Shown: piece by piece, positions 1 through 64,000 of the stretch
How the letters are laid out: each line of letters starts with the position of its first letter
Position numbering within the stretch: the stretch's first letter is position 1
DNA from: Morchella semilibera
Taxonomy: Eukaryota; Ascomycota; Pezizomycetes; Pezizales; Morchellaceae
Assembly: GCA_009192285.1 (NCBI GenBank)
Contig: WBVU01000011.1
Coordinates: forward strand, 558,001-622,000
Direction of reading: 5' to 3'
Length of the DNA: 64,000 nucleotides
Notes under the pieces: model-generated
What the model saw: the letters and a program-made list of their open reading frames with translations, nothing else
The model's database searches: none
Told to the model about the DNA's origin: nothing
Program-made: the position numbers and the translations under genes

Positions 1-855
1 CTTTTTCTCTTCGTTCGACCTGACTACGGTACATCCATACGGCCTATTACGCGCTCTAGAGGCTCCCCAGTGCTAAATGATCCATAGAATAGTACAAGTA
101 AGGCGCAAAACTACATGTAATATCCCGAGGATGCGCGTACCCGAAACAAAACCCTATACGTCCATCCAGACGCCCAGGTGTTATTTTTGGCTGCGCATAG
201 TCCACCAACTAGAGACAGAACATGGAAGCCAAACACACAAACGAGTGATATCGCGTGATTAGATGCTGCAACCAATACGGGTTTCTCTAGCAATTGATAG
301 GAGTAGGTGTAGCTTCTGCAATTATCCCTTAATTGGACGGATGGAAGTGGTTAGATTCACGACCTGGACCGTGCACCCTTTAGTAAAGGATTTATATGGT
401 AAGTAACAACAACAACAGAACCAAACAAGGGTTTCCAACAGTTGCCACACGGGGGTTAATATTAAATTTGACAACTTTCATCTCTAAGGGATAGAATATC
501 TCAGTGGCTAATAGCTCAGTAGCTCGAACCGCAAGCGTACACTACAGTGTGCTACTACTCTACGTTTGGACCATGGACAGAGCGCTAGGTTATGTTGCAA
601 CTGTGATACGAAAGATTGTCGTAATATGAGGAAAACCAACCTGGGGGGAGACGGCACCGGAGCTTTCCACTGATATCTAACAATGATTGTCATCTTTAAC
701 GAGAGCTGAGCTATGTTCACCACGTTACAGAACTTGAACTCACTAACCCCCTTTCCGAAAAACAGCTACCGTACCCCTCTAGAGTCCAAGCCTCAATGAT
801 GTCTTTAGATCAAAACAAGGGAGGCATCCTTCTAATATATAAATCATCCTAGGTA

Positions 856-887
856 GGGGGGTTTGGGGGGTTTGGGGGGTTTGGGGG
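856..887 (+). repeat. G6T3 tandem tract, candidate G-quadruplex
   Basis: Four guanine runs (6, 6, 6 and 5 long) are separated by three TTT spacers. This meets the usual definition of a parallel G-quadruplex-forming sequence. It resembles no standard fungal telomere unit (TTAGGG) and lies far from any gene I can assign, so its role, if any, is unknown. Confidence 0.7.
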
Positions 888-3800
888 TTATGTCAGTGGT
901 CAGGCGAGTGTTAACTATTTATGTTCCTCTATCAACGCAGCGATATGTTTGATTTCCCCCTAATAGGCTTTGGTTACTGCTGGTCGTTATTAGGTGAAAC
1001 ATGACCCTAACCCTATGACTCCATGATCCACCTTAATTTCAAAATACACCCGGAACTTAGCGAATATAGATACGAGCTGCGCACATCCGGTCAGAGTATA
1101 CTCAAAAGAATAACCTTAATAATATTTACCGCGGACGCCGCCGGGTGTAAGCTTACAAGTAGAGTAGGAGTGGTTGTGGCGTGGCCCAAGCGCCAACCAT
1201 TTCACTCGGTTCCCATTGAGGGACTGAGTTACGGACTGAGCAGCCCAGGGTTGAATATTGATGGGATAACTGTTTATAAACAAGATGAAGTGAACTTAAA
1301 TCTAGGTCAATAGAATTCCATCTGGTCGAGAGTGAATTTGCTTCTATTCTTGCTGTGGATATTACCAGGCTGTGGCAGAATACATATATTGATCCCGGAT
1401 CCCCCGATATTGGAACATTGCGCCAGCAATTCTCTTTATCCTCCTAGTCAGGCTTCAGTAAACGATGAGCTGGGTTGACGATATTTTAAGCTCGAGCATC
1501 CCATTGAGATCCTGGCTATTTGGACCTGGACACGATAGTGGTGTTGATCGGTTTGAGGGCTGGGTTTTGGTTTTGAAAGCGATGAAGATACTGGGGCAGG
1601 AAGCTTGGGAACAGACCCCGTGAGATGTACATCTGATATGTAAGTGTTGACTTCACGGAGAAATATCTCAGTATTTGCTAACTTTCCGATACCATAGATT
1701 GTACTTCTTACTACCCACCCTTATGTCCGAGTCTGAGCATTGAAGAGGTGCTTACAGCTGCGCGCGCTGCAGGACAACGCTATAGATCTGAAATGGTTAG
1801 GAACATAGATGAGCAAATTGCGGCCCAGGATTTTCCCAAAATATAGACATAGAGTTTTACTACAAACTTCGATATAACGACCGGATTTCAAGTGGGTGTT
1901 GGTATGCATGTATGAATTATCAAGTGGGTGTTGGTCTGTACTCTGGATACTGTGTAATGTACGAATTTCATGTACTTTATGCCTTTGGTGTAACCGTGAT
2001 AACCTTATGCATCACTGGAGGTCAAATCCAGGTCATTCAAACGGACCTTTCCACTTCCTGTAAAGACAAACGGACAAGTGAAAACGAGACCTATGAATTA
2101 TAATTGATAGCTAGGCATGGGACCCGCTGCCGACCTGAAATGTCGCAGATCCAAAAGTCATTACCGCTGGAACTCATATTCAGGTTCTATCCTCCCCTAA
2201 GTGATACCTAGCACCAACACCGATGCAAGATGCAATGGAAGCCGTTTGGATGCCTGCCTGCCTATCTGCCATCTGCAGGTACATGTACGACCGGCCTAGG
2301 ATAGGATGGAGGGCGATAAGATCACTACCCTAGTAGTTGCACATGATGTGTGTTCTACTAATGGCCAATGGCTCGTAGACCCACAGATAGGCCAAGATCT
2401 AAGCCACAGAGCACATCGGTTGATTATGACGTTTCTTCCTTTTGACAACTGGTACCGTTCCTCTTTCTCCTGATGATCATCCACGTGGACCCCTAAGGAG
2501 TTCGGCTCTTGAAATAAGAGCTGCATCCCCATGGCCACGTTGTATCTATGCGATTATTTGACCGGGTAATAATGAATGATGGCTGGTTAGGCCGAGTCGT
2601 GTTTGCATAGCAACGGTCATCATTGCAGGGGAGTAAACCTGATTTTTTTGAATATGGATAGGTGCTTGACTGATCGCCGTCGATGGTGGACAGTCCTCTC
2701 TGAGACGTTTAACTACCTTTCAAGGCCGGCCTCTGCAATCAGTGCAAGAATGGTTTTATATCGACCTTAACATAGCCGGCGAGGCGATCGTAAAGACGAA
2801 ACAACCCATATCGGTGATCTATTTATCTAGATTCACCCCGCCAGCGGAGTGAGCCCGGATATCCCGGGATGACGTGCAGTAGCGACCCATGAATTCTAAG
2901 AGTGTAGAGTAGCTAAAAAGCTAAGTAAACCCTGGATTATTTTCTCGCTTATATTACCACCGGCCTCAATATTTTATACCAGATTTAGAACTAGCAAACC
3001 TAGCACCACCGGTATGATTCCTCCCAAGTGATGGGCTCCTATTTGAAGGTCCATAAAGTGGTGAATATCGAGAGCCATAAAGTAGCTAGACCTATTATCT
3101 AAAATCTCTTAGAGTTTTGTCCACATAGGCGGATATGTAGCCACCCGATGAAATATACTTCAATTGAAGTACGTGCACTTAGTAGATGCTAGAGTCCTTA
3201 TATATATAAATAGTAATAAACTGAAAGAGATAGTGAGTAAAATATTCGCCATCCTCATTCCAAGGGAGATGAATAGATCTTTTTGAACTTGCATCGAGTG
3301 ATACCTAATGATCATTAGACAGGAAATAAGTAGAAGATAATTTAAATTAATTTCGGGGCATAGAGGTAACACTGTACCTGGCACTCAAATTTGACACAAC
3401 CAAGTATAGATGTAGATATGGTATTGGTGAGTAGCCAAGGTTCTAGTTGTCAAAGGTATCAACAGTGGTGCTTGTTTCTGCAAGCAGCACCGAAAGAACT
3501 TGGCGAACAAAACCAGCCCAACCGTCAAACTTTATGCCAAAGTCAAATAACTTAAACGGGACGATGTGATACGTCTCCATGTGGAATACAGACCCTAAGA
3601 AAGAGATTATTTGGCCCTTTCCGGCTATCTCGCCTTAGCTAAATAAAAAAGAGGCAATAAGAACCTTTGACTCCGAATGGAACCCACCGAGTAAACCTAC
3701 ACAGAGATGCAGTAAGATTTGGAATATTGTACGCATCACTAAGGATGTGGTTTCAGCTTGAGTGGTCATGAGGCAGTAACTCGCTCGCTGGTCTGCCATA

Positions 3801-3943
3801 CATCTATCCTAAATGCATGGGCGAGCAGATGCTCATACGAATGATTTCGTTTCCCCGCATCGCAGCCATATCAAAGGTGCGATAACTTGGATAACTTGAG
3901 CGGCTAAACCCGGCTGTTGCAGATGATTATAAAGGTGTGGCAC

Positions 3944-3975
3944 ATCTTTCCAGGGCTAAGGACCCTGGGAAAGAT
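3944..3975. repeat. Imperfect hairpin with 12-13 bp arms
   Basis: The left arm (3944-3955) and right arm (3963-3975) are inverted copies, apart from one extra G in the right arm, around a 7-base loop. No coding sequence adjoins it. It could be the end of a small degraded element or a chance hairpin. Confidence 0.5.
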
Positions 3976-6490
3976 CTGGGTCGGGCCGCACGTTGTACAG
4001 CGACGATCTGTATGGAGAGATGGTAAAGCTATGGGGTTTTGTCAGCTGAGGTCCTATCTGGTCGATTAAGCGAAGCATCATAACCTACAATATGATAAAG
4101 CACAACACCTGGGTCCACCGTCTATCCGTACTCACTCAGACTGTTATTAGCACCAAACCACCTAAGAATACACTAAAGTGTATCCCCAAACAGATATATG
4201 GCCCAACAGTTTCTATAAATAATAGGTATCCTTAAGAGGTCGGAGGGTACGCAGTTATTGAACCACCTAGGCTACTGTCAACCTTGATGCGCCGGGTCAT
4301 CCCCTCAAGTACCATGAGTGAAGATCCTAATCTTAGACTCTGAGCCAATACAAAGTATGAATGCCCTAAGCTGTCATATACCTTCGCCAATGATGGGTCG
4401 CTTGGATGAGAACTGCTTTCAAGGGGCCAATTGATCATCGTGACATGTTAAATGGGTAACAGTGACAGCGAGCATACACGTTTCTCTAAAGCTTTCGTTT
4501 TAGTCCGTACTCCTAGCTATGTAACATTTAATCATATCGTACACACATCTTCGATGCTGAACACGTGTCCAGAACTACATGTATATGTAGCTAACACCAA
4601 ACCTCCATTTTCTCTATATAACCCTGGCCGCTCCCTCTTAAGCCTTCCCAGCTACATACTATCTCCGCCATGTATCTCCATACACTACAGTACTATCTAA
4701 TACATTCTCGACTATATAATTAGGAGACATCAACTCTACCCTCCATCATAAGTTACCCCTCTAGCATAATAAACCAATTCGTGCTAACAATTACTCTTTG
4801 TCTACGAGTGAGGGCCCCTTGCAGAACAATTCTGCACTAATGAGTACATGTATGTTTGGACCGTTGGTTCAATTATCGATCAAGATGTCGATCTAGATTG
4901 GCGATCCCCCAGGAACCATCGGTTTCGGACCCACAGGATGCTCGCCGATGGTACTGATACCTTTTCTCATCAGGTGACCAAGGAGCCGAGTGACTTTTTA
5001 TGATACAAGCAGCAACTCCACCACCCACTCCCCCTATTCAGTTACAAATTTAGTTGCAGTGACCTGACACTGAAGTTATTAGGTTACAGCGTTATCCCTG
5101 AAAACCTAGGCGATGGGTCAATGGGACCTCCTATCAAGGTTTCATTAACCAGATCTGAAACGCTCCGAAAAGTTAAGATCCAAATTCTAAAATTATGTTC
5201 CCACCCATTCAACACGTCACGCTGTCACGTGATTCAGGCAATCTTAGAACAAACCAAATCAGTGGCAAGCGACATGGGCAAGAACTGGTATCTAACGTCA
5301 ACTCATCCGATTCACGAACCTGTGCTGGGGTCAGGCTGGGTTCTGATGGTCGGAACCATCACGGCCAAATAAATAATTTGTAGCGACAACAACAAATGGT
5401 CCAATAACTAAAGCGGCAGAAATTCACATCAAGAGGACAGGGACAAAGGGAAGTGAAAAAAGGAAACATTACACAAGCGGTGCAAACAGTACCTACATAC
5501 ACATGTGCTTGTAGTGCACACCTTTTGCCAACGAAACGAAACGAGGCTCAAAAGGAGAATTTTCAAAATCAGCAAACAGATCAATCATTTACATAGTTTC
5601 TCAGCCTTGTGAAAAGCGAAGATCAGGAGGGGGAAAATGCGTCACCGAACGAAAACCGAAGGAACCCCCCCGCCCCTCTCTTGTTTCTTATCGTTCTCAC
5701 CATGCCCCCCCTCTCCCCCTTTATGGCCACGTCAGAAAACTGTCACTCTGCATCAATTGAAAACCGAGAGGGCCGCCTATGGAATCTGGGGAATGGGAAA
5801 AAAAAATTGTATTACAGAGATGGCCCAATGCTCTTGTCTTTGTACCACTCGGTAACATTCGCGCAAGGGTTACACACCCGAAACAAGGTTATTTGCCACA
5901 GACATTAACAGGCATACACGCTCAACATTAACACTACCAATTACCCACATAGGGGATTCGGAAAGGTGAACCATCTCACTCCGTATATTCATTTTATTCT
6001 CGGCCGAAGTCAGTCGCCTAGGTATATACATCCCATTCATCCATTGTCCCGTCAAACCATCATTCAACGTCAACTATTTCCAGCCTCATCTAGCCACTCA
6101 TCCATAATCCATTCGACCAGTCAACCAGTCAATCAATCAACCCAACCCTCGCCCACCACACTCGCCTGCTTTATATATTCAAACTTGAGTTTATTTGTAT
6201 GTACTTACTTTCTTTACGCCCAGCTGTTCTCCGTCAACATGCAAAGCATACGAAAGGTATTAAGGCTTTCTTCGACGGCAACGAATTTAAGAAAAAACGA
6301 AGTGAAGTGGTGGTAGTGTGTTCAAAACATAGACAGTTTAAAAGGTAGGCGGAGGGTAATGATGATGGTGGTGATGAGGGTATTGCGAGATGGAGATAGA
6401 AGAAAGCGAAAGCCCGACGACGACGACATCAAGAAAAGAAAAAGGCGCAACGAAAGAAAAAACACAAGACATACGTATCAGTCTGATTTG

Positions 6491-6514
6491 AAAAAAAAAA
6501 AAAAAAAGGGGGGG
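6491..6514 (+). repeat. A17G7 compound homopolymer
   Basis: Seventeen adenines are followed directly by seven guanines. It is one of several A-runs of 10 or more between 6.4 and 7.5 kb. Confidence 0.8.
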
Positions 6515-7461
6515 AACCGTGGTCCAAAGATACATAGAATACAAGCGGTGTTATATGTAGAAGAAAGCAAATCGTTCAATCCATCCTGAAGGATCAACCA
6601 ACCACAAAAAGGGACTTCATCAATCAGAAAAAAAAAAAAAAAAAGAACTCCAGATCCCAAGCAAAGCAAAACAGAAAGCAGGAAGAAAAAAAAAAAAGGG
6701 AAGAAGAAAACCTCCAACCACAGAAGCCACCCACCATTTGTATATAAAAAAGGTAGTTAGTTTTGCTTTGTAGATACAAAATCTACATTCTCTCTCTCTC
6801 TCTCTCACTCTCCCGCAGTACCCGTGTCTCCCTTCACTGCCACCCCGAGTCCATAAACGCATGAGCCAGCCGCAGAAGAAAAAAATCTCATCAGAAAAAA
6901 AAAAAACCAAACCACCATATACCACCCCCCCTTCCACCTCGAAACCTCGCGGGCAATTTTTTTTGGCATCTATAAACAAAAAAAAATCCGTTTGTGAAAC
7001 ACGCAACCAAAAGAGTAACTGTAGAAGAGGGGAAAAAAACGAACCGAATCAGGAACAAGAAACCCCGGGAAAAAAAAAACCCAACGTGAAAAAAAAAAAA
7101 AAGGAAAAAAAAAGTGACTAAAAACTAAAAAAAAGTAGAAGAAGAAGAAGAAGGGACAAAGAAGTGAATATTTGTAAATGTAAGTAGGTATTTTTGAGTA
7201 TTTGCCAGCTGTAGTGTAGGTAAGGTAGGTAAAGGTAGGGTGGCTAGCTGGTAGGATGATATGTAGGTAGGGAACAACTACAGACCCACCCGCCCAGACA
7301 GCCAGCCCGGCGGTAGAAATAGCACAAGTAGAAGAATTGAAGCAGAAGGAGTAAACAAGAAGAAGAAGGCCCCCAAGTCACGAGTAAGTAACGTTAAAAA
7401 CACTAAAGAAAACAAAAAATACACTCAGGAAAACCACATCTGAACAAAATATCACAAAAAG

Positions 7462-7486
7462 AAAAAAAAAAAAAAAAAAAAAAAAA
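7462..7486 (+). repeat. Poly(A) run, 25 nt
   Basis: An uninterrupted run of 25 A, about 370 bp beyond the MED19 stop codon. No retroelement or target-site duplication is evident around it. Confidence 0.85.
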
Positions 7487-7855
7487 GGTGAACCTCAAGC
7501 CTCCCTCCCAGATCCATACCCCCACCCCAGTCAGCGAACCTCGCCGGAGGGGGAGGGAGGGGAGAGGGGACGATTACCCCCCCGCCCCCTCTCCTCGACT
7601 CCACAATCTGACAAAGGAGAGGAAAGTAGAAAAAAAAAGGACAGACGGCGGCGAGGAACTTCTTTTTATTTTTCTTTTTATTTTTTTTATTTTTTTCGTT
7701 TCTGCGGTTATTGCTGATTTCCTGTTCGATATGGTTTTTTTATTTCTTTACTTATATTTACCGTTTTTGTTGTTATCAGAGTTCGATCGTTGGGGGGGTT
7801 GTTTGGGGGTGAGATGGGAATCTCTCATCTCCAGCAGGGGCGAGGGCGAGGAAAG

Positions 7856-10111
7856 TCATCGTCCGTACGGCCCGCCACTGCGCACAGATATCCCACCGCC
7901 GTGGAGCGCGTGGTGCGACATATTCATGCCGCCGGCACCTGGCGAACTCATATCGGGGTTCTAACACTCATGTTAGCACTCTATTCTCCTTCCGCAACAT
8001 GACACGGCCGCCCAATCCAACCCAGACTCTTTCGGCCACCAAAGTGAATAATGGACCTCCTCCTCTCTTTCTTTCATTGGCAGCAACCACCCCGCAGGAG
8101 CAAGAAAAGAGGCAGAGGCCAATGCACCAACCCGTCCCGCCCACCCGCGCACCAACGGAAACAACAAAAAAGAGGCAAAGCGGGATATCAAGCCCCAGGG
8201 GGAGCTCATTACCTTCTTCCGCTTCTTCTTCTTCTTTTCCTCACTCCACGCCTCTCTTCCACTACCGCCCATATCCCGGCCTCCACTTCCTGCTCCTGGA
8301 CCATTACCTCCTCCACCACCTCCTCTGTCTCCTCCACCGTTTCCATTATTCACCTGGGTGGCGTCCTCATCGTCTTCTCCGTATCCTTCGTAACTGGCAT
8401 CATCATACCTTCTTCGCTTCTTGCGCTTTGGCCTGGTGTCATCCCCGCCTGCAGACACAGACGACAGGCCGCCCGGCGTCGAGCCGTTCACATGTGGAGT
8501 TCCGACCGCAACCGCAGGGGTAGTGGCGGCCGTCGCATGCGGAGCTTTCCGGCGCTCATCTTCAAGTCCCAGGATCGAGACATCAAACTGGTTGGGCCGA
8601 ACAGAGAAGCACACACATGTTAGTCATTGTTGTTCCAAACCAACCAACCCAACACCCTCCCCCCATCCCCTCCCTATCCGGTAGGAAAGAAAGAAAGAAA
8701 GTAAAAGGTGCAATATTCTTCTGCACCCCCCACAAAGGGGGAAAGAAATTGGGCGGTACAAGTCAAGGGATACACACCCCAGGTATATCGCCCCTCGTCA
8801 TAGTTAACCCCTTCCGCAGCTTATTCATATCCAGTCCTTTGCTCATCTCCTTCCCATGAACGTTCTGATTGTACCATTCCTCCTCCGGCCACATGAGCAG
8901 CGTGCTCAAGAAACCCGCCTTATTCGCATCTCCGGCAGCGTCGCCGGCGGAATTGGGGTCCGTCTGCGCAGCCTTTGTCACGACAACGTTCTTGCCCGGC
9001 AGGTCATTGATGAAGCCCTTGTAGCTTTTACGCAGCTTGTTCTTCACACCCGTCGCCGGATTGAACCGGGCCACTGAATCCGCAATAGGTCGCAGGCCGT
9101 AGAGAGCGAGAAGGTCGTTTGTGAGGTCTGGGTACGAAGGTTCATGCGCTGTTGCGTGTTAACCCTCGTTCTTTTCTCTTTTGTGCCTGTGTATTTTTTT
9201 TATTGTATTTTTTTTTTACGCACCTACCGCGACGGGGGGGGGGGGGGGGGGGGATAGAAAGGGAAAGAGGAAGAGAGGGGGGGTAGGGTTAACCAACGTT
9301 TCGGACAGACCAGATAGTATGTTGACACATCTGGCTGAGAGAGGACTTCGTGCTCGCTAGGTATGGGGGGAGATGCATCGGGCATGTATCCCTGCGACAT
9401 TGAATTCCGGTAACGGAGGGCGGGGGCGGTAGTGGGAGCGTTCCTGTCATAGGGGCTACTCATCCGCCGCCTCTTGTGGGACTTTTCATCTTCCTCCTCC
9501 ATGTTGGTGTCGCCGTCAGTGTCTTCGTGCGACGTGGTTGGGGGCACTGTGCCCGCAGCCGAGCTTGTCGGGGTGAGGAGCGTGGAATTAGGTGCTGTTA
9601 TTGTTGTTGTGGCTGTGGATGCTATGGGGTGTTGTTGCTGCTGCTGCCGCGACGAAGACGACGATATGCTAGTTGTGTTGCTTGGGAAAAAATTGGTGGA
9701 GGAGGAGGAGGATGAAGAAGAGTTGAAGGACGAGGCGTTGTTGAACAGCGGAGACGAGTGTGGCGGTGAGACGCCTGCGGCTACCGAGGAATGGTATTTT
9801 GTGGTATTTGTTGCTGCTGCTGCTGCTGTTGGGAGTGATGTAGATGATGATGATGGTGGTAATGAAGGAGTGGTCGTGGTGGTGGTAGTGGTAGTGTTGC
9901 TTGGGCCAGCATGGTTGGCGGCGGACATGTAGGAAGGGGGGGACAGAGGAGTGGTAGGCTGCTGCTGCTGCTGCTGCTGCTGGTGGTTGTGGTGGTTGTG
10001 GTGGTGCTGATGGTTGTGGTGGTTGTGGTTGTGGTGTTGCTGGTGTTCCAGGGGAGGCGGAGGATGAGGGTGGTGGTGGTGGTGGTGGTTATGGGAATAG
10101 AGGGTTGTCAT
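7856..10111 (-). CDS. MED19: Mediator complex subunit 19 (Med19/Rox3)
   Basis: Subunit of the Mediator head module, linking activators to RNA polymerase II in the nucleus. Exons, in transcript order: 10111-9298, 9148-8778, 8587-8213, 7960-7856 (554 aa; introns of 149, 190 and 252 bp, long for this window). The conserved core starts near residue 264 with YYLVCPK. It continues across intron 1 with DLLALYGLRPIADSVARF, KNKLRKSYKGFI, MWPEEEWYNQNVHGKE and a short Gly/Arg tail, the Med19 order in fungi. Residues 1-260 are His-, Gln-, Thr- and Ser-rich low complexity with an acidic patch and KRRR. Exon 3 carries KKRRR and poly-Lys tracts. The upstream frame offers only non-ATG codons, so the ATG at 10111 is taken. 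Intron 1 contains C20 on the sense strand. Family assignment is firm; the N-terminal start is less certain. Confidence 0.88.
9234..9253 (+). repeat. G20 homopolymer inside MED19 intron 1
   Basis: Twenty consecutive G on the + strand, read as C20 in the MED19 pre-mRNA, between the exon 1 donor (9297) and the exon 2 acceptor (9149). It is a likely site of length polymorphism or assembly error, but sits within the intron and does not touch the reading frame. Confidence 0.85.
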
Positions 10112-10251
10112 ACGCGACGTCGGTGTCGGGGGAGGTGTCTGCTGGGACGGGGAACTGATTTTGGCGGCTGGTTTTTCCTTTCTTGGTTGGCGATGGGAAC
10201 ACTCCAACGTCAATCAACCAGAAAAAGAGCGAGAGCAAAAGAGAGACACAC

Positions 10252-10291
10252 AGAGAGAGAGAGACAGAGAGAGGGAGAGAGAGAGAGAGAG
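10252..10291 (+). repeat. (GA)n microsatellite
   Basis: A GA repeat interrupted by single C and GG bases, about 140 bp upstream of the MED19 start. On the transcript strand it is a pyrimidine tract, as is common in fungal promoters and 5' UTRs. Confidence 0.85.
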
Positions 10292-10462
10292 TCGTAAAAT
10301 AGATTTAGTAGAACCGGAAAGAAATCCTTTCTATCTTCCCAAAGAATAAAAAAAAAAAGGTTGTTATTAGAATTCCTCCCTGCGCTTAATTCCCTTTGAG
10401 ACGTAGGGGGAGAACTAGACCTTCCGTCGAACCTGTTCTCTCGATGGCTGGATGGATGGAAG

Positions 10463-10498
10463 GAATGAATGAAGTGAATGAATGAATGAATGAATGAG
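10463..10498 (+). repeat. (GAAT)n microsatellite
   Basis: Near-perfect tetranucleotide repeat of GAAT/ATGA units upstream of MED19, broken once by AGTG. Confidence 0.8.
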
Positions 10499-10663
10499 TG
10501 GATGGACGAACGGGGTAGAGTAGCTAAGAGGGGGAAGACTAAGAGGGGGAAGAAAAAAAAAGGGAACGTGAAGGGGAAACGGTTGATACAATATGATGCA
10601 CACACGACACAAAAATAAAAAAAAGTTGGTCGTGAGGGTCAAAAAGGCTGTTGCTGCTGAGGT

Positions 10664-10730
10664 TGCTGCTGCTGCTGCTACTGCTGCTGCTGCTGCTACT
10701 GCTGCTGCTGCTGCTGCTGCTGCTCTGCTG
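10664..10730 (+). repeat. (CTG)n repeat, CAG on the MED19 strand
   Basis: About 22 CTG-type units with CTA interruptions, read as CAG with TAG interruptions on the MED19 strand. The TAG units close the Gln frame, so as it stands it is not a poly-Gln exon; the Ser (AGC/AGT) and Ala/Val frames stay open. It most likely lies in the 5' UTR or promoter. Confidence 0.8.
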
Positions 10731-11219
10731 CCGATCGTAGACTATGTGGATCGTTGCTAGGTAATGATGGTTCGCGTCGATGGGGCGATGATGTCGAACC
10801 CTTAATTTTTTTTTCTTCCCTTTCCTTCCCTTTACCTTTCCTTTGGCAGGAGGGGCTGACTGTTTCGAAACGAAACAGAGAAATATATATATATATAAAG
10901 GGAAGTCCTTTCTATTCTCAACAATGGGAGATAGAATTCAGTGGATATGCTTCCCCCTCCAGAACAAGGTGTGTGAGTGTGAGCGTGTGTGTGACAGAAC
11001 AACCGATAAAATCAAAAAAAGATATGGTGGAAGACAATCAATGATAATAAAAAAAAATAACCCGACCGTCCGTTTTTTCTAGGTTATTGTACGGTACAGA
11101 AGGTATCTAAGTATAGATGTATATGTATGGATGGATGAATGGTGATGTTTCTCCTCAGTGCTCCTCTTCTCCTACGGGGTTTTGGGTTGTGGAGACAGAT
11201 GGCAGCAGTGGGGATGACC

Positions 11220-11235
11220 GGGGGGGGGGGGGGGG
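11220..11235 (+). repeat. G16 homopolymer
   Basis: Sixteen consecutive G followed by a purine-rich stretch of about 80 bp on the + strand. Confidence 0.8.
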
Positions 11236-11903
11236 AAAGAAAGAAGGAGAGGGGAAGGATGGAAAGAGTTAGAGCGTGGGGGAAGAGAGGGGGGGGAAGG
11301 GGTGCGGCGGAGAGAGGTTGCTCTTTTCCCTTCCGGCAGCAATCAATGATGAGGAGAGGTCCCGTTTTCCTTTTTTCCCCAGGCTTAATCCTGAGTTTCC
11401 TATATTCGTTCCTATGGTTCCTAGCCTCTTTTTTTTTTTTTCTTTTCCCCAGCTACTAGCTTTCCGGGACTCTTTTCAACTACAGGGCCCTTCCCTCTTT
11501 CCTTTCCTTTGCGTTCCTTTCCCGTTCGTTCCTTTCCTTTCCTCCCTGGAGCGTCGTGTTCCTGATCCTGATCCTGATCTGTCCAGTCCTCAATCCTGTT
11601 GTCCCGCTGCCCTATCTTAACCTGTTCCTGTTCCTGCTCCTGCGCAGTAACAGCAAAAACCAATCCCTAATTCCTACTCTTTACGGCTCCTTCCCGTAGC
11701 TCGACAATTGTTTATTCCTGCGTGCGTTTTTGCTGCTTCGCGCGGAGAGGGGGAGGGGGAGGCCTAAGGGAGGTGAGGTGAGCGGTGTCTTTTAGGCGGC
11801 GATGGATGCTGTCCCGTTTTCCGTGGCAAACGTCCGGTATATATGATGTGGGCAAGCAGCAGCCAGAGGAGGGAGCGTGTGAATGAGTTGCGTGTGGTGT
11901 TAA

Positions 11904-11938
11904 GTGTGTGTGTGTGTGTGTGTGGGTGTGTGGGTGGG
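11904..11938 (+). repeat. (GT)n microsatellite
   Basis: About eleven GT units followed by a GGGTGTGT-type degenerate tail. Confidence 0.85.
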
Positions 11939-12146
11939 CAAAGCAATCCCTGGACGGACTGGTATATACGTCTCAGAAAAGAAGGCAAAAAAAAAAAAAA
12001 AACTCCGCGTAGCTGTTCGTTTTTTATTTTTTTTTCGGGGGGGGGGGGAGGTGGGGAGGGGGGAGAGGAGGAGTGGAGTGGGTAAGTAGGAAGTTGAGGG
12101 AGGGAAAGTTATGTATGTATGTAAAGTTGTAGGCAGGTCCTGTCAG

Positions 12147-12176
12147 ACCGACTGACTGACTGACTGACTGACTGAT
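12147..12176 (+). repeat. (GACT)n microsatellite
   Basis: Seven nearly perfect GACT units within the MED19/RAD10 spacer. Confidence 0.85.
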
Positions 12177-12324
12177 GGACTGACCGTCTGGACTTGGGGT
12201 AGGGTCAGACAGGCGGCGGATACATGTAGGGTATATGGGGTAGGGTAGGTGGTGTGGTGGTGGCCCCGACATATGGGTACGGACAGGAGCAGGAGTACTA
12301 GAGGAAAGGAAGCTATAACAACAA

Positions 12325-12345
12325 TACATGTAGCTGCTACATGTA
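12325..12345. repeat. Pair of TACATGTA palindromes
   Basis: Two copies of the octamer begin 13 bp apart at 12325 and 12338. The second lies in a 12-bp perfect palindrome (GCTACATGTAGC). They belong to the dispersed palindrome family described in the findings. Confidence 0.8.
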
Positions 12346-12444
12346 GCTATGTAAGTACTGTGCGCGCACCTCTTTTCTTTTCTCGCAAGCTACATACTAT
12401 TCCACATATCTCGGTATTCTAGCTGCTTTACCTTTTGAATTCCT

Positions 12445-12525
12445 GTGGTGGTGGTGGTGGTGGTGGTGGTGGTAGTGGCCTACCAATGTAGGTACCATCC
12501 ATCCAACCATCCATCCATCCATCCA
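12445..12525 (+). repeat. (GGT)n followed by (CATC)n microsatellites
   Basis: About ten GGT units (12445-12477) are followed 18 bp later by CATC tetramers (12495-12525). A CCCAA pentamer repeat follows at 12584-12609. All are non-coding. Confidence 0.8.
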
Positions 12526-12878
12526 TGAGTTCTGGGGCGCCCCCCCAGCTCGCTGTCCGGTGTATGGCATTTTAGAGTACCAGCCCAACCCAACCCAACC
12601 CAACCCAATCCACCACCCCCCGTCTGTGAATCTAAATCCTAGACGTCAGCCATAGCCGACCCCGACATGAGCTTGCTTGCTTCCCCTTCCCTTCCCTCCC
12701 CCCGTCCTCTTCAGCAATCATGAGTATATAGAGTTTACAAATGGCCGAAGGGGTACTTACAAGTACCTAGGCACTGTCATAGATACTTGAACATGTACCT
12801 ACACATTGCTACATAGCGCGGTCCAATTCACCACTGCACTGTACCTACCTACCCTACACCCCAGCCAACTCCCAAAGG

Positions 12879-12901
12879 AAAAAAAAAAAAAAAAAAAAAA
12901 A
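12879..12901 (+). repeat. Poly(A) run, 23 nt
   Basis: Twenty-three A, followed 15 bp later by a run of T, giving a potential AT-rich stem. Non-coding. Confidence 0.8.
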
Positions 12902-14216
12902 CACTACGCGTTTCCTTTTTTTTTTTTTTCTTTTATTCCTTCCTCCTTCTCGATGAAACCCGCCCGCGATGGTGATGACGGGCAGCACAGGGCAGCAGGG
13001 CAGGGCAGGACAGGGCAGGGCAGACAGACAGACAGGGCAGCACCCACATCCACCCACCCCACCCACCCACCCACAAAAAAAGGAAAAAAAAAAGAAAAAA
13101 AAAGTGCGGCGAGACGAGACCGGACTCACTCCCCCATGCGGGTCACCAAGGGGGGGGGGATGGATGTAGGGTATCATATCATGGGTTAAGTGACGCCGCT
13201 TACACCCTGGCGCGACCCACCGCGCCTACAGCCATAGATAGGGTGGTACATCCCCCCCCCCCGACGTCGAGACGAACAAACCTTTTCGCATCATCATAAT
13301 ATGAGCCTCCCCACCCCGGTCCAGACCCAGAGCCTCCAGGGTCCAGATTTAGGTTGGGGGATGCGTTGTTATATACATGTAAATATTCTCTCTATCTACT
13401 AATAGGCTAGGCCGGGCTAGATGCTCCACATCCATCCATCCATCCACCCATCCATCCATCCCTAATTCTAGGCTCGCTCTGCTCTGCTTCCAATATAAAT
13501 AGATACATTGTCGCGAGCAGCCAACTTCCGCGCGCGTGGGTCACGGGTGGGTGGGTGGTGGGAGGCAAAGAGGCAAAAGGCAAAGGCAAAGAGGGAATGG
13601 GAAAAGGGAAAGGGAAAGGGAAAAGGGAAAAGGGAAGTTCCTCAGAAGGGTGGTGGGAGGGAACCTGCAGAGAAAGATGAGTGGATGGATTGGGATGGGA
13701 TGTGGGATGTGGGCCAGGAAGGCAGGCAGAAGAGGGAAGAGGTGCCTGGGACTAAGCTGCTCTTGAAGAAGTTCTTTTCTGCCTCCGCCCTGTTTTTCCT
13801 TGACTGTCTCTCCACCATCCATCCATCCAAATAATAATAATAATACATGTAGATAATTGAGGGTCTGCACTGCATGTATATACACGGGCCCATGATCTGT
13901 ATCGCTGCTGTAATATTCTATTCTACATTCCCCCAGTAGGTATCCATTCTTCTCTTCTCATCTCCAGAATAGAATTCGCCAACTTCGGCAGCTCCCGACA
14001 AGACAAAAACGTCAATGATGACATCATCAAAGCCCCCCCCACCCCAAACCCCAACCAGCTTAGCGCGTGTGCCAATGATCCACAGCACATCAAAACACAT
14101 CATCACATCACATCACATCTCAGCTCTTTCTAAATATTATCATGAGCTACAACATACCTCTCTCTCCCCCCCACCCGTAAACCACAACCCACAACCCACA
14201 ACCCATAACCCACAAG

Positions 14217-15525
14217 ATGGAAGACGACGACTACGGCGGCACCCACGACGCCGATCTCGCCGCAGCCCTCGAGGCCGCCGAGCGCGCGCAGGGAGATCAG
14301 GCAACAGCACCCCCTCCTCCAGCTCCTCCAGCTCCAGGTCCAGCTACGGTGGCTAAACCTCCAACAGTGCAGCAGCCAGCACCGCAGAAACTTCGTGCCG
14401 TGGGGTCGGCCATCATCGTAAACACAAGACAGGTATAAACAAAAAATCTCAGTTAGCACACCCTTACATTGTATATATATATATATATCTCAGAACCTAA
14501 CGTCCTCCCCTCCGCGTGCCCCCGCCCGCTACCACCTCCGAGCAAAATCAGAAAGGAAACCCAATCCTCACGCACATCAAGAACGTCCCGTGGGAGTACG
14601 GAACCATAGTCCCAGACTACCTCGTCGGCGCCAGCACCTGCGTTCTCTTCCTCTCACTCAAATACCACCGTACCCCCCTCCCCCCCCCTTTCTCTCCCCG
14701 CCCACTAACAACGCACCAGGCCTCCACCCAGAGTACCTCCAAACGCGCCTGACGCCCCTCCGCTCACTGTACACACTGCGCCTGCTCCTGGTACTCGTCG
14801 ACATCGACAGCCACGCGGACGCGCTGCGGGAGCTGACGCGCACGGCGCTACAGCAGGACCTGACGGTGCTGTGCGCGTGGTCGGCGCCCGAGGCCGGCCG
14901 CTACCTCGAGACGTACAAGATGTATGAGCACGCGGCGCCCACGGCCATCATGGAGCGACCGGCGGCGGACGATACCGCTGCGCGCGTGGTCGAGGTCATG
15001 ACTACCGTCAGGAGCGTCAATAGGACGGATGCCGTGGCGCTCATGGCTAGCTTTGGGTCCGTGAGGGCTGCTGTCAACGCGAGTAGGGAGGAGGTCCTGT
15101 GTGTGCAGGGGTGGGGGGAGAGAAAGGTGGGGGCGTGGGAGAGGGCCGTGGGCGGCGCGTTTAGACCGGGGAGGGGTGGGGCGGGGGTGGGGAGGGGCAG
15201 GGGGAGGGGGAGGGGAGGCGGAGGGAGTGGGTGCGGGGTGAGGGAGAAATTGGGGATTGGAACGGTGGAGAGGGAGGATTTGGAGGGGTGGGCGGTGGAG
15301 GACGATGAGGAGGCGTTGAGGGCGGTGGCGGAGATGGAGGCGGAGGAAAGGAGGGAGAGAGAGAAGGGGAAGGGGAAGGGGAAGGGGAAGGGGAAAGAGG
15401 TAGATAGAGGCCCCGCCCCCGAGCCCGAGCCCGTGCCCGTGCCCGTGCCCGTGTCCGATGGGGATGACGAAATTGCGTCGGGCATCATGGACGCGCTGAC
15501 GAAGCTCAGAGAGCGCGGGTCATAG
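14217..15525 (+). CDS. RAD10: DNA repair endonuclease subunit Rad10/ERCC1
   Basis: Partner of Rad1/XPF in the structure-specific nuclease that makes the 5' incision in nucleotide excision repair and trims recombination flaps. Exons 14217-14432, 14552-14669, 14720-15525 (379 aa); introns of 119 and 50 bp. The Rad10 central domain (about residues 65-185) spans all three exons: IIVNTRQ joins [17 protein letters not shown], then [19 protein letters not shown] and [10 protein letters not shown]. Around residues 210-257 a helix-hairpin-helix pair is visible ([19 protein letters not shown], then [12 protein letters not shown]), as needed for XPF dimerisation. The last 125 residues are unusual: a Gly/Arg-rich segment, a (GK)n run from GGGGAA repeats, and an acidic Pro-Glu/Val tail. 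Intron 1 carries a (TA)n tract. The start is the first ATG in frame. Confidence 0.9.
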
Positions 15526-18365
15526 TGGTTGGTTCGGCTGGGGGATAATAAGTCTCCCAATTTTTTTTTTCCTGTCGGCGCAATCATTGGCCGCAGATAT
15601 AAAAATTACATGTAGTAGTAGAAAAAATGAGATTTTTTACTGCTGAAGATTGATCTGTTGCAATTAGACTTTTGTAGCTGTTTGCTTAATATTAGGGCCG
15701 GCCCAGTTGAGCGAGCATCGTAACAATTCTTTGGGTCACTACCCCCCCCCCCTACATGTAGGTATATACAGTATGAAAAAATGGGGGGGTGGAAATATGT
15801 TTATGAAGTAAAAAGCGCAAAATTTTGGGGGGGATCTTAGCTATCTGGCCTGGCCAGTGGGTATAACACTTTCGACTGCTGTTGCCCCCATATAAGGCTA
15901 AGCTTAAAATTAAGTTTTCTATTATTGTAATGTCCCCTCCTGGCGATCATTACCCTTAGCCATGGGTGGGCTCCATGGCCACCCTAACCCTCCCGTATCC
16001 TTAATTACCCTTACCCTCTCCGCACCCACACCTGGCCCAGCCCGGCCTGGGGACTGGTATTACGGATCGGGCCGGGGATTGGAATTGCATGTATGCACTG
16101 CTACTGTAGACCCCCGGGCGCATGTGAGTCCGCGGGTGCGTGTGCCGTTACCTATTGAAGATGTAGGATATGCTCTGTTTCTGCATGTGTGCATAATAGC
16201 TATACACATGTAGACTTCAACACCACGTACGGTCTCAGACGTATATACTACATACACGTGGTTTGGGGGGACAGCGCCTATAGCTTGATAGGCACTAGTT
16301 CTTGACACGCCAGAAGGAGATTGAGGAAGAGACGAAAAGACCTTGAGTGGAAGGATTAGATCGGTCATGCCCCATGCGTTGAAGTGGTACTTCCAGACCG
16401 GCCTGGTGAAAGTGAATCTTAATGGTACCAAGACTGGTAGCTCGAGGACTACCGCAGCATATCACGAACTCAAGGGGCTACCTAGCTATAGTAAACCTCC
16501 AAGCTTCAAAGCCCTACAGAGAGAAGAAAGATTATCGGTTCCCAGTTAAAATGCCATCCGTGCACTTTCTCTAGTCAATACCGCACTTCCACGCCGTAAC
16601 CGTGCAGCAGCCGCCATCAACCCATCCCCGATCTTGACCCAGCCCTTATAAATAGTAGCCCACCCGTCTACATACACCTATACCCATCTGTAGGCGAAGC
16701 GATTCTAGCGATTTCAGATATCGATTGCGGGGGGAGCAGGGGGAAAGGGGAAAGGGAAGCTAAAAGCTAATTAACTGAGGCAGCGGGATCCGCGAATAAC
16801 GTACAGAGACGATCAGACACTTTCTACCGTGGCTACTACTAATCTTCTTCTGCCCCTCCACGATCCGCCCATCCAAGTGTAGAGTGGGAAGGCTACGTGA
16901 GATCGTTGGTCCGGTTCGCAATCCATCTGTCTGTGGAGAGAGGTGAGTTTCAAATGCAACGGCCCCCGGTTGTGTAAAAAATCGTAATCGCTCGCCTGCC
17001 TACGAGAGATGTGAATTGAGAAACCCCACAATTTTTTTTTCCTCTCTGCGGATAGCTGGGCGAGTGACGTTTGGGGTGGGGGCTGTTAGTATCATCGATC
17101 CCGCGCAGGGGCTTCGGAGCTTGAGCTCTGGAGATCAAGAATTGTGTGTAGATAAGATATGGTCTTTGGGATTGTACGAGTTATTGGGTGGGTTTAACAC
17201 CAATTGATAGAGCACCTATAGATCTTTTTTTTTTTCATTGCTTGTGGCATTGAGCTTCTGTGTTCGTGCTGTGAATGATACCCGCGTGCTCGAGGACGCC
17301 GGCCCGGGGACAAGCTTCGATGCTGACCCGCGGGAGCAACCCCCGGACCAACCCGCAGTCAGCTATTACTTTTTCCATTGCTCATCATGTAAGTCAGCAA
17401 TTCTCCGACCCTAGAACCCCCGTACCATGGTATCAGCACGCGGGCCGGGAAGAAGTAATGGGCGTTGTGATGGCCCGAGAGTAGATGCTTTCCCAGGCTG
17501 AAACTAACCCCAAAACAATTACTTAGCAGTACTAGGGCTTTCAATTGTGGAGAATCAAGCCCCTTGGTGCGGATCCGATGGTGGTGGTGGTGGCTGTTGA
17601 CGTGACTCAGCCGTAGATGTGCAGGTACGTGAAAATATACGTACGGTTTAGTTGAACTGGCCTGGGTCCTGGCGTATATGGCTACCAGGCGTATATACTG
17701 TAGAAGGAAAAAAAGCAAGAAAGAGCAGTTGTTGAGGTGGTCCATGTACCCTCATGAGCTCCTTCACAGGTCCTCACTCGATCAACCCAACCACCACAGA
17801 GTCTGACCAGAAGTTCTACTCCATGCCGATGACCTTTCGTTGCTTTCTAGTTTTATTTCTCCTATAATAGGAGCAATAATACGTGCCTCCCGCGCGCTCC
17901 CTTAGACATAGCAATGGCCACCGGGGAAAAATGCGTACGAGAGATTGATCTGGATGTGAGAAGTTGAGTAGATCTAAGCTGATGGACTTTAAGCACATGT
18001 ATCACAGTCATCCTTACAAATAGAGGGTAAGACGGGACTTACCATTCAAGATAGACTTGATATTTTTGCAGAGGATTGACCCCTGGTTCTCATTGTTATC
18101 TCCATCGAAGTTCTAAGATTATTGCATAATATATTAATAGATGGACGGTGCCCGCCAGTTCATCAAGCATTCAGTCCCGGGAATATAGATTAAGAAATAT
18201 AGCTGCGTGGATGCGTAAGCGTTACTATTTGATGCTTCCTTTCGAATTCGGTGCTGACTTCGGGGGCCGTTGGTGCATGAAGTTGCAAACATACACACAA
18301 TCTGTGCCGAAAGAATCGTGTTAAAGACGTGGCATTAGCATAACGCTAAGGAAAAGCTAGTGGGG

Positions 18366-18379
18366 TACATGTACATGTA
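18366..18379. repeat. Two overlapping TACATGTA copies
   Basis: TACATGTACATGTA: two octamers share two bases, giving a 14-bp perfect palindrome. Confidence 0.85.
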
Positions 18380-19050
18380 TTTAAGGGCGCCCCATTAGCT
18401 TTATACCAGAATCACTACCAATTTATCGATCGTGCTCAGCAAAGTACCACTTACGGCTACCTGTACCCTGGTTGAGGGCCAAAATGCACGAGGAAGCGGA
18501 TTTGCTACCATAGCTATAATGGGGGATGATATGAATATATAGCTGGTGGGGTCTTAAGACTAGATACCTTGTTCGTGGGTCTCACAGGGCAGGGCTAACG
18601 ATTATATGAGTCCAGGAGAAGAAAAAGAAAACTACATTCACTTTCAACTTTCAGGTATGAAGGCCGCCCAAACTACCGTTCGGTCTGCAGATCTGTCTAA
18701 GTCACCAGTACTGACCTCGTGTATCTCTAATAATTGGCTTTTATCACCTTAGGACCCATACTCGTGCGTCGGCAAGCAGCAGATACACCCATTTATGAAC
18801 GGGGATATCTTTTCCGTTATGTCCATAACGTTGCATTCCCCGTTGGCGAATGTAAAACATGCTAGAAAAAACCTAAAAGGCTGATATCAGCCACAGTTAC
18901 ATGTAGCTACGTAGCTACATGTTGTGCATTAGACCGAATCTGGTACGTTCTCTTTTCATTCACCACCTCCCAGTATACACTCCGGTTCTGGGGCCAAATA
19001 GGCACTAATATTCCCCCAATGACGGGCATATTTCACGCATAGTGCATCCG

Positions 19051-19084
19051 TGTAGGTACATGTACCTACAAGGTACTACATGTA
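19051..19084. repeat. 20-bp perfect palindrome plus second TACATGTA
   Basis: Bases 19051-19070 (TGTAGGTACATGTACCTACA) form a perfect 20-bp palindrome centred on TACATGTA. A second octamer follows at 19077-19084. It is the longest perfect palindrome of this family I noticed in the window. Confidence 0.85.
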
Positions 19085-20822
19085 GTGTACCTAGACGCGG
19101 TGAGGTGAGGGAGGAGACATTTTTCCAAACCCCCCACCCCCGAAGCTGTAAAGCACATGACCGAAGAGCTTTCCTTCGTCAATCCCATGCAAGAAGACAT
19201 CATCCCAACTGGATCAGCCAAACTCATCCGCACGAAAAACCAGTTTCCGAATTTCACCTCTTTTGTACCGTGGGCAGAGGAGAGGTACTGGTACTGGGTA
19301 CCGCTTCCAGCACTCTACCGCATCCGGAACCGACCCTATCTACTAGTATCCACTGTAGCTACCATGTCTGCGGTCATCCAACCCTGCACCTACAGTCACA
19401 TCGACATCCGCATCCAACCGGCAAAATTGGAGCGACTTCCACCCCATTATCTGTGACCTCTTGGTTACAGTTAGGGTACAAGTCCCGAAGAAGAAAGTAA
19501 ATGGAGGGGAGGAAAAAAAAAATCTGTTTTCGCCAACTCACATGGTCGCACAAAGCTTCCTCTGCATAAAGAAACATTTTTTTCTTTCTCGCGGGCTAGG
19601 CTAGAGCGTCTAACCGGAATAGGACCTTTGGGAGTTAATAGTAATAGATCGAGTGATGGATGATGATGATGATGACGAGAAACTTGCCTACTTTCCCCAC
19701 ATCCACAAAAGTACGTTGCGCATAGAGCGCTAACGTTATAACGAATGCCGCCAGATTTTCTTTGTTTACCCCCCCCCCCCCACTTCACTATAGTATCAAC
19801 CCAAAATAATAAGGAGCATTGTTTAGAGTAGCGTAGGGAGTGGGGAGCTGTGGTTTCGAAGGAAAAAGCGAGCGCGCCAGCGTGCTTACTAGCAGAACTA
19901 TACCACCCCCCCTCATCAGGAAGAGCCGCATACCCAATACCATGGGCCCAGCGAAGCTTAAGCTTCTGAAACGCCTCTATTATTATAACTATGGATTCAC
20001 ATATAACACCATAAACCATGTAGGAGGGTGGCACAAACAATTAACGATTCCTCAAATATTAATCGTTCTTGGACTATTCCCACCACCTCTAGGAATCTTC
20101 CGGATGGTGGGGGTCGTAGGTTAAAGGTGCCCAATCACCCGTATTCTCCCGAGATATGTGTCGGCAGGCTGATGCGGTGCGGGTGATCTGCCTTTCCCTC
20201 TGAATACATCACACGTGGAGTGGAAGAGTCCATCCATGGTTAGTTTATCTACACCGTTTACGTACCCCGAGTACATACTACATGTACAATACCTGAATGC
20301 GCACCTTCTAAATACTTCCCGGAGATTATACCCGGCTTTTCGGAGCCTTTAAGAATCATAAACCAGCGCGCATTACATATTCGAAACGCAAAAGCAAATA
20401 TTATGTCCCAGAAAGAAAGATCAGCAGTTACGTTCATGCATTTTTTTTTTCCTACACAAATCCTCGATCCTGAGGATGAGGTTTCTACTTCTCAAATCAA
20501 ACTGAGATCCTCTCGACCTAGTCAGTGCTGGCAACCTAACCGTCCGACTGATCGGCCTTGAATGGAATCGACCTTGTGTCGCGAATTACAAGATGTACTT
20601 CCCCCCTACGCGCCGGAAAAATACAAAAAACAGGAAAAAAGAAAAAGAAAACGATAACTTTTTCATGAAAGCCCCCTGATTTAAGCTTAGATATCCACCG
20701 AGGCCACCATCCAAAATTTAATAAACCAAATAATCACAAAAGAAAAAACAGAAGGGATAGTACAAGAAAGTAAAAAAACATAACACAAAAAACGCCCCCT
20801 TCAAACCGGTCCTCCCAAAAGA

Positions 20823-22470
20823 TCATGAACTGAGTAAATCCATTACACTCATGCCTCTACCCTTCTTCTCCGGTATTACACTGCTGCTACTGTTCTGTCT
20901 GGAGGAGGATGAGGCCGTGGTGATGGTAGTGGCCTGCACCACACTATTCCGCCTACTTCCATCCGCTAGTAGTAATAGTGCATGTGTCGCCTCCGTGTCC
21001 ACCTGGTCCACCAAGGAGTAGTGCTGTGGAAACAGATTTGGCGACGTCAATGAGGTGGACTGAGGATATAAGTTCGGTGAAGTCAATGCCGATGTAGGCA
21101 CCGGGTAGAGATTTGGAGATGCCGCCACGGATCCAGACTGCGGGTAGAGGTTTGGCGATGGTGCTACTGAGCCGCCGTGGCGGGGATACAGACCCGGGGA
21201 CGGATGAGCGGACATGGTGTGCTGCTGCTGTGGTGCTGATGATGCTGGGTAGGAGGATGTTGGCGAGAAATGGGGGTTTGTGGAGCCCAAGTAGGGTGAG
21301 GCATGCTCAGAGGCTGAATGGTAACCGGTGCTTGTGGGTTGTGTACTTGACTGCACCTCATTACTGACTGTAGTGGCCGGTTTTGATACTGTTGCTACTA
21401 CTGGCTGCTGCTGCTGCTGCTCGTCACTGGCTGCCGGTTCGTCGACCTGTTGGTGGGAAGGTTCAGGATCAGCCATGTCCTCATCTGCCTCGTCATCGTC
21501 TTCTTCGTCGTCCTCCTCGTCGTTGTCGTAGCAGCCGGGGGGCAGCGTGGGGACTTGGTTCTGGTGTGTTGCGGTCGAGTTTGCTTTGAGGTCTGCAACG
21601 CATTGCTCGAGGTATTTCAGGTACTCAATACTTGCCTATATCAAAAAAAAACCAAACCCCTGTGTCAGCAGGCATATTCAAAACCCAAAACCATGTTTTC
21701 CAACTAATAACTGTTGTGCAACCAAGTTCACAAAACTAAGAAATAAAAAAAAGTAATAATAAAAAAGGAAAATAGGCTTGTTATCATCCCCATACCTGAA
21801 GAATCGCAAGCTTATGCATCTCCACCCCCGCGCACGCCGGAATCATCCCCTTGAGCACCCCAAACTCTTCATTCATCTTAAACCTTCTCCGCCGCTCAAT
21901 CAGGCTGTGCGCCGTCTTCCTCGCAATCTTCCTTCCCACCGCCGTCGTCGGCTTCCCACCCGCTGCGTCCTCTCCCGCTCCCTTTCCGTCCTTTCCGTCC
22001 TTGCCATCCTTCTCCTTATTAGCACCGCCCCTCCGCCCCCCTTTCGCCGGCGCCGCCGGCGCCTTCGTCTCCGCAACCTGCGCTGCTGAAACCGACGCCT
22101 GCCGCGGCTTCATCTGTATAATCTTCCGGTTCCTGGTTGGTGGTGGCGGGAGCGTGATTGCCTCCATGCTCTTCTTTGGTGGGCCCTCTAGCGTGGCCCG
22201 ACGGCGCTTCTTGGGCGGATCTGTACCTGTGCCAGTGGGCGGTGATGGTAATGTTGTATTACTACTCTTCACTACTGTACTTGTACTTGCAGTGCTTGTG
22301 CTTGTGTTTATGTTGGTATTAGTAGTAGTAGTACTGGGAGAGACATCTTTCGACCCAAGGGCAGGCGGCGGCAACGTGAATGCTAGCTCGAGGGATGAGA
22401 GCCTGGGCGGGAGTTTGGGCGTTAGGTCGAGTGAGGATTGGGGCGTTGGGGGAAGGATGGGACGGGGCAT
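20823..22470 (-). CDS. bHLH transcription factor
   Basis: Basic helix-loop-helix DNA-binding protein, presumably nuclear and E-box binding. Exons 22470-21796 and 21635-20823 (495 aa), with one 160-bp intron inside the HLH. The domain covers about residues 180-245: RKTAHSLIERRRRFKMNEEF (basic region and helix 1), LKGMIPACAG (loop side), then across the intron MHKLAILQ and ASIEYLKYLEQCVADLK (helix 2 and short leucine repeat). The EHKLAILQAS-like pattern is shared with a fungal bHLH family often labelled GlcD-gamma or Ino4-like in annotations; I recall this from general knowledge and would not name an orthologue. Residues 1-170 are Pro/Ser/Thr-rich with a KKRRR patch. Downstream come an acidic run (DNDEEDDEEDDDEADED), a Gln run and five SPNLYPQ-like repeats. 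The start is the first in-frame ATG. Confidence 0.85.
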
Positions 22471-24511
22471 GGCGGCGGTTTTTGTAGGCGTGTGGGCGGC
22501 CACTGTTGCTGGTTTTATTTATTGGTTCTTGGTTGTTGTGGGGTTTGGTGGGCTGTGGGTAGATATTGCTTAGAATGGTTGTGGTAGTAATAGTGGTGGT
22601 GGTGGTGGTGGTGTAGAGGTGGTAGAGTGGTAGAGGTGGGCTCACCTCCGTAGGTAAGTATGTAGGAGGAGTAAGAAAGACAGTCTATGTGGCTGTAATT
22701 GGCTCCCAGGAGGGGGGCAGTGGTACAGCAGGTGTAGATGTATGTATGTATGTTGTATGTATGTAGGCTGGTAAAGTAAAACACACACGTACTTTATGTA
22801 TATATGTCCGTGTTGTATTGAAGAGGAGGCCCGGGGTGGAGTGAGTGGTGAGGGAGAGCAGAGTAGTCGAGAGAGAGAGAGAGAGAAGGAAAAGGAAGGA
22901 AAAGAAAAGTCCACAAAGGAGATACGAGAGGAATGGGTGGGGGGGGAGGGGGAGGAGGAGGAGGAGGTGGTGGTGGAGGATAATGAGGATGGAAGAAGGT
23001 TTATTAATATCCCCTTTCCCGGACACTTTCTCCTACCTTTCCCTTCCCTTCTTCCCCCACATGTACAAGCTTTTTGGCTTCGATGCATTTACAGGCAGGC
23101 ACCACGAGAGGCACGTACCCACCACCACTGGTCCGAAATACCGCGCAGCGCCCTTCCCCCCCCTCCCAGCCTAGCCCGACCAGCCGTCAATCGCGGGGGA
23201 AATTCGGGCGGGCGAATATATTTTGGAGGAGGGAACGGTCTCGGGTACTCACTGAAACATTACACGCACTGCTACTCACACTCACACACACGCTGCCCAG
23301 GGTTTTTGGTATGGGGAGTGAGTAATATTCTCCCATTCGCTCACTCACTCGCTCGATAAGACGGAGCACAGGTGGAAGAGGAGGAGGAGAAAGGAGAAGG
23401 TGTATGTGAAAACGCCTCCCCCAATTAGGTTTTTTGTGGGGAGTATTGGTATTATGTATGTACTTTTTTTATTTTTATTTTTATTTTTTTTATTTATTTT
23501 TATTTATTTTACGGGTACATCTCAAGCAAGAGGAGATAGAGATAATTGTCCCACAATATGGAACACCTGCTGGACCATTTGGCCATTCCCCTCTATCATT
23601 GTTGGTGCCCGCCACTTTGAGTGTGATATTAGAGGAGGGAACACTTTTTATGATCTCTCTCTCTCTCTCTCACCATCCGTTCCAGAAATTGGCTGTGGAG
23701 CACATACGCAATGATAAAATTGTCCCGCCTGTGAGGATCTCTCTTGCAATGTTGAAAGGGGTGAGAGGAAGACGAGTGTCGCGTGCCCGTGGGGAAACTG
23801 ATAGGCTGCGATCGAGTTACTCCTGCTACCCATGGGCTGGGGGGGGGAGGGCGTGCTCAGGATCGTTCTCTGATTGGTCCATTCCAACGGCTGCCAAAGG
23901 TCGCGTGTGGTGGGTTAGGATCTGACTGGATGGTGCGGTAGCAACGACTGTCAACGTCGACCTAAGACGTTTCAGTTGTTCATCCGGTACCCCTCGGGGT
24001 TACCCGGCTGGTTGGAGGGGGGATGAGCGAGTGAGTTGCTCATGATCAATTGATCAAGTGAGTGGGGGGAAAAAAAACGTGCGGATTTAATTCCAAAAAA
24101 AGACCCTTGATAGGGCACGGGACAATTGATTTGATAGATTTCGGGCGGGAGAGACGAGATAGCTACATGTATTAACAGATAAGGCGTCATTATTAGGCTG
24201 GCCCTTGATCCTGGGGGGATCCTTTTTCTTTTGGTTTGGTTTCCCGCCAGCTAGTATGCGCTGAATTCAAGACGCTCGTCCATCTTGCACGTGCCCTATA
24301 ATCTCTTGTCATATATCACACCGCTAGAGGTACTGGAGCTGTGTATGAATCAGTACAATACCAATGCCTGTAATGTACCAGTGCATAGCTCCACACACCC
24401 AATTATTTACCCGTCGCTGATAGATAACAGAATTAAGAGCTCTCTGTGTGAAGCAAGGTACCGGTGCGTTTTGACCATGGGTCTCGGTGTAGAGAGCAGT
24501 ACCAAAATACC

Positions 24512-24545
24512 TACATGTACCCAAGTACCTATGTAGGTACATGTA
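24512..24545. repeat. Pair of TACATGTA palindromes
   Basis: Two copies begin at 24512 and 24538, embedded in alternating GTACCTA/TAGGTAC-type sequence that can pair with itself. Confidence 0.75.
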
Positions 24546-25377
24546 CTTACCCACCTACCAAGTATAGGCCTAACCCGGAAGGTGGTATTGGTTATTTGGT
24601 GATGAGGTCTGCTGCTGCTGCACAGGCGTATTCTCAATGGTAAATCATAAGAGGACCACATATCGACGTGCCACTCTATTACTTTACGGAGGTTTCTAGT
24701 CCAGGAGGGAGATGCATCCGTAACTCTCCGTGTCTACCTCTTTTTTTTTTTATATATATCTTTTGTGAATAAAAGCCTGTGCCGTTTCTTGGCTTAATAA
24801 TCGATATCTTTCGTAGCAGGGGTCTAATAACTCAGAACCCTAACCCTTACTTCTTCTTGTAAGCTTACCACAGACCATCGACATACATGCATAATATAAG
24901 TGGGTAGCTTTAACCGGTAGCGACGTGATTACAAGAAGGAAGTTTTGATAGGTTTAAGTAACGGCTTGGAGTGAGTTAATTAGTAGGTAAGGATAATAAC
25001 TTGATTGTGAAAGTTGTAGTATTCTAGCGATTGTGCCAAGACGACTTCATTCATCTGTGGCCAATCTACTATAGAAAGGAACTCTGCCACAACCAACCAA
25101 TAATGACGAAGGCGACCTTTGAAAATGGCCGGTTCTGAAGTAGTTGAAATAGGTAACTACTTCATGTATGCCACCCACCCCCCCGGAGTAGTCACCGCTC
25201 TCATCGTATCAGCTGTAGAGAGGGGAAAAAAAAATACGTCAAAATAACTCTTGCCCTATGTGGGACTTGTGGAAATTTGATGTGGTGATTTGTGCGTGTG
25301 CCTTATTACTCGATTTGGTATTAATGTGGCTTTATTACCGCACGCTTTTCGGACTACCACAGTGAAATCCAGCTGGG

Positions 25378-25385
25378 TATAAATA
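25378..25385 (+). promoter_or_regulatory. TATA box of the HAD phosphatase gene
   Basis: TATAAATA lies 86 bp upstream of the ATG at 25471, a reasonable distance for a fungal core promoter. Confidence 0.5.
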
Positions 25386-25470
25386 CAAGTAGTGTTTGCA
25401 ATAATCCTGGAGAATTTTTCTGCAATACTCTGGTAAACATTCGACAGTTTCAACCTCTCAATTATTAAAA

Positions 25471-26549
25471 ATGTTTGTCGAATTGTCGGTCGTGAAGACC
25501 ATCTACCTGCTCATCGCAAGCTCATTCCTTGCCCAGCCGGTACTATCGTCGGATAGGGACGATGAAGTTCTTCTCTGGCTTGACTTTGACGGCACAATCG
25601 CTACGAATGAGGCTTTCGAGACACTGGTGCTTTCTGCATACGATTCCATGACCATCGAAGAAGCAGCGCAATTCCCGCCTTGGAGGTAATTTAAAATATT
25701 CCAGACTCCGGGCGTATATACGTGCGGGCTAACTCGCACCGGAACTTTAGCTATTATGGTGATGTCTATTACGCCGAATATCTTGATTTTGTCGACAACT
25801 ATGGGCCCCGCAATGGCATCTCCGCAGAGATTGTCTACCGTTCCTCTCCCGGGCTCCACAAGGTCGAATCGGACTCTTTTGACCGTGTTGCGGCATCTGG
25901 GATCGCAGAGTACATCAAATTCCCCGTCCTCCAGAAAGCCGCTGCTGCGGTGACCATTCGCGAGGGATTCTGGAAGATGGTCGCGTCGTCACTAGAGTGC
26001 GACATCACACCGCGCATCGCATCCCTCAACTGGAGCGTCCGCTGGATCCGCCAGGTTCTCCGGGAGGACCTCAAGAGGATGCGTGCCAACGCTACTGCAG
26101 AGGAGCACAGGTGGCTTAGACCCGACCTCGCCGAGGAAATTGCCATTTACTGCTCCGAGATTCTGCCTGAAGGAGTTGTGAGAGCCAATAAGCTCGACTT
26201 TCCGACCAGATTACACACAGGCAATGACAAAGTAGAACTCATGGCGAGGTTTAAGCCGGATAGAGCGGGTAGGAATGGAAGGGAGGCAAAAAGGGTTATA
26301 TTCTTCGGAGATTCGACAAATGATCTCCCGCCGTTGTGGTTGGAACCTACTACGGTTGGTGTGGTTGCGGGACTGGATAGTGGGATGAACAACACTTTGA
26401 CAAAGTTTGGCATCGGCCTGGTGGAGTTGAATCCGGAGGTGGATGTCCAGGATACGGTTGGAGAGGGCTTTTTGTACCAGACGTATGAATACTTTGCTGT
26501 GGGACCTTGGTTGACCGGGGGAAGGTGTAACAAGAGGGAATACTATTAA
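25471..26549 (+). CDS. HAD-superfamily phosphatase, probably secreted
   Basis: Two exons, 25471-25685 and 25751-26549 (337 aa), joined over a 65-bp intron with a clear CTAAC branch site 15 bp before its AG. The intron falls after PPW and restores a serine codon. HAD motif I is visible as DFDGT (residues 38-42) and motif IV as GDSTND (about 258-263), so an Mg-dependent phosphohydrolase is likely; the substrate is unknown. Fungal relatives I know of include Cto1-like HAD hydrolases, but I claim no orthology. Residues 1-27 look like a signal peptide: a hydrophobic IYLLIASSFLA core, then a small-residue cleavage region ahead of DRDDE. That would place it outside the cell or in the secretory pathway. 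A TATA box precedes it. Four TACATGTA copies follow within 130 bp of the stop. Confidence 0.85.
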
Positions 26550-28237
26550 TATTACATGTAGTATGTAGGTTTTAGATACCAGGATATATGTACATGTATG
26601 GTATGTATATGCTTTTGTAGAGCTTGTAAATACATGTACTTTCATGTGCATCACAGTATATTGTTATATATTATGTACATGTATGGTAGTACTATATATA
26701 ACAGCAGGACGATGTTGGCCGTGTGAATATTAGAGCAAGAGCGTGATTCTCTAGTAGAATTAAGGGCATATCATATGTATACATGTTGTATGTGGTAAAT
26801 CCGCATTGCGTACAATGTGCTTAAGCCTTTAGGTCCCAATGAGAATGTTATAGACGGACTGGCCCGGCTTTACTATGAAGAGTAAAAAAGAGGTGCAGAC
26901 GCCACTCACGCCCAAAACACCCACCGATGACCACCCCTCCGATTCCTGTCCTGATTCATAACTATGTGTACCCCTGGCATATAAGTACATGCGTGTAGTC
27001 TCCATGTATCAGCATCGTGCGAAGTATATATACATGTATGAAGTAGCTTTACTATGTAGCCCCAGACAACAACAAAAAAACCAGGGCAATAAGCAGCCTT
27101 ACAACCACATATAGGTGGAGGATTTCTAAGCTCTTTTGTTGGTGAAGCAACGGGCGAACGAGTGATAATATATGATCCAGTGCATTCCTCCCTTCTCTTT
27201 ACATAGGTAATAGTCTGCCGGGATTTCCAGTCCTGCCTGCGTTAAAAGCACATAAGATTAGGGCACCGAGTAGTATAGTTTGCCTTACCTAGCTGCATCT
27301 CGGCCTCGTTTAGCCTTGTCTTAATTGGACTAATGGGTCATCCAAGTAAGAATTAGGTCTCTCATCCTGGCCTGGACGTACCATTGGTATCATGATTCTG
27401 CAGGAACGCGGCGGGGATCTTTCTAGAGAAATAAAGTTGCATTACGGGTCATGTATCGCAGCATATTACGAACCCATTTGGATAGTTCCAGTGTAGAATG
27501 TATGTATATGTGTACTATTGGTAACTATAATACCAGAAATACAGGAGTTGTCGAACTTGGGAGGGAGAAAAAGGTACATACATGTAAGTAGTTATGGTAG
27601 TATAAATTCAAGACTCGCCCGGCAAGGTACTAGGGTACCCCACGACGAGGTATATTGAATTCCTATCTCCTATTCCATGGGCGCTAGTTGCTGATTTGTA
27701 GTATATACATGTATGTATGAAAGGTATTGTTTAGTCACACGGTATCACTCGTCTAAAAGTTTGGCTCTCGGCATGCAACCCGAAGGTTATGGCAAGATCT
27801 TACCCTGTGCCGGAGACACAGCAAATCTTCCTCCCAAAAGAAATAAGAAAATAAGGACATAACAGACTAAATAAAACCAGAGGGAGGGAGAAAAAAAATG
27901 CACATTCGACCTAGGCCTTTCCTCTTGCCCTACCTTCTCTAAATTGACCGTAAAGGACTCCCTCGATTTTACTTTGGTCTGTCCTGGAATCTAAAAAAAA
28001 ATCGCTTTTCCCAAATTCCAAAGCACCCGGTTCTCTCTGTAATTGTCCAACCCCCGTTTGTGCTGAACTTTAGGCGGGTTTTCTTATGGTTTCCGAAAGC
28101 TTTATTTAACGTACTTTACAATAAATTGTAGATACACTTACTTACAACAAGGCAGCATGTATAAATTTGAGGTGGGCTCTGGAAGACTTATGGCGAACTT
28201 GCATTACCGGAACCACCAATTTATCTGTGAAATTTGG
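26550..28237. other. Convergent spacer, HAD/JmjC genes
   Basis: No gene seen in 1.7 kb. TACATGTA occurs at 26553, 26591, 26631, 26676, 27031, 27579 and 27706, that is, seven copies between two 3' ends. Confidence 0.6.
26553..26683. repeat. Cluster of four TACATGTA palindromes after HAD stop
   Basis: Copies start at 26553, 26591, 26631 and 26676, spaced 38-45 bp apart. The first begins three bases after the HAD-gene stop codon, so all four are probably in its 3' UTR. As transcribed RNA each could form only a very small stem; as DNA each is a palindromic site. Confidence 0.8.
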
Positions 28238-29134
28238 TTAGTCTCGCGAGGTTTCCCACGCATAGGATGTGAGAAAACTTACGGAAACGCTGTTCCCAAT
28301 CCCGTCGCCGATTCCATTGACGGCATGCCACCATCCCTTTGGGATAAATATTCCATCACCACACCCAACCTCAGTTTCGAAACCATGAGCCTCAAATTCC
28401 GTTAATCTATCCCCCCATACAACTTGATCTATCCTATCCTTATTTTCCCCCACCATCATTTCGTCTCCCGTTCGAAATGAGATGTCTCCTCCCCGGTGAT
28501 ACACACCCATCATCTCTCGCCCTATTGCAGGCGGGAAAAGGCGGATCTTCTTCCTCCCCGCCAACTGAACGAAAAGGTTAGGGTTTGGGTCCTTATGAAG
28601 TGGCGTATGTGTCCTTCCACTAAAGCCCATCCAGAGATTTACATCATAGATATCACCCTTACCGGCCTTTTTTACGTACTCCGGCGGTGGCACATACTCC
28701 CGGAGGGCCGGAAAATTTAGGAGAAGCTGCTCTTGCGCGAGATATAACACTGAACGCTCTGAACTATTATCACCAGCAAGGTATTGGAGGAAAACTTCAA
28801 AAGGTAGATATTTCCTATCGAACGTTTCCTTCCCATTATCCAATATTTCAGTGCACTCCAAAGGTACCAGTGTGTCCCAACGGTTTTTCTCTGCGAGGAT
28901 ATCACGGAAGAACTCTATGTTTATCGATTTTTCGGTTTCCGGAAGTAATCTGTGGGGTTTGAACCAGGCTGAGATGGCGGGGATGTCGCAGAAATGCGAC
29001 GGTGGAAAGATGCATGGAAGTTCAGGCTGGAAGTGGGATCTTTGAAATTCTTTGAGTGATGGGGTCTTCAAAACTGGAACAGGCCGGATTGCCTTTGTAG
29101 CATTCTGAAATAATAATCGGAGGCTTGGTTTCAT
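28238..29134 (-). CDS. JmjC/cupin-like Fe(II)/2-oxoglutarate oxygenase
   Basis: Single-exon gene of 298 aa. The cupin-type fold is supported by the metal-binding triad: HKD (His180, Asp182) in THTPLHKDPNPNLFVQL, and His270 in GIFIPKGWWHAV. KKIRLFPP follows the first strand, as in JmjC/cupin_8 proteins of the FIH/JMJD5 type that hydroxylate proteins or RNA. There is no PHD, chromo or other histone-reader domain, so a histone demethylase role is not indicated. The upstream in-frame codon is TTG; I take the ATG at 29134. The N-terminus (MKPSLRLLFQNATKAIRP) is basic and free of acids for 26 residues and could be a mitochondrial presequence. It is divergent from the PhoD-like gene, with 566 bp between starts. 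The substrate is unknown. Confidence 0.85.
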   Translation of the reverse strand: MKPSLRLLFQNATKAIRPVPVLKTPSLKEFQRSHFQPELPCIFPPSHFCDIPAISAWFKPHRLLPETEKSINIEFFRDILAEKNRWDTLVPLECTEILDNGKETFDRKYLPFEVFLQYLAGDNSSERSVLYLAQEQLLLNFPALREYVPPPEYVKKAGKGDIYDVNLWMGFSGRTHTPLHKDPNPNLFVQLAGRKKIRLFPPAIGREMMGVYHRGGDISFRTGDEMMVGENKDRIDQVVWGDRLTEFEAHGFETEVGCGDGIFIPKGWWHAVNGIGDGIGNSVSVSFLTSYAWETSRD

Positions 29135-29700
29135 CGGCGCAACAAATGTTAAATGCAAAGCTTGAACGATCGTTTTGGTGGGTGACGTCGTTAATTTAAC
29201 GATGTGATCCTAATGTATACTTATGTATGTACAAATTTTAAATCTCCCGAAAGACCCAAGCTGGCGGCACAAAGGCAGGGATTTACATGCCTTACTAATC
29301 ACAAAATAGCAAGGGGTTGCCGAATGACGTCGCAAACCACGTTCTTTCTTGCGATATTCAGGGTTTCCAAGACCATCCCAGGAAATCCAAGTGCTATCTT
29401 ATGCATGTTCGCTGCCCAAAGACTTTCCGAGTTCGGCTACCCACTCAATGAGCACCTCGGACGACTATTCAAGCGTACGAATCCAGGTGCCATTAGGGTC
29501 TTAGACGCATCAGACATACTAACATGATTCACGTGAATACCGTCTTGGATGTTTTAGGAGTCGAAGGCGCAAACCCTACAAAATGCTCTCAATCTCCCTT
29601 TATTTTGGGGGCCACTCTATGATCTACACTGAAACTCGCGCTCTGTCCTCAGCTAACCAAAGATACTCTACACAACTGCCAAATACTATCATCAACGTCA
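29135..29700. other. Divergent promoter region, JmjC/PhoD genes
   Basis: 566 bp between two divergent start codons, presumably holding both promoters. I see no TATA box and no repeat. The short open frame at 29204-29527 (+) has no recognisable feature. Confidence 0.5.
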
Positions 29701-31810
29701 ATGGCAGCAACCAAACCTAATGCCCCAGAAGGCCCTTCAGTAATTCCACCAGTGCACTTGAATAATACATTTCTAAGCTCTTCATTAGCTCCAGAAACTC
29801 CAGTCACTCTTAGGCCAGCATTGAAATGCGGCCCTCTTATTCGTTATCACGGCACAGATTACTCAACTAATCCTGCGCGTCCTCTATGGCGTGGTAGTGT
29901 TCTTGTTGTAACTCAATCAGAATGTACCCCAACATTTCGAGTACAGGTAGGCTCGGAACAATATAACGGGGGAGCACTGTCTCCTGGGTCGAGGTTGTTC
30001 GGCGAGCGTGGGAGAGCATTCTGGAGATATGCGATTGAGGTTGGAATGGTGGAGGAGGAGCAGAAAGTGGAATATATCGTCGATTTTGGCAGAGCTGGGG
30101 AGCTGAAGAGAGCTTTTTGGATTCCAGGAAAGGACGACAGTATGAGAATAATGGTGAGAAACCCTAATATTTGCCGTAGACAATTTGAGTTGAGTTGGAA
30201 CTAATAGCTGTGATGTAGTTCCATTCGTGTAATGGTAGGTTTGCTAGCTTTGGATTGGAGTAACGTAACCTTATTAAATATTTGCAGGTTTCTCTGTTGG
30301 TAGTAACGAGTCCGAATATTCTGGCCCTGCTCTCTGGAACGATGTCCTCCGTGTTCATTCCAAACACCCCTTTCATGTTTCAATCGGCGGCGGTGACCAG
30401 ATATACAATGATGGGGTCCGAGTCACTGGCCCGCTTAAGCCCTGGGCTAGCCTCTCAAGTGCCTCAAAGAAACGCGCCTATCAGTGGACCGAGCAGCTCG
30501 AAGATGATATAGACGAATGGTACTTCAACAACTACGTTGATTGGTACAGTACTGCGCCTTATTCACACGCAAACTCACAGATACCGTCCGTAAACATATG
30601 GGATGACCACGATATCATTGATGGGTATGGTAGCTACACGGACCATTTCATGAGCTGCCCCGTATTTAAAGGCGTTGGGAGAGTTGCGAAGAAATACTAT
30701 ATGCTTTTCCAGCACCATACGCCGCCAGGTGGAGAAGAGAAAGAGGACCCTTGCTGGATTATTGGGAAAACCCCTGGGAGATATATCGGGGAAGCATCGA
30801 GATCTGTGTACACAAGATTGGGTAAAAGAATTGGTTTCGTCGGAGTCGATGCAAGAACTGAAAGAACAAGACATATGATCAACGAGCCTGAAACCTACAA
30901 CCAGATCTTTGAGAGGATGAACCATGAGGTCGAACTAGCAGCAGGTGATATTCGTCACATGATCATTCTACTCGGCGTACCCATCGCGTACCCGCGTCTT
31001 GTTTGGCTTGAGAACATCATTCAATCTCCCCTCTTCGGATTTATACGCTTCCTCAACAAGCGGTTTGGAGCAGCTGGAGCTATTTTCAATAAGTTTGATG
31101 GGCAAGTTGATATCCTCGACGATTTAGACGACCATTATTGTGCAAGACCACACAAGGATGAACGCAATGCATTCTTGCTCCGTCTGCAGCAGTTTTCGCT
31201 GGAGAAACAAGTGAGGGTGACGATGCTGAGCGGGGATGTGCATCTGGCAGCAATTGGAAGGTTTTATTCGAAGCCAGCACTGAGTATACCGACAACCAAC
31301 GACCATCGGTACATGGTGAATATCATTTCTAGCGCCATCACAAATAAGCCACCACCGGAAGCGGTCAGCAATATTTTGGCTAAAAGAAACAAGCTTCATC
31401 ACCTGGATGACTCTACCGATGAGCAACTCCTCGATTTCTTCAACAAGGATGTTTACGGAAAGCCTCGTTTGAAGAATATGAATACAATGCCATCGAGGAA
31501 CTATTCTGTTATTACAGAATCCCCGATCTCACTCAATGGCTCATCACCTGACGACACCGCTAAGATTGGTAGTGCTCATCCAGAATCTGGGGTTGGCGGG
31601 AAGCCTAAAAGAAAGAAAACAAACAATATAGGCGCTGGCGAGGAAGGAGCAGGTGCGGAACATCCAGCAGCAACCGCAGAGAAAGTTGTAGAAACCATCC
31701 CGGGCGCATTAAATGTTGCCATAAGGGTTGAGATAGACAAAAGTAAGCCTGGCGGGGAGACATTCAAGTATGGATTTACTAGTAAGCTATCCTCCCCCCT
31801 CAATACCTAA
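29701..31810 (+). CDS. PhoD-like phosphatase
   Basis: Metal-dependent phosphatase-like protein of the large fungal PhoD-like family (663 aa). Exons 29701-30153, 30219-30234 and 30288-31810; introns of 65 and 53 bp. Exon 2 is only 16 nt and encodes FHSCN, completing DSMRIM-FHSCN-GFSVGSNESEY, a conserved stretch in this family. Metal-site motifs are GGGDQIYND (residues 190-198), WDDHDIIDGYG (261-271) and MLSGDVHLAAIG (469-480), as in PhoD/calcineurin-like phosphoesterases. There is no signal peptide or membrane segment, so it is probably cytosolic, unlike secreted bacterial PhoD. The last 90 residues are Ser/Pro/Lys-rich. The physiological substrate is unknown. The ATG context (TCAATGG) is good. 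Confidence 0.88.
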
Positions 31811-34037
31811 CTAGACATATATTCTCTCCGCGGAGTTATATCTTCTTTGAAACCCTGCTAACTGGTCGTGTGCCTCAAATAAAGTTCCCGCTTTGGAGGC
31901 ATACAGTCTTCCTCCGCTATAACGAACATGCATATTGAAAATTTTTCGTTCGATACAGCAGATTATTCGGTACAGCAGATAAAATTCTGCCATTTTTCTA
32001 TGTGAAATTGAAGTTCGGGTCACCAAGACCTGTTTGTAATAGCAGATTTGTGGCTTTATTGGCATTCGGTATAGCAGAGGTAGACTGTACACATAAAGGT
32101 CTTCCTTCTTCTCATATCGGATAACTCGGATGAAGAGTGGACAATGCCAGTCACAAGTACATGCATTTAATATCATTAAATATATTTCAAGTTTAGGGGG
32201 AAGGGAGGAGGCTTTGGTTAAAACCACGCATTTAATGTATAATAAAGTAGACGGGCATCTGGGATCATACGTTCAAGTATGGCAAACCCCGTCTACCAGC
32301 CTCTCTTGTCCTGGATCAACTATCTATACCTACAAAAACATTATAATGTACCCGAAGACCGTGTAGTTGATAGTTGTGTGTCTATCATTGGCTTACGAAG
32401 CAAACCAGGATAAGCCTGCTTCATTGACTCGATTACTTGGGCAGCGGACGGGTTCTTGACATCGGAGCATGGGCCGCATGCCTCACCGTTACATATAGTA
32501 CTCTAGTCAAAGAGTTATACTAGGGTTAGAATCATCCGCTACTGTGTAGTGTAGCGTAGAGATTGTAGTCCTTACAGAGGCAACTGCAGATACTTAATAT
32601 AAATATATGTAACTACATGTACTGACTTGCATTCTAAGTTTCGTTAAACGAGGCGCTTAGTAGGTGAGCGTGAGTTAATACCCAAGCTCTAAACTCCTTC
32701 GTTAGGTCACGTCACTTTTGGAGGTCTCTATAAATTATATATAGGCAGGGATACCCTATGTATGCGGAAGCAACCCTTCTTGGAACAAATATTCCAGCAT
32801 ACAGGCACCATCTGATTTTATTTGGGGTGGGGGGCTACTAAACGTGCAATACCTGGATATCACTGCTGGTGGGGGATAAGATAAAAGTGTTGATGTGCGG
32901 GACATCCGCTTTCGATCATGTATCAAATGGCTGGGGTTTCTCAATCCCCTGTTTTGAACCCACCACCATGATGCACGCCTACGCGTATTTTCCACATCTG
33001 TAAATCCTGCAAACATCCACCACTATTATAGATTGGTCATGAAATCTACTTTGTACCTCCTGAGAAGAGATCATTAGGAAACTTGGCTATATGTAAGTAG
33101 TTTAAGCCAATTATTTTTGAAACAGAAGGGGATTGAGGCTTGCCAAGTATGCAAGTCTGTAGCCAAATATTAAGAAAGATACTGGCCCGGTTTTCTCCCG
33201 CCCTGCCCCGCCCCATGTAGCACTCGCTAAGTCTTAGGCCTGTCAGCGATTAAGCCAAGCTTGGGGGCATCACGAACAATTATACCTGCACTGCATGTAT
33301 GTGCAATTTGAGAGTGCATTTTTTGTCAACCATGATCCCGCATGAGGACGAGGAGGAGCGAATGATAAAAATCCCCACTTCGGCGTCCCCGAATATTTCG
33401 GCATCACCGAAACGACATGTAATACTTGTAGGTGTTATTGTTACCGGCTGGGGAAGTCAAGAGTGCCATCCGAATTGTATGTACATACTTTGTATGTAAA
33501 CTCGCTTTAGCATGATTTAAATGGCGAAGGAAATGTCAGCAATTCGCGGGGGTTTTCCAATCCCAGTCGCAGATCCCCACGGCATCCAAGACTGTAGCTG
33601 TTTCACTAGCCTGCACAGTCGGGTTCAGGGTTTGTTCCACAACGGACCAAATTTATACAGGGTGGTATCTACTTAGCTGCATCGCTAGTATAAGAACTGC
33701 GACTTTCCAGGCTCCGTGCAACGTGCTGATTACCTTGAGTGCGAAGGAATCAAGACTTTGCTTTATGATAAGGTAAGGATGTGTCTGCATCGCCATTTTC
33801 CAATCTGCCGCTTCAGCCAAGAATAAAAAGGAAGTTTAGTTAACGACTTTGTAGCAGAAGTACATATAAAGGAAATACCCTATATATTGCTTAAACCCAA
33901 TCATACAACTATTTATACAGTCTTGATAAACTGAAACATAAATAACTAAACCAGGAAGAACTACAATCGACAACCGAAAAACCCGATACAATACGCCATG
34001 CTTGACAAAAACGCCCTTAAGATATCCGAATACATGA
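31811..34037. other. Convergent spacer, PhoD/Zn2Cys6 genes
   Basis: 2.2 kb between 3' ends. One TACATGTA at 32614. The open frames (up to 138 codons, minus strand, 31811-32227) have no recognisable features. I see no gene here. Confidence 0.55.
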
Positions 34038-36816
34038 TCAATAAAAGTGGAAGTGTTCATCGTAATCAGGGACCCAGGTCTGAGAATCGTCGAGCGCCTC
34101 CATCGCTTCGGTTTCGAGGATACTCATCAACTCACTCTGTTGCTGCTGTTGGTTGAGTACTCTATGGTCGTGGGGACCTGAAACCGGCTGTTGGGTTGGG
34201 GCACCTGCCACTAATGGGCTGCTGGTTGGGACAGGCATTGTATGTTGTGGAAAGGTGTTTGCGGGGTCCCAGGTCCCTACGAATGCTGGAATTGTGTGGC
34301 GCCCCGCAGTGCCTGGTCCATTTCCAAAAACACCGTACATCGGATGAGGGTTGAACATCATATCCTGCACATGGTGGGGGACTTCTGGCGCGCTTCTAAT
34401 CGGGTTATTTTCGAAAAATTGTGGCCCCCCGATAAAACTTGCAGCCCAAGAAGCCGCTGGGCTAGGGGTTGATTCTTCTGCGGATTGGACACTTGGAGAG
34501 CTGTTATACGGCGAGGAATGCCGGTAGAATGGCGAAGATTCCTTTGGGGGACTTGGTGAGGTGGCAGTAGAGTGCGATGGTATTGAAGAGTGCGTTGACA
34601 CAGGGGATTTCCCTTGATCTATAGCGTAACTTCGCAGCGCTGCCCGGGCTAGCCTATCAAAAAGATCTGCTGCAGCTTCAGTCCCAGGCCATCTTTCAGC
34701 CAGTACAGTCAACAATGTTAGGCTGATCTCAAAGTTGGATTCGACCTCCTCTTTTGAGTGCAGCTCACGGATCCCCTCATTATACAATGCCCAGATAAGA
34801 GTTAGCGTTGCAGTATATATCTGGTGTAGGTAAACCCAGGTGAATTCTATGGTCTTTTCATCGAACATCTTCTTTTGGAGATGGATTCCTTTAACTGATG
34901 AGTCATAGCATAGTATGGTTGCCTCAAGGGACGGTTGCGGTATCTGTGGAGTTGGGTGGAAAAGGAAGATGCGCATGAGATGATACCTGGTAGGTTAAGT
35001 CAGCCCGGTATCAGAACGCTGTGTCAATCTATTTTACCTATGGTCAAACCTGGAATAAATTGTCAGCTAAGTGCGGAAAGAAGGGAACAAGGAGTAAGAA
35101 CCCTCTGATTTTAACTCACCAATCATAACTCATGCCGCTTCCTTGATCGTTCTGAGGACAGGTCGCTCTCCAATTATCAAGTTTTGCATTCATTTCGTGG
35201 AACCAAGGGTCATCATCACTCTTGGGGTTTTCCCTTGGATTTTGATAAAGAGTTTGTCGGATCTCCGCTTGCAATCTCCTCATTTTAAAAAAGTGCATTG
35301 ATATCAACTTTTTTGGAGATGGGGGCCCAGGCAATATCCCTTCTGCAGTTATGCAAGCATCATCAACAGTCTCGTAAAATCCAACATCGACGAACGAGTC
35401 TGCTGTAGCGAAGGACGAAGGTCGGCCCAGAACATGCGAGAGGCCATATCTAAGCCGATATCAGTAATTCAACCCTGATAAATGCTTCAAATCATCTGAA
35501 ACCATGACGTTCGCCCAGGCAATCAATGGGTTACATACTCCATAGATGCCAACGACCAAAAGAATCTTCTACGCATGTCCTTGGTTATGCAGTCGAGAGG
35601 AGTTTCGCTTAACATGATTGTTCGTTCTTGATGGTATCCGAGCTGCATACAAAGACGTACAGCAATGCCAACTATATGGTACACCTGTGCACCCAAATCA
35701 GATACTAGGCTCGTACGGGCTTAGTAGATAGTAGTCATTTACCGCCATACGGGTGGGTGTCACTAGAGCATACTGTGCCATGACGAGCAAACATTGGAGT
35801 GTCCGGTGGTCCATTGATTCTAAAACCTCTTCCAGGTGTTCCAACCCTGCTAAGAAATAACTGTCTGCAATAGTGGAATATTGCCGTGAAAGCCTCTGCA
35901 TGCTGATAGCCAGCACCATTTTCAGTTGAAAGTTCTTATAAGGATCTTTTGAACCGGCATATACATCGGCCACATCTTGGATGAATGTTGGTTCATGTAG
36001 AACCGGGAGTTGATAGAGGGCTATATAATGCCTATCAGTGTTTTGAACGATTGGGGAAAGTTGGCCAATAAAAACCTTTTTGACAAAATCGATCAACAAG
36101 TTTGTCAGTAATCTCACGGTTTGGAAGCTTTGTTGCCGGGACAGGACTGTGGTAGTGATCCCCGGGATCTGGACTAGACCGCAACGCATGTCGGAATGTG
36201 CTTCGATGTTGTGTAGTCAAATCTTTGAATGTCTGAGGCCCCAAGTTTCTTTTTGCTGACTCAAGAACTAATCGAGTCACAGTGAACCCATTCGAAGTTC
36301 CAACATATCGTGGCTCCTTGTAATGTTCATAGTCTGCGAAATTTACCATAGCAACCCCCCTTACCAGGTCTTCAACATTGGGTGTCTCAACCTCAAATGT
36401 CAAGGCCTCCCGCATCTTTATTTCCTCCTCCAGGGCCCGAACCTTGGCTTGCAGATGAACAACATAACTTCTAGGTATCGTCTTTTGTTTTGTCGAATCG
36501 AAGAATTCACAGTGCGCCCCACTTCGCTCGCAAGGCCCACACTTTGGTAATCCGGCGTCACAGCGGGTTTTACGCTATGGACAACTGGTAAGAACTTGTG
36601 GCCCAAAACAAATTATGGGTTTCTTACAGTTCTGCATCGTGTGCAAGCTGTTAGAGTATGGTACAGTTTTGGTGGTTCAGAGCCCTCTCCCCGACTACCA
36701 TTCTCGATATTTCCATCTCTGTCACTGCTTTGCCGAGCTTCAATGGAACTCCTTCGATACTCTCTTGCACGCGCCCCCGGAGATTTTCGTGTCCTGTTAG
36801 TTTCCTTCGCTTCCAT
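34038..36816 (-). CDS. Zn2Cys6 transcription factor with fungal MHR domain (A)
   Basis: Fungal-specific regulator, 800 aa in seven exons: 36816-36628, 36574-36076, 36020-35743, 35684-35539, 35449-35120, 35049-35038, 34986-34038. Introns are 51-89 bp and all junctions keep frame. The binuclear zinc cluster is perfect, C-x2-C-x6-C-x6-C-x2-C-x6-C at Cys58, 61, 68, 75, 78 and 85, with RTRKTRCD between. It is interrupted by intron 1, and a coiled-coil-like linker (VVHLQAKVRALEEEIK) follows. The fungal_trans domain shows LPVLHEPTF, LLVMAQYALVTPTR, VRLCMQLGYHQE and RRRFFWSLASMEYGLSHVLG. Exon 6 is only 12 nt and adds FDH before RYHLMRIFLFHP. The C-terminus has Ser/Pro-rich and Gln runs. Target genes are unknown. 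The true start could lie further upstream in the shared promoter. Confidence 0.87.
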
Positions 36817-38115
36817 TGAGGACTCATGGATATCGAATTTCGTGGTAGTGATCGTTGCGACGGAGGTGGTCTACCTAGCGAGAAAGTGGAGGTTGAACAG
36901 CCGATGATTTGTAGCGGCTACTGAACATACGCCGGAAAAAGAAACCAACCAACAGTGCAGCTCCCCTGACGGACTAGTTAGTATCTTGCCGTCAATGTCC
37001 TGCGTCAGCCTTCTCGTGCTTATTCCCCGCGAAGATGGCGTTTGGGTGTGTGACACGACCGGCCGCAACAGCGTAAGGACGCCGGCCTAGTGAGATGGGG
37101 GGGGAAGTTGAACCAGATGGGATGGATGTTCCGGATAATTCAGTGTACAGTATAGTTTGTGAGTACGTACCTTGTGGATTCTGTGGTGGTGATAGTATTC
37201 CTGAATGGGACAAACAGCTTGGTATGTCGGGACTGTTTGAACGGGGCCCACAGTATGTGCCTACCCTTCCTCCTGATAGCAGGCAACTATTAGAGTCTGT
37301 ACGTTGTTCGTACGATGCTGGGTTCCCTCCTCCAATTCCAACACTCAGAATTGAATAACGAAGTAGGTTGTGCAGCTGCCAAAGGGGATATGTACCTCTT
37401 ATAACCATAATTAATGCCGTTCTAAACGAATCTATCAGATGATACTACACATACATACCGACGAGTTTGATATATTGTATGGCCACTGTAGACATACATG
37501 TATGTATCTATTTATTCGCCGGGGTTTCGCCTGCGACCTCCGGGTTATTTTAACCGAGGGCTTGTTCCCTCCATCTAGAACTTCAAGCTTCGGAGTGATA
37601 ATTTATACTTGGGCGGTATTCGTTAAGTGCTTGCTATTTGTACCCACTCGACCAGACATTAACTTCATTGGAGCTGTGGAGCTGCGAGTATCTATTCTTT
37701 CAAACCTGTAGAGGTTGTTCTATACAACACCCTCGTGAGGTTTTTGGATGTGCCTTCCTCCAGGTGGATTTTATTGATATGCAAGCGCAAACCTCAAGGG
37801 GTGCTAAAAGTTGCTGCCGCTCGCAGGGATACTAACTGAAAATACAGAATCCAAGAGCCAAAGAAGATAAGAGTTCTTGTTTTGGAGTGTTTACCCCAGC
37901 AACAACCTAAACTGTTCGAGTACACCGCCCCGTTAGCTACATGTATGTAGGTACAACTTCTGGTCGACTGACACCCCTGCCAGTGATGGGTTTTCTGAGC
38001 TTATTCTTAATCTGACACTGACAGCCGTTCTTGGAGAGACTGGGAACACACTCTTGAGCAGGCAACACTACTTGAGCTTCGAATATATTTGACCCAAATC
38101 GCCTACTATCTATCG
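36817..38115. other. Divergent spacer between two Zn2Cys6 genes
   Basis: 1.3 kb shared upstream region. A 138-codon ATG-initiated frame lies on the minus strand (37408-36992) and is Ser/Pro-rich. An 87-codon frame lies on the plus strand (37095-37358). Neither joins a neighbour cleanly. TACATGTA copies are at 37495 and 37938. Confidence 0.45.
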
Positions 38116-40281
38116 ATGGATTCACTAAGTTCTCCACTACTGCGAGTCAGCAGGCCTGTAAGCGCGTGCTCACGGTGTAGGAGCGCAAAAGTGAAGGTTC
38201 AGCAAATTTCCATAGGCTCAACCAACGGAACTAGGAAAGCTGCTAATCGAGGAGCTAGTGCGATGGAAAACTACCAGCTTGTACCGCTTGTGAAAAGTCT
38301 GGCAAAGTCCACGAATGTACTGGTGGAGGAGATCAATTTGCGAGAGGCAAAGAACGCAGGTATTATCTCTGCCAGTGCATCGAGACTTAAATGTTCTGAT
38401 CAACCGTTTAGCTACATGGCCTCTCTAGAATCAAGGGTAGAAAAGCTCGAAAAGAAACTTGCAGCTATGGATGGCCGTAGAGGTTCGGTTTCAATGCTAG
38501 AATCTCGGTGCGAACCCCAAACAACAATCGGACAAACCGAAGGTATTCGAACATTCTATTTCTATAACGAACTTAGCTAAATCCTCACCAAGTTCTACCC
38601 GAAACACCCGCCGTAAAATCGAATAAGCTTGGGAAGCGGGATGACGAGAATGAAATCGAAGAATTAGTTGCGGATTTAGGGTATATGTACGCAAATTATC
38701 AACACCATGTTTGTGACAAGGAGCTAACCACTATGTATGTTGTCTCTCTAGGGCTATTAATGCCACAACAAGAGACTTCTATGGGTTCGCCCAAAGCATG
38801 ACTTTTGCAAAGCTCATGCTAAAAGCTTCTGCTGCGTCAAAAGTGATCGAATCAAAGCCCAAGGCTGGATTACCTGAACGTCATGTAGCAATGCAACTGA
38901 TACAACATTATTTTGACAAGATATTCACGACACTTCCCTGTCTCAATGAATCCAGCTTCTTTGGGGCAGTAAATTCAGTCTATCGCGATGAGGCAGCTTG
39001 TAATCCTTTTGATGTTTTCACAGTATATATGGTTCTCGCGATAGGAACAATGTCCTTATCGAAGAGGAGAGACTCGGTGGCAGCGCATAATGCTGCTTGT
39101 TTTGTCAAATCTGCCCTAGAGCATGCGGATTCTGTCATATCACCAAGTGGTGTTAGTGGAGTCCAAGCTACACTACTTCTAGTTCAATATTCAATGTTAG
39201 AACCAGCACATTTCAATAGCTGGTATTTGATAGGAACCGCATCAAGGATAATGATTGATATTGGTCTTCACCAAGAACCTCCCAAGAATTTGAGGAAAAA
39301 ATCTGATGTTGATTTGCGGAGGAGAATATTCTACTGTGTATACGCCCTGGATAGGTGAGTCTTTTAATTACTTCAGAGTACTGTACTAGAGTTTGAAACT
39401 TAAATTTCTTTTATAGGTCCATAAGTATGGTTCTGCAACGGCCAGTTACCTTTTCAGATGACTCTGTCATGGTCGAGCTACCCAAAGCAGCTAATCCAGA
39501 CGTTGTCAAAAGAATGCATGTCAGGGGTGCACTTACACCGATGATTGCTGCCACAAAACTCTTCGAGTTACGAAAGCTTCAATCCGAGTGGTATCAAAAC
39601 TTGCATCTTTCTGGGAATGTTCCCATTGAAGATCCTAAGCCATACTTTCAACAGCGGACTGAAATGTTAAAAGCTTGGAGAGACACAATGCCTGAGTCAA
39701 TTAATCAGTCAACCAAGGATTGGCTTTACCTTGAATGGTATTACCTCAATGTTTATGTTGCTGCCCCTTGTCCCAAGATCCCACGTCCCTGCGACGAAGC
39801 GATGGCTCAGATTTTCAATAATTGTGTCAATTACGCACGAAGGTTCCGGAATATACTCCAAGATTCCAATGCTCGCTTTGTTTACACATACCACGATGCT
39901 CTCCGGACATACTTCATAGGGAACAACTTCCTTCACGCCATGTGGCATAGTGAACATGCCCTCATAGATGACTCTAATATAGAGTCCGCCATTGATGCAA
40001 TAAAAGCCATTACGATTGTTCTGACCTCAATGATTGTTCGGTGGCAAGAAGTCGAAACCTTAAGGGACAGGTTTCGGGAAGAATCAAACTACATGATGTC
40101 GAAAAGATTTCAACAAAGGCTAGAGAATCTAGTTACCCCTCCAGAATTGGTCATATCGGCGCACCACCTTCCATATGAATGGTCGGCCCCGGCTGCAGAT
40201 AGTTCCCAGCCAGAGTATAACCCTTCAGCGCATATTGCGACTACGGATTTTGGCAACGTAGTCTTCTATCGATATGGTTAG
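38116..40281 (+). CDS. Zn2Cys6 transcription factor with fungal MHR domain (B)
   Basis: Second regulator, 622 aa in six exons: 38116-38196, 38259-38359, 38412-38542, 38593-38680, 38752-39354, 39417-40281; introns of 50-71 bp, several with CTAAC/CTAAT branch sites. The zinc cluster is C-x2-C-x6-C-x6-C-x2-C-x8-C (Cys18, 21, 28, 35, 38, 47) and is split by intron 1 after CRSAKVK. Then come QFARGKERSYMASLESRVEKL (linker and coiled coil) and a fungal_trans domain: MQLIQHYFDKIF, LPCLNESSFF, LLLVQYSMLEPAHFNSWYLI, IDIGLHQEPP, RRRIFYCVYALDRSISMVLQRP. The ATG at 38116 follows an in-frame TTG only. It is divergent from regulator A, but the two differ in cluster spacing and linker, so they are not recent duplicates. 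Targets are unknown. Confidence 0.87.
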
Positions 40282-43200
40282 AAGGGCTTTCCGCCTTTAG
40301 GATATCTTTCATAACCATTGTCGAAGTTCTATTTAATCGAATTGACTGTTCATTATGTTTTTTTTATTTACTTGATTGCGTTTATCTCTTCCGCCTCGCA
40401 ACAAACTCACATCTATCAAGCCACGTATTCATTTTGTTATTACCTCCCGACCCGCCCCACCTCACACCCTAGCCCGGCCCGGGCCATCTTTGTTAAGTGC
40501 TCCCTCGCAGGGGCTCGTGAGAGGGAGGGGGAGGGGGAGAGGAAGGGAAGAAGAGAGAGAGGGGGAAAAAAAAGTGATATAACAGCTATCATAGCCGTCC
40601 TATCACCGGCCGAAATCTCGATACTTGGCGTCTAATATGCGTTTCTAATGAAACGTGATCTGAAGCATGTAACTACTGTAAGCCTATCTCATCGTACTTA
40701 AACCAAATATTATGCGCGGGAGCGGTGGCTGTAGGATACCCCCTTGCGGTAGCTGCACGTGTTGTTGCTGGCTGAGCACAGGATTATGCAGTAGTTTATT
40801 TTCCATTACAACGTCCAATTAGTTGGACTTATCAAGTGTGCTGACCCGCTTTACAAGATGAAAATTGTGAGTGATATTTCATGTTTCATTTCTAGCTAAT
40901 GTTCCAATACAGGCCCCTGAGGTAACAAGTCCGTTTCACTCATGGATACCAGATACAACACTTATCAGAGGTCCAAGGATCAGGCAGAGGCGGGGTGATA
41001 CTTGTCACATTGAGATTTTCAGCTAAACTGTTTTTTTTTTCCATATCTTGCTCATTCCTGGACTATCGTTCATGATGTACTTTTGTATATAAAAGGCTTA
41101 TTTTTATATTAGACATATCCCTCGCTCCAAAATTTCTACCTATTATAGTGTATGGGTAAGGTTATATGCATGTAAAGTGGTTGCTTTCCCGGGCGGTTGA
41201 TGGAAATACTCTGTTCTAGAGCTATCCCTTGAGATGCCCTCAGAAAATGCTGACCCACTTTGTGAGAAAAGAGTGTGGCTAATGCTAGTAAAGTACATGT
41301 ATTCAATAATTAATCTCTGGCCAATAACCCACAAGTACCTGGCAGTGGCTTTAGCACCCGCATGAGGGTTGGCATCGACTACTTAGAAAGAAACTACTGG
41401 CTCCGGCTTACAACACCTGCCTACCAAGTCTGCGGGGGGCCTGGACGGAAGGTTCGTGAATAGTAACCAATAATCCAGCCACTCGAAAGGTTAGATTTGA
41501 GATTGGACCTAAGAGAGGAGCTTCCCTCTGTTATTTTTCTTCACATTTAATATTGTGATATCGATGTGGCAGTATCGGCACCGATCGACCGATATCCTTT
41601 TGTGGCGTGGAGTGATAAAGCATGATTGTGGGAAAAGTGAAGATGTCAGCTAAACAAAAGAGTGGTAAAAGAGTGTAGAGTTTCCAGTGAGTAGAGATGT
41701 GATATAGATATAAGAATATTGACACTGAAAGGCTCACTCACCACCACCACCACCACCACGTGGGACACGGTTGACGGTCATGCGGTCATTGTTAAGCATC
41801 TCAATAGTAGCAACAGCTACTCATAAAATAGGATCAATGCAAAATATGACGGATAACGCGCTATGATTCATATGCCCGGCACAGTTTCGTTACTCATGGC
41901 CTCTTACCAAACTATATAACATGTCCTAGGCTATTGATTGTTCTGGTACTGTTTACTTTTCTTACATGTAGAGAGGTACTAGCAATCAGGGCGCGTTGGG
42001 TAGTGGTATATAAGAGACAATTGATAACATCACCGCATTATAAAGTAGGTCAGGCTATGGTGGAGTGGAAACCAGGAGCGCTTCTGTTTTCGAACACCGG
42101 TCTTCCTCTAGACGAACTAACTGCAGGTGATGGATTCAACAATCTATAATTTATGCTAAATCTGAAGGCGCATTTGCTTGCGTTGATTGTACAGAACCTC
42201 GCACCCTTTGAAAAATAAATAAAAATAAAAAAATAATCCTTAGACATATATCAGCTGCTGCCGGGAACGGTAATCCTTGAAATGGTCAATTAAACTGGCT
42301 CATTTCGAGCTTTATGCCAAGGCAAGTCTCATCTTAAAATTGGAGATACCTACTTATATATACAACATATATGGCTGCAGAACTAAGAGCTAAGCTCGTC
42401 ATGTTGGTTGTCACGATGAAACCCTATTGTAATTGGTGTCCGAACAATTCGGGACATCCCCGAACTCGAAAGATTCGTACGCTGATGTACAAAACAAATA
42501 AAGCAACGTCAGTGATAACAATTAATGCAAAGTTTTTAAATTCATCCAAAACCAAAGCCTAGCTGTAGCCCCAACCTCTGAGGAAAATGGAGACTCAAGT
42601 TTCTTGGGAATCGCTCGCCCTCTTGATCCCATGGCCTATTTGGTTCTTTTCTTCATAGGATATAATCCAAAGTATCACCCAGGCCTCCTAATACGTCTAG
42701 GTGCGTTCCTGTGAATGTATTAAAGACCTCTTTGTCCACAATCACTTTCCATTCCTCAACATTCGAAGTCCTCTCCTCCATACCCAAATATATATCAAAC
42801 GACCAGCCAATCTGAATCCCGCCGAAAAGAAAGACCAAAGATTCTTAGTTATAGATTTACCCTTTTAAATATCCTATAACACCTCTATACGTTTGGAAAT
42901 GTGCAATTACGAGAAGATCATCTATGAGGAGTGTAGCCACATCAAACTCCGCCTCATGTCCTACTGCCACTTTGCTCGAAATGATCCCTTCCATCAATGT
43001 TGGGGGGTCGCGGCCGTTAAGCGCGAGAGAAGAGTTGAAGGCGAGAAATGCTCCGATTGCAAGGAACAAGGGTTGGGCCTATGAGATTGATGTTGATACG
43101 AATGGGTTGAGCTCTGTTGAATTGCAATTATTTTCTTAAACTCTCAACACTGAGTTCGTGAATTATTTCCCTCCTTTCTTTAGAAAGATGTGATAGGAAT

Positions 43201-44468
43201 GCCTACATGTATTCACTGTATATTTTCGATTCATGTTTTGATTGATCCTTTTCTTTTTTTCTTTTGTATGTTTGTTCTTGGTATGGCGAGGCAGGGGAAC
43301 AGGGGAAATTACATCGACAACGGCCATGCAGTGCGGCCGGATAGGATCTGACGGGAAGAGTCATGGACTAAGCATCTGGGGAGAGGAGTTTAGCAAATAA
43401 CAATAGGCAAAAAGATTTACACATCATTTTCAGATGACCTATTAGATTCTCTCGTTATGCTCCTTTGCTGGCGAAATCTCCTGCACATGGGTACTCATAC
43501 GGGTCATGCGCTTGCCGTAAATTTTGATAGCTATAAACCTAATTGGCCACGCCCCAAACTCCCTATTATTGGAAGGATTGTTACAACCAAGTACTCTACT
43601 AAATTGTAATATGTATGTACGGACAACTGACCAAAACATAGGTGTGCATGCGTGACTGCAAGTTTGAGGCCACTAGATATTTGTAAGCTATGTAACCTCG
43701 AAATCACCAGATATATCGCATTAAGAACGCTGGTCTCCGAATATTGATTTTCTATAATAAATTTGATGTAATCGATAAAACACCCTGAGTTTTCACAGTC
43801 CGGGATCCGCATTTCATATCGAACCCCGAATAAAAGTAATAACAAGTTAGCGATATACCCAGATTGCAGTACCTTTGAAACTACAATACTGTTATGGCTT
43901 GCCCAGGTCTTGCTCTAATGGAAACGCGAGTTTCCACAATAGGCAATAAGTACATGTATGTACTCACACTACCAGTTGCCTAAACTGCAGAAGAATTGAG
44001 ACGTCGTTTCTGAACGTTACGTTTTTGCAGCCTGCCTAAATATCCAATAGGGGTCTACGATAGATCTCTACTATTGTAACATGGAAGGAACTCTGCCCAC
44101 AGCGCCTCTTTCGACGGTCTAATAGATCGCCAAAACTGCATGAGCTTGATTTACGGTAAAGATAACGAATATCCTCTACAATAGCCTTGCAAAAGGTCAA
44201 ACTTGGAAAGACTAAGCGAAAGAGCTGTCACAGTCGGTGGGAGACCTAAATGTCGCCCAACACCATGGCGATAGATAATGGATGTCTTACGCATGTAGAT
44301 ACCCTATCCACTTTTATGCTACAGACAATTAAACTAGTATCTCACCAGACACTAAACACTGAATATTTCTTTCATAGTTGCGCCTCCTATTGTTGGTATC
44401 GCAATGAATTGAGAACACACTGATCTTCCCATATCTATATCACAAGCAAGTCATTTATGGCTTATGAT
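40282..44468. other. Spacer between regulator B and DAP1
   Basis: 4.2 kb between convergent genes. It contains a GA-rich tract near 40521-40570, (CCA)n at 41739-41759, and TACATGTA at 41294, 41963, 43204 and 43951. One weak coding candidate on the minus strand at 42653-43069 is listed separately. No other gene is supported. Confidence 0.5.
42653..43069 (-). CDS. Weak candidate: unrecognised two-exon coding segment
   Basis: I do not recognise this. Two minus-strand frames, 43069-42857 and 42838-42653, could join through an intron ending in TTCAG (about 42766-42880 region), giving roughly 120 residues. The first piece has a hydrophobic LFLAIGAFLAFNSSLAL segment like a membrane helix or signal. 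The second reads DIYLGMEERTSNVEEWKVIV and ends FTGTHLDVLGGLGDTLDYIL. No ATG opens it, and the upstream frame hits a stop just before a possible acceptor. It may be the end of a longer gene, a decayed gene or a chance frame. Confidence 0.15.
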
Positions 44469-45178
44469 CTAAAGGTTGGAAGCGCCAGCAACCTTCCCAA
44501 CAATGTTATAGCGCTTGCTGAAGAAAGTAAACCTGATGATGCAGAATTTCAAGTCGAGATAAATGTTAGTGTATGGAAAAGAATAATACCGATGAATACT
44601 GAACGGTAAAACACAAATAAGGGTTCATAGGAGCATGCTCATACCAGTCATTCAAAACACCCTTTTCCTTTTCGGAGAGATCCGACCATTCAGGAAGAGC
44701 ATCCTCCTCCTTGACAGACGATTTGGCCAGCGCACGAGAGGCGTCTTTACCAGCGAATACTAGTGGAAAGTGATAGGTGATTAGCTCGGATACAACAAGA
44801 AGCTCCTTGGGATGACAAACCGTGATAGGCGCCTCCTGGGGCGTAGCTGTTGTTTCCTGTTACATCAAAAACAGTACCCTTCCTCCAATTAGCCCCCATA
44901 TCCCATAGAGTGTAGTAAGATATACAAACCTTAATAGCAACGTATGTAGGATAATCCGGATTAGCACCTGTCAAAGAATTAACAACTTGAAATAAGGATA
45001 TAGGATTCTCCATAGGTGCTGACTCCATAAATCAATTCTGGGCGTCAGAGAGCTCCCTTGTTACTGTACACTTACCATTACATTTCGACAAGTGCTCGAT
45101 TGAGATAGGGTCCTCTTTGGGTTGTGCAAGAGCGACTGGCTGCTTGGGTGCGAAGTTTTTTGGTTCTGGAGCCGACAT
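44469..45178 (-). CDS. DAP1: Cytochrome b5-like heme protein Dap1 (MAPR family)
   Basis: Membrane-associated progesterone receptor family protein; in yeast Dap1 binds heme and supports the sterol P450 Erg11. Five exons: 45178-45076, 44967-44930, 44878-44821, 44759-44645, 44532-44469 (125 aa; introns of 108, 51, 61 and 112 bp). Each exon is short, so no long open frame exposes the gene. The spliced protein reads ISIEHLSKCNG, then NPDYPTYVAIKGTVFDVTGN, SYAPGGAYH, VFAGKDASRALAKSSVKEED, LPEWSDLSEKEKGVLNDW and FTFFSKRYNIVGKV, the full Cyt-b5/MAPR domain in order. The Tyr residues expected to ligate or contact heme (YPTYVAIKG, AYH region) are present. No N-terminal membrane helix is visible, as in yeast Dap1. 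All four introns keep frame and the domain is unbroken, so this is a confident call. Confidence 0.9.
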
Positions 45179-45428
45179 TTTTAAGCCTTCTGTTTCTCGA
45201 TTTGATTCTTCTTTATTTAATTTAGAGAGTCTTTAAGCTTGCTGAAAGATATGGGTCAGGAAGGTGAGGTGAGGTTAGGATATGGCGGGGTTTCTGCCAA
45301 GAACCCCCATCTCTTTAAGCTTGTAAGCCTAGCACGTGCATGCTAGTTGAGCTAGTTGAACAGGAAACATGTGAGTGTGTAGCCTTAAATAAATGTAATC
45401 TAATATATGAACAGACCTAACCCTAACA

Positions 45429-45460
45429 TACATACATGTATGTAACTACATGTACATGTA
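45429..45460. repeat. Triple TACATGTA with 16-bp perfect palindrome
   Basis: Octamers start at 45433, 45447 and 45453. Bases 45429-45444 (TACATACATGTATGTA) are a perfect 16-bp palindrome. The cluster is about 250 bp upstream of the DAP1 start codon. Confidence 0.8.
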
Positions 45461-46058
45461 CTTCTACATATGGCGCGAGAAGGCATAGGGGGTGGGTGGG
45501 TGTGTAAACCTCAGAGGAATTTTTTTTGTATGGGAATTAGACCGTTAGGCTAGGCACTAGTACAATTATGGGGGTAGATCTCCCAATTTCTATAGACTGG
45601 TTGGCTGCAAACACTGGGGTTTGCACACCTACCCTCCATAGCTTCTCGAGCCATACTTCATGTAATGTTGGAGAACGACCGCTGAAAATGGTACGGAGTT
45701 TCGCCCCGAGATGATAATATGAATGTAAATACTTATTTACATTATAAACAACTACTTCATTCGATCATGTCGACAAATCACTACGGGTAATATATACTAT
45801 AGTGTACTAATTAGGAAACACTTAAGCTTCCTTTTCAACTGACCGGTGTGTATGCGCTGTGGGCGCACTCACACCCAATCGCAGGGTGCTCACAAGAAAC
45901 AACATTGTGGAAGCCTTTATGGAAGAGTTAATGGGAGGTCAATAAAGGCATATCCACGAACTACACGCGGTACTAGATCCAGCTTGACCTCGAGCCAGGC
46001 AAGAAAGATCCTAAGAGCTGGCTAATTCTCAGAGCGCCGAGCGCCTTTCTACATACTC

Positions 46059-46665
46059 TACATGTATGCATGCAAGCTGGATTTAGGGAAAATCGTCAAT
46101 GCGGCTAGCTAGCTTACGCTGCGCAACGTGGATACTACATGTACGTAGTGTGGATACCCCCAAATTAAAGTCTACTCGTAGGGTGCCGGTAGTCTACATT
46201 TAGTGAATGCACTCGAATCCGGCTCCCCCTCCTTTGCGGACCTAAGTACGTGTGCTGTGGAGCTCAGGGAAGCAAGCAGAGGGCCAAGAAACATGAAACA
46301 TCTGTAAAGGAGGTCCTTCACGCGTACGTACGGGTACTTTCTCGGACAAATAATATCGAACCTCAAGCAAATTAAGAGAACATGTTCCCATACTTTCGAC
46401 ACAAACCGTGAGAAATGTACCTAAAGTTCGAAACGTACATGTAGGTATACCGCAATATAAACTACATGTATAGATTTTGAGTCAAATATACCATGAGACC
46501 ATGCACGTACCATCTAGAAGGTTAAACCACCCATATTGCGGAGCCAAGCTCATCAGCCAGACAAAGAGCGGGCTAGTGTGTATCGCTTTAATCTGTATGT
46601 ATTCTATAGGATATATACATACATGTATGTGCGTGTATATATCTGGATATACGCAGATACATGTA
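46059..46665. repeat. Cluster of six TACATGTA palindromes
   Basis: Copies begin at 46059, 46136, 46436, 46463, 46620 and 46658 within about 600 bp of non-coding DNA. Confidence 0.8.
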
Positions 46666-47373
46666 AGAGCTTATAGACTTAGAAACGATCGAGGTATCAA
46701 TGGCATATTGATAATGTTGAAATAGTCGCTGGAAGAGCCCAGGGAATTGATCATAAGTATAAACTGAGCAATATAGCTACCGAGTGATTTATCATGACTA
46801 TATGTCCCTCACAGATTTAGAATTTGGAATTTAGGTATCGATACAATTACAAAGAAACTTACCATCAGTAACTAAGTCTGTGGCATGTATACCCATAGCA
46901 CTCATATTCGCACTAAGGTGCTATAACCAGATTCTTATCATGTTCTCCGATCCTCAAATTAAAGTGCTATTAACCTGTAATTACTCGCTAGACACAGCCT
47001 CGCAGAAACGACCACTACTATCCCAAATCGTAGCTGCAGGCACTTAGAATTTCGCCAGCGAATTCCAGATCGCAATAACCCAATTCCGGCGGGTAACTCC
47101 GGCAGCTAATCGGCCGATTTAAAACCGTGACCACTACCGATTTGAGTCCACATCATTAGCGTACATGAAATCACTTTATATATTTCTCATTATTATGGGT
47201 GGACACTAAGGTAATGTCATTTCCTTAGATTCCCGATGATGGATTATAATTATTTTGAACCCTATGGCGTAATCCTGATACTAAGGTAAATTATAAACTT
47301 ACTTCGATGCCCTTATATGCATGCACAAGTACATGTGGTCTCCTATGATATTCTGGAAACTGGGGTAGTTTAC

Positions 47374-48019
47374 TACATGTATGTACGTGTTTGCGGCCCG
47401 CGCCGGCTAGATTGCATACACATAAGTACATGTAATTCTGAGGTATCACATCTCGATAGGGACCAAGTTAATCCGATACCTACAGAATGAAAAAACAAGG
47501 TGAAATCACTACTATAGGACAACGGGATTTAGCGACGAATACTGAATTAAACTGACACTGGAAGAATACTATACCAATACCGTATTCTTACCGCATTACT
47601 AGCATGTTGATATATGGGAATACCGTAGTGATCCCACCCCTTTTTGTACTGCATGTGAAAGGTACATCTATCTATATCGATAATCATAAGGCCGTCAGTC
47701 TCATATGGTAAAAAAAAAAAGTATGTGTACTATGGTTTAGAACTTGATTTAGAACTAACGCATAGGCTATAGCTAGCGTGCGTAGTAATTGCAGGCTATT
47801 AGCAACGCAGCGTTAACACTCGGTTTTGATACATGTATATGCTCGAATCCGCGAATGATTTAGATACATGTAAGTAGACATACTTGTGTATATGTATAAT
47901 TTGTAGCTAATACAATCAATTAACAGAATAAGTATAAAGATACATGTACACAGGATTCTCAGAAGAGATCCTGTGAAGTCCCATCATTCCAAACACTTGT
48001 ACACTGATGCATACATGTA
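47374..48019. repeat. Cluster of six TACATGTA palindromes downstream of HSP78
   Basis: Copies begin at 47374, 47427, 47830, 47865, 47941 and 48012. The last lies about 130 bp beyond the HSP78 stop codon. Confidence 0.8.
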
Positions 48020-48151
48020 TCCCAAATCGGTCGAAGGCACCCCTATAAAAATTGACTTGCCTAAACCTCGTTATAAAATATTGAACACCTTGAATTCTCA
48101 GCAGGCTACTGTGAGAATAAGTAAAATCACAAATAATGCATATTAACGATA

Positions 48152-50766
48152 TCATGCTTCAAGTCGTAACTCGTCCGCCTTAACCTCGCTATTTACCACT
48201 ACCTCCAACTCCTCGCCACCTTCCTTGACCTTGACTTCGGCAATATCATTACTTCGTATCTCGCCACGAATCAGTTTAACCGCGAGCGGGTTTAGAAGCT
48301 TCTTGCTGATGAGCCTATTCAAAGGCCTAGCCCCGTATCGGTGGTCGTAACCTTTCGTGCTCAACCACTCTTTTGCCTCTTGCTCTACATCTAGTATGAT
48401 CCTTCGATCCACCAATCTTTTTTGTACGTCTTTCAAACGTATATCAACGATATCCCTGATAGCCTCCCTAGAAAGTCTCTGAAACACAATGAACTCGTCG
48501 ATTCGATTCAAAAACTCTGGGGGGTAGGCGTGCTGAACAATATCCATGATTTTTGACTTCGTCTCATGGGTAATAGGACCTTCAGGTGTATCGGCACTAA
48601 TTAAAACATCTTGACCAAGGTTGGACGTTAATACTATTATTGTAGAGCGGAAGTCAACTTTGCGGCCTTGTGCATCGGTGAGGAAACCTTCGTCAAGGAC
48701 TTGAAGAAGCAGCGATGAAATGTCCTTGTGAGCCTTTTGGCAGTTAGAATATCGTATGTTTTTAGTGAAAGAGTATGGCTATAAGAGTCCTACCTTTTCA
48801 AACTCGTCAAACAGTAGAACCGCGTATGGCTTCCTCCTCACGGCTTCCGTCAGCTGTCCGGCATCCTCATACCCAACATATCCTGCCGGGCTCCCAATAA
48901 GCCTGCTAACTGTATGCTTCTCCTGAAACTCGCTCATGTCAAACCTTATGACAGCGCTCTCAGTGAAAAATAAAAATTCAGCCATCCGCTTGCACAATTC
49001 TGTTTTACCAACGCCTGTGGGGCCGAGGAACATAAAACTAGCGGTAGGGCGGTTATCACTCGCCAAACCAGCCCGTTGAAGCCGTACAGCATCTGCTACA
49101 GCTCCAAGTGCTTCATCTTGACCTTTGACTGACATTCTCAGGGTATCTTCCATATGAATCAACTTCTCGATATCCCCAGACATCAACTTGGTTGTAGGAA
49201 TTCCAGTAACTCTCGACACAACACGGGATATATCCTCAGAATCAACCGAGTCGTGCAAAAGAGACCCTTTTGAAGTGGAATCGCCATCTTTTGGAAGTTT
49301 TGCTTCTAGACGCGGGATTGCTGAGTACTGAAACTCACTAGCTTTACCAAAATTCCCTTCTCTCCTGTACTTCTCGAGCTCCAGTCTTGCTTTTTCGAGT
49401 TCCTCTTTAGTACTCTTGACCTCTGCAAGTTCTGCCTTTTCCTTCTCCCATAATTTGATAAGTTCATTAACCTTTTCCTGCTTTTCCTTCAATGTTTCTT
49501 CGAGTTTTGCTTTCCGCTCCTTTGAGACAGCATCTTTTTCTTTCCGGAGCGACTCAAGTTCGATCTGAATCGTCAGAATCGCGCGATCAAGCTCTTGTAT
49601 CTCATCAGGGCGAGATTCCTGTTGAAGTCTAAGCGCAGATGCGGCTTCATCTACTAAATCGATGGCCTTATCGGGGAGGAAACGGTCAGTGATATATCTA
49701 TTTGACAAGGTCGCCGCAGCTACTAAAGCGTTGTCGGTGATCCTAACACCATGATGAACTTCATATCGATCCTTGATTCTATCATTGAAATCAGTGAGAT
49801 GTTACGTTAACACCAGGGAACCGATAGCTCACCCTCGGAGAATTGTGATTGTATCTTGAACTGTTGGCTCATTGACAAGTATAGGCTGAAACCTTCTGGC
49901 CAGTGCTACATCCTTCTCGATCTGACGATATTCATTCAGTGTTGTTGCGCCGCAACATTGAAGTTCACCTCGACTAAGCTGGGGTTTGAGAAGATTTGAA
50001 GCATCAACTGATCCCTCAGTCTTTCCGAGACCTAAAAGTGTATGAAGTTCGTCGATGAAAAGGATGACATTTCCGCGCGCTTCAGTTACTTCTTTGAGAA
50101 CACCCTATATTACAGTTAACACCTCTAAGGGAAATTTCAGAGTTCATTAATACCTTTAATCTTTCCTCGAAATCCCCTCTAAATTTTGCTCCTGCAATTA
50201 ACTGCCCTAGGTCTAAGCTGATGACTCTTTTATCTTTCATACTCTCAGGAACGTCTCCGCGAACTATTCTCTGGGCAAGCCCCTCGAGAATTGCGGTTTT
50301 TCCCGTCCCAGCAGAGCCTATAAGGACAGGATTGTTCTTAGTCCGTCGGGAAAGAACCTGGATTGTCCGCTTAATCTCAGCATCACGGCCAATGACTGGA
50401 TCTAATTTTCCGTCTCTTGCGCGAGCTGTCAAATCAGTCCCAAACTGTTCAAGGGCTGACTTTTCTTCTGAGATCACACGTTAGAACATTTGTAAAAACC
50501 GAGTCTTAGTTGAGTTGGTAAATAATATTCACTACAATGTACTTACCGTCACCACCAAGGTTCATCCGGTGTGTCCCACCAGGTGGATGTACAGGACCCC
50601 TTCCATCCGCATAACCTCTGATGCAAACTGCAGGGAATAAATTTACTTGTGGAACTGAAAGTATCCTAACTAAAGGTAGCCGTAATCGGAGACTCGAGTT
50701 GTTACGAAGCGTTGGTTTGAGTATTGGACGAAAAGCGACACCGGAAATGCGTGAGCGTGAAAGCAT
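48152..50766 (-). CDS. HSP78: Mitochondrial Hsp78 (ClpB-type AAA+ disaggregase)
   Basis: Matrix chaperone that rescues aggregated proteins together with mtHsp70. Exons 50766-50547, 50467-50154, 50104-49833, 49778-48794, 48733-48152 (790 aa; introns of 79, 49, 54 and 60 bp). The first 55 residues are Arg/Ser/Leu-rich without acids, as in a presequence, ending near IRGYADG. There is no Clp-N domain, which is typical of Hsp78 versus cytosolic Hsp104. AAA-1 has Walker A GSAGTGKT (124-131) and Walker [14 protein letters not shown] long charged coiled-coil middle domain follows ([18 protein letters not shown] and on). AAA-2 has Walker A GPTGVGKT (about 521-528) and Walker [14 protein letters not shown]. 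The C-terminal part keeps [12 protein letters not shown] and [10 protein letters not shown]. Length matches the family. The ATG is the first in frame. Confidence 0.93.
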
Positions 50767-52197
50767 TTTGATTCAAGATTTATGTTACGAAGTAGATCCT
50801 AATTCAATCGCTTTAGGAGAAGGAGACCCTCTATAAATATTCTACAAAATATTATGTTCAACCCCAACGTTTCTACCGCCTTCTAGAAATATTAGTATAA
50901 GTGTGTTTGGAAAATATATCGTCATCATGTTACCCGGCTATGAAGGTACACACGTGATCCGGTTAACGCATTCTCTATTCTCGAGTTGTCATAGGGCAAT
51001 TGAGGACGTCAATACTAATCCCAATACAGCCAGAGGGCGGGTAGGATAGGTCACACTTTATCACTCGAGGAGGGTTAGTCTATTAATTAATCCTATAGGG
51101 AAAGTTAGAGCCAAAGATCTGCGGTGCGCCACAAAGTTACACGAGTTTCCAGGGTTTAACTACCTCCGGTGAACCTATTCGCCTTTCAAGCCTGGAATGT
51201 CTGGTCAGCGGCATTCAATGTGGCACCGAGTTGACTTATTTCCTCGGCATCTAACGGTTTTATCACTTCGCTGGTACATAAGATAGGCTACAGGATGTTT
51301 TTATAGGTATTTTAATCAGCTCTTCCCAAGAGCAAATATTGCAGAGCCTATGTGTTGTCCATACGCTAACTGTGCAGTTAGGTAAAGTTTAAAAATAAAC
51401 TCCAATTATCAAATTCCATCAAAGCTATGGCAGCGTATGATCACCATCGATCGCAGGTGAATTCACAGCCTTATGAGGAGGTGTTTCACCGGCTTTTATC
51501 ACACCCCAATAGCAGTAGACACCAGTGCCGGGGTTCGAGAGGGGAACCAAGCTACTTTAGTTGAACCTTGGTGAACTCTAGTGATACACACATACACCTA
51601 ACTGTTACTGATGCTGTGAGGCTGCATAGTAACTTGCAAATGCTACTGCTGACCCCGGTAGCACTTTCCCGGACGGATGGCCTTCCGAGCGTCAGCTGTA
51701 TGTATGTACATACAAGCACAGCCCTGTCGGAAAAGGGCGTAGCAGCCGAGGATGTATCATGTTATTGTCAACACGTCGCCAAGATGATCACGAACGAGGA
51801 ACCCTGTGAATTGGAGCGTTAGTTTTTAATCTGAAGAAAAGAGAGGTTTAAAACCGAGTGAAGGCGACTTTACTGATACAGCCTGAATGAAGGCTGCTTC
51901 CAAATCTACTCAATCTTTGTTCTTCTCAGTCTTCAATCGATCTGCTTGTGGACTAGGTCGGTTATGAAACCGCTGCGAGAATACATGAACCTAGAGTACC
52001 TACATACCTATGTACATGTAGCTTCTTTGGATCAACAGACAGTGTATAAAAATAGGGAGCCACTAATCCCAGAACCCTCTTTACCAAGCCTTTATTGAGG
52101 AGTCTGTCAGACAACACGAAGGGGCTGGGAAAAATAAGATATTACAAGCACAATCCAGCTCTTAGAAGTTAGTGGTGATTTCTTGTATCATCCGACG
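50767..52197. other. Divergent spacer, HSP78/Zn2Cys6 gene C
   Basis: 1.4 kb between start codons. A TATA-like element precedes gene C. TACATGTA occurs at 52013. I did not recognise a heat-shock element for HSP78. No additional gene is supported. Confidence 0.5.
52045..52052 (+). promoter_or_regulatory. TATA-like element of Zn2Cys6 gene C
   Basis: TATAAAAA lies 146 bp upstream of the ATG at 52198, with a TACATGTA octamer 25 bp further upstream. Confidence 0.4.
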
Positions 52198-53427
52198 ATG
52201 GAACGGGAACCGAAGAAACACTCTGCCTGCGACGAATGTCGTATGTATCTCTTTAAACGCCTTTCAAAAGAGATCGAAGAACTAATAAACAGCCTTATAG
52301 GTGCGCGAAAGCTCAAATGTTCTGGGAATCTCTCTGGCTGCGAGCGCTGCCATAAGGACAAAGTGGCATGTGTTTACTCAATCCAGAAGCCCATGGGGAG
52401 GCCTCGAAAAAGGCGCAGAGGTGGCGATACGGCAGAAGATGAGCAGATTCAATACTCCTCACAAATACCTGCGGAGCTTTCATTAGTAGAGCCATCTTCC
52501 AATCGCTATCACAATCACGGTCACATCATGAATATTCCCGATCTAGGTAACGTTCCAGGGGCACTCTTTGTGGATCAGTTTGAATGGTTAAATTAGTGAG
52601 TGTTTGTTTCTAAATGTGCTGTGGTTATTTGTGCGGGACTAACAGGTGCTTTTCTCTCTGTGTGTAGTGAAACATTCGACCCCACCGCCGGCCCTAGCAG
52701 TTTATTTGACTTAGAAGCTCAACCCGCAGGCGCGATTCATGAGATATCCGAGGGTCATGTATCACCTCAAAACCGCAACTCTACCATCCGCCTTCGTTCA
52801 GGCGAGCCCTCTCCATTCCATCTAAGAGATACACCAGCGGAAACATTCGCCCTCAGCGATGGATTGTCGTCCTATTGGCCCGGAATAGAAGAACGACCAC
52901 CTCCTTCGTCATGTAGCTGTTTGTCTTCCTTCTTTTCAATAATCTCATCGCTCCGAGACCCACCACCTACACATTCCGTCTCGCTCCAATACGTCCTCCA
53001 AACCTCAAATGCTGCTATTCAAGCCACCCAAAATTCTTTCAACTGTGAATCTTGTCACGCGAATGTCCAAGCCACCTATATCACAAACATGATGCTGGGG
53101 ATTCAACTGCCCCTGCTTTGTCAGTTTTACCACAGGGTGCTGGCCTCTATAGAGGCAACCACTGATCCGCAGTATGTGATTATGGGTGACGGGCAAGCTA
53201 TGCAACTTGACCCTGAGCAGTGGAAGATTATGGCCAGAACTGCTATAAGAAAGGAGGCTACAAAAGTGTTGGATATTGTGAAGGATTTGGAGGCAATGAC
53301 GGCGCATTTTCATGGCGTACCGGTGGCGAGAGTCGGAAATCTCACCGATAGATGGGGCAATGAACCGCTTTGCATACGGATTTTAAAGACAATTAAGGCA
53401 GTTGCAGAGTTTATCGCACTCCGATAA
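52198..53427 (+). CDS. Small Zn2Cys6 transcription factor (C)
   Basis: Exons 52198-52240, 52301-52595 and 52668-53427 (365 aa; introns of 60 and 72 bp, the latter with a CTAAC branch). The zinc cluster starts almost at the N-terminus: Cys11, 14, 21, 28, 31 and 38 with RARKLKC, spacing C-x2-C-x6-C-x6-C-x2-C-x6-C, again split by intron 1. It is followed by YSIQKPMGRPRKRRR, an AT-hook-like basic motif seen after the cluster in many fungal regulators. No fungal_trans (MHR) domain is visible. The C-terminal half has a Cys-containing helical region (CSCLSSFFSIISSLRD, NSFNCESCHANVQATY), resembling AflR-type regulators in general layout only. I do not assign a pathway: no biosynthetic cluster genes lie nearby. 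The ATG at 52198 is chosen because the upstream in-frame codon is TTG. Confidence 0.82.
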
Positions 53428-54481
53428 GCTATAGGGGAAGAGAGTAATGACTATAGTACGAAGGTCTTAGATTAGTTTTTGGTTTTTCCGAATGGTTTGG
53501 GTTTGACAATAATTTCTTCATTAGTTTTAGGGATGACATTACCTCTCCTTCGTCAACTTTGTTTTGGATTATGAAAGTTTTAAAACCTCGGACCGTCTCG
53601 CACATAGCTATATTCTGGGAGTGATTCTGATCGAGTGACAAAGCATGAAGTTGTCAGAGAGTCCGTGTGGTAATACATGTGAGGAGGAGGTAGAGGGTGT
53701 CAAAGTGGGATTATACCTACATGTAGTTCTTATACTTACTGGGGTCTTCATTTTTTTCCTGAACTTGGCTTATACAATCGTGTCCATGACCTCCCCCCCC
53801 CCCCAAAGAACCCGAAAATGTTCCGAAATGCCTCCGATTATGTGGCCGCTTATGTGACCAAGGAGCTTTAGCGCTCCTGTGCTGGAATGGAACTACATGT
53901 TAATGGTCCAGCTATTCCAGTACTAAATCTATCCCAATATAGCAGTTTTACGCAATACGCAGAGGAACTACATTAGCCTATGGATGTAGGGACTTTACGG
54001 CAATTCAAGATGTAATCCAAAATTTGGGTTTGGAGTGTAAAATATTAGATATATGAGTAGGAAGGGAAGATTGAACACGACGTTAATATCTTCTACTAAC
54101 TACAAAATACATGTAAAGTATGGTCTCAAGGATTGCCCACAGCTGCAGCTCTAGGTTGATCACGACCGCAAAACTCCAATTCAAATAGAATAAAGTTCTA
54201 ATTATATGCATCGGTTCGATACGAGCACTGTTTTATAGAACTATCCCACTTTGCTCGGTTCATCAAACCACACTTTTTTTTTCGGCAAGTACTTTGAGTT
54301 TATAAATGTCTTGATGTGCAACGCGAAACCTCACTAAAATACACTGTAACCAAACACAACCTCCTATCAGAGCTCTTTAAACAAAACTAACCCAATTTCA
54401 TATCGTACTAACGCTATAATGATATCTCTGTAGTCCTTGAAACGAGATTGACTATGCCTCAAAGCCAATGTGCGAAATAAA
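53428..54481. other. Convergent spacer, Zn2Cys6 C/VPH1
   Basis: 1.05 kb between 3' ends. TACATGTA at 53718 and 54108, and a short C-run near 53790-53805. No gene seen. Confidence 0.6.
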
Positions 54482-57336
54482 CTATTCGGATTCTTCCAAC
54501 AGCAGCTTAAAGCTAAAAGGCTCGAAAGCAATGCCATCCCCAATGAAAAATTTGCTCTGCGAGATGTTAGTAACCATATTAATTGGATGTTAAGACTATT
54601 CTAGAACATACCATAGCCTCAACCCAATGTAACCTCAAACTATGCAACATAGCACTAGTTCCTTCCATAATTACCAACACAACGATTGTGCAAATAAACC
54701 AGAACCCGAACAAAATGACGATCGCGATAACACCGATGGTACCAGTGAATCCAAAGGCGATGGCCAAGGTCATAGACCAAAGAACGATGGAGAGCTGTGC
54801 ATGAGCGAGGGAAAGCGCCCACAGTCGAAGGTAAGACGCGGTATGAGAGATACAGTTCAGGCAGAATTCTAAATTTCTGATTAGTAAAGGCCCAAGTATG
54901 TAACATTTTAGAAGCTTACCAATAGTGTGAATAACCTGATGGATCATAACTTCACTAAATTCGAACTCTTCCTCTTCCTTCATTTCTTCTGCGATGAGTA
55001 CATGGCCAGAGCCATCAGTGTCTACACTCTCCCTCCCTCTTTCTGCAATATCATTATCGTCGTCATCATCATCTAGGGCGCTAACCCTTGAGACCTGGCC
55101 CAGTCCTTGATATCCAGCTGCACGATGTTTATTGTGCTCCCATCTTAGATATAGGGGCTTGAGTAATAACATCCATGGGACACAAACAAGTGCTATCAAT
55201 AGAAGCATAACCTGCACCCCTGCCTGCCCGGGGTAAAGCTGTTCTGGAACATTTCCGGGGGAAAGGAACATGTAAATAAGCATGTTCAGCAAACTAGGCG
55301 GCTGTTGCTCCCGAGCAGGCCAGTCAACAGTCCACTTATAAATGATGCACATAACCAAGTACCCAAAAATGGACTGGAAGAAAATCATCCCAGGGATGAA
55401 ATTTCCCCAGGTATCGATTCTTGATTTAAAGTACCGGTGGTTATATTGTGATAGACATAAAGAGTAGGTCATCTTGAGTGGTGATACTCATTAGTAACGA
55501 TCGCAACACAAGGAACACTAAACTCACATGAGCCCAACCCAGTATAATACTGAGTTTCATCTTAAGACTGTTCGTAAATAATAAACTGTTTTCTGCTCCA
55601 TGCCACTGCCAATCAAGACCAAACGGATACGCATAACCCAATTTCTTAGCCGCCTCGATGTTGTCACCCTCCATAAAGTGAGAGGGGTATTCCCAAGCAC
55701 TTTCAAACAAAGCGAGTGGTTTAGAAAAGATATCATTATAGATGAGACCCGTATAGATTGAAAAGATTCCCATGAGCAGCATGATGTATCGTCCGAAGAA
55801 AGCCATATCGAAAAGCTCAAAGATCTTCTTTCCCTGGAGAGATTTTTCGTTCCATACCATAGCAAGGGCAGCGAGTGTCAAGATGATTCCGTGACCGATG
55901 TCACCGAACATGACAGCGAAAAGGAACGGGAAGGTTACTATAGTCGCCAGGCCTGGGTTGACCTCGCGGTATTTCGCAACACCGTAGGCGTCAACGATAG
56001 TCTGGAATGCTAGAGTAAATTTATTCGTTTTGTGGAAAGTTGGCGGGGTCTTCGTTGTCTTAAGTTCATTCAAGATGCTTGGCACTTGTAATCCCGCACG
56101 AACCGTGACCTCCCGCAAACGCTCTTGAATCTTCGGTAAAACATTCGTTGGCAGCCAACCCTCAGCGATCAAACATTTGCGTGCAGAATCATAAATGAAT
56201 AGATTCAATGTCTGATAAATGGCCTTTTCCTTCTTAATAACCACCATCCAGCTTGCCAAGTTCTGCGCGATTGTCCTCAATTCCGCGTTCAAAGTGTTCT
56301 TAGTATTTTGCAGGACAGATTGATGATCGTCTATACGTCTATTGATATCGTGGAGCTGGTCACGACGAAGGTTGGTATCCTCGTCAACCGCATAAAGATC
56401 GGCCCCGAGAGATTCCGAAATCTTGCGGATCTTGGATAGGATTTCCTTGCCATGAGCAAAAATAACAAAAACATTCTTGTCAACGTTCTCGTTAGTTGCT
56501 GGGTCAGTGATTGGCTCATCAATCTCAGATTGATTCATGTAAAGATTGCCTCTCAATGTTCTCCAAAGAATCCTTTCAAATGCTGAAATTCTATCACGGC
56601 GAATTACGCCAGCGACGAAACCAATATTCATAGTCTGAAAGCTCATCTCTCCCTGATTTCCGTATTGAGCTGGGGTTGACTGCTCAACATCTTCAAGAAG
56701 AGGAGCAGAGGGCTCGTCCGTTGAACCTCGGCGAATTTCGTCCGCTTGGCCATGAGCGCGATCAAAGAAACCACCAGCCTCCCGCAATACCCATCTATGC
56801 TCTATAAGCTCAACCCATCCTTTCTGGAGTGTTTCGTAAGATCCATTTAGTTGGCTGATTCTAGCTTCCAAGGCCTCTGCACGCTCGGCAAGAAAATCAA
56901 TTTCTGAAGAGCTTGGAGCCGCAGTAAGGGTTTCATTGTCCTGGACAGGGCGGACCGGAACAGAGTTTTTCTCCATCTGAGAAGCGAAGTAACCTAAGAG
57001 GCTGTTAACAACTTACCGCGACTCCTATCAGAGTGTTTAGAAGGACATACGAAGTTGACGCTCAACATTGTCCAATCTCCTAATCTCTTTGGTAAAGGTC
57101 CGTTGAAAGGCAGAGGTTTCCGCGTTGAGCTATCACAATCATAAAGATTAGCATTCTTGAATTTGCTTTCCCAACCACCTCCTTCCCAGAAATTTAGATA
57201 TGAGAGAGCTTACGTCGCGGAACTGGAGCAAGCCCACTTCTCCCAACTCACTCACAGTTTCCCTCCCAATATCAGTCGCTACGTACAATTGTACGAGCGA
57301 CATTTCCGAAGAGCGGAACAAAGTGTCTTGGCCCAT
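54482..57336 (-). CDS. VPH1: V-type H+-ATPase subunit a (Vph1-like)
   Basis: Large membrane subunit of the V0 sector, forming the proton half-channels of the vacuolar/endosomal proton pump. Exons 57336-57214, 57129-57051, 56993-55528, 55472-54920, 54868-54612, 54556-54482 (850 aa; introns of 84, 57, 55, 51 and 55 bp). The N-terminal cytosolic half opens with [20 protein letters not shown] and continues [31 protein letters not shown] and [12 protein letters not shown]. The membrane half shows [49 protein letters not shown] and [20 protein letters not shown], the last carrying the essential proton-pathway arginine. It ends [20 protein letters not shown]. An acidic Asp run separates two membrane segments. 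Length equals the yeast protein. One a-type gene often serves both Vph1 and Stv1 roles in filamentous fungi. It is divergent from RPT3, 382 bp apart. Confidence 0.94.
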
Positions 57337-57718
57337 CTTGACGATTTGCGTCAAGACGCGTTCCGAGAAGCAAGGTAAGTGGAAAGGGGGGGGGGTCTTA
57401 ATACGAGGGGGGTAGCTGTTGGGTTTTTTTGTGCCTATGTAGCCTATGTAGGTGTGTATGGAGAGAAAGAATAAGGGAGCGAGAAAAGGGTGGCTTGTAT
57501 GGCCGGGCGCTTTCGCCTCGATTAGTCACCTGTCGTCACATTGCATGTTCCCAGGGCTGCGCCAGGCGGTACCACAAATACTAAGGCATAGCTTCAAGAC
57601 TCCCACTACGCGGAGCAACATTCAATCACACCCCAATCATCTACCCATCACATCACCATTATCCCAAAAAAGGCCTTCAAATTAACCAGAAACTTATCCC
57701 ATATATCTAAAATTCGTC
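57337..57718. promoter_or_regulatory. Bidirectional promoter region VPH1/RPT3
   Basis: 382 bp separate the two start codons, so both promoters must share this interval. A G-run (57388-57395) and a GA-rich patch are visible. I did not find the yeast proteasome element GGTGGCAAA; the closest string is GGTGGCTTG near 57488, which I would not call a site. Confidence 0.45.
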
Positions 57719-59287
57719 ATGGCAGATGTTGCCGTTCAGAAACGCCCTGCATCTTCACCGTTCGCCGACCCCTCCTACGTTTCCACCCTCGATAATAACC
57801 TGATTACGGATAATAACGACTATGCGAAGCTCAAAAGACTTCAGCGGCACCTCGAGTAAGCCTACCTACTTCTGAAAGATTGTAGCCTGATGATAGACAG
57901 ACAGTCTGTTTATGGTTTTTTGATGGATCGGTGGAGTTATAGATCACTAATAGCTACGACAAAACAGATATATAAGCCTACAAGAAGAATACATCAAAGA
58001 TGAACAAAGGTATCTTGAGTATCCTCTCAAATTATTCTTCCAGGTTCTGATCATAATGATAGGAGTCTTAAGAGAGAGCTTGTGCGGGCGCAGGAAGAGA
58101 TTAAACGCATTCAGAGTGTCCCTTTGGTAATTGGGCAGTTCATGGAGGCTATTGACCAAAAGTATATTGTTGCCTTATTCCAGGAAATGACGCCGCTGAT
58201 GACCTATACTATTTAGCACTGGAATCGTTCAAAGCTCAACGGGTTCGAATTACGTTGTTCGAATTCTGTCTACTCTTGATCGAGAACTACTGAAACCTTC
58301 ATCATCCGTAGCGCTTCACAGGCATTCAAATGCCCTTGTGGACATTCTTCCTCCAGAAGCGGATTCCTCCATCGCTATGCTGCAATCCCACGAGAAGCCA
58401 GATGTAACATACGCCGATGTTGGTGGGTTAGATATGCAAAAGCAAGAGATCCGTGAGGCCGTAGAACTTCCCCTAACCCACTTTGATCTCTACAAACAGA
58501 TTGGTTCGCTACCACAATCTATTATTAGCCAAAAATTTGCTAACTTGGTGTAGGTATTGATCCACCACGTGGGGTTCTACTTTACGGGCCTCCCGGAACT
58601 GGTAAAACTATGTTGGTAAAGGCTGTAGCTAACAGCACCACTGCTTCCTTTATCCGTGTTGTTGGTTCCGAGTTCGTCCAGAAATATCTTGGAGAAGGGC
58701 CCCGAATGGTCCGTGATGTTTTCCGTATGGCTAGAGAGAACTCTCCCGCCATAATTTTCATAGATGAAATTGATGCCATCGCCACGAAACGTTTCGACGC
58801 TCAAACAGGGGCAGACCGTGAAGTACAACGTATTCTGCTAGAGCTTCTGAATCAGATGGATGGATTTGATCAAACCTCAAATGTTAAAGTAAGTTTACCA
58901 TCCTGGGGATAATTTTCATGTTTTCTTAACGTGATAAAGGTTATCATGGCTACAAATCGTGCGGATACTCTTGATCCAGCCCTTCTTCGTCCTGGTCGTC
59001 TCGACCGTAAAATCGAGTTTCCATCCCTCCGTGACCGCCGCGAGCGTCGTCTCATCTTTTCTACAATTGCATCAAAAATGTCACTCTCCCCTGAGGTTGA
59101 CCTAGATTCACTCATTATCCGTAACGACCCTCTATCGGGCGCCATTATTGCTGCAATTATGCAGGAGGCAGGGCTGAGAGCTGTAAGGAAAAATAGGTAC
59201 AATATCATCCAGGCCGACCTAGAAGATGCCTACAGTAGTCAAGTTAAGGGTGGAAATGAGGCGGATAAGTTTGAGTTTTACCGTTAA
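57719..59287 (+). CDS. RPT3: 26S proteasome regulatory ATPase Rpt3
   Basis: One of six AAA ATPases in the 19S base that unfold substrates into the 20S core. Exons 57719-57855, 57968-58009, 58063-58161, 58217-58503, 58554-58888, 58940-59287 (415 aa; introns of 112, 53, 55, 50 and 51 bp). The coiled-coil N-terminus reads [20 protein letters not shown], then [20 protein letters not shown]. The OB domain has [17 protein letters not shown]. The AAA domain has Walker A GPPGTGKT (200-207), [20 protein letters not shown] (Walker B and sensor region), and the Arg-finger stretch [14 protein letters not shown]. The extreme C-terminus FEFYR fits the HbYX motif by which Rpt3 docks into the 20S pocket. All exon phases close. 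The TMA17 gene 2.2 kb downstream encodes a predicted assembly factor for the same ring. Confidence 0.95.
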
Positions 59288-59608
59288 GATTTTTTTCCCT
59301 TGTCCTGTATCATATTAGGAAATTCGTGGGATTTGTTGGGGTCCGTAGCCCGTGCTCCCTGTATTATCCCAATTCTGAGTTTTCCGGTTGTAGGTTAGCG
59401 GTTGCGGGCTTATACCCTTTTATGCTTGGAAAAAATGACCACTAGATGCAAATCAAATGTTTTTACATCACTTGATCGGTTGTATGTATGATTGCACCTG
59501 TACGGAAGTTACCCGGCCTCAGCGTGAGAGTAAACCCAGCGGTTGTATGTATAAATGTGTTGTATTCCTCCATCAATTCAGGTGCCGTGCCCGAAAAATT
59601 CCGTCGTC
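59288..59608. other. Spacer between RPT3 and PCP1
   Basis: 320 bp between the RPT3 stop and the PCP1 start on the same strand. It must hold the RPT3 3' UTR and the PCP1 promoter. I see no repeat or TACATGTA in it. Confidence 0.5.
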
Positions 59609-60970
59609 ATGTTACAGCTCTTTTCAAAGCCTACAATCACAATAGTTTCTACTGCTAAAAGGTCGATATGCGATAAGGTTAATGCTTGTGCAGCCTTTTC
59701 TTCCTCAGTGCCCGTGGGCTTAAGGTTGCTTCAGCGTCCACGAGTTCATCCTCGTTTCTTTCAACAAAGTGTATTTAAACAGTATGCTACCAAGTCAAGA
59801 AGAAAAGACGTCAATCCTATCCGCAAATCAACAAATCCAGAAAAATCAGACCTCGTAGCTCAGACAGTAAACAAAAATTTGCCAGAAGCGGGCAACCAAC
59901 CCCGATTGCTTGATCGCCTGAAAGCCAAGGGTGCCATTTCTGACCTCGAGGCTCCCCCGAGTTTATCCCATGTACTTACTCATACATTCACTCCTCAATT
60001 GGGTCAGGCTGACCGCAATATTGAATAGTTTCAACGCCTTTTCGCTCCATTTGTTTTCACAGTAGCCATCTGCGGTGGTTCTTATTACTTTGCCCAAACC
60101 TGGGTACCAGCACCAGTGGAATCCCGTCTTTTTCCGACACTTCCACAATCGTTTACAACTGTTGCAACGATCATTGCAGCCAATTGTGCAATATTTCTGG
60201 CGTGGAAGGTCCCTCTCCCAATATCATGGCGAATTCTCAACAGGTACTTCATATCTGTGCCGGCAGTGCCGTATAGTCTTAGCATTATTGGAAATGTCTT
60301 TTCGCATCAAAAATTAACTCATTTGGGAATGAATATGTTTGTAATAAACACCCGGGTACCCTAAATTTTACTAAATCTGTTGATCTTGCTGATACCTATA
60401 CCAAATACATTTGACAGGTGCTGTACATTTTCGGAACCTCCCGTAGGTTACCTCTCTACTGATCATGAATGATAGGAAGTAAATCTAATGGCTTTATAGT
60501 TTGTGACCAAATAGGCCGTGGAAACTTCTTGGCTCTTTATTTTTCGGCAGGAGCAGTATCTTCGTTTTCTTCTCTTGCATTCAATGTCCTTCTGGCTAGA
60601 TTCCACGTTTTTGCTCTTGGAGCGTCAGGCGCAATCAGTGGTGTCATCGGCGCGTATACTTATTTCAACCCAGAGTGCGTAAATATCTCTGATCTGCTTT
60701 ACTTTGGTTCACCCCCTAACAACAACATTCTCCTCTAGACGTGAATTGTATCTCGTTCTCTTGCCATTCATGAGCTTTAAAGCATACCAATTTGTAAGTG
60801 GCATGGCTTTAATTGAGGTCCTTGGCATTATCAGAGGATGGACAGTAGTCGATCATATGGCGCATCTATCAGGATTGCTTTGGGGGGTAGCAGTTGCCTA
60901 TTGGAAAGATCTGGAGCTCAAAAAGAAACGAGAGCTTGCCCGAAAAAATGCTCGCTGGCTTTCATGGTGA
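59609..60970 (+). CDS. PCP1: Mitochondrial rhomboid protease Pcp1/Rbd1
   Basis: Inner-membrane serine protease (PARL family); in yeast it processes Mgm1 and Ccp1. Exons 59609-59971, 60029-60340, 60418-60442, 60500-60674, 60739-60970 (368 aa; introns of 57, 77, 57 and 64 bp). The N-terminus is basic and Ser-rich, a matrix-targeting presequence. The rhomboid core shows THLGMNMFVLYIFGTSL, the catalytic-serine motif GASGAISG (Ser276) and the catalytic histidine in VVDHMAHLSG (His334). Exon 3 is a 25-nt microexon encoding part of a transmembrane helix. Intron 1 is inferred because an in-frame TAG at 60026-60028 would otherwise end the protein before the membrane domain. It has GT, a CTGAC branch site and TAG, and splicing restores frame. 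The start is the ATG at 59609. Confidence 0.9.
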
Positions 60971-61463
60971 TTGACTAGAGATGCATTTCTTTTATATCTG
61001 TTGTAGTGATTCCGGTAGGGTGGATATTGTATAATAAAGTTCAGGTTTTTTCTTTCTCTCCCTTTCTTCCGCAGCCCCCATTTTATAGGTTTACATGTAT
61101 GATGGTGAGACATGTTTCTAAACTGTATGTTAAATTAAATTATAATGGAAGGTATAAGATAATTATGAGAATATTTCGCGCAAAAGGATCAAACCTGGCA
61201 CTTGCCATACCAGATAGGGCATTGAGCTGATACCCCAACAGGAAACAAACGTTAATAGAGATTTTAGGCTAAGCATCAATTTTGAGAGATGCTGTTTGCT
61301 AGCAAAAAGATCCCTGCAACTAGTAATTTTGACCAAAAGTAATGGTTTCTAATGCCAAGGTATGTAACAGGTCTGCACTGTAGTTACATACCAGATTCCA
61401 TAGGGCCACATTTCTGCCCCACGCCAACCCCGCGTACAAACAGAGAGCCTAATAAGACGTTAA
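60971..61463. other. Spacer between PCP1 and TMA17
   Basis: 490 bp between the PCP1 stop and the TMA17 start. TACATGTA at 61092 lies about 120 bp after the PCP1 stop, probably in its 3' UTR. No further gene is seen. Confidence 0.55.
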
Positions 61464-61994
61464 ATGAGTGCAACTTCCCAGCCGATAACTCCGGTAATTA
61501 TCATGCCATATAAACCAGCTACATTTCATCACATATATTGATGAGGTTTGTTCAAGCAGGAGTTCTTCCTCCAGGCGATTCGCGAGCTCGAGCTTGAGCA
61601 ACTACACACAGAAGCGGCACGCCTCGAGCTCTCACTATACCACCTCAGGCGCTCCCAAATACAACTGGAGGAGTTCAAGGATGACCCAGTATGTCAGGCC
61701 GCAATCGAGGATAATGAGGTCGTCATCAAGAACCAAACCGACAGGGTCGACATGATTAGGTTGGAGGTAGAGAGGAGAGGCTACTCGATGGAGCACGGAG
61801 CTAGAGCTAGGGGAACTCTTGTCAATGGTGGCGCTAATACTGAGCCGGAGGAAGACGAACACAGCCTGGGCCCAGAGGTTGAGATGGGCGGTACAGGCGA
61901 GCAGTTACCCAATCCCCGGGCTATCGGGGCGGCGGCAGCGGAAGCGAGCCCCTCTACTGCAGATACTGAAGAAGTAGAAGGGGTTTACCTGTAG
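61464..61994 (+). CDS. TMA17: Tma17-family proteasome assembly chaperone (predicted)
   Basis: Exons 61464-61493 (MSATSQPITP) and 61560-61994, joined across a 66-bp intron (154 aa). Residues 11-90 carry the family pattern: an N-terminal ITPEFFLQAIRELELEQLH, a helix LELSLYHLRRSQIQLEEF, then IEDNEVVIKNQTDRVDMI and RLEVERRG, which predict a long helical bundle. Tma17 (also Adc17) in yeast is a stress-induced chaperone that assists pairing of Rpt6 with Rpt3 in the proteasome base. The second half is acidic, Gly/Ala-rich and probably disordered. A single exon from 61548 would need a TTG start, so I prefer the spliced ATG form. RPT3 and PCP1 lie upstream on the same strand, each with its own promoter space. 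Family membership is by motif memory, not a search. Confidence 0.75.
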
Positions 61995-62345
61995 ATCTGC
62001 TGTGGCTCTAACTTTAAAGCCCGTTTCTATGCTCTACCTATTTCATTCTTGTTTCTTAGCTAGAATCGGGTCTGGGCGTTTAGGGTCTCTAGATACATTA
62101 AGATATAAATGATCATTGACTCTTGATGACTGAACGTTACTTTAAGCCGATCGGCCTCGTCATACATACATATGGATCACATGTGAAAGCCTACTGCATG
62201 TCTCAAACCCAGAGCAATTCTCCCGGACAACTTCATACGTCCATTTCACAAAGAAACAGAAATAATCCATTCATGAGATTAATGGGAATACCCTATTTCT
62301 CTCCACATATCAATGCATCACATAGCCAGGCGCCTATTTGATAGC
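61995..62345. other. Spacer between TMA17 and the patatin-domain gene
   Basis: 350 bp of non-coding DNA holding the TMA17 3' UTR and the promoter of the next gene. No repeat of note. Confidence 0.5.
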
Positions 62346-64000
62346 ATGCCTGTGAGTACTCCTACCAACGCGACCCCCCAAAAAGGATACTTATAGCTAA
62401 CAACATTGGAATAGTCGAGTCTGGCCCTCTTGTTGTCGCCGATTTATCATTTGTTTCTTGAGGTCTTTTTATTTTGGAGAAATGTTTACACTCCGGCCAC
62501 AGCTTCTGTGCTATTTGTCTGGCCGTAGTTCACAAGAGCTAACACGTGAGGTCTGCGAGGACACAGAAGCTATGGGCTTGGTACACAAAAAAGAAGCCAA
62601 AGGATCACCTACTAGAGCAACTTTCCAAGGCGAAAAACTACGAACAGTGGCAGAATACTGCAATTAAGCTCGATGAGGTTCTTGGGAATGATTTGTGGTA
62701 TGTGCTGTTATATGCGCTCATGGATACCCAATAACCAGCTCGTTGACAAGCTCTTTAGGCGACAGAACCCCACTAGTAAAGATTATGATTATAGACTCAT
62801 CTACGAATGCCTTCAATGCTTAATAGAAGCAAGGGAGGAAGGCGATATTGTAAGGCTGGTGAACCTTGTCCGCTCTGGTAAGCTATCTACTCGATGCAGT
62901 CCGTGAGATTTTAAGACAGTTTTGATAACTAGTATTACTGCAGGTCTTCTTCGCAATCTTGGAAACATATCTCATATAAACCTCTTCAACCGCTCATATG
63001 CCGGTAGCAAGCTCTTGATCGAGGATTATGTCTCCGAGGTTGTCACTTGTTTGAAGTACATCGCTAACCTCGAGTCAACTCCCCAACTCACGTCCCAGGC
63101 CAAGCTAGATCTTTTCCACGATACCAGACAATCGTTTGGGCGTTCGACGCTTGTTCTGCAGGGCGGTGCAATGTTTGGACTGTACCATCTCGGCATTGTC
63201 AAAGGCCTTCACCTCCGCGGCCTGCTACCCAGAATCATAACAGGAACTGGCGTTGGGGCATTGATAGCTGCGCTCGTTGGGATACACCCAGATGAGGAGC
63301 TGATAAAGTTCCTCGCCGTTGATGGGATAGACCTCAGTGCTTTTGACACAAAAAAGAAAGAGGGTAGTTTGAAGAGAAAGATCATGCGATTTTGGAAGCA
63401 CGGGTACTTTTTAGACGTAAAAGTACTTGAGGAGTGTGTGAGAGCCAATGTCGGTGACCTAACCTTCGATGAAGCCTACCAGAAAACTAAGCGAATTCTA
63501 AACATTACTGTTTCGACCGCCAAAAGGAACGAAGTCCCAAAGCTCCTTAACTATCTCACAGCGCCGAACGTGCTGATCTGGTCTGCTGCATGCGCTTCCA
63601 ATGCAACCTCAACGCTCTACGATAGCGTTGAGCTAATGTGCAAAGACGAGAACGGTGCCATCGTCCCTTGGGCCGCTCAAGAAATCATTTGGCAGCCCTG
63701 GACTCAAGCTTCCCACACCGACCGGGATTCCCCCCAAACACGCATCGCTGAGCTCTTTAACGTCAATCACTTCATTGTCTCCCAAGCCCGCCCGTACCTT
63801 GCACCCTTTCTAACGTCCGACCTCCACCGCCATGGGCGCCACGGCCTCACACTAAAGATCGCGCGCCTACTCGGGCTAGAAATCCGGCACAGACTCAGCC
63901 AACTCGATCTTCTCGGAGTGTTACCGCCCGGCCTGCGGACGTTCCTGGGGGACGAGACCATCCCGGGCGCTAGTGTCACGGTAGTCCCGCACCTCAGGTT
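62346..64000 (+). CDS. Patatin-domain (PNPLA) lipase-like protein, 3'-truncated
   Basis: Runs off the right edge. Proposed exons: 62346-62351, 62415-62507 (donor could be 62517), 62567-62697, 62759-62877, 62944 to beyond 64000; about 352 residues are visible. The last three exons are well supported. The first two are weaker: a six-base first exon (ATGCCT) before a GTGAGT donor, then a hydrophobic segment like a membrane anchor. Family features are the N-terminal region LSKAKNYEQWQNTAIKLDE and SKDYDYRLIYECL (DUF3336-like, as in yeast Tgl3/4/5 triacylglycerol lipases), and the patatin fold LVLQGGAMFGLYHLGIVKGL (oxyanion loop). The nucleophile elbow, however, reads GTGVG (about residues 217-221) instead of GxSxG. 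The catalytic Asp would lie beyond or near the window end. The activity is therefore uncertain. Confidence 0.75.

Follow-up and report, generated by a model that had tools for sequence, protein, structure and literature searches.

What accounts for the recurrence of one exact palindromic octamer, TACATGTA, throughout the non-coding DNA of a morel? The stretch of DNA analysed here, 64 kb in length (the window), contains exactly 53 exact copies between 112 and 61099, where the first-pass annotation had counted at least 53, at roughly 50 times chance (Table 1). When the window is modelled by Markov chains of order 1, 2 and 3, 0.92, 1.57 and 2.98 copies are expected, so that the excess is about 58, 34 and 18 times. 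The runners-up among the palindromic 8-mers of the window were TATATATA (16 copies) and ATATATAT (12 copies). A 264-kb sample, which consists of the window and one 100-kb block each from contigs C1 and C2, contains 128 copies; among 8-mers with at least 25 copies in this sample, TACATGTA has the highest ratio to the order-2 expectation (25). In the 189 kb of non-coding DNA in the sample, 127 copies were found as compared with 6.7 in local shuffles that preserve trinucleotides, the largest departure from expectation among all 256 palindromic octamers. The Markov models and the shuffles therefore rule out simple composition as the cause, and the count lies far above the level of local di- and trinucleotide composition against which the earlier annotation had proposed to judge it. 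In the whole genome (56,756,124 bases in 23 contigs), TACATGTA occurs 22,206 times, about two copies per gene on average, and the reversed word 3,723 times. Per Mb, the genome has 391 copies, the C1 block 410, the C2 block 340 and the window 828, which is twice the density of the genome. The window has 44 tandem-repeat rows, and the octamer is the repeated unit in none; thus it is neither a tandem array nor a microsatellite, as had been noticed by eye. Our literature search found nothing on TACATGTA in morels.

The excess belongs to the exact word. In the sample, words at distance 0, 1 and 2 from TACATGTA occur at 14.8, 1.49 and 1.04 times expectation, respectively. Genome-wide, the 22,206 copies compare with a mean of about 1,590 for the 24 one-change neighbours; for the remaining 15 TACNNGTA words it is about 990. 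Between TAC and GTA only ATG is numerous: the next TACNNGTA words have 10 copies in the sample, as compared with 128. Half-sites are barely enriched (TACATG outside the octamer, 185 observed and 138 expected). The one-change neighbours show a small, transition-rich excess (transitions, 88 versus 46 expected; transversions, 99 versus 79), and many sites may accordingly be decaying freely.

The placement of the sites relative to genes was examined with home-made HMM gene models, which miss some genes (for example, the Zn_clus ORF at 36038-36574 in the window). As the first-pass annotation had reported for its own exons, none of the 53 sites lies in an exon of the 15 models in the window. In the sample, only one of 128 sites lies in a predicted exon, whereas 34 would be expected if the sites were uniform; thus, the density in exons is not equal to that elsewhere, the other outcome that the annotation had considered. 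Five window sites (19057, 19077, 26553, 26591 and 26631) are inside unmodelled stop-to-stop frames of at least 150 aa, which we took as non-coding. The 93 predicted introns contain no copies, although the intergenic density predicts 6.9 (P 0.001). Apparently, almost all copies are outside genes. There is no promoter peak: for 54 genes, two sites were found within 200 bp upstream of predicted starts as compared with 7.5 expected, and a promoter motif at a fixed position was therefore rejected. At least one site is present in 35 of 51 intergenic intervals, and random scatter predicts 36.1. Away from the window there is little difference among divergent, convergent and tandem intervals, and divergent intervals are not consistently preferred.

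The surroundings of the sites are mostly unrelated. When 128 flank pieces of about 200 bp were compared at E 1e-4 with low-complexity filtering, they gave 13 short similar pairs (19-54 bp), and the 78 repeat-copy matches in the sampled DNA at E 1e-8 do not contain the octamer. Because the flanks share no common repeat family, a single dispersed repeat or miniature transposon family was rejected, in agreement with the first-pass annotation. That annotation had also described the copies as often lying in longer palindromes, which was not borne out: at the 128 sites the two bases adjoining the octamer are complementary in 25% of cases, as compared with 28% expected from flank composition. Long palindromes and hairpins were thus rejected. 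The left and right flanks vary independently of each other, which would be expected of two separate half-site contacts and is also compatible with transposon scars. A structured RNA was rejected as well: neither an Rfam match at the gathering score nor a tRNA was found in the window. The sites cluster. Genome-wide there are 2,666 pairs of TACATGTA 8-38 bp apart (reversed pattern, 129), and 606 pairs are exactly 10 bp apart (control, 37), with varied spacers among the pairs listed. The overlapping double site TACATGTACATGTA occurs 501 times, and the reversed word 90 times. Among the 100 pairs listed of the 2,666, all from contig C1, spacings of 9, 11, 20 and 21 are not favoured. Therefore, helical phasing was rejected; the exact 10-bp spacing is read as part of a four-base ladder of TA steps and does not by itself prove cooperative binding. 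Sites 21-24 lie directly behind the stop of a gene model that ends at 26549. The compared stretches of contig C9 and the window are near-identical and so uninformative on polymorphism.

Table 1 Exact TACATGTA sites and a miniature element in the window (starts of grouped sites in parentheses)
Feature	Position	Strand	Basis
Site 1	112..119	.	exact match
Site 2	2280..2287	.	exact match
Site 3	4576..4583	.	exact match
Site 4	4845..4852	.	exact match
Site 5	12221..12228	.	exact match
Sites 6, 7 (12325, 12338)	12325..12345	.	exact match
Site 8	13374..13381	.	exact match
Site 9	13844..13851	.	exact match
Site 10	15607..15614	.	exact match
Site 11	15753..15760	.	exact match
Sites 12, 13 (18366, 18372), two-base overlap, = TACATGTACATGTA	18366..18379	.	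exact match
Site 14	18898..18905	.	exact match
Sites 15, 16 (19057, 19077); 19057 within 20-bp palindrome	19057..19084	.	exact match
Site 17	20279..20286	.	exact match
Site 18	24164..24171	.	exact match
Sites 19, 20 (24512, 24538)	24512..24545	.	exact match
Sites 21-24 (26553, 26591, 26631, 26676)	26553..26683	.	exact match
Site 25	27031..27038	.	exact match
Site 26	27579..27586	.	exact match
Site 27	27706..27713	.	exact match
Site 28	32614..32621	.	exact match
Site 29	37495..37502	.	exact match
Site 30	37938..37945	.	exact match
Site 31	41294..41301	.	exact match
Site 32	41963..41970	.	exact match
Site 33	43204..43211	.	exact match
Site 34	43951..43958	.	exact match
Sites 35-37 (45433, 45447, 45453)	45433..45460	.	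exact match
Sites 38, 39 (46059, 46136)	46059..46143	.	exact match
Sites 40, 41 (46436, 46463)	46436..46470	.	exact match
Sites 42, 43 (46620, 46658)	46620..46665	.	exact match
Sites 44, 45 (47374, 47427)	47374..47434	.	exact match
Sites 46-49 (47830, 47865, 47941, 48012)	47830..48019	.	exact match
Site 50	52013..52020	.	exact match
Site 51	53718..53725	.	exact match
Site 52	54108..54115	.	exact match
Site 53	61092..61099	.	exact match
188-bp CAG-ended, TA-flanked miniature element	31902-32089		

We propose, with a probability of about one half, that TACATGTA is the genome-wide recognition site of a putative homodimeric, sequence-specific DNA-binding protein. One abundant morel protein would bind as a symmetric dimer of identical subunits, each contacting one TACA/TGTA half, at around 20,000 places that are mostly intergenic, or about two for the average gene. 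Full sites would each count, and half-sites and sites with a single change would count for little. Since the sites neither peak at promoters nor consistently prefer one type of intergenic interval, the protein may organise chromatin or regulate genes generally rather than act as a stage-specific activator. The copy numbers, the exactness of the word, its scarcity in predicted exons and introns, the largely unrelated flanks and the clustering are observed; from them we infer the protein, the upkeep of its site by selection and its role. Among the three options of the first-pass annotation, a genome-wide protein-binding site is the best supported, but the sites do not have a promoter-type position. 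Several observations count against such a site. The near-absence of half-site enrichment is stricter than expected for a transcription factor, a number of sites near 20,000 is large for one factor, promoters show no peak, the types of interval outside the window differ little, the coverage of intervals is no wider than random scatter, and the transition-rich neighbours may point to free decay of many sites. A search for KN homeodomains (PF05920), in which intron-split genes can be missed, gave one match among seven candidates. Its recognition helix reads WFINARRR, which we take to be of the MEIS/TGIF type and not of the Irx type; an Irx-type homeodomain was thus not found in the morel genome by the KN model. 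The morel octamer is the same word as the site preferred by Irx/TALE homeodomains (ACATGT, TACATGTA), as given for animal Irx homeodomains in PMC3520976, which cites a binding survey, and in PMC4726432.

Other processes could make an exact word without a protein that reads it. In a mutational or repair ratchet, for example base modification in the site combined with biased mismatch repair, the exact palindrome would be made and preserved with no regulatory role. Such a model has been set out for cyanobacterial HIP1 (PMC4390886), and the exactness without half-sites, the very high copy number and the orientation-blind intergenic spread are like those of an iterated palindrome. However, a mutational process should also reach introns, in which no copy was found, and synonymous exon positions, whereas exons as a whole have one of the 128 sites; we regard the ratchet as rather unlikely. 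The octamers might also be excision scars of Tc1/mariner-type elements, which in our judgement is improbable. TA is duplicated on insertion, and when both ends of the element start with CA, excision with 2-nt overhangs would leave TA-CA-TG-TA. Past excisions, about 20,000 of them, would thus have left exactly TACATGTA, without half-sites, at tolerated intergenic TA sites, and a second hit within a scar would yield TACATGTACATGTA. CAG-ended, TA-flanked elements are present in this genome, namely L033, L034 and L037 (about 1.7 kb, transposase-bearing), L031 and the 188-bp miniature element. The excess of overlapping pairs over the reversed word was counted in favour of scars, and both the scarcity in exons, introns and the 200 bp upstream of genes and the random spread across intergenic intervals fit insertion tolerance. 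However, the elements are few: DDE_3 matches of every kind number 69 (a lower bound), and the miniature element has 33 match rows, including its own copy and doubled contigs, as compared with 22,206 octamers. Moreover, 9 of the 10 flanks of these five elements have C behind the outer TA, as compared with 26% of 256 octamer-site flanks, although further elements could differ; if this G/C is part of the ends of the elements, excision would leave a different word. The one-ended scars TACATA/TATGTA are raised 2.0-fold, and TACCTA and TAGCTA 2.2- and 2.1-fold. Empty sites, with TA in place of TACATGTA, were sought in repeat copies of another miniature family: in about 100 copies, the 31 bp before an anchor contain no octamer, where only about two were expected. 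Scars of 0-4 bp have been described for a pogo element, similar to Tc1/mariner (PMC9976928). For C. elegans, taCATGta is cited as a Tc1 scar that is rare, and the Phytophthora authors did not expect their own motif to be a transposon footprint (PMC3520976). The miniature-element footprint suggested by the first-pass annotation is thus improbable rather than refuted: elements that would leave TA-CA-TG-TA exist here, but their copy number and flanks do not fit.

TA steps at four-base intervals (TACNTAC, GTANNTAC) abound in the non-coding DNA here, and the octamer might be an offshoot of such cryptic TAC/GTA simple sequence, arising where tracts meet head to head. TAC follows TAC at distance 4 at 3.35 times expectation in non-coding DNA (3.1 times when more than 40 bp from any octamer), and NNTA continues 33% of octamer flanks; the corresponding figures are 12% for any TA and 17% for TGTA outside the sites. 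This explanation, which we consider very unlikely, is largely refuted by the shuffles, which keep much of the TAC richness and still give 6.7 copies; the dominance of ATG between TAC and GTA also counts against it. Finally, the octamer could act in RNA, for example as paired UGUA elements for 3′-end formation that are readable on both strands. With all blocks taken together, 17 sites fall in the 300 bp that follow predicted stops and five in the 300 bp that precede starts (binomial P 0.017, disregarding clustering), and TGTA is sense-biased behind stops (117 versus 81). However, at most 22 of 128 sites are within 300 bp of a predicted gene, and convergent intervals are rich in sites only in the window (20.1 per 10 kb, as compared with 5.7 and 7.0 in the other two blocks). 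A gene-end signal was rejected on the latter ground, and we hold an RNA-level signal to be extremely unlikely. The self-pairing 3′-UTR structure of the first-pass annotation is likewise unsupported, because longer palindromes are at chance, the sites are generally intergenic and the convergent excess is confined to the window, the excess behind genes notwithstanding.

HIP1 (GCGATCGC) is present within coding sequence as well, which is not matched in the morel, with one exonic site in 128. In both cases one exact palindromic octamer is far above expectation genome-wide (for HIP1, PMC4390886); HIP1 is bacterial and tied to methyltransferases, whereas the morel octamer is eukaryotic and nearly absent from predicted coding DNA. 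The Tc1 footprint of C. elegans is identical to the octamer, and CAG-ended, TA-flanked elements also occur in the morel. However, that scar is described as rare (PMC3520976), whereas the morel has 22,206 copies for tens of candidate elements, with other flanks. If the octamer is nevertheless a transposon scar, scars would shape the word content of a genome far beyond the cases known to us, and abundant "motifs" of other eukaryotes would have to be reinterpreted. Should a protein recognise it, that protein would be a major organiser of the genome of an edible mushroom, and the parallel with Phytophthora would ask for a common or convergent cause. It is conceivable, although unlikely, that exact octamers form a genome-wide address system in fungal intergenic DNA, some 20,000 sites kept by selection and read by one chromatin-organising homodimer, and that oomycetes adopted the same octamer independently. 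In the Phytophthora papers, TACATGTA is motif-1, which lies upstream of genes, correlates with their expression and is said to suggest a homodimer site (PMC3520976), and M93, with 4,150 copies within P. infestans promoters (PMC3597505). The Phytophthora motif and the morel octamer are thus identical palindromes and both very abundant, but the former is upstream and tied to expression, whereas the latter, in an ascomycete, is intergenic generally.

The palindrome TACATGTA, with the halves TACA and TGTA, occurs in 53 exact copies in the window, whereas Markov models of order 1, 2 and 3 predict 0.92, 1.57 and 2.98 copies, respectively. This agrees with the by-eye count of the first-pass annotation (at least 53, from position 112 to 61099). 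The window corresponds to C10:558001-622000 of the assembly. Among all 256 palindromic octamers, TACATGTA was far ahead in the window; the runner-up, TATATATA, had 16 copies. We extended the count to a sample of 264 kb, which consists of the window and two 100-kb blocks from other contigs (C1:1000001-1100000 and C2:1000001-1100000). This sample contains 128 copies, and no other 8-mer with 25 or more copies had so high a ratio of observed copies to the order-2 expectation (25). When the non-coding part of the sample (363 pieces, 189 kb) was shuffled 20 times with local trinucleotide counts preserved, the shuffles contained a mean of 6.7 and a maximum of 12 copies, as compared with 127 observed. 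Thus, in this sample the octamer is well above the level that local trinucleotide composition would give.

In the whole assembly (56,756,124 bases, 23 contigs), TACATGTA was counted 22,206 times and the reversed word, which served as a composition control, 3,723 times. Simple arithmetic from a GC content of 47.3%, the value given in PMC7014384, predicts about 1,060 copies. The octamer excess is real and genome-wide. Because the density is 391 per Mb genome-wide and 828 per Mb in the window, the window is an octamer-rich patch. It should be mentioned that contig C9 (2,071,371 bases) is a near-identical double of the window contig C10 (2,071,177 bases) in the stretches compared: window positions 1-29035 and 39036-49035 matched C9 over about 39 kb at 99.99-100% identity with one gap. 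The contig pairs C12/C13 and C21/C22 likewise have common match coordinates. Therefore, the genome total includes some DNA twice, although the densities should be little changed; redundant scaffolds are possible in the assembly and may be contained in the published genome size of 56.7 Mb.

The excess is concentrated in the exact word. Words with at most one mismatch number 60,359 genome-wide, which leaves a mean of about 1,590 for the 24 one-change neighbours (exact word, 22,206). The reversed control has a neighbour mean of about 1,750 and 3,723 exact copies. TACNNGTA was counted 37,035 times genome-wide, with an average of about 990 for the 15 words besides TACATGTA. In the non-coding sample, the observed/expected ratio dropped from 14.8 for the exact word (distance 0) to 1.49 with one change (distance 1) and 1.04 with two (distance 2). 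Comparable distance-1 ratios were obtained there for ATGTACAT (1.56), TATATATA (1.53) and TGCATGCA (1.47), and six further palindromes gave 0.73 to 1.28. Because TACATGTA ranks 11th at distance 1 among all 256 palindromes, whose distance-1 mean is 1.03, its one-change neighbours are somewhat elevated. This excess is rich in transitions (88 versus 46 expected; transversions, 99 versus 79; non-coding sample), and some of the neighbours may therefore be decay products of the octamer. Half-sites outside the octamer were barely elevated (TACATG, 185 versus 138 expected).

The positions of the sites were compared with 60 gene models, of which 54 contain 300 or more coding bases; the models come from a home-made gene-finding HMM, which missed some genes. 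Only one of the 128 sampled sites lies in a predicted exon, where a uniform distribution would place 34.1, in agreement with the earlier observation that exons lack the octamer; exon composition alone predicts 0.35. No site was found in 93 predicted introns (9,883 bases), for which the intergenic density predicts 6.9 (P 0.001). Two sites lie within 200 bp upstream of predicted starts (7.5 expected, P 0.02), and within 300 bp of predicted genes 17 sites are downstream and 5 upstream (binomial P 0.017, with clustering ignored). Per 10 kb, divergent intervals hold 6.9 octamers in the window, 6.2 in the C1 block and 6.6 in the C2 block; the respective densities are 20.1, 5.7 and 7.0 for convergent and 3.0, 5.9 and 3.6 for tandem intervals. 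Thus, the convergent excess in the window is local. A site was present within 1 kb, on at least one side, of 33 of the 54 predicted genes. Because 35 of 51 intergenic intervals contain at least one site and random scatter predicts 36.1, the sites are apparently not assigned gene by gene. Separately, in the 300 bp flanking these 54 genes, TGTA was sense-biased behind predicted stops (117 versus 81) and antisense-biased ahead of predicted starts (56 versus 127), which perhaps reflects a UGUA element at 3' ends and leaders rich in TACA.

Among the 128 flank pieces (about 100 bp on each side of the octamer), 13 similar pairs of 19-54 bp were found, and left and right flanks vary independently. Complementary outer base pairs occur at the expected frequency; therefore, the longer palindromes that the first-pass annotation saw often around the sites are explicable by chance. 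A is rare next to the octamer (11% of flanks), and NNTA follows it in 33% of flanks; the corresponding figure is 12% for TA in general and 17% for TGTA elsewhere than at sites. TAC or GTA words spaced four bases apart reach about 3 times expectation in the non-coding sample, also at a distance from octamers. Genome-wide, 2,666 octamer pairs are spaced at 8-38 bp (control, 129), 606 pairs are exactly 10 bp apart (control, 37) and 501 pairs overlap with a 6 bp offset (control, 90).

The symmetry, the exactness, the mostly unrelated and independent flanks, the near-absence from genes and the clustering are compatible with a homodimer site, and a homodimeric DNA-binding protein under selection could leave such a word. 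We give about an even chance (roughly 0.5) to a putative recognition site of a DNA-binding protein. It is weakened by the high copy number, by half-sites that are hardly enriched, by the lack of a promoter peak and by the random distribution among intervals. The identical octamer is "motif-1" of Phytophthora upstream regions in PMC3520976; that study proposes a homodimer, with KN homeodomain proteins as candidates, and does not anticipate a transposon footprint. The identical word is M93 in PMC3597505. All exact-word literature matches concern Phytophthora, and among the matches listed for longer strings holding the octamer, only the title of PMC3520976 concerns an abundant genomic octamer. 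The Phytophthora motif is described in upstream regions, whereas the morel sites have no promoter peak. Within the literature covered, from which most subscription journals are missing, we found no report of the octamer from morels or any other fungus, nor did any title listed for fungal over-represented palindromes/ACATGT or Morchella palindromes concern it. One KN homeodomain was found in the morel genome; its helix, WFINARRR, we take to be of the MEIS/TGIF type.

Apart from a protein site, a repair or mutational ratchet could have produced the octamer, but we regard this as unlikely. About equally doubtful, if not slightly more so, is that the octamers are excision scars of Tc1/mariner-type transposons. 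TA-flanked elements with CAG...CTG ends exist in the genome (Table), and their two-base scar would read TACATGTA. However, the elements are scarce: 69 DDE_3 matches, a lower bound that is not all of the CAG...CTG type, and about 30 miniatures face 22,206 octamers. In 9 of 10 element flanks, the outer TA is followed by C, as compared with 26% at octamers (the two flanks of L031 may not be independent, since its inverted repeat extends into the flank), and TACATA is elevated no more than its sister words. The 188-bp miniature has 33 genome-wide matches, a number that includes itself and copies on doubled contigs. For the 187-bp miniature there were 313 candidate places, of which 40 were scored; apart from the element itself, 38 of the scored places match it at 86-96% identity, with doubled contigs counted. 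Its ends would be expected to leave a scar other than the octamer. The anchor of this family occurs 149 times (reversed control, 48), which indicates about 100 copies, and no octamer lies within 31 bases before it (about 2 expected at intergenic density). An offshoot of simple sequence is improbable. An RNA signal is more improbable still, and we would be surprised if none of these explanations applied.

Table. Mobile-element candidates and other predicted features
Feature	Location	Strand	Description
L033, L034, L037 (loci)			TA-flanked, CAG...CTG ends; DDE_3 transposase
L031 (locus)			TA-flanked, CAG...CTG ends
188-bp miniature	window 31902-32089		TA-flanked, TACAG...CTGTA ends
187-bp miniature	window 45469-45655		TA-flanked inverted repeats, ends TATGG...CCATA
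Predicted basic helix-loop-helix protein	window 20953-22470	minus	PF00010, E 5.7e-7
Predicted Hsp100/Clp-type AAA protein	window 48152-50565	minus	
Predicted V-ATPase 116-kDa subunit	window 54590-57336	minus	
Repeat tracts	window 9224-10731		extended (GCT)n and (TGG)n-like tracts
Frame in repeat tracts	window 9224-10213	minus	encodes Gln, His, Ser and Thr runs
L027 (predicted gene)	C2:1084832-1087419		diverged ~99-bp tandem repeats (self-matches 72-75% identity)
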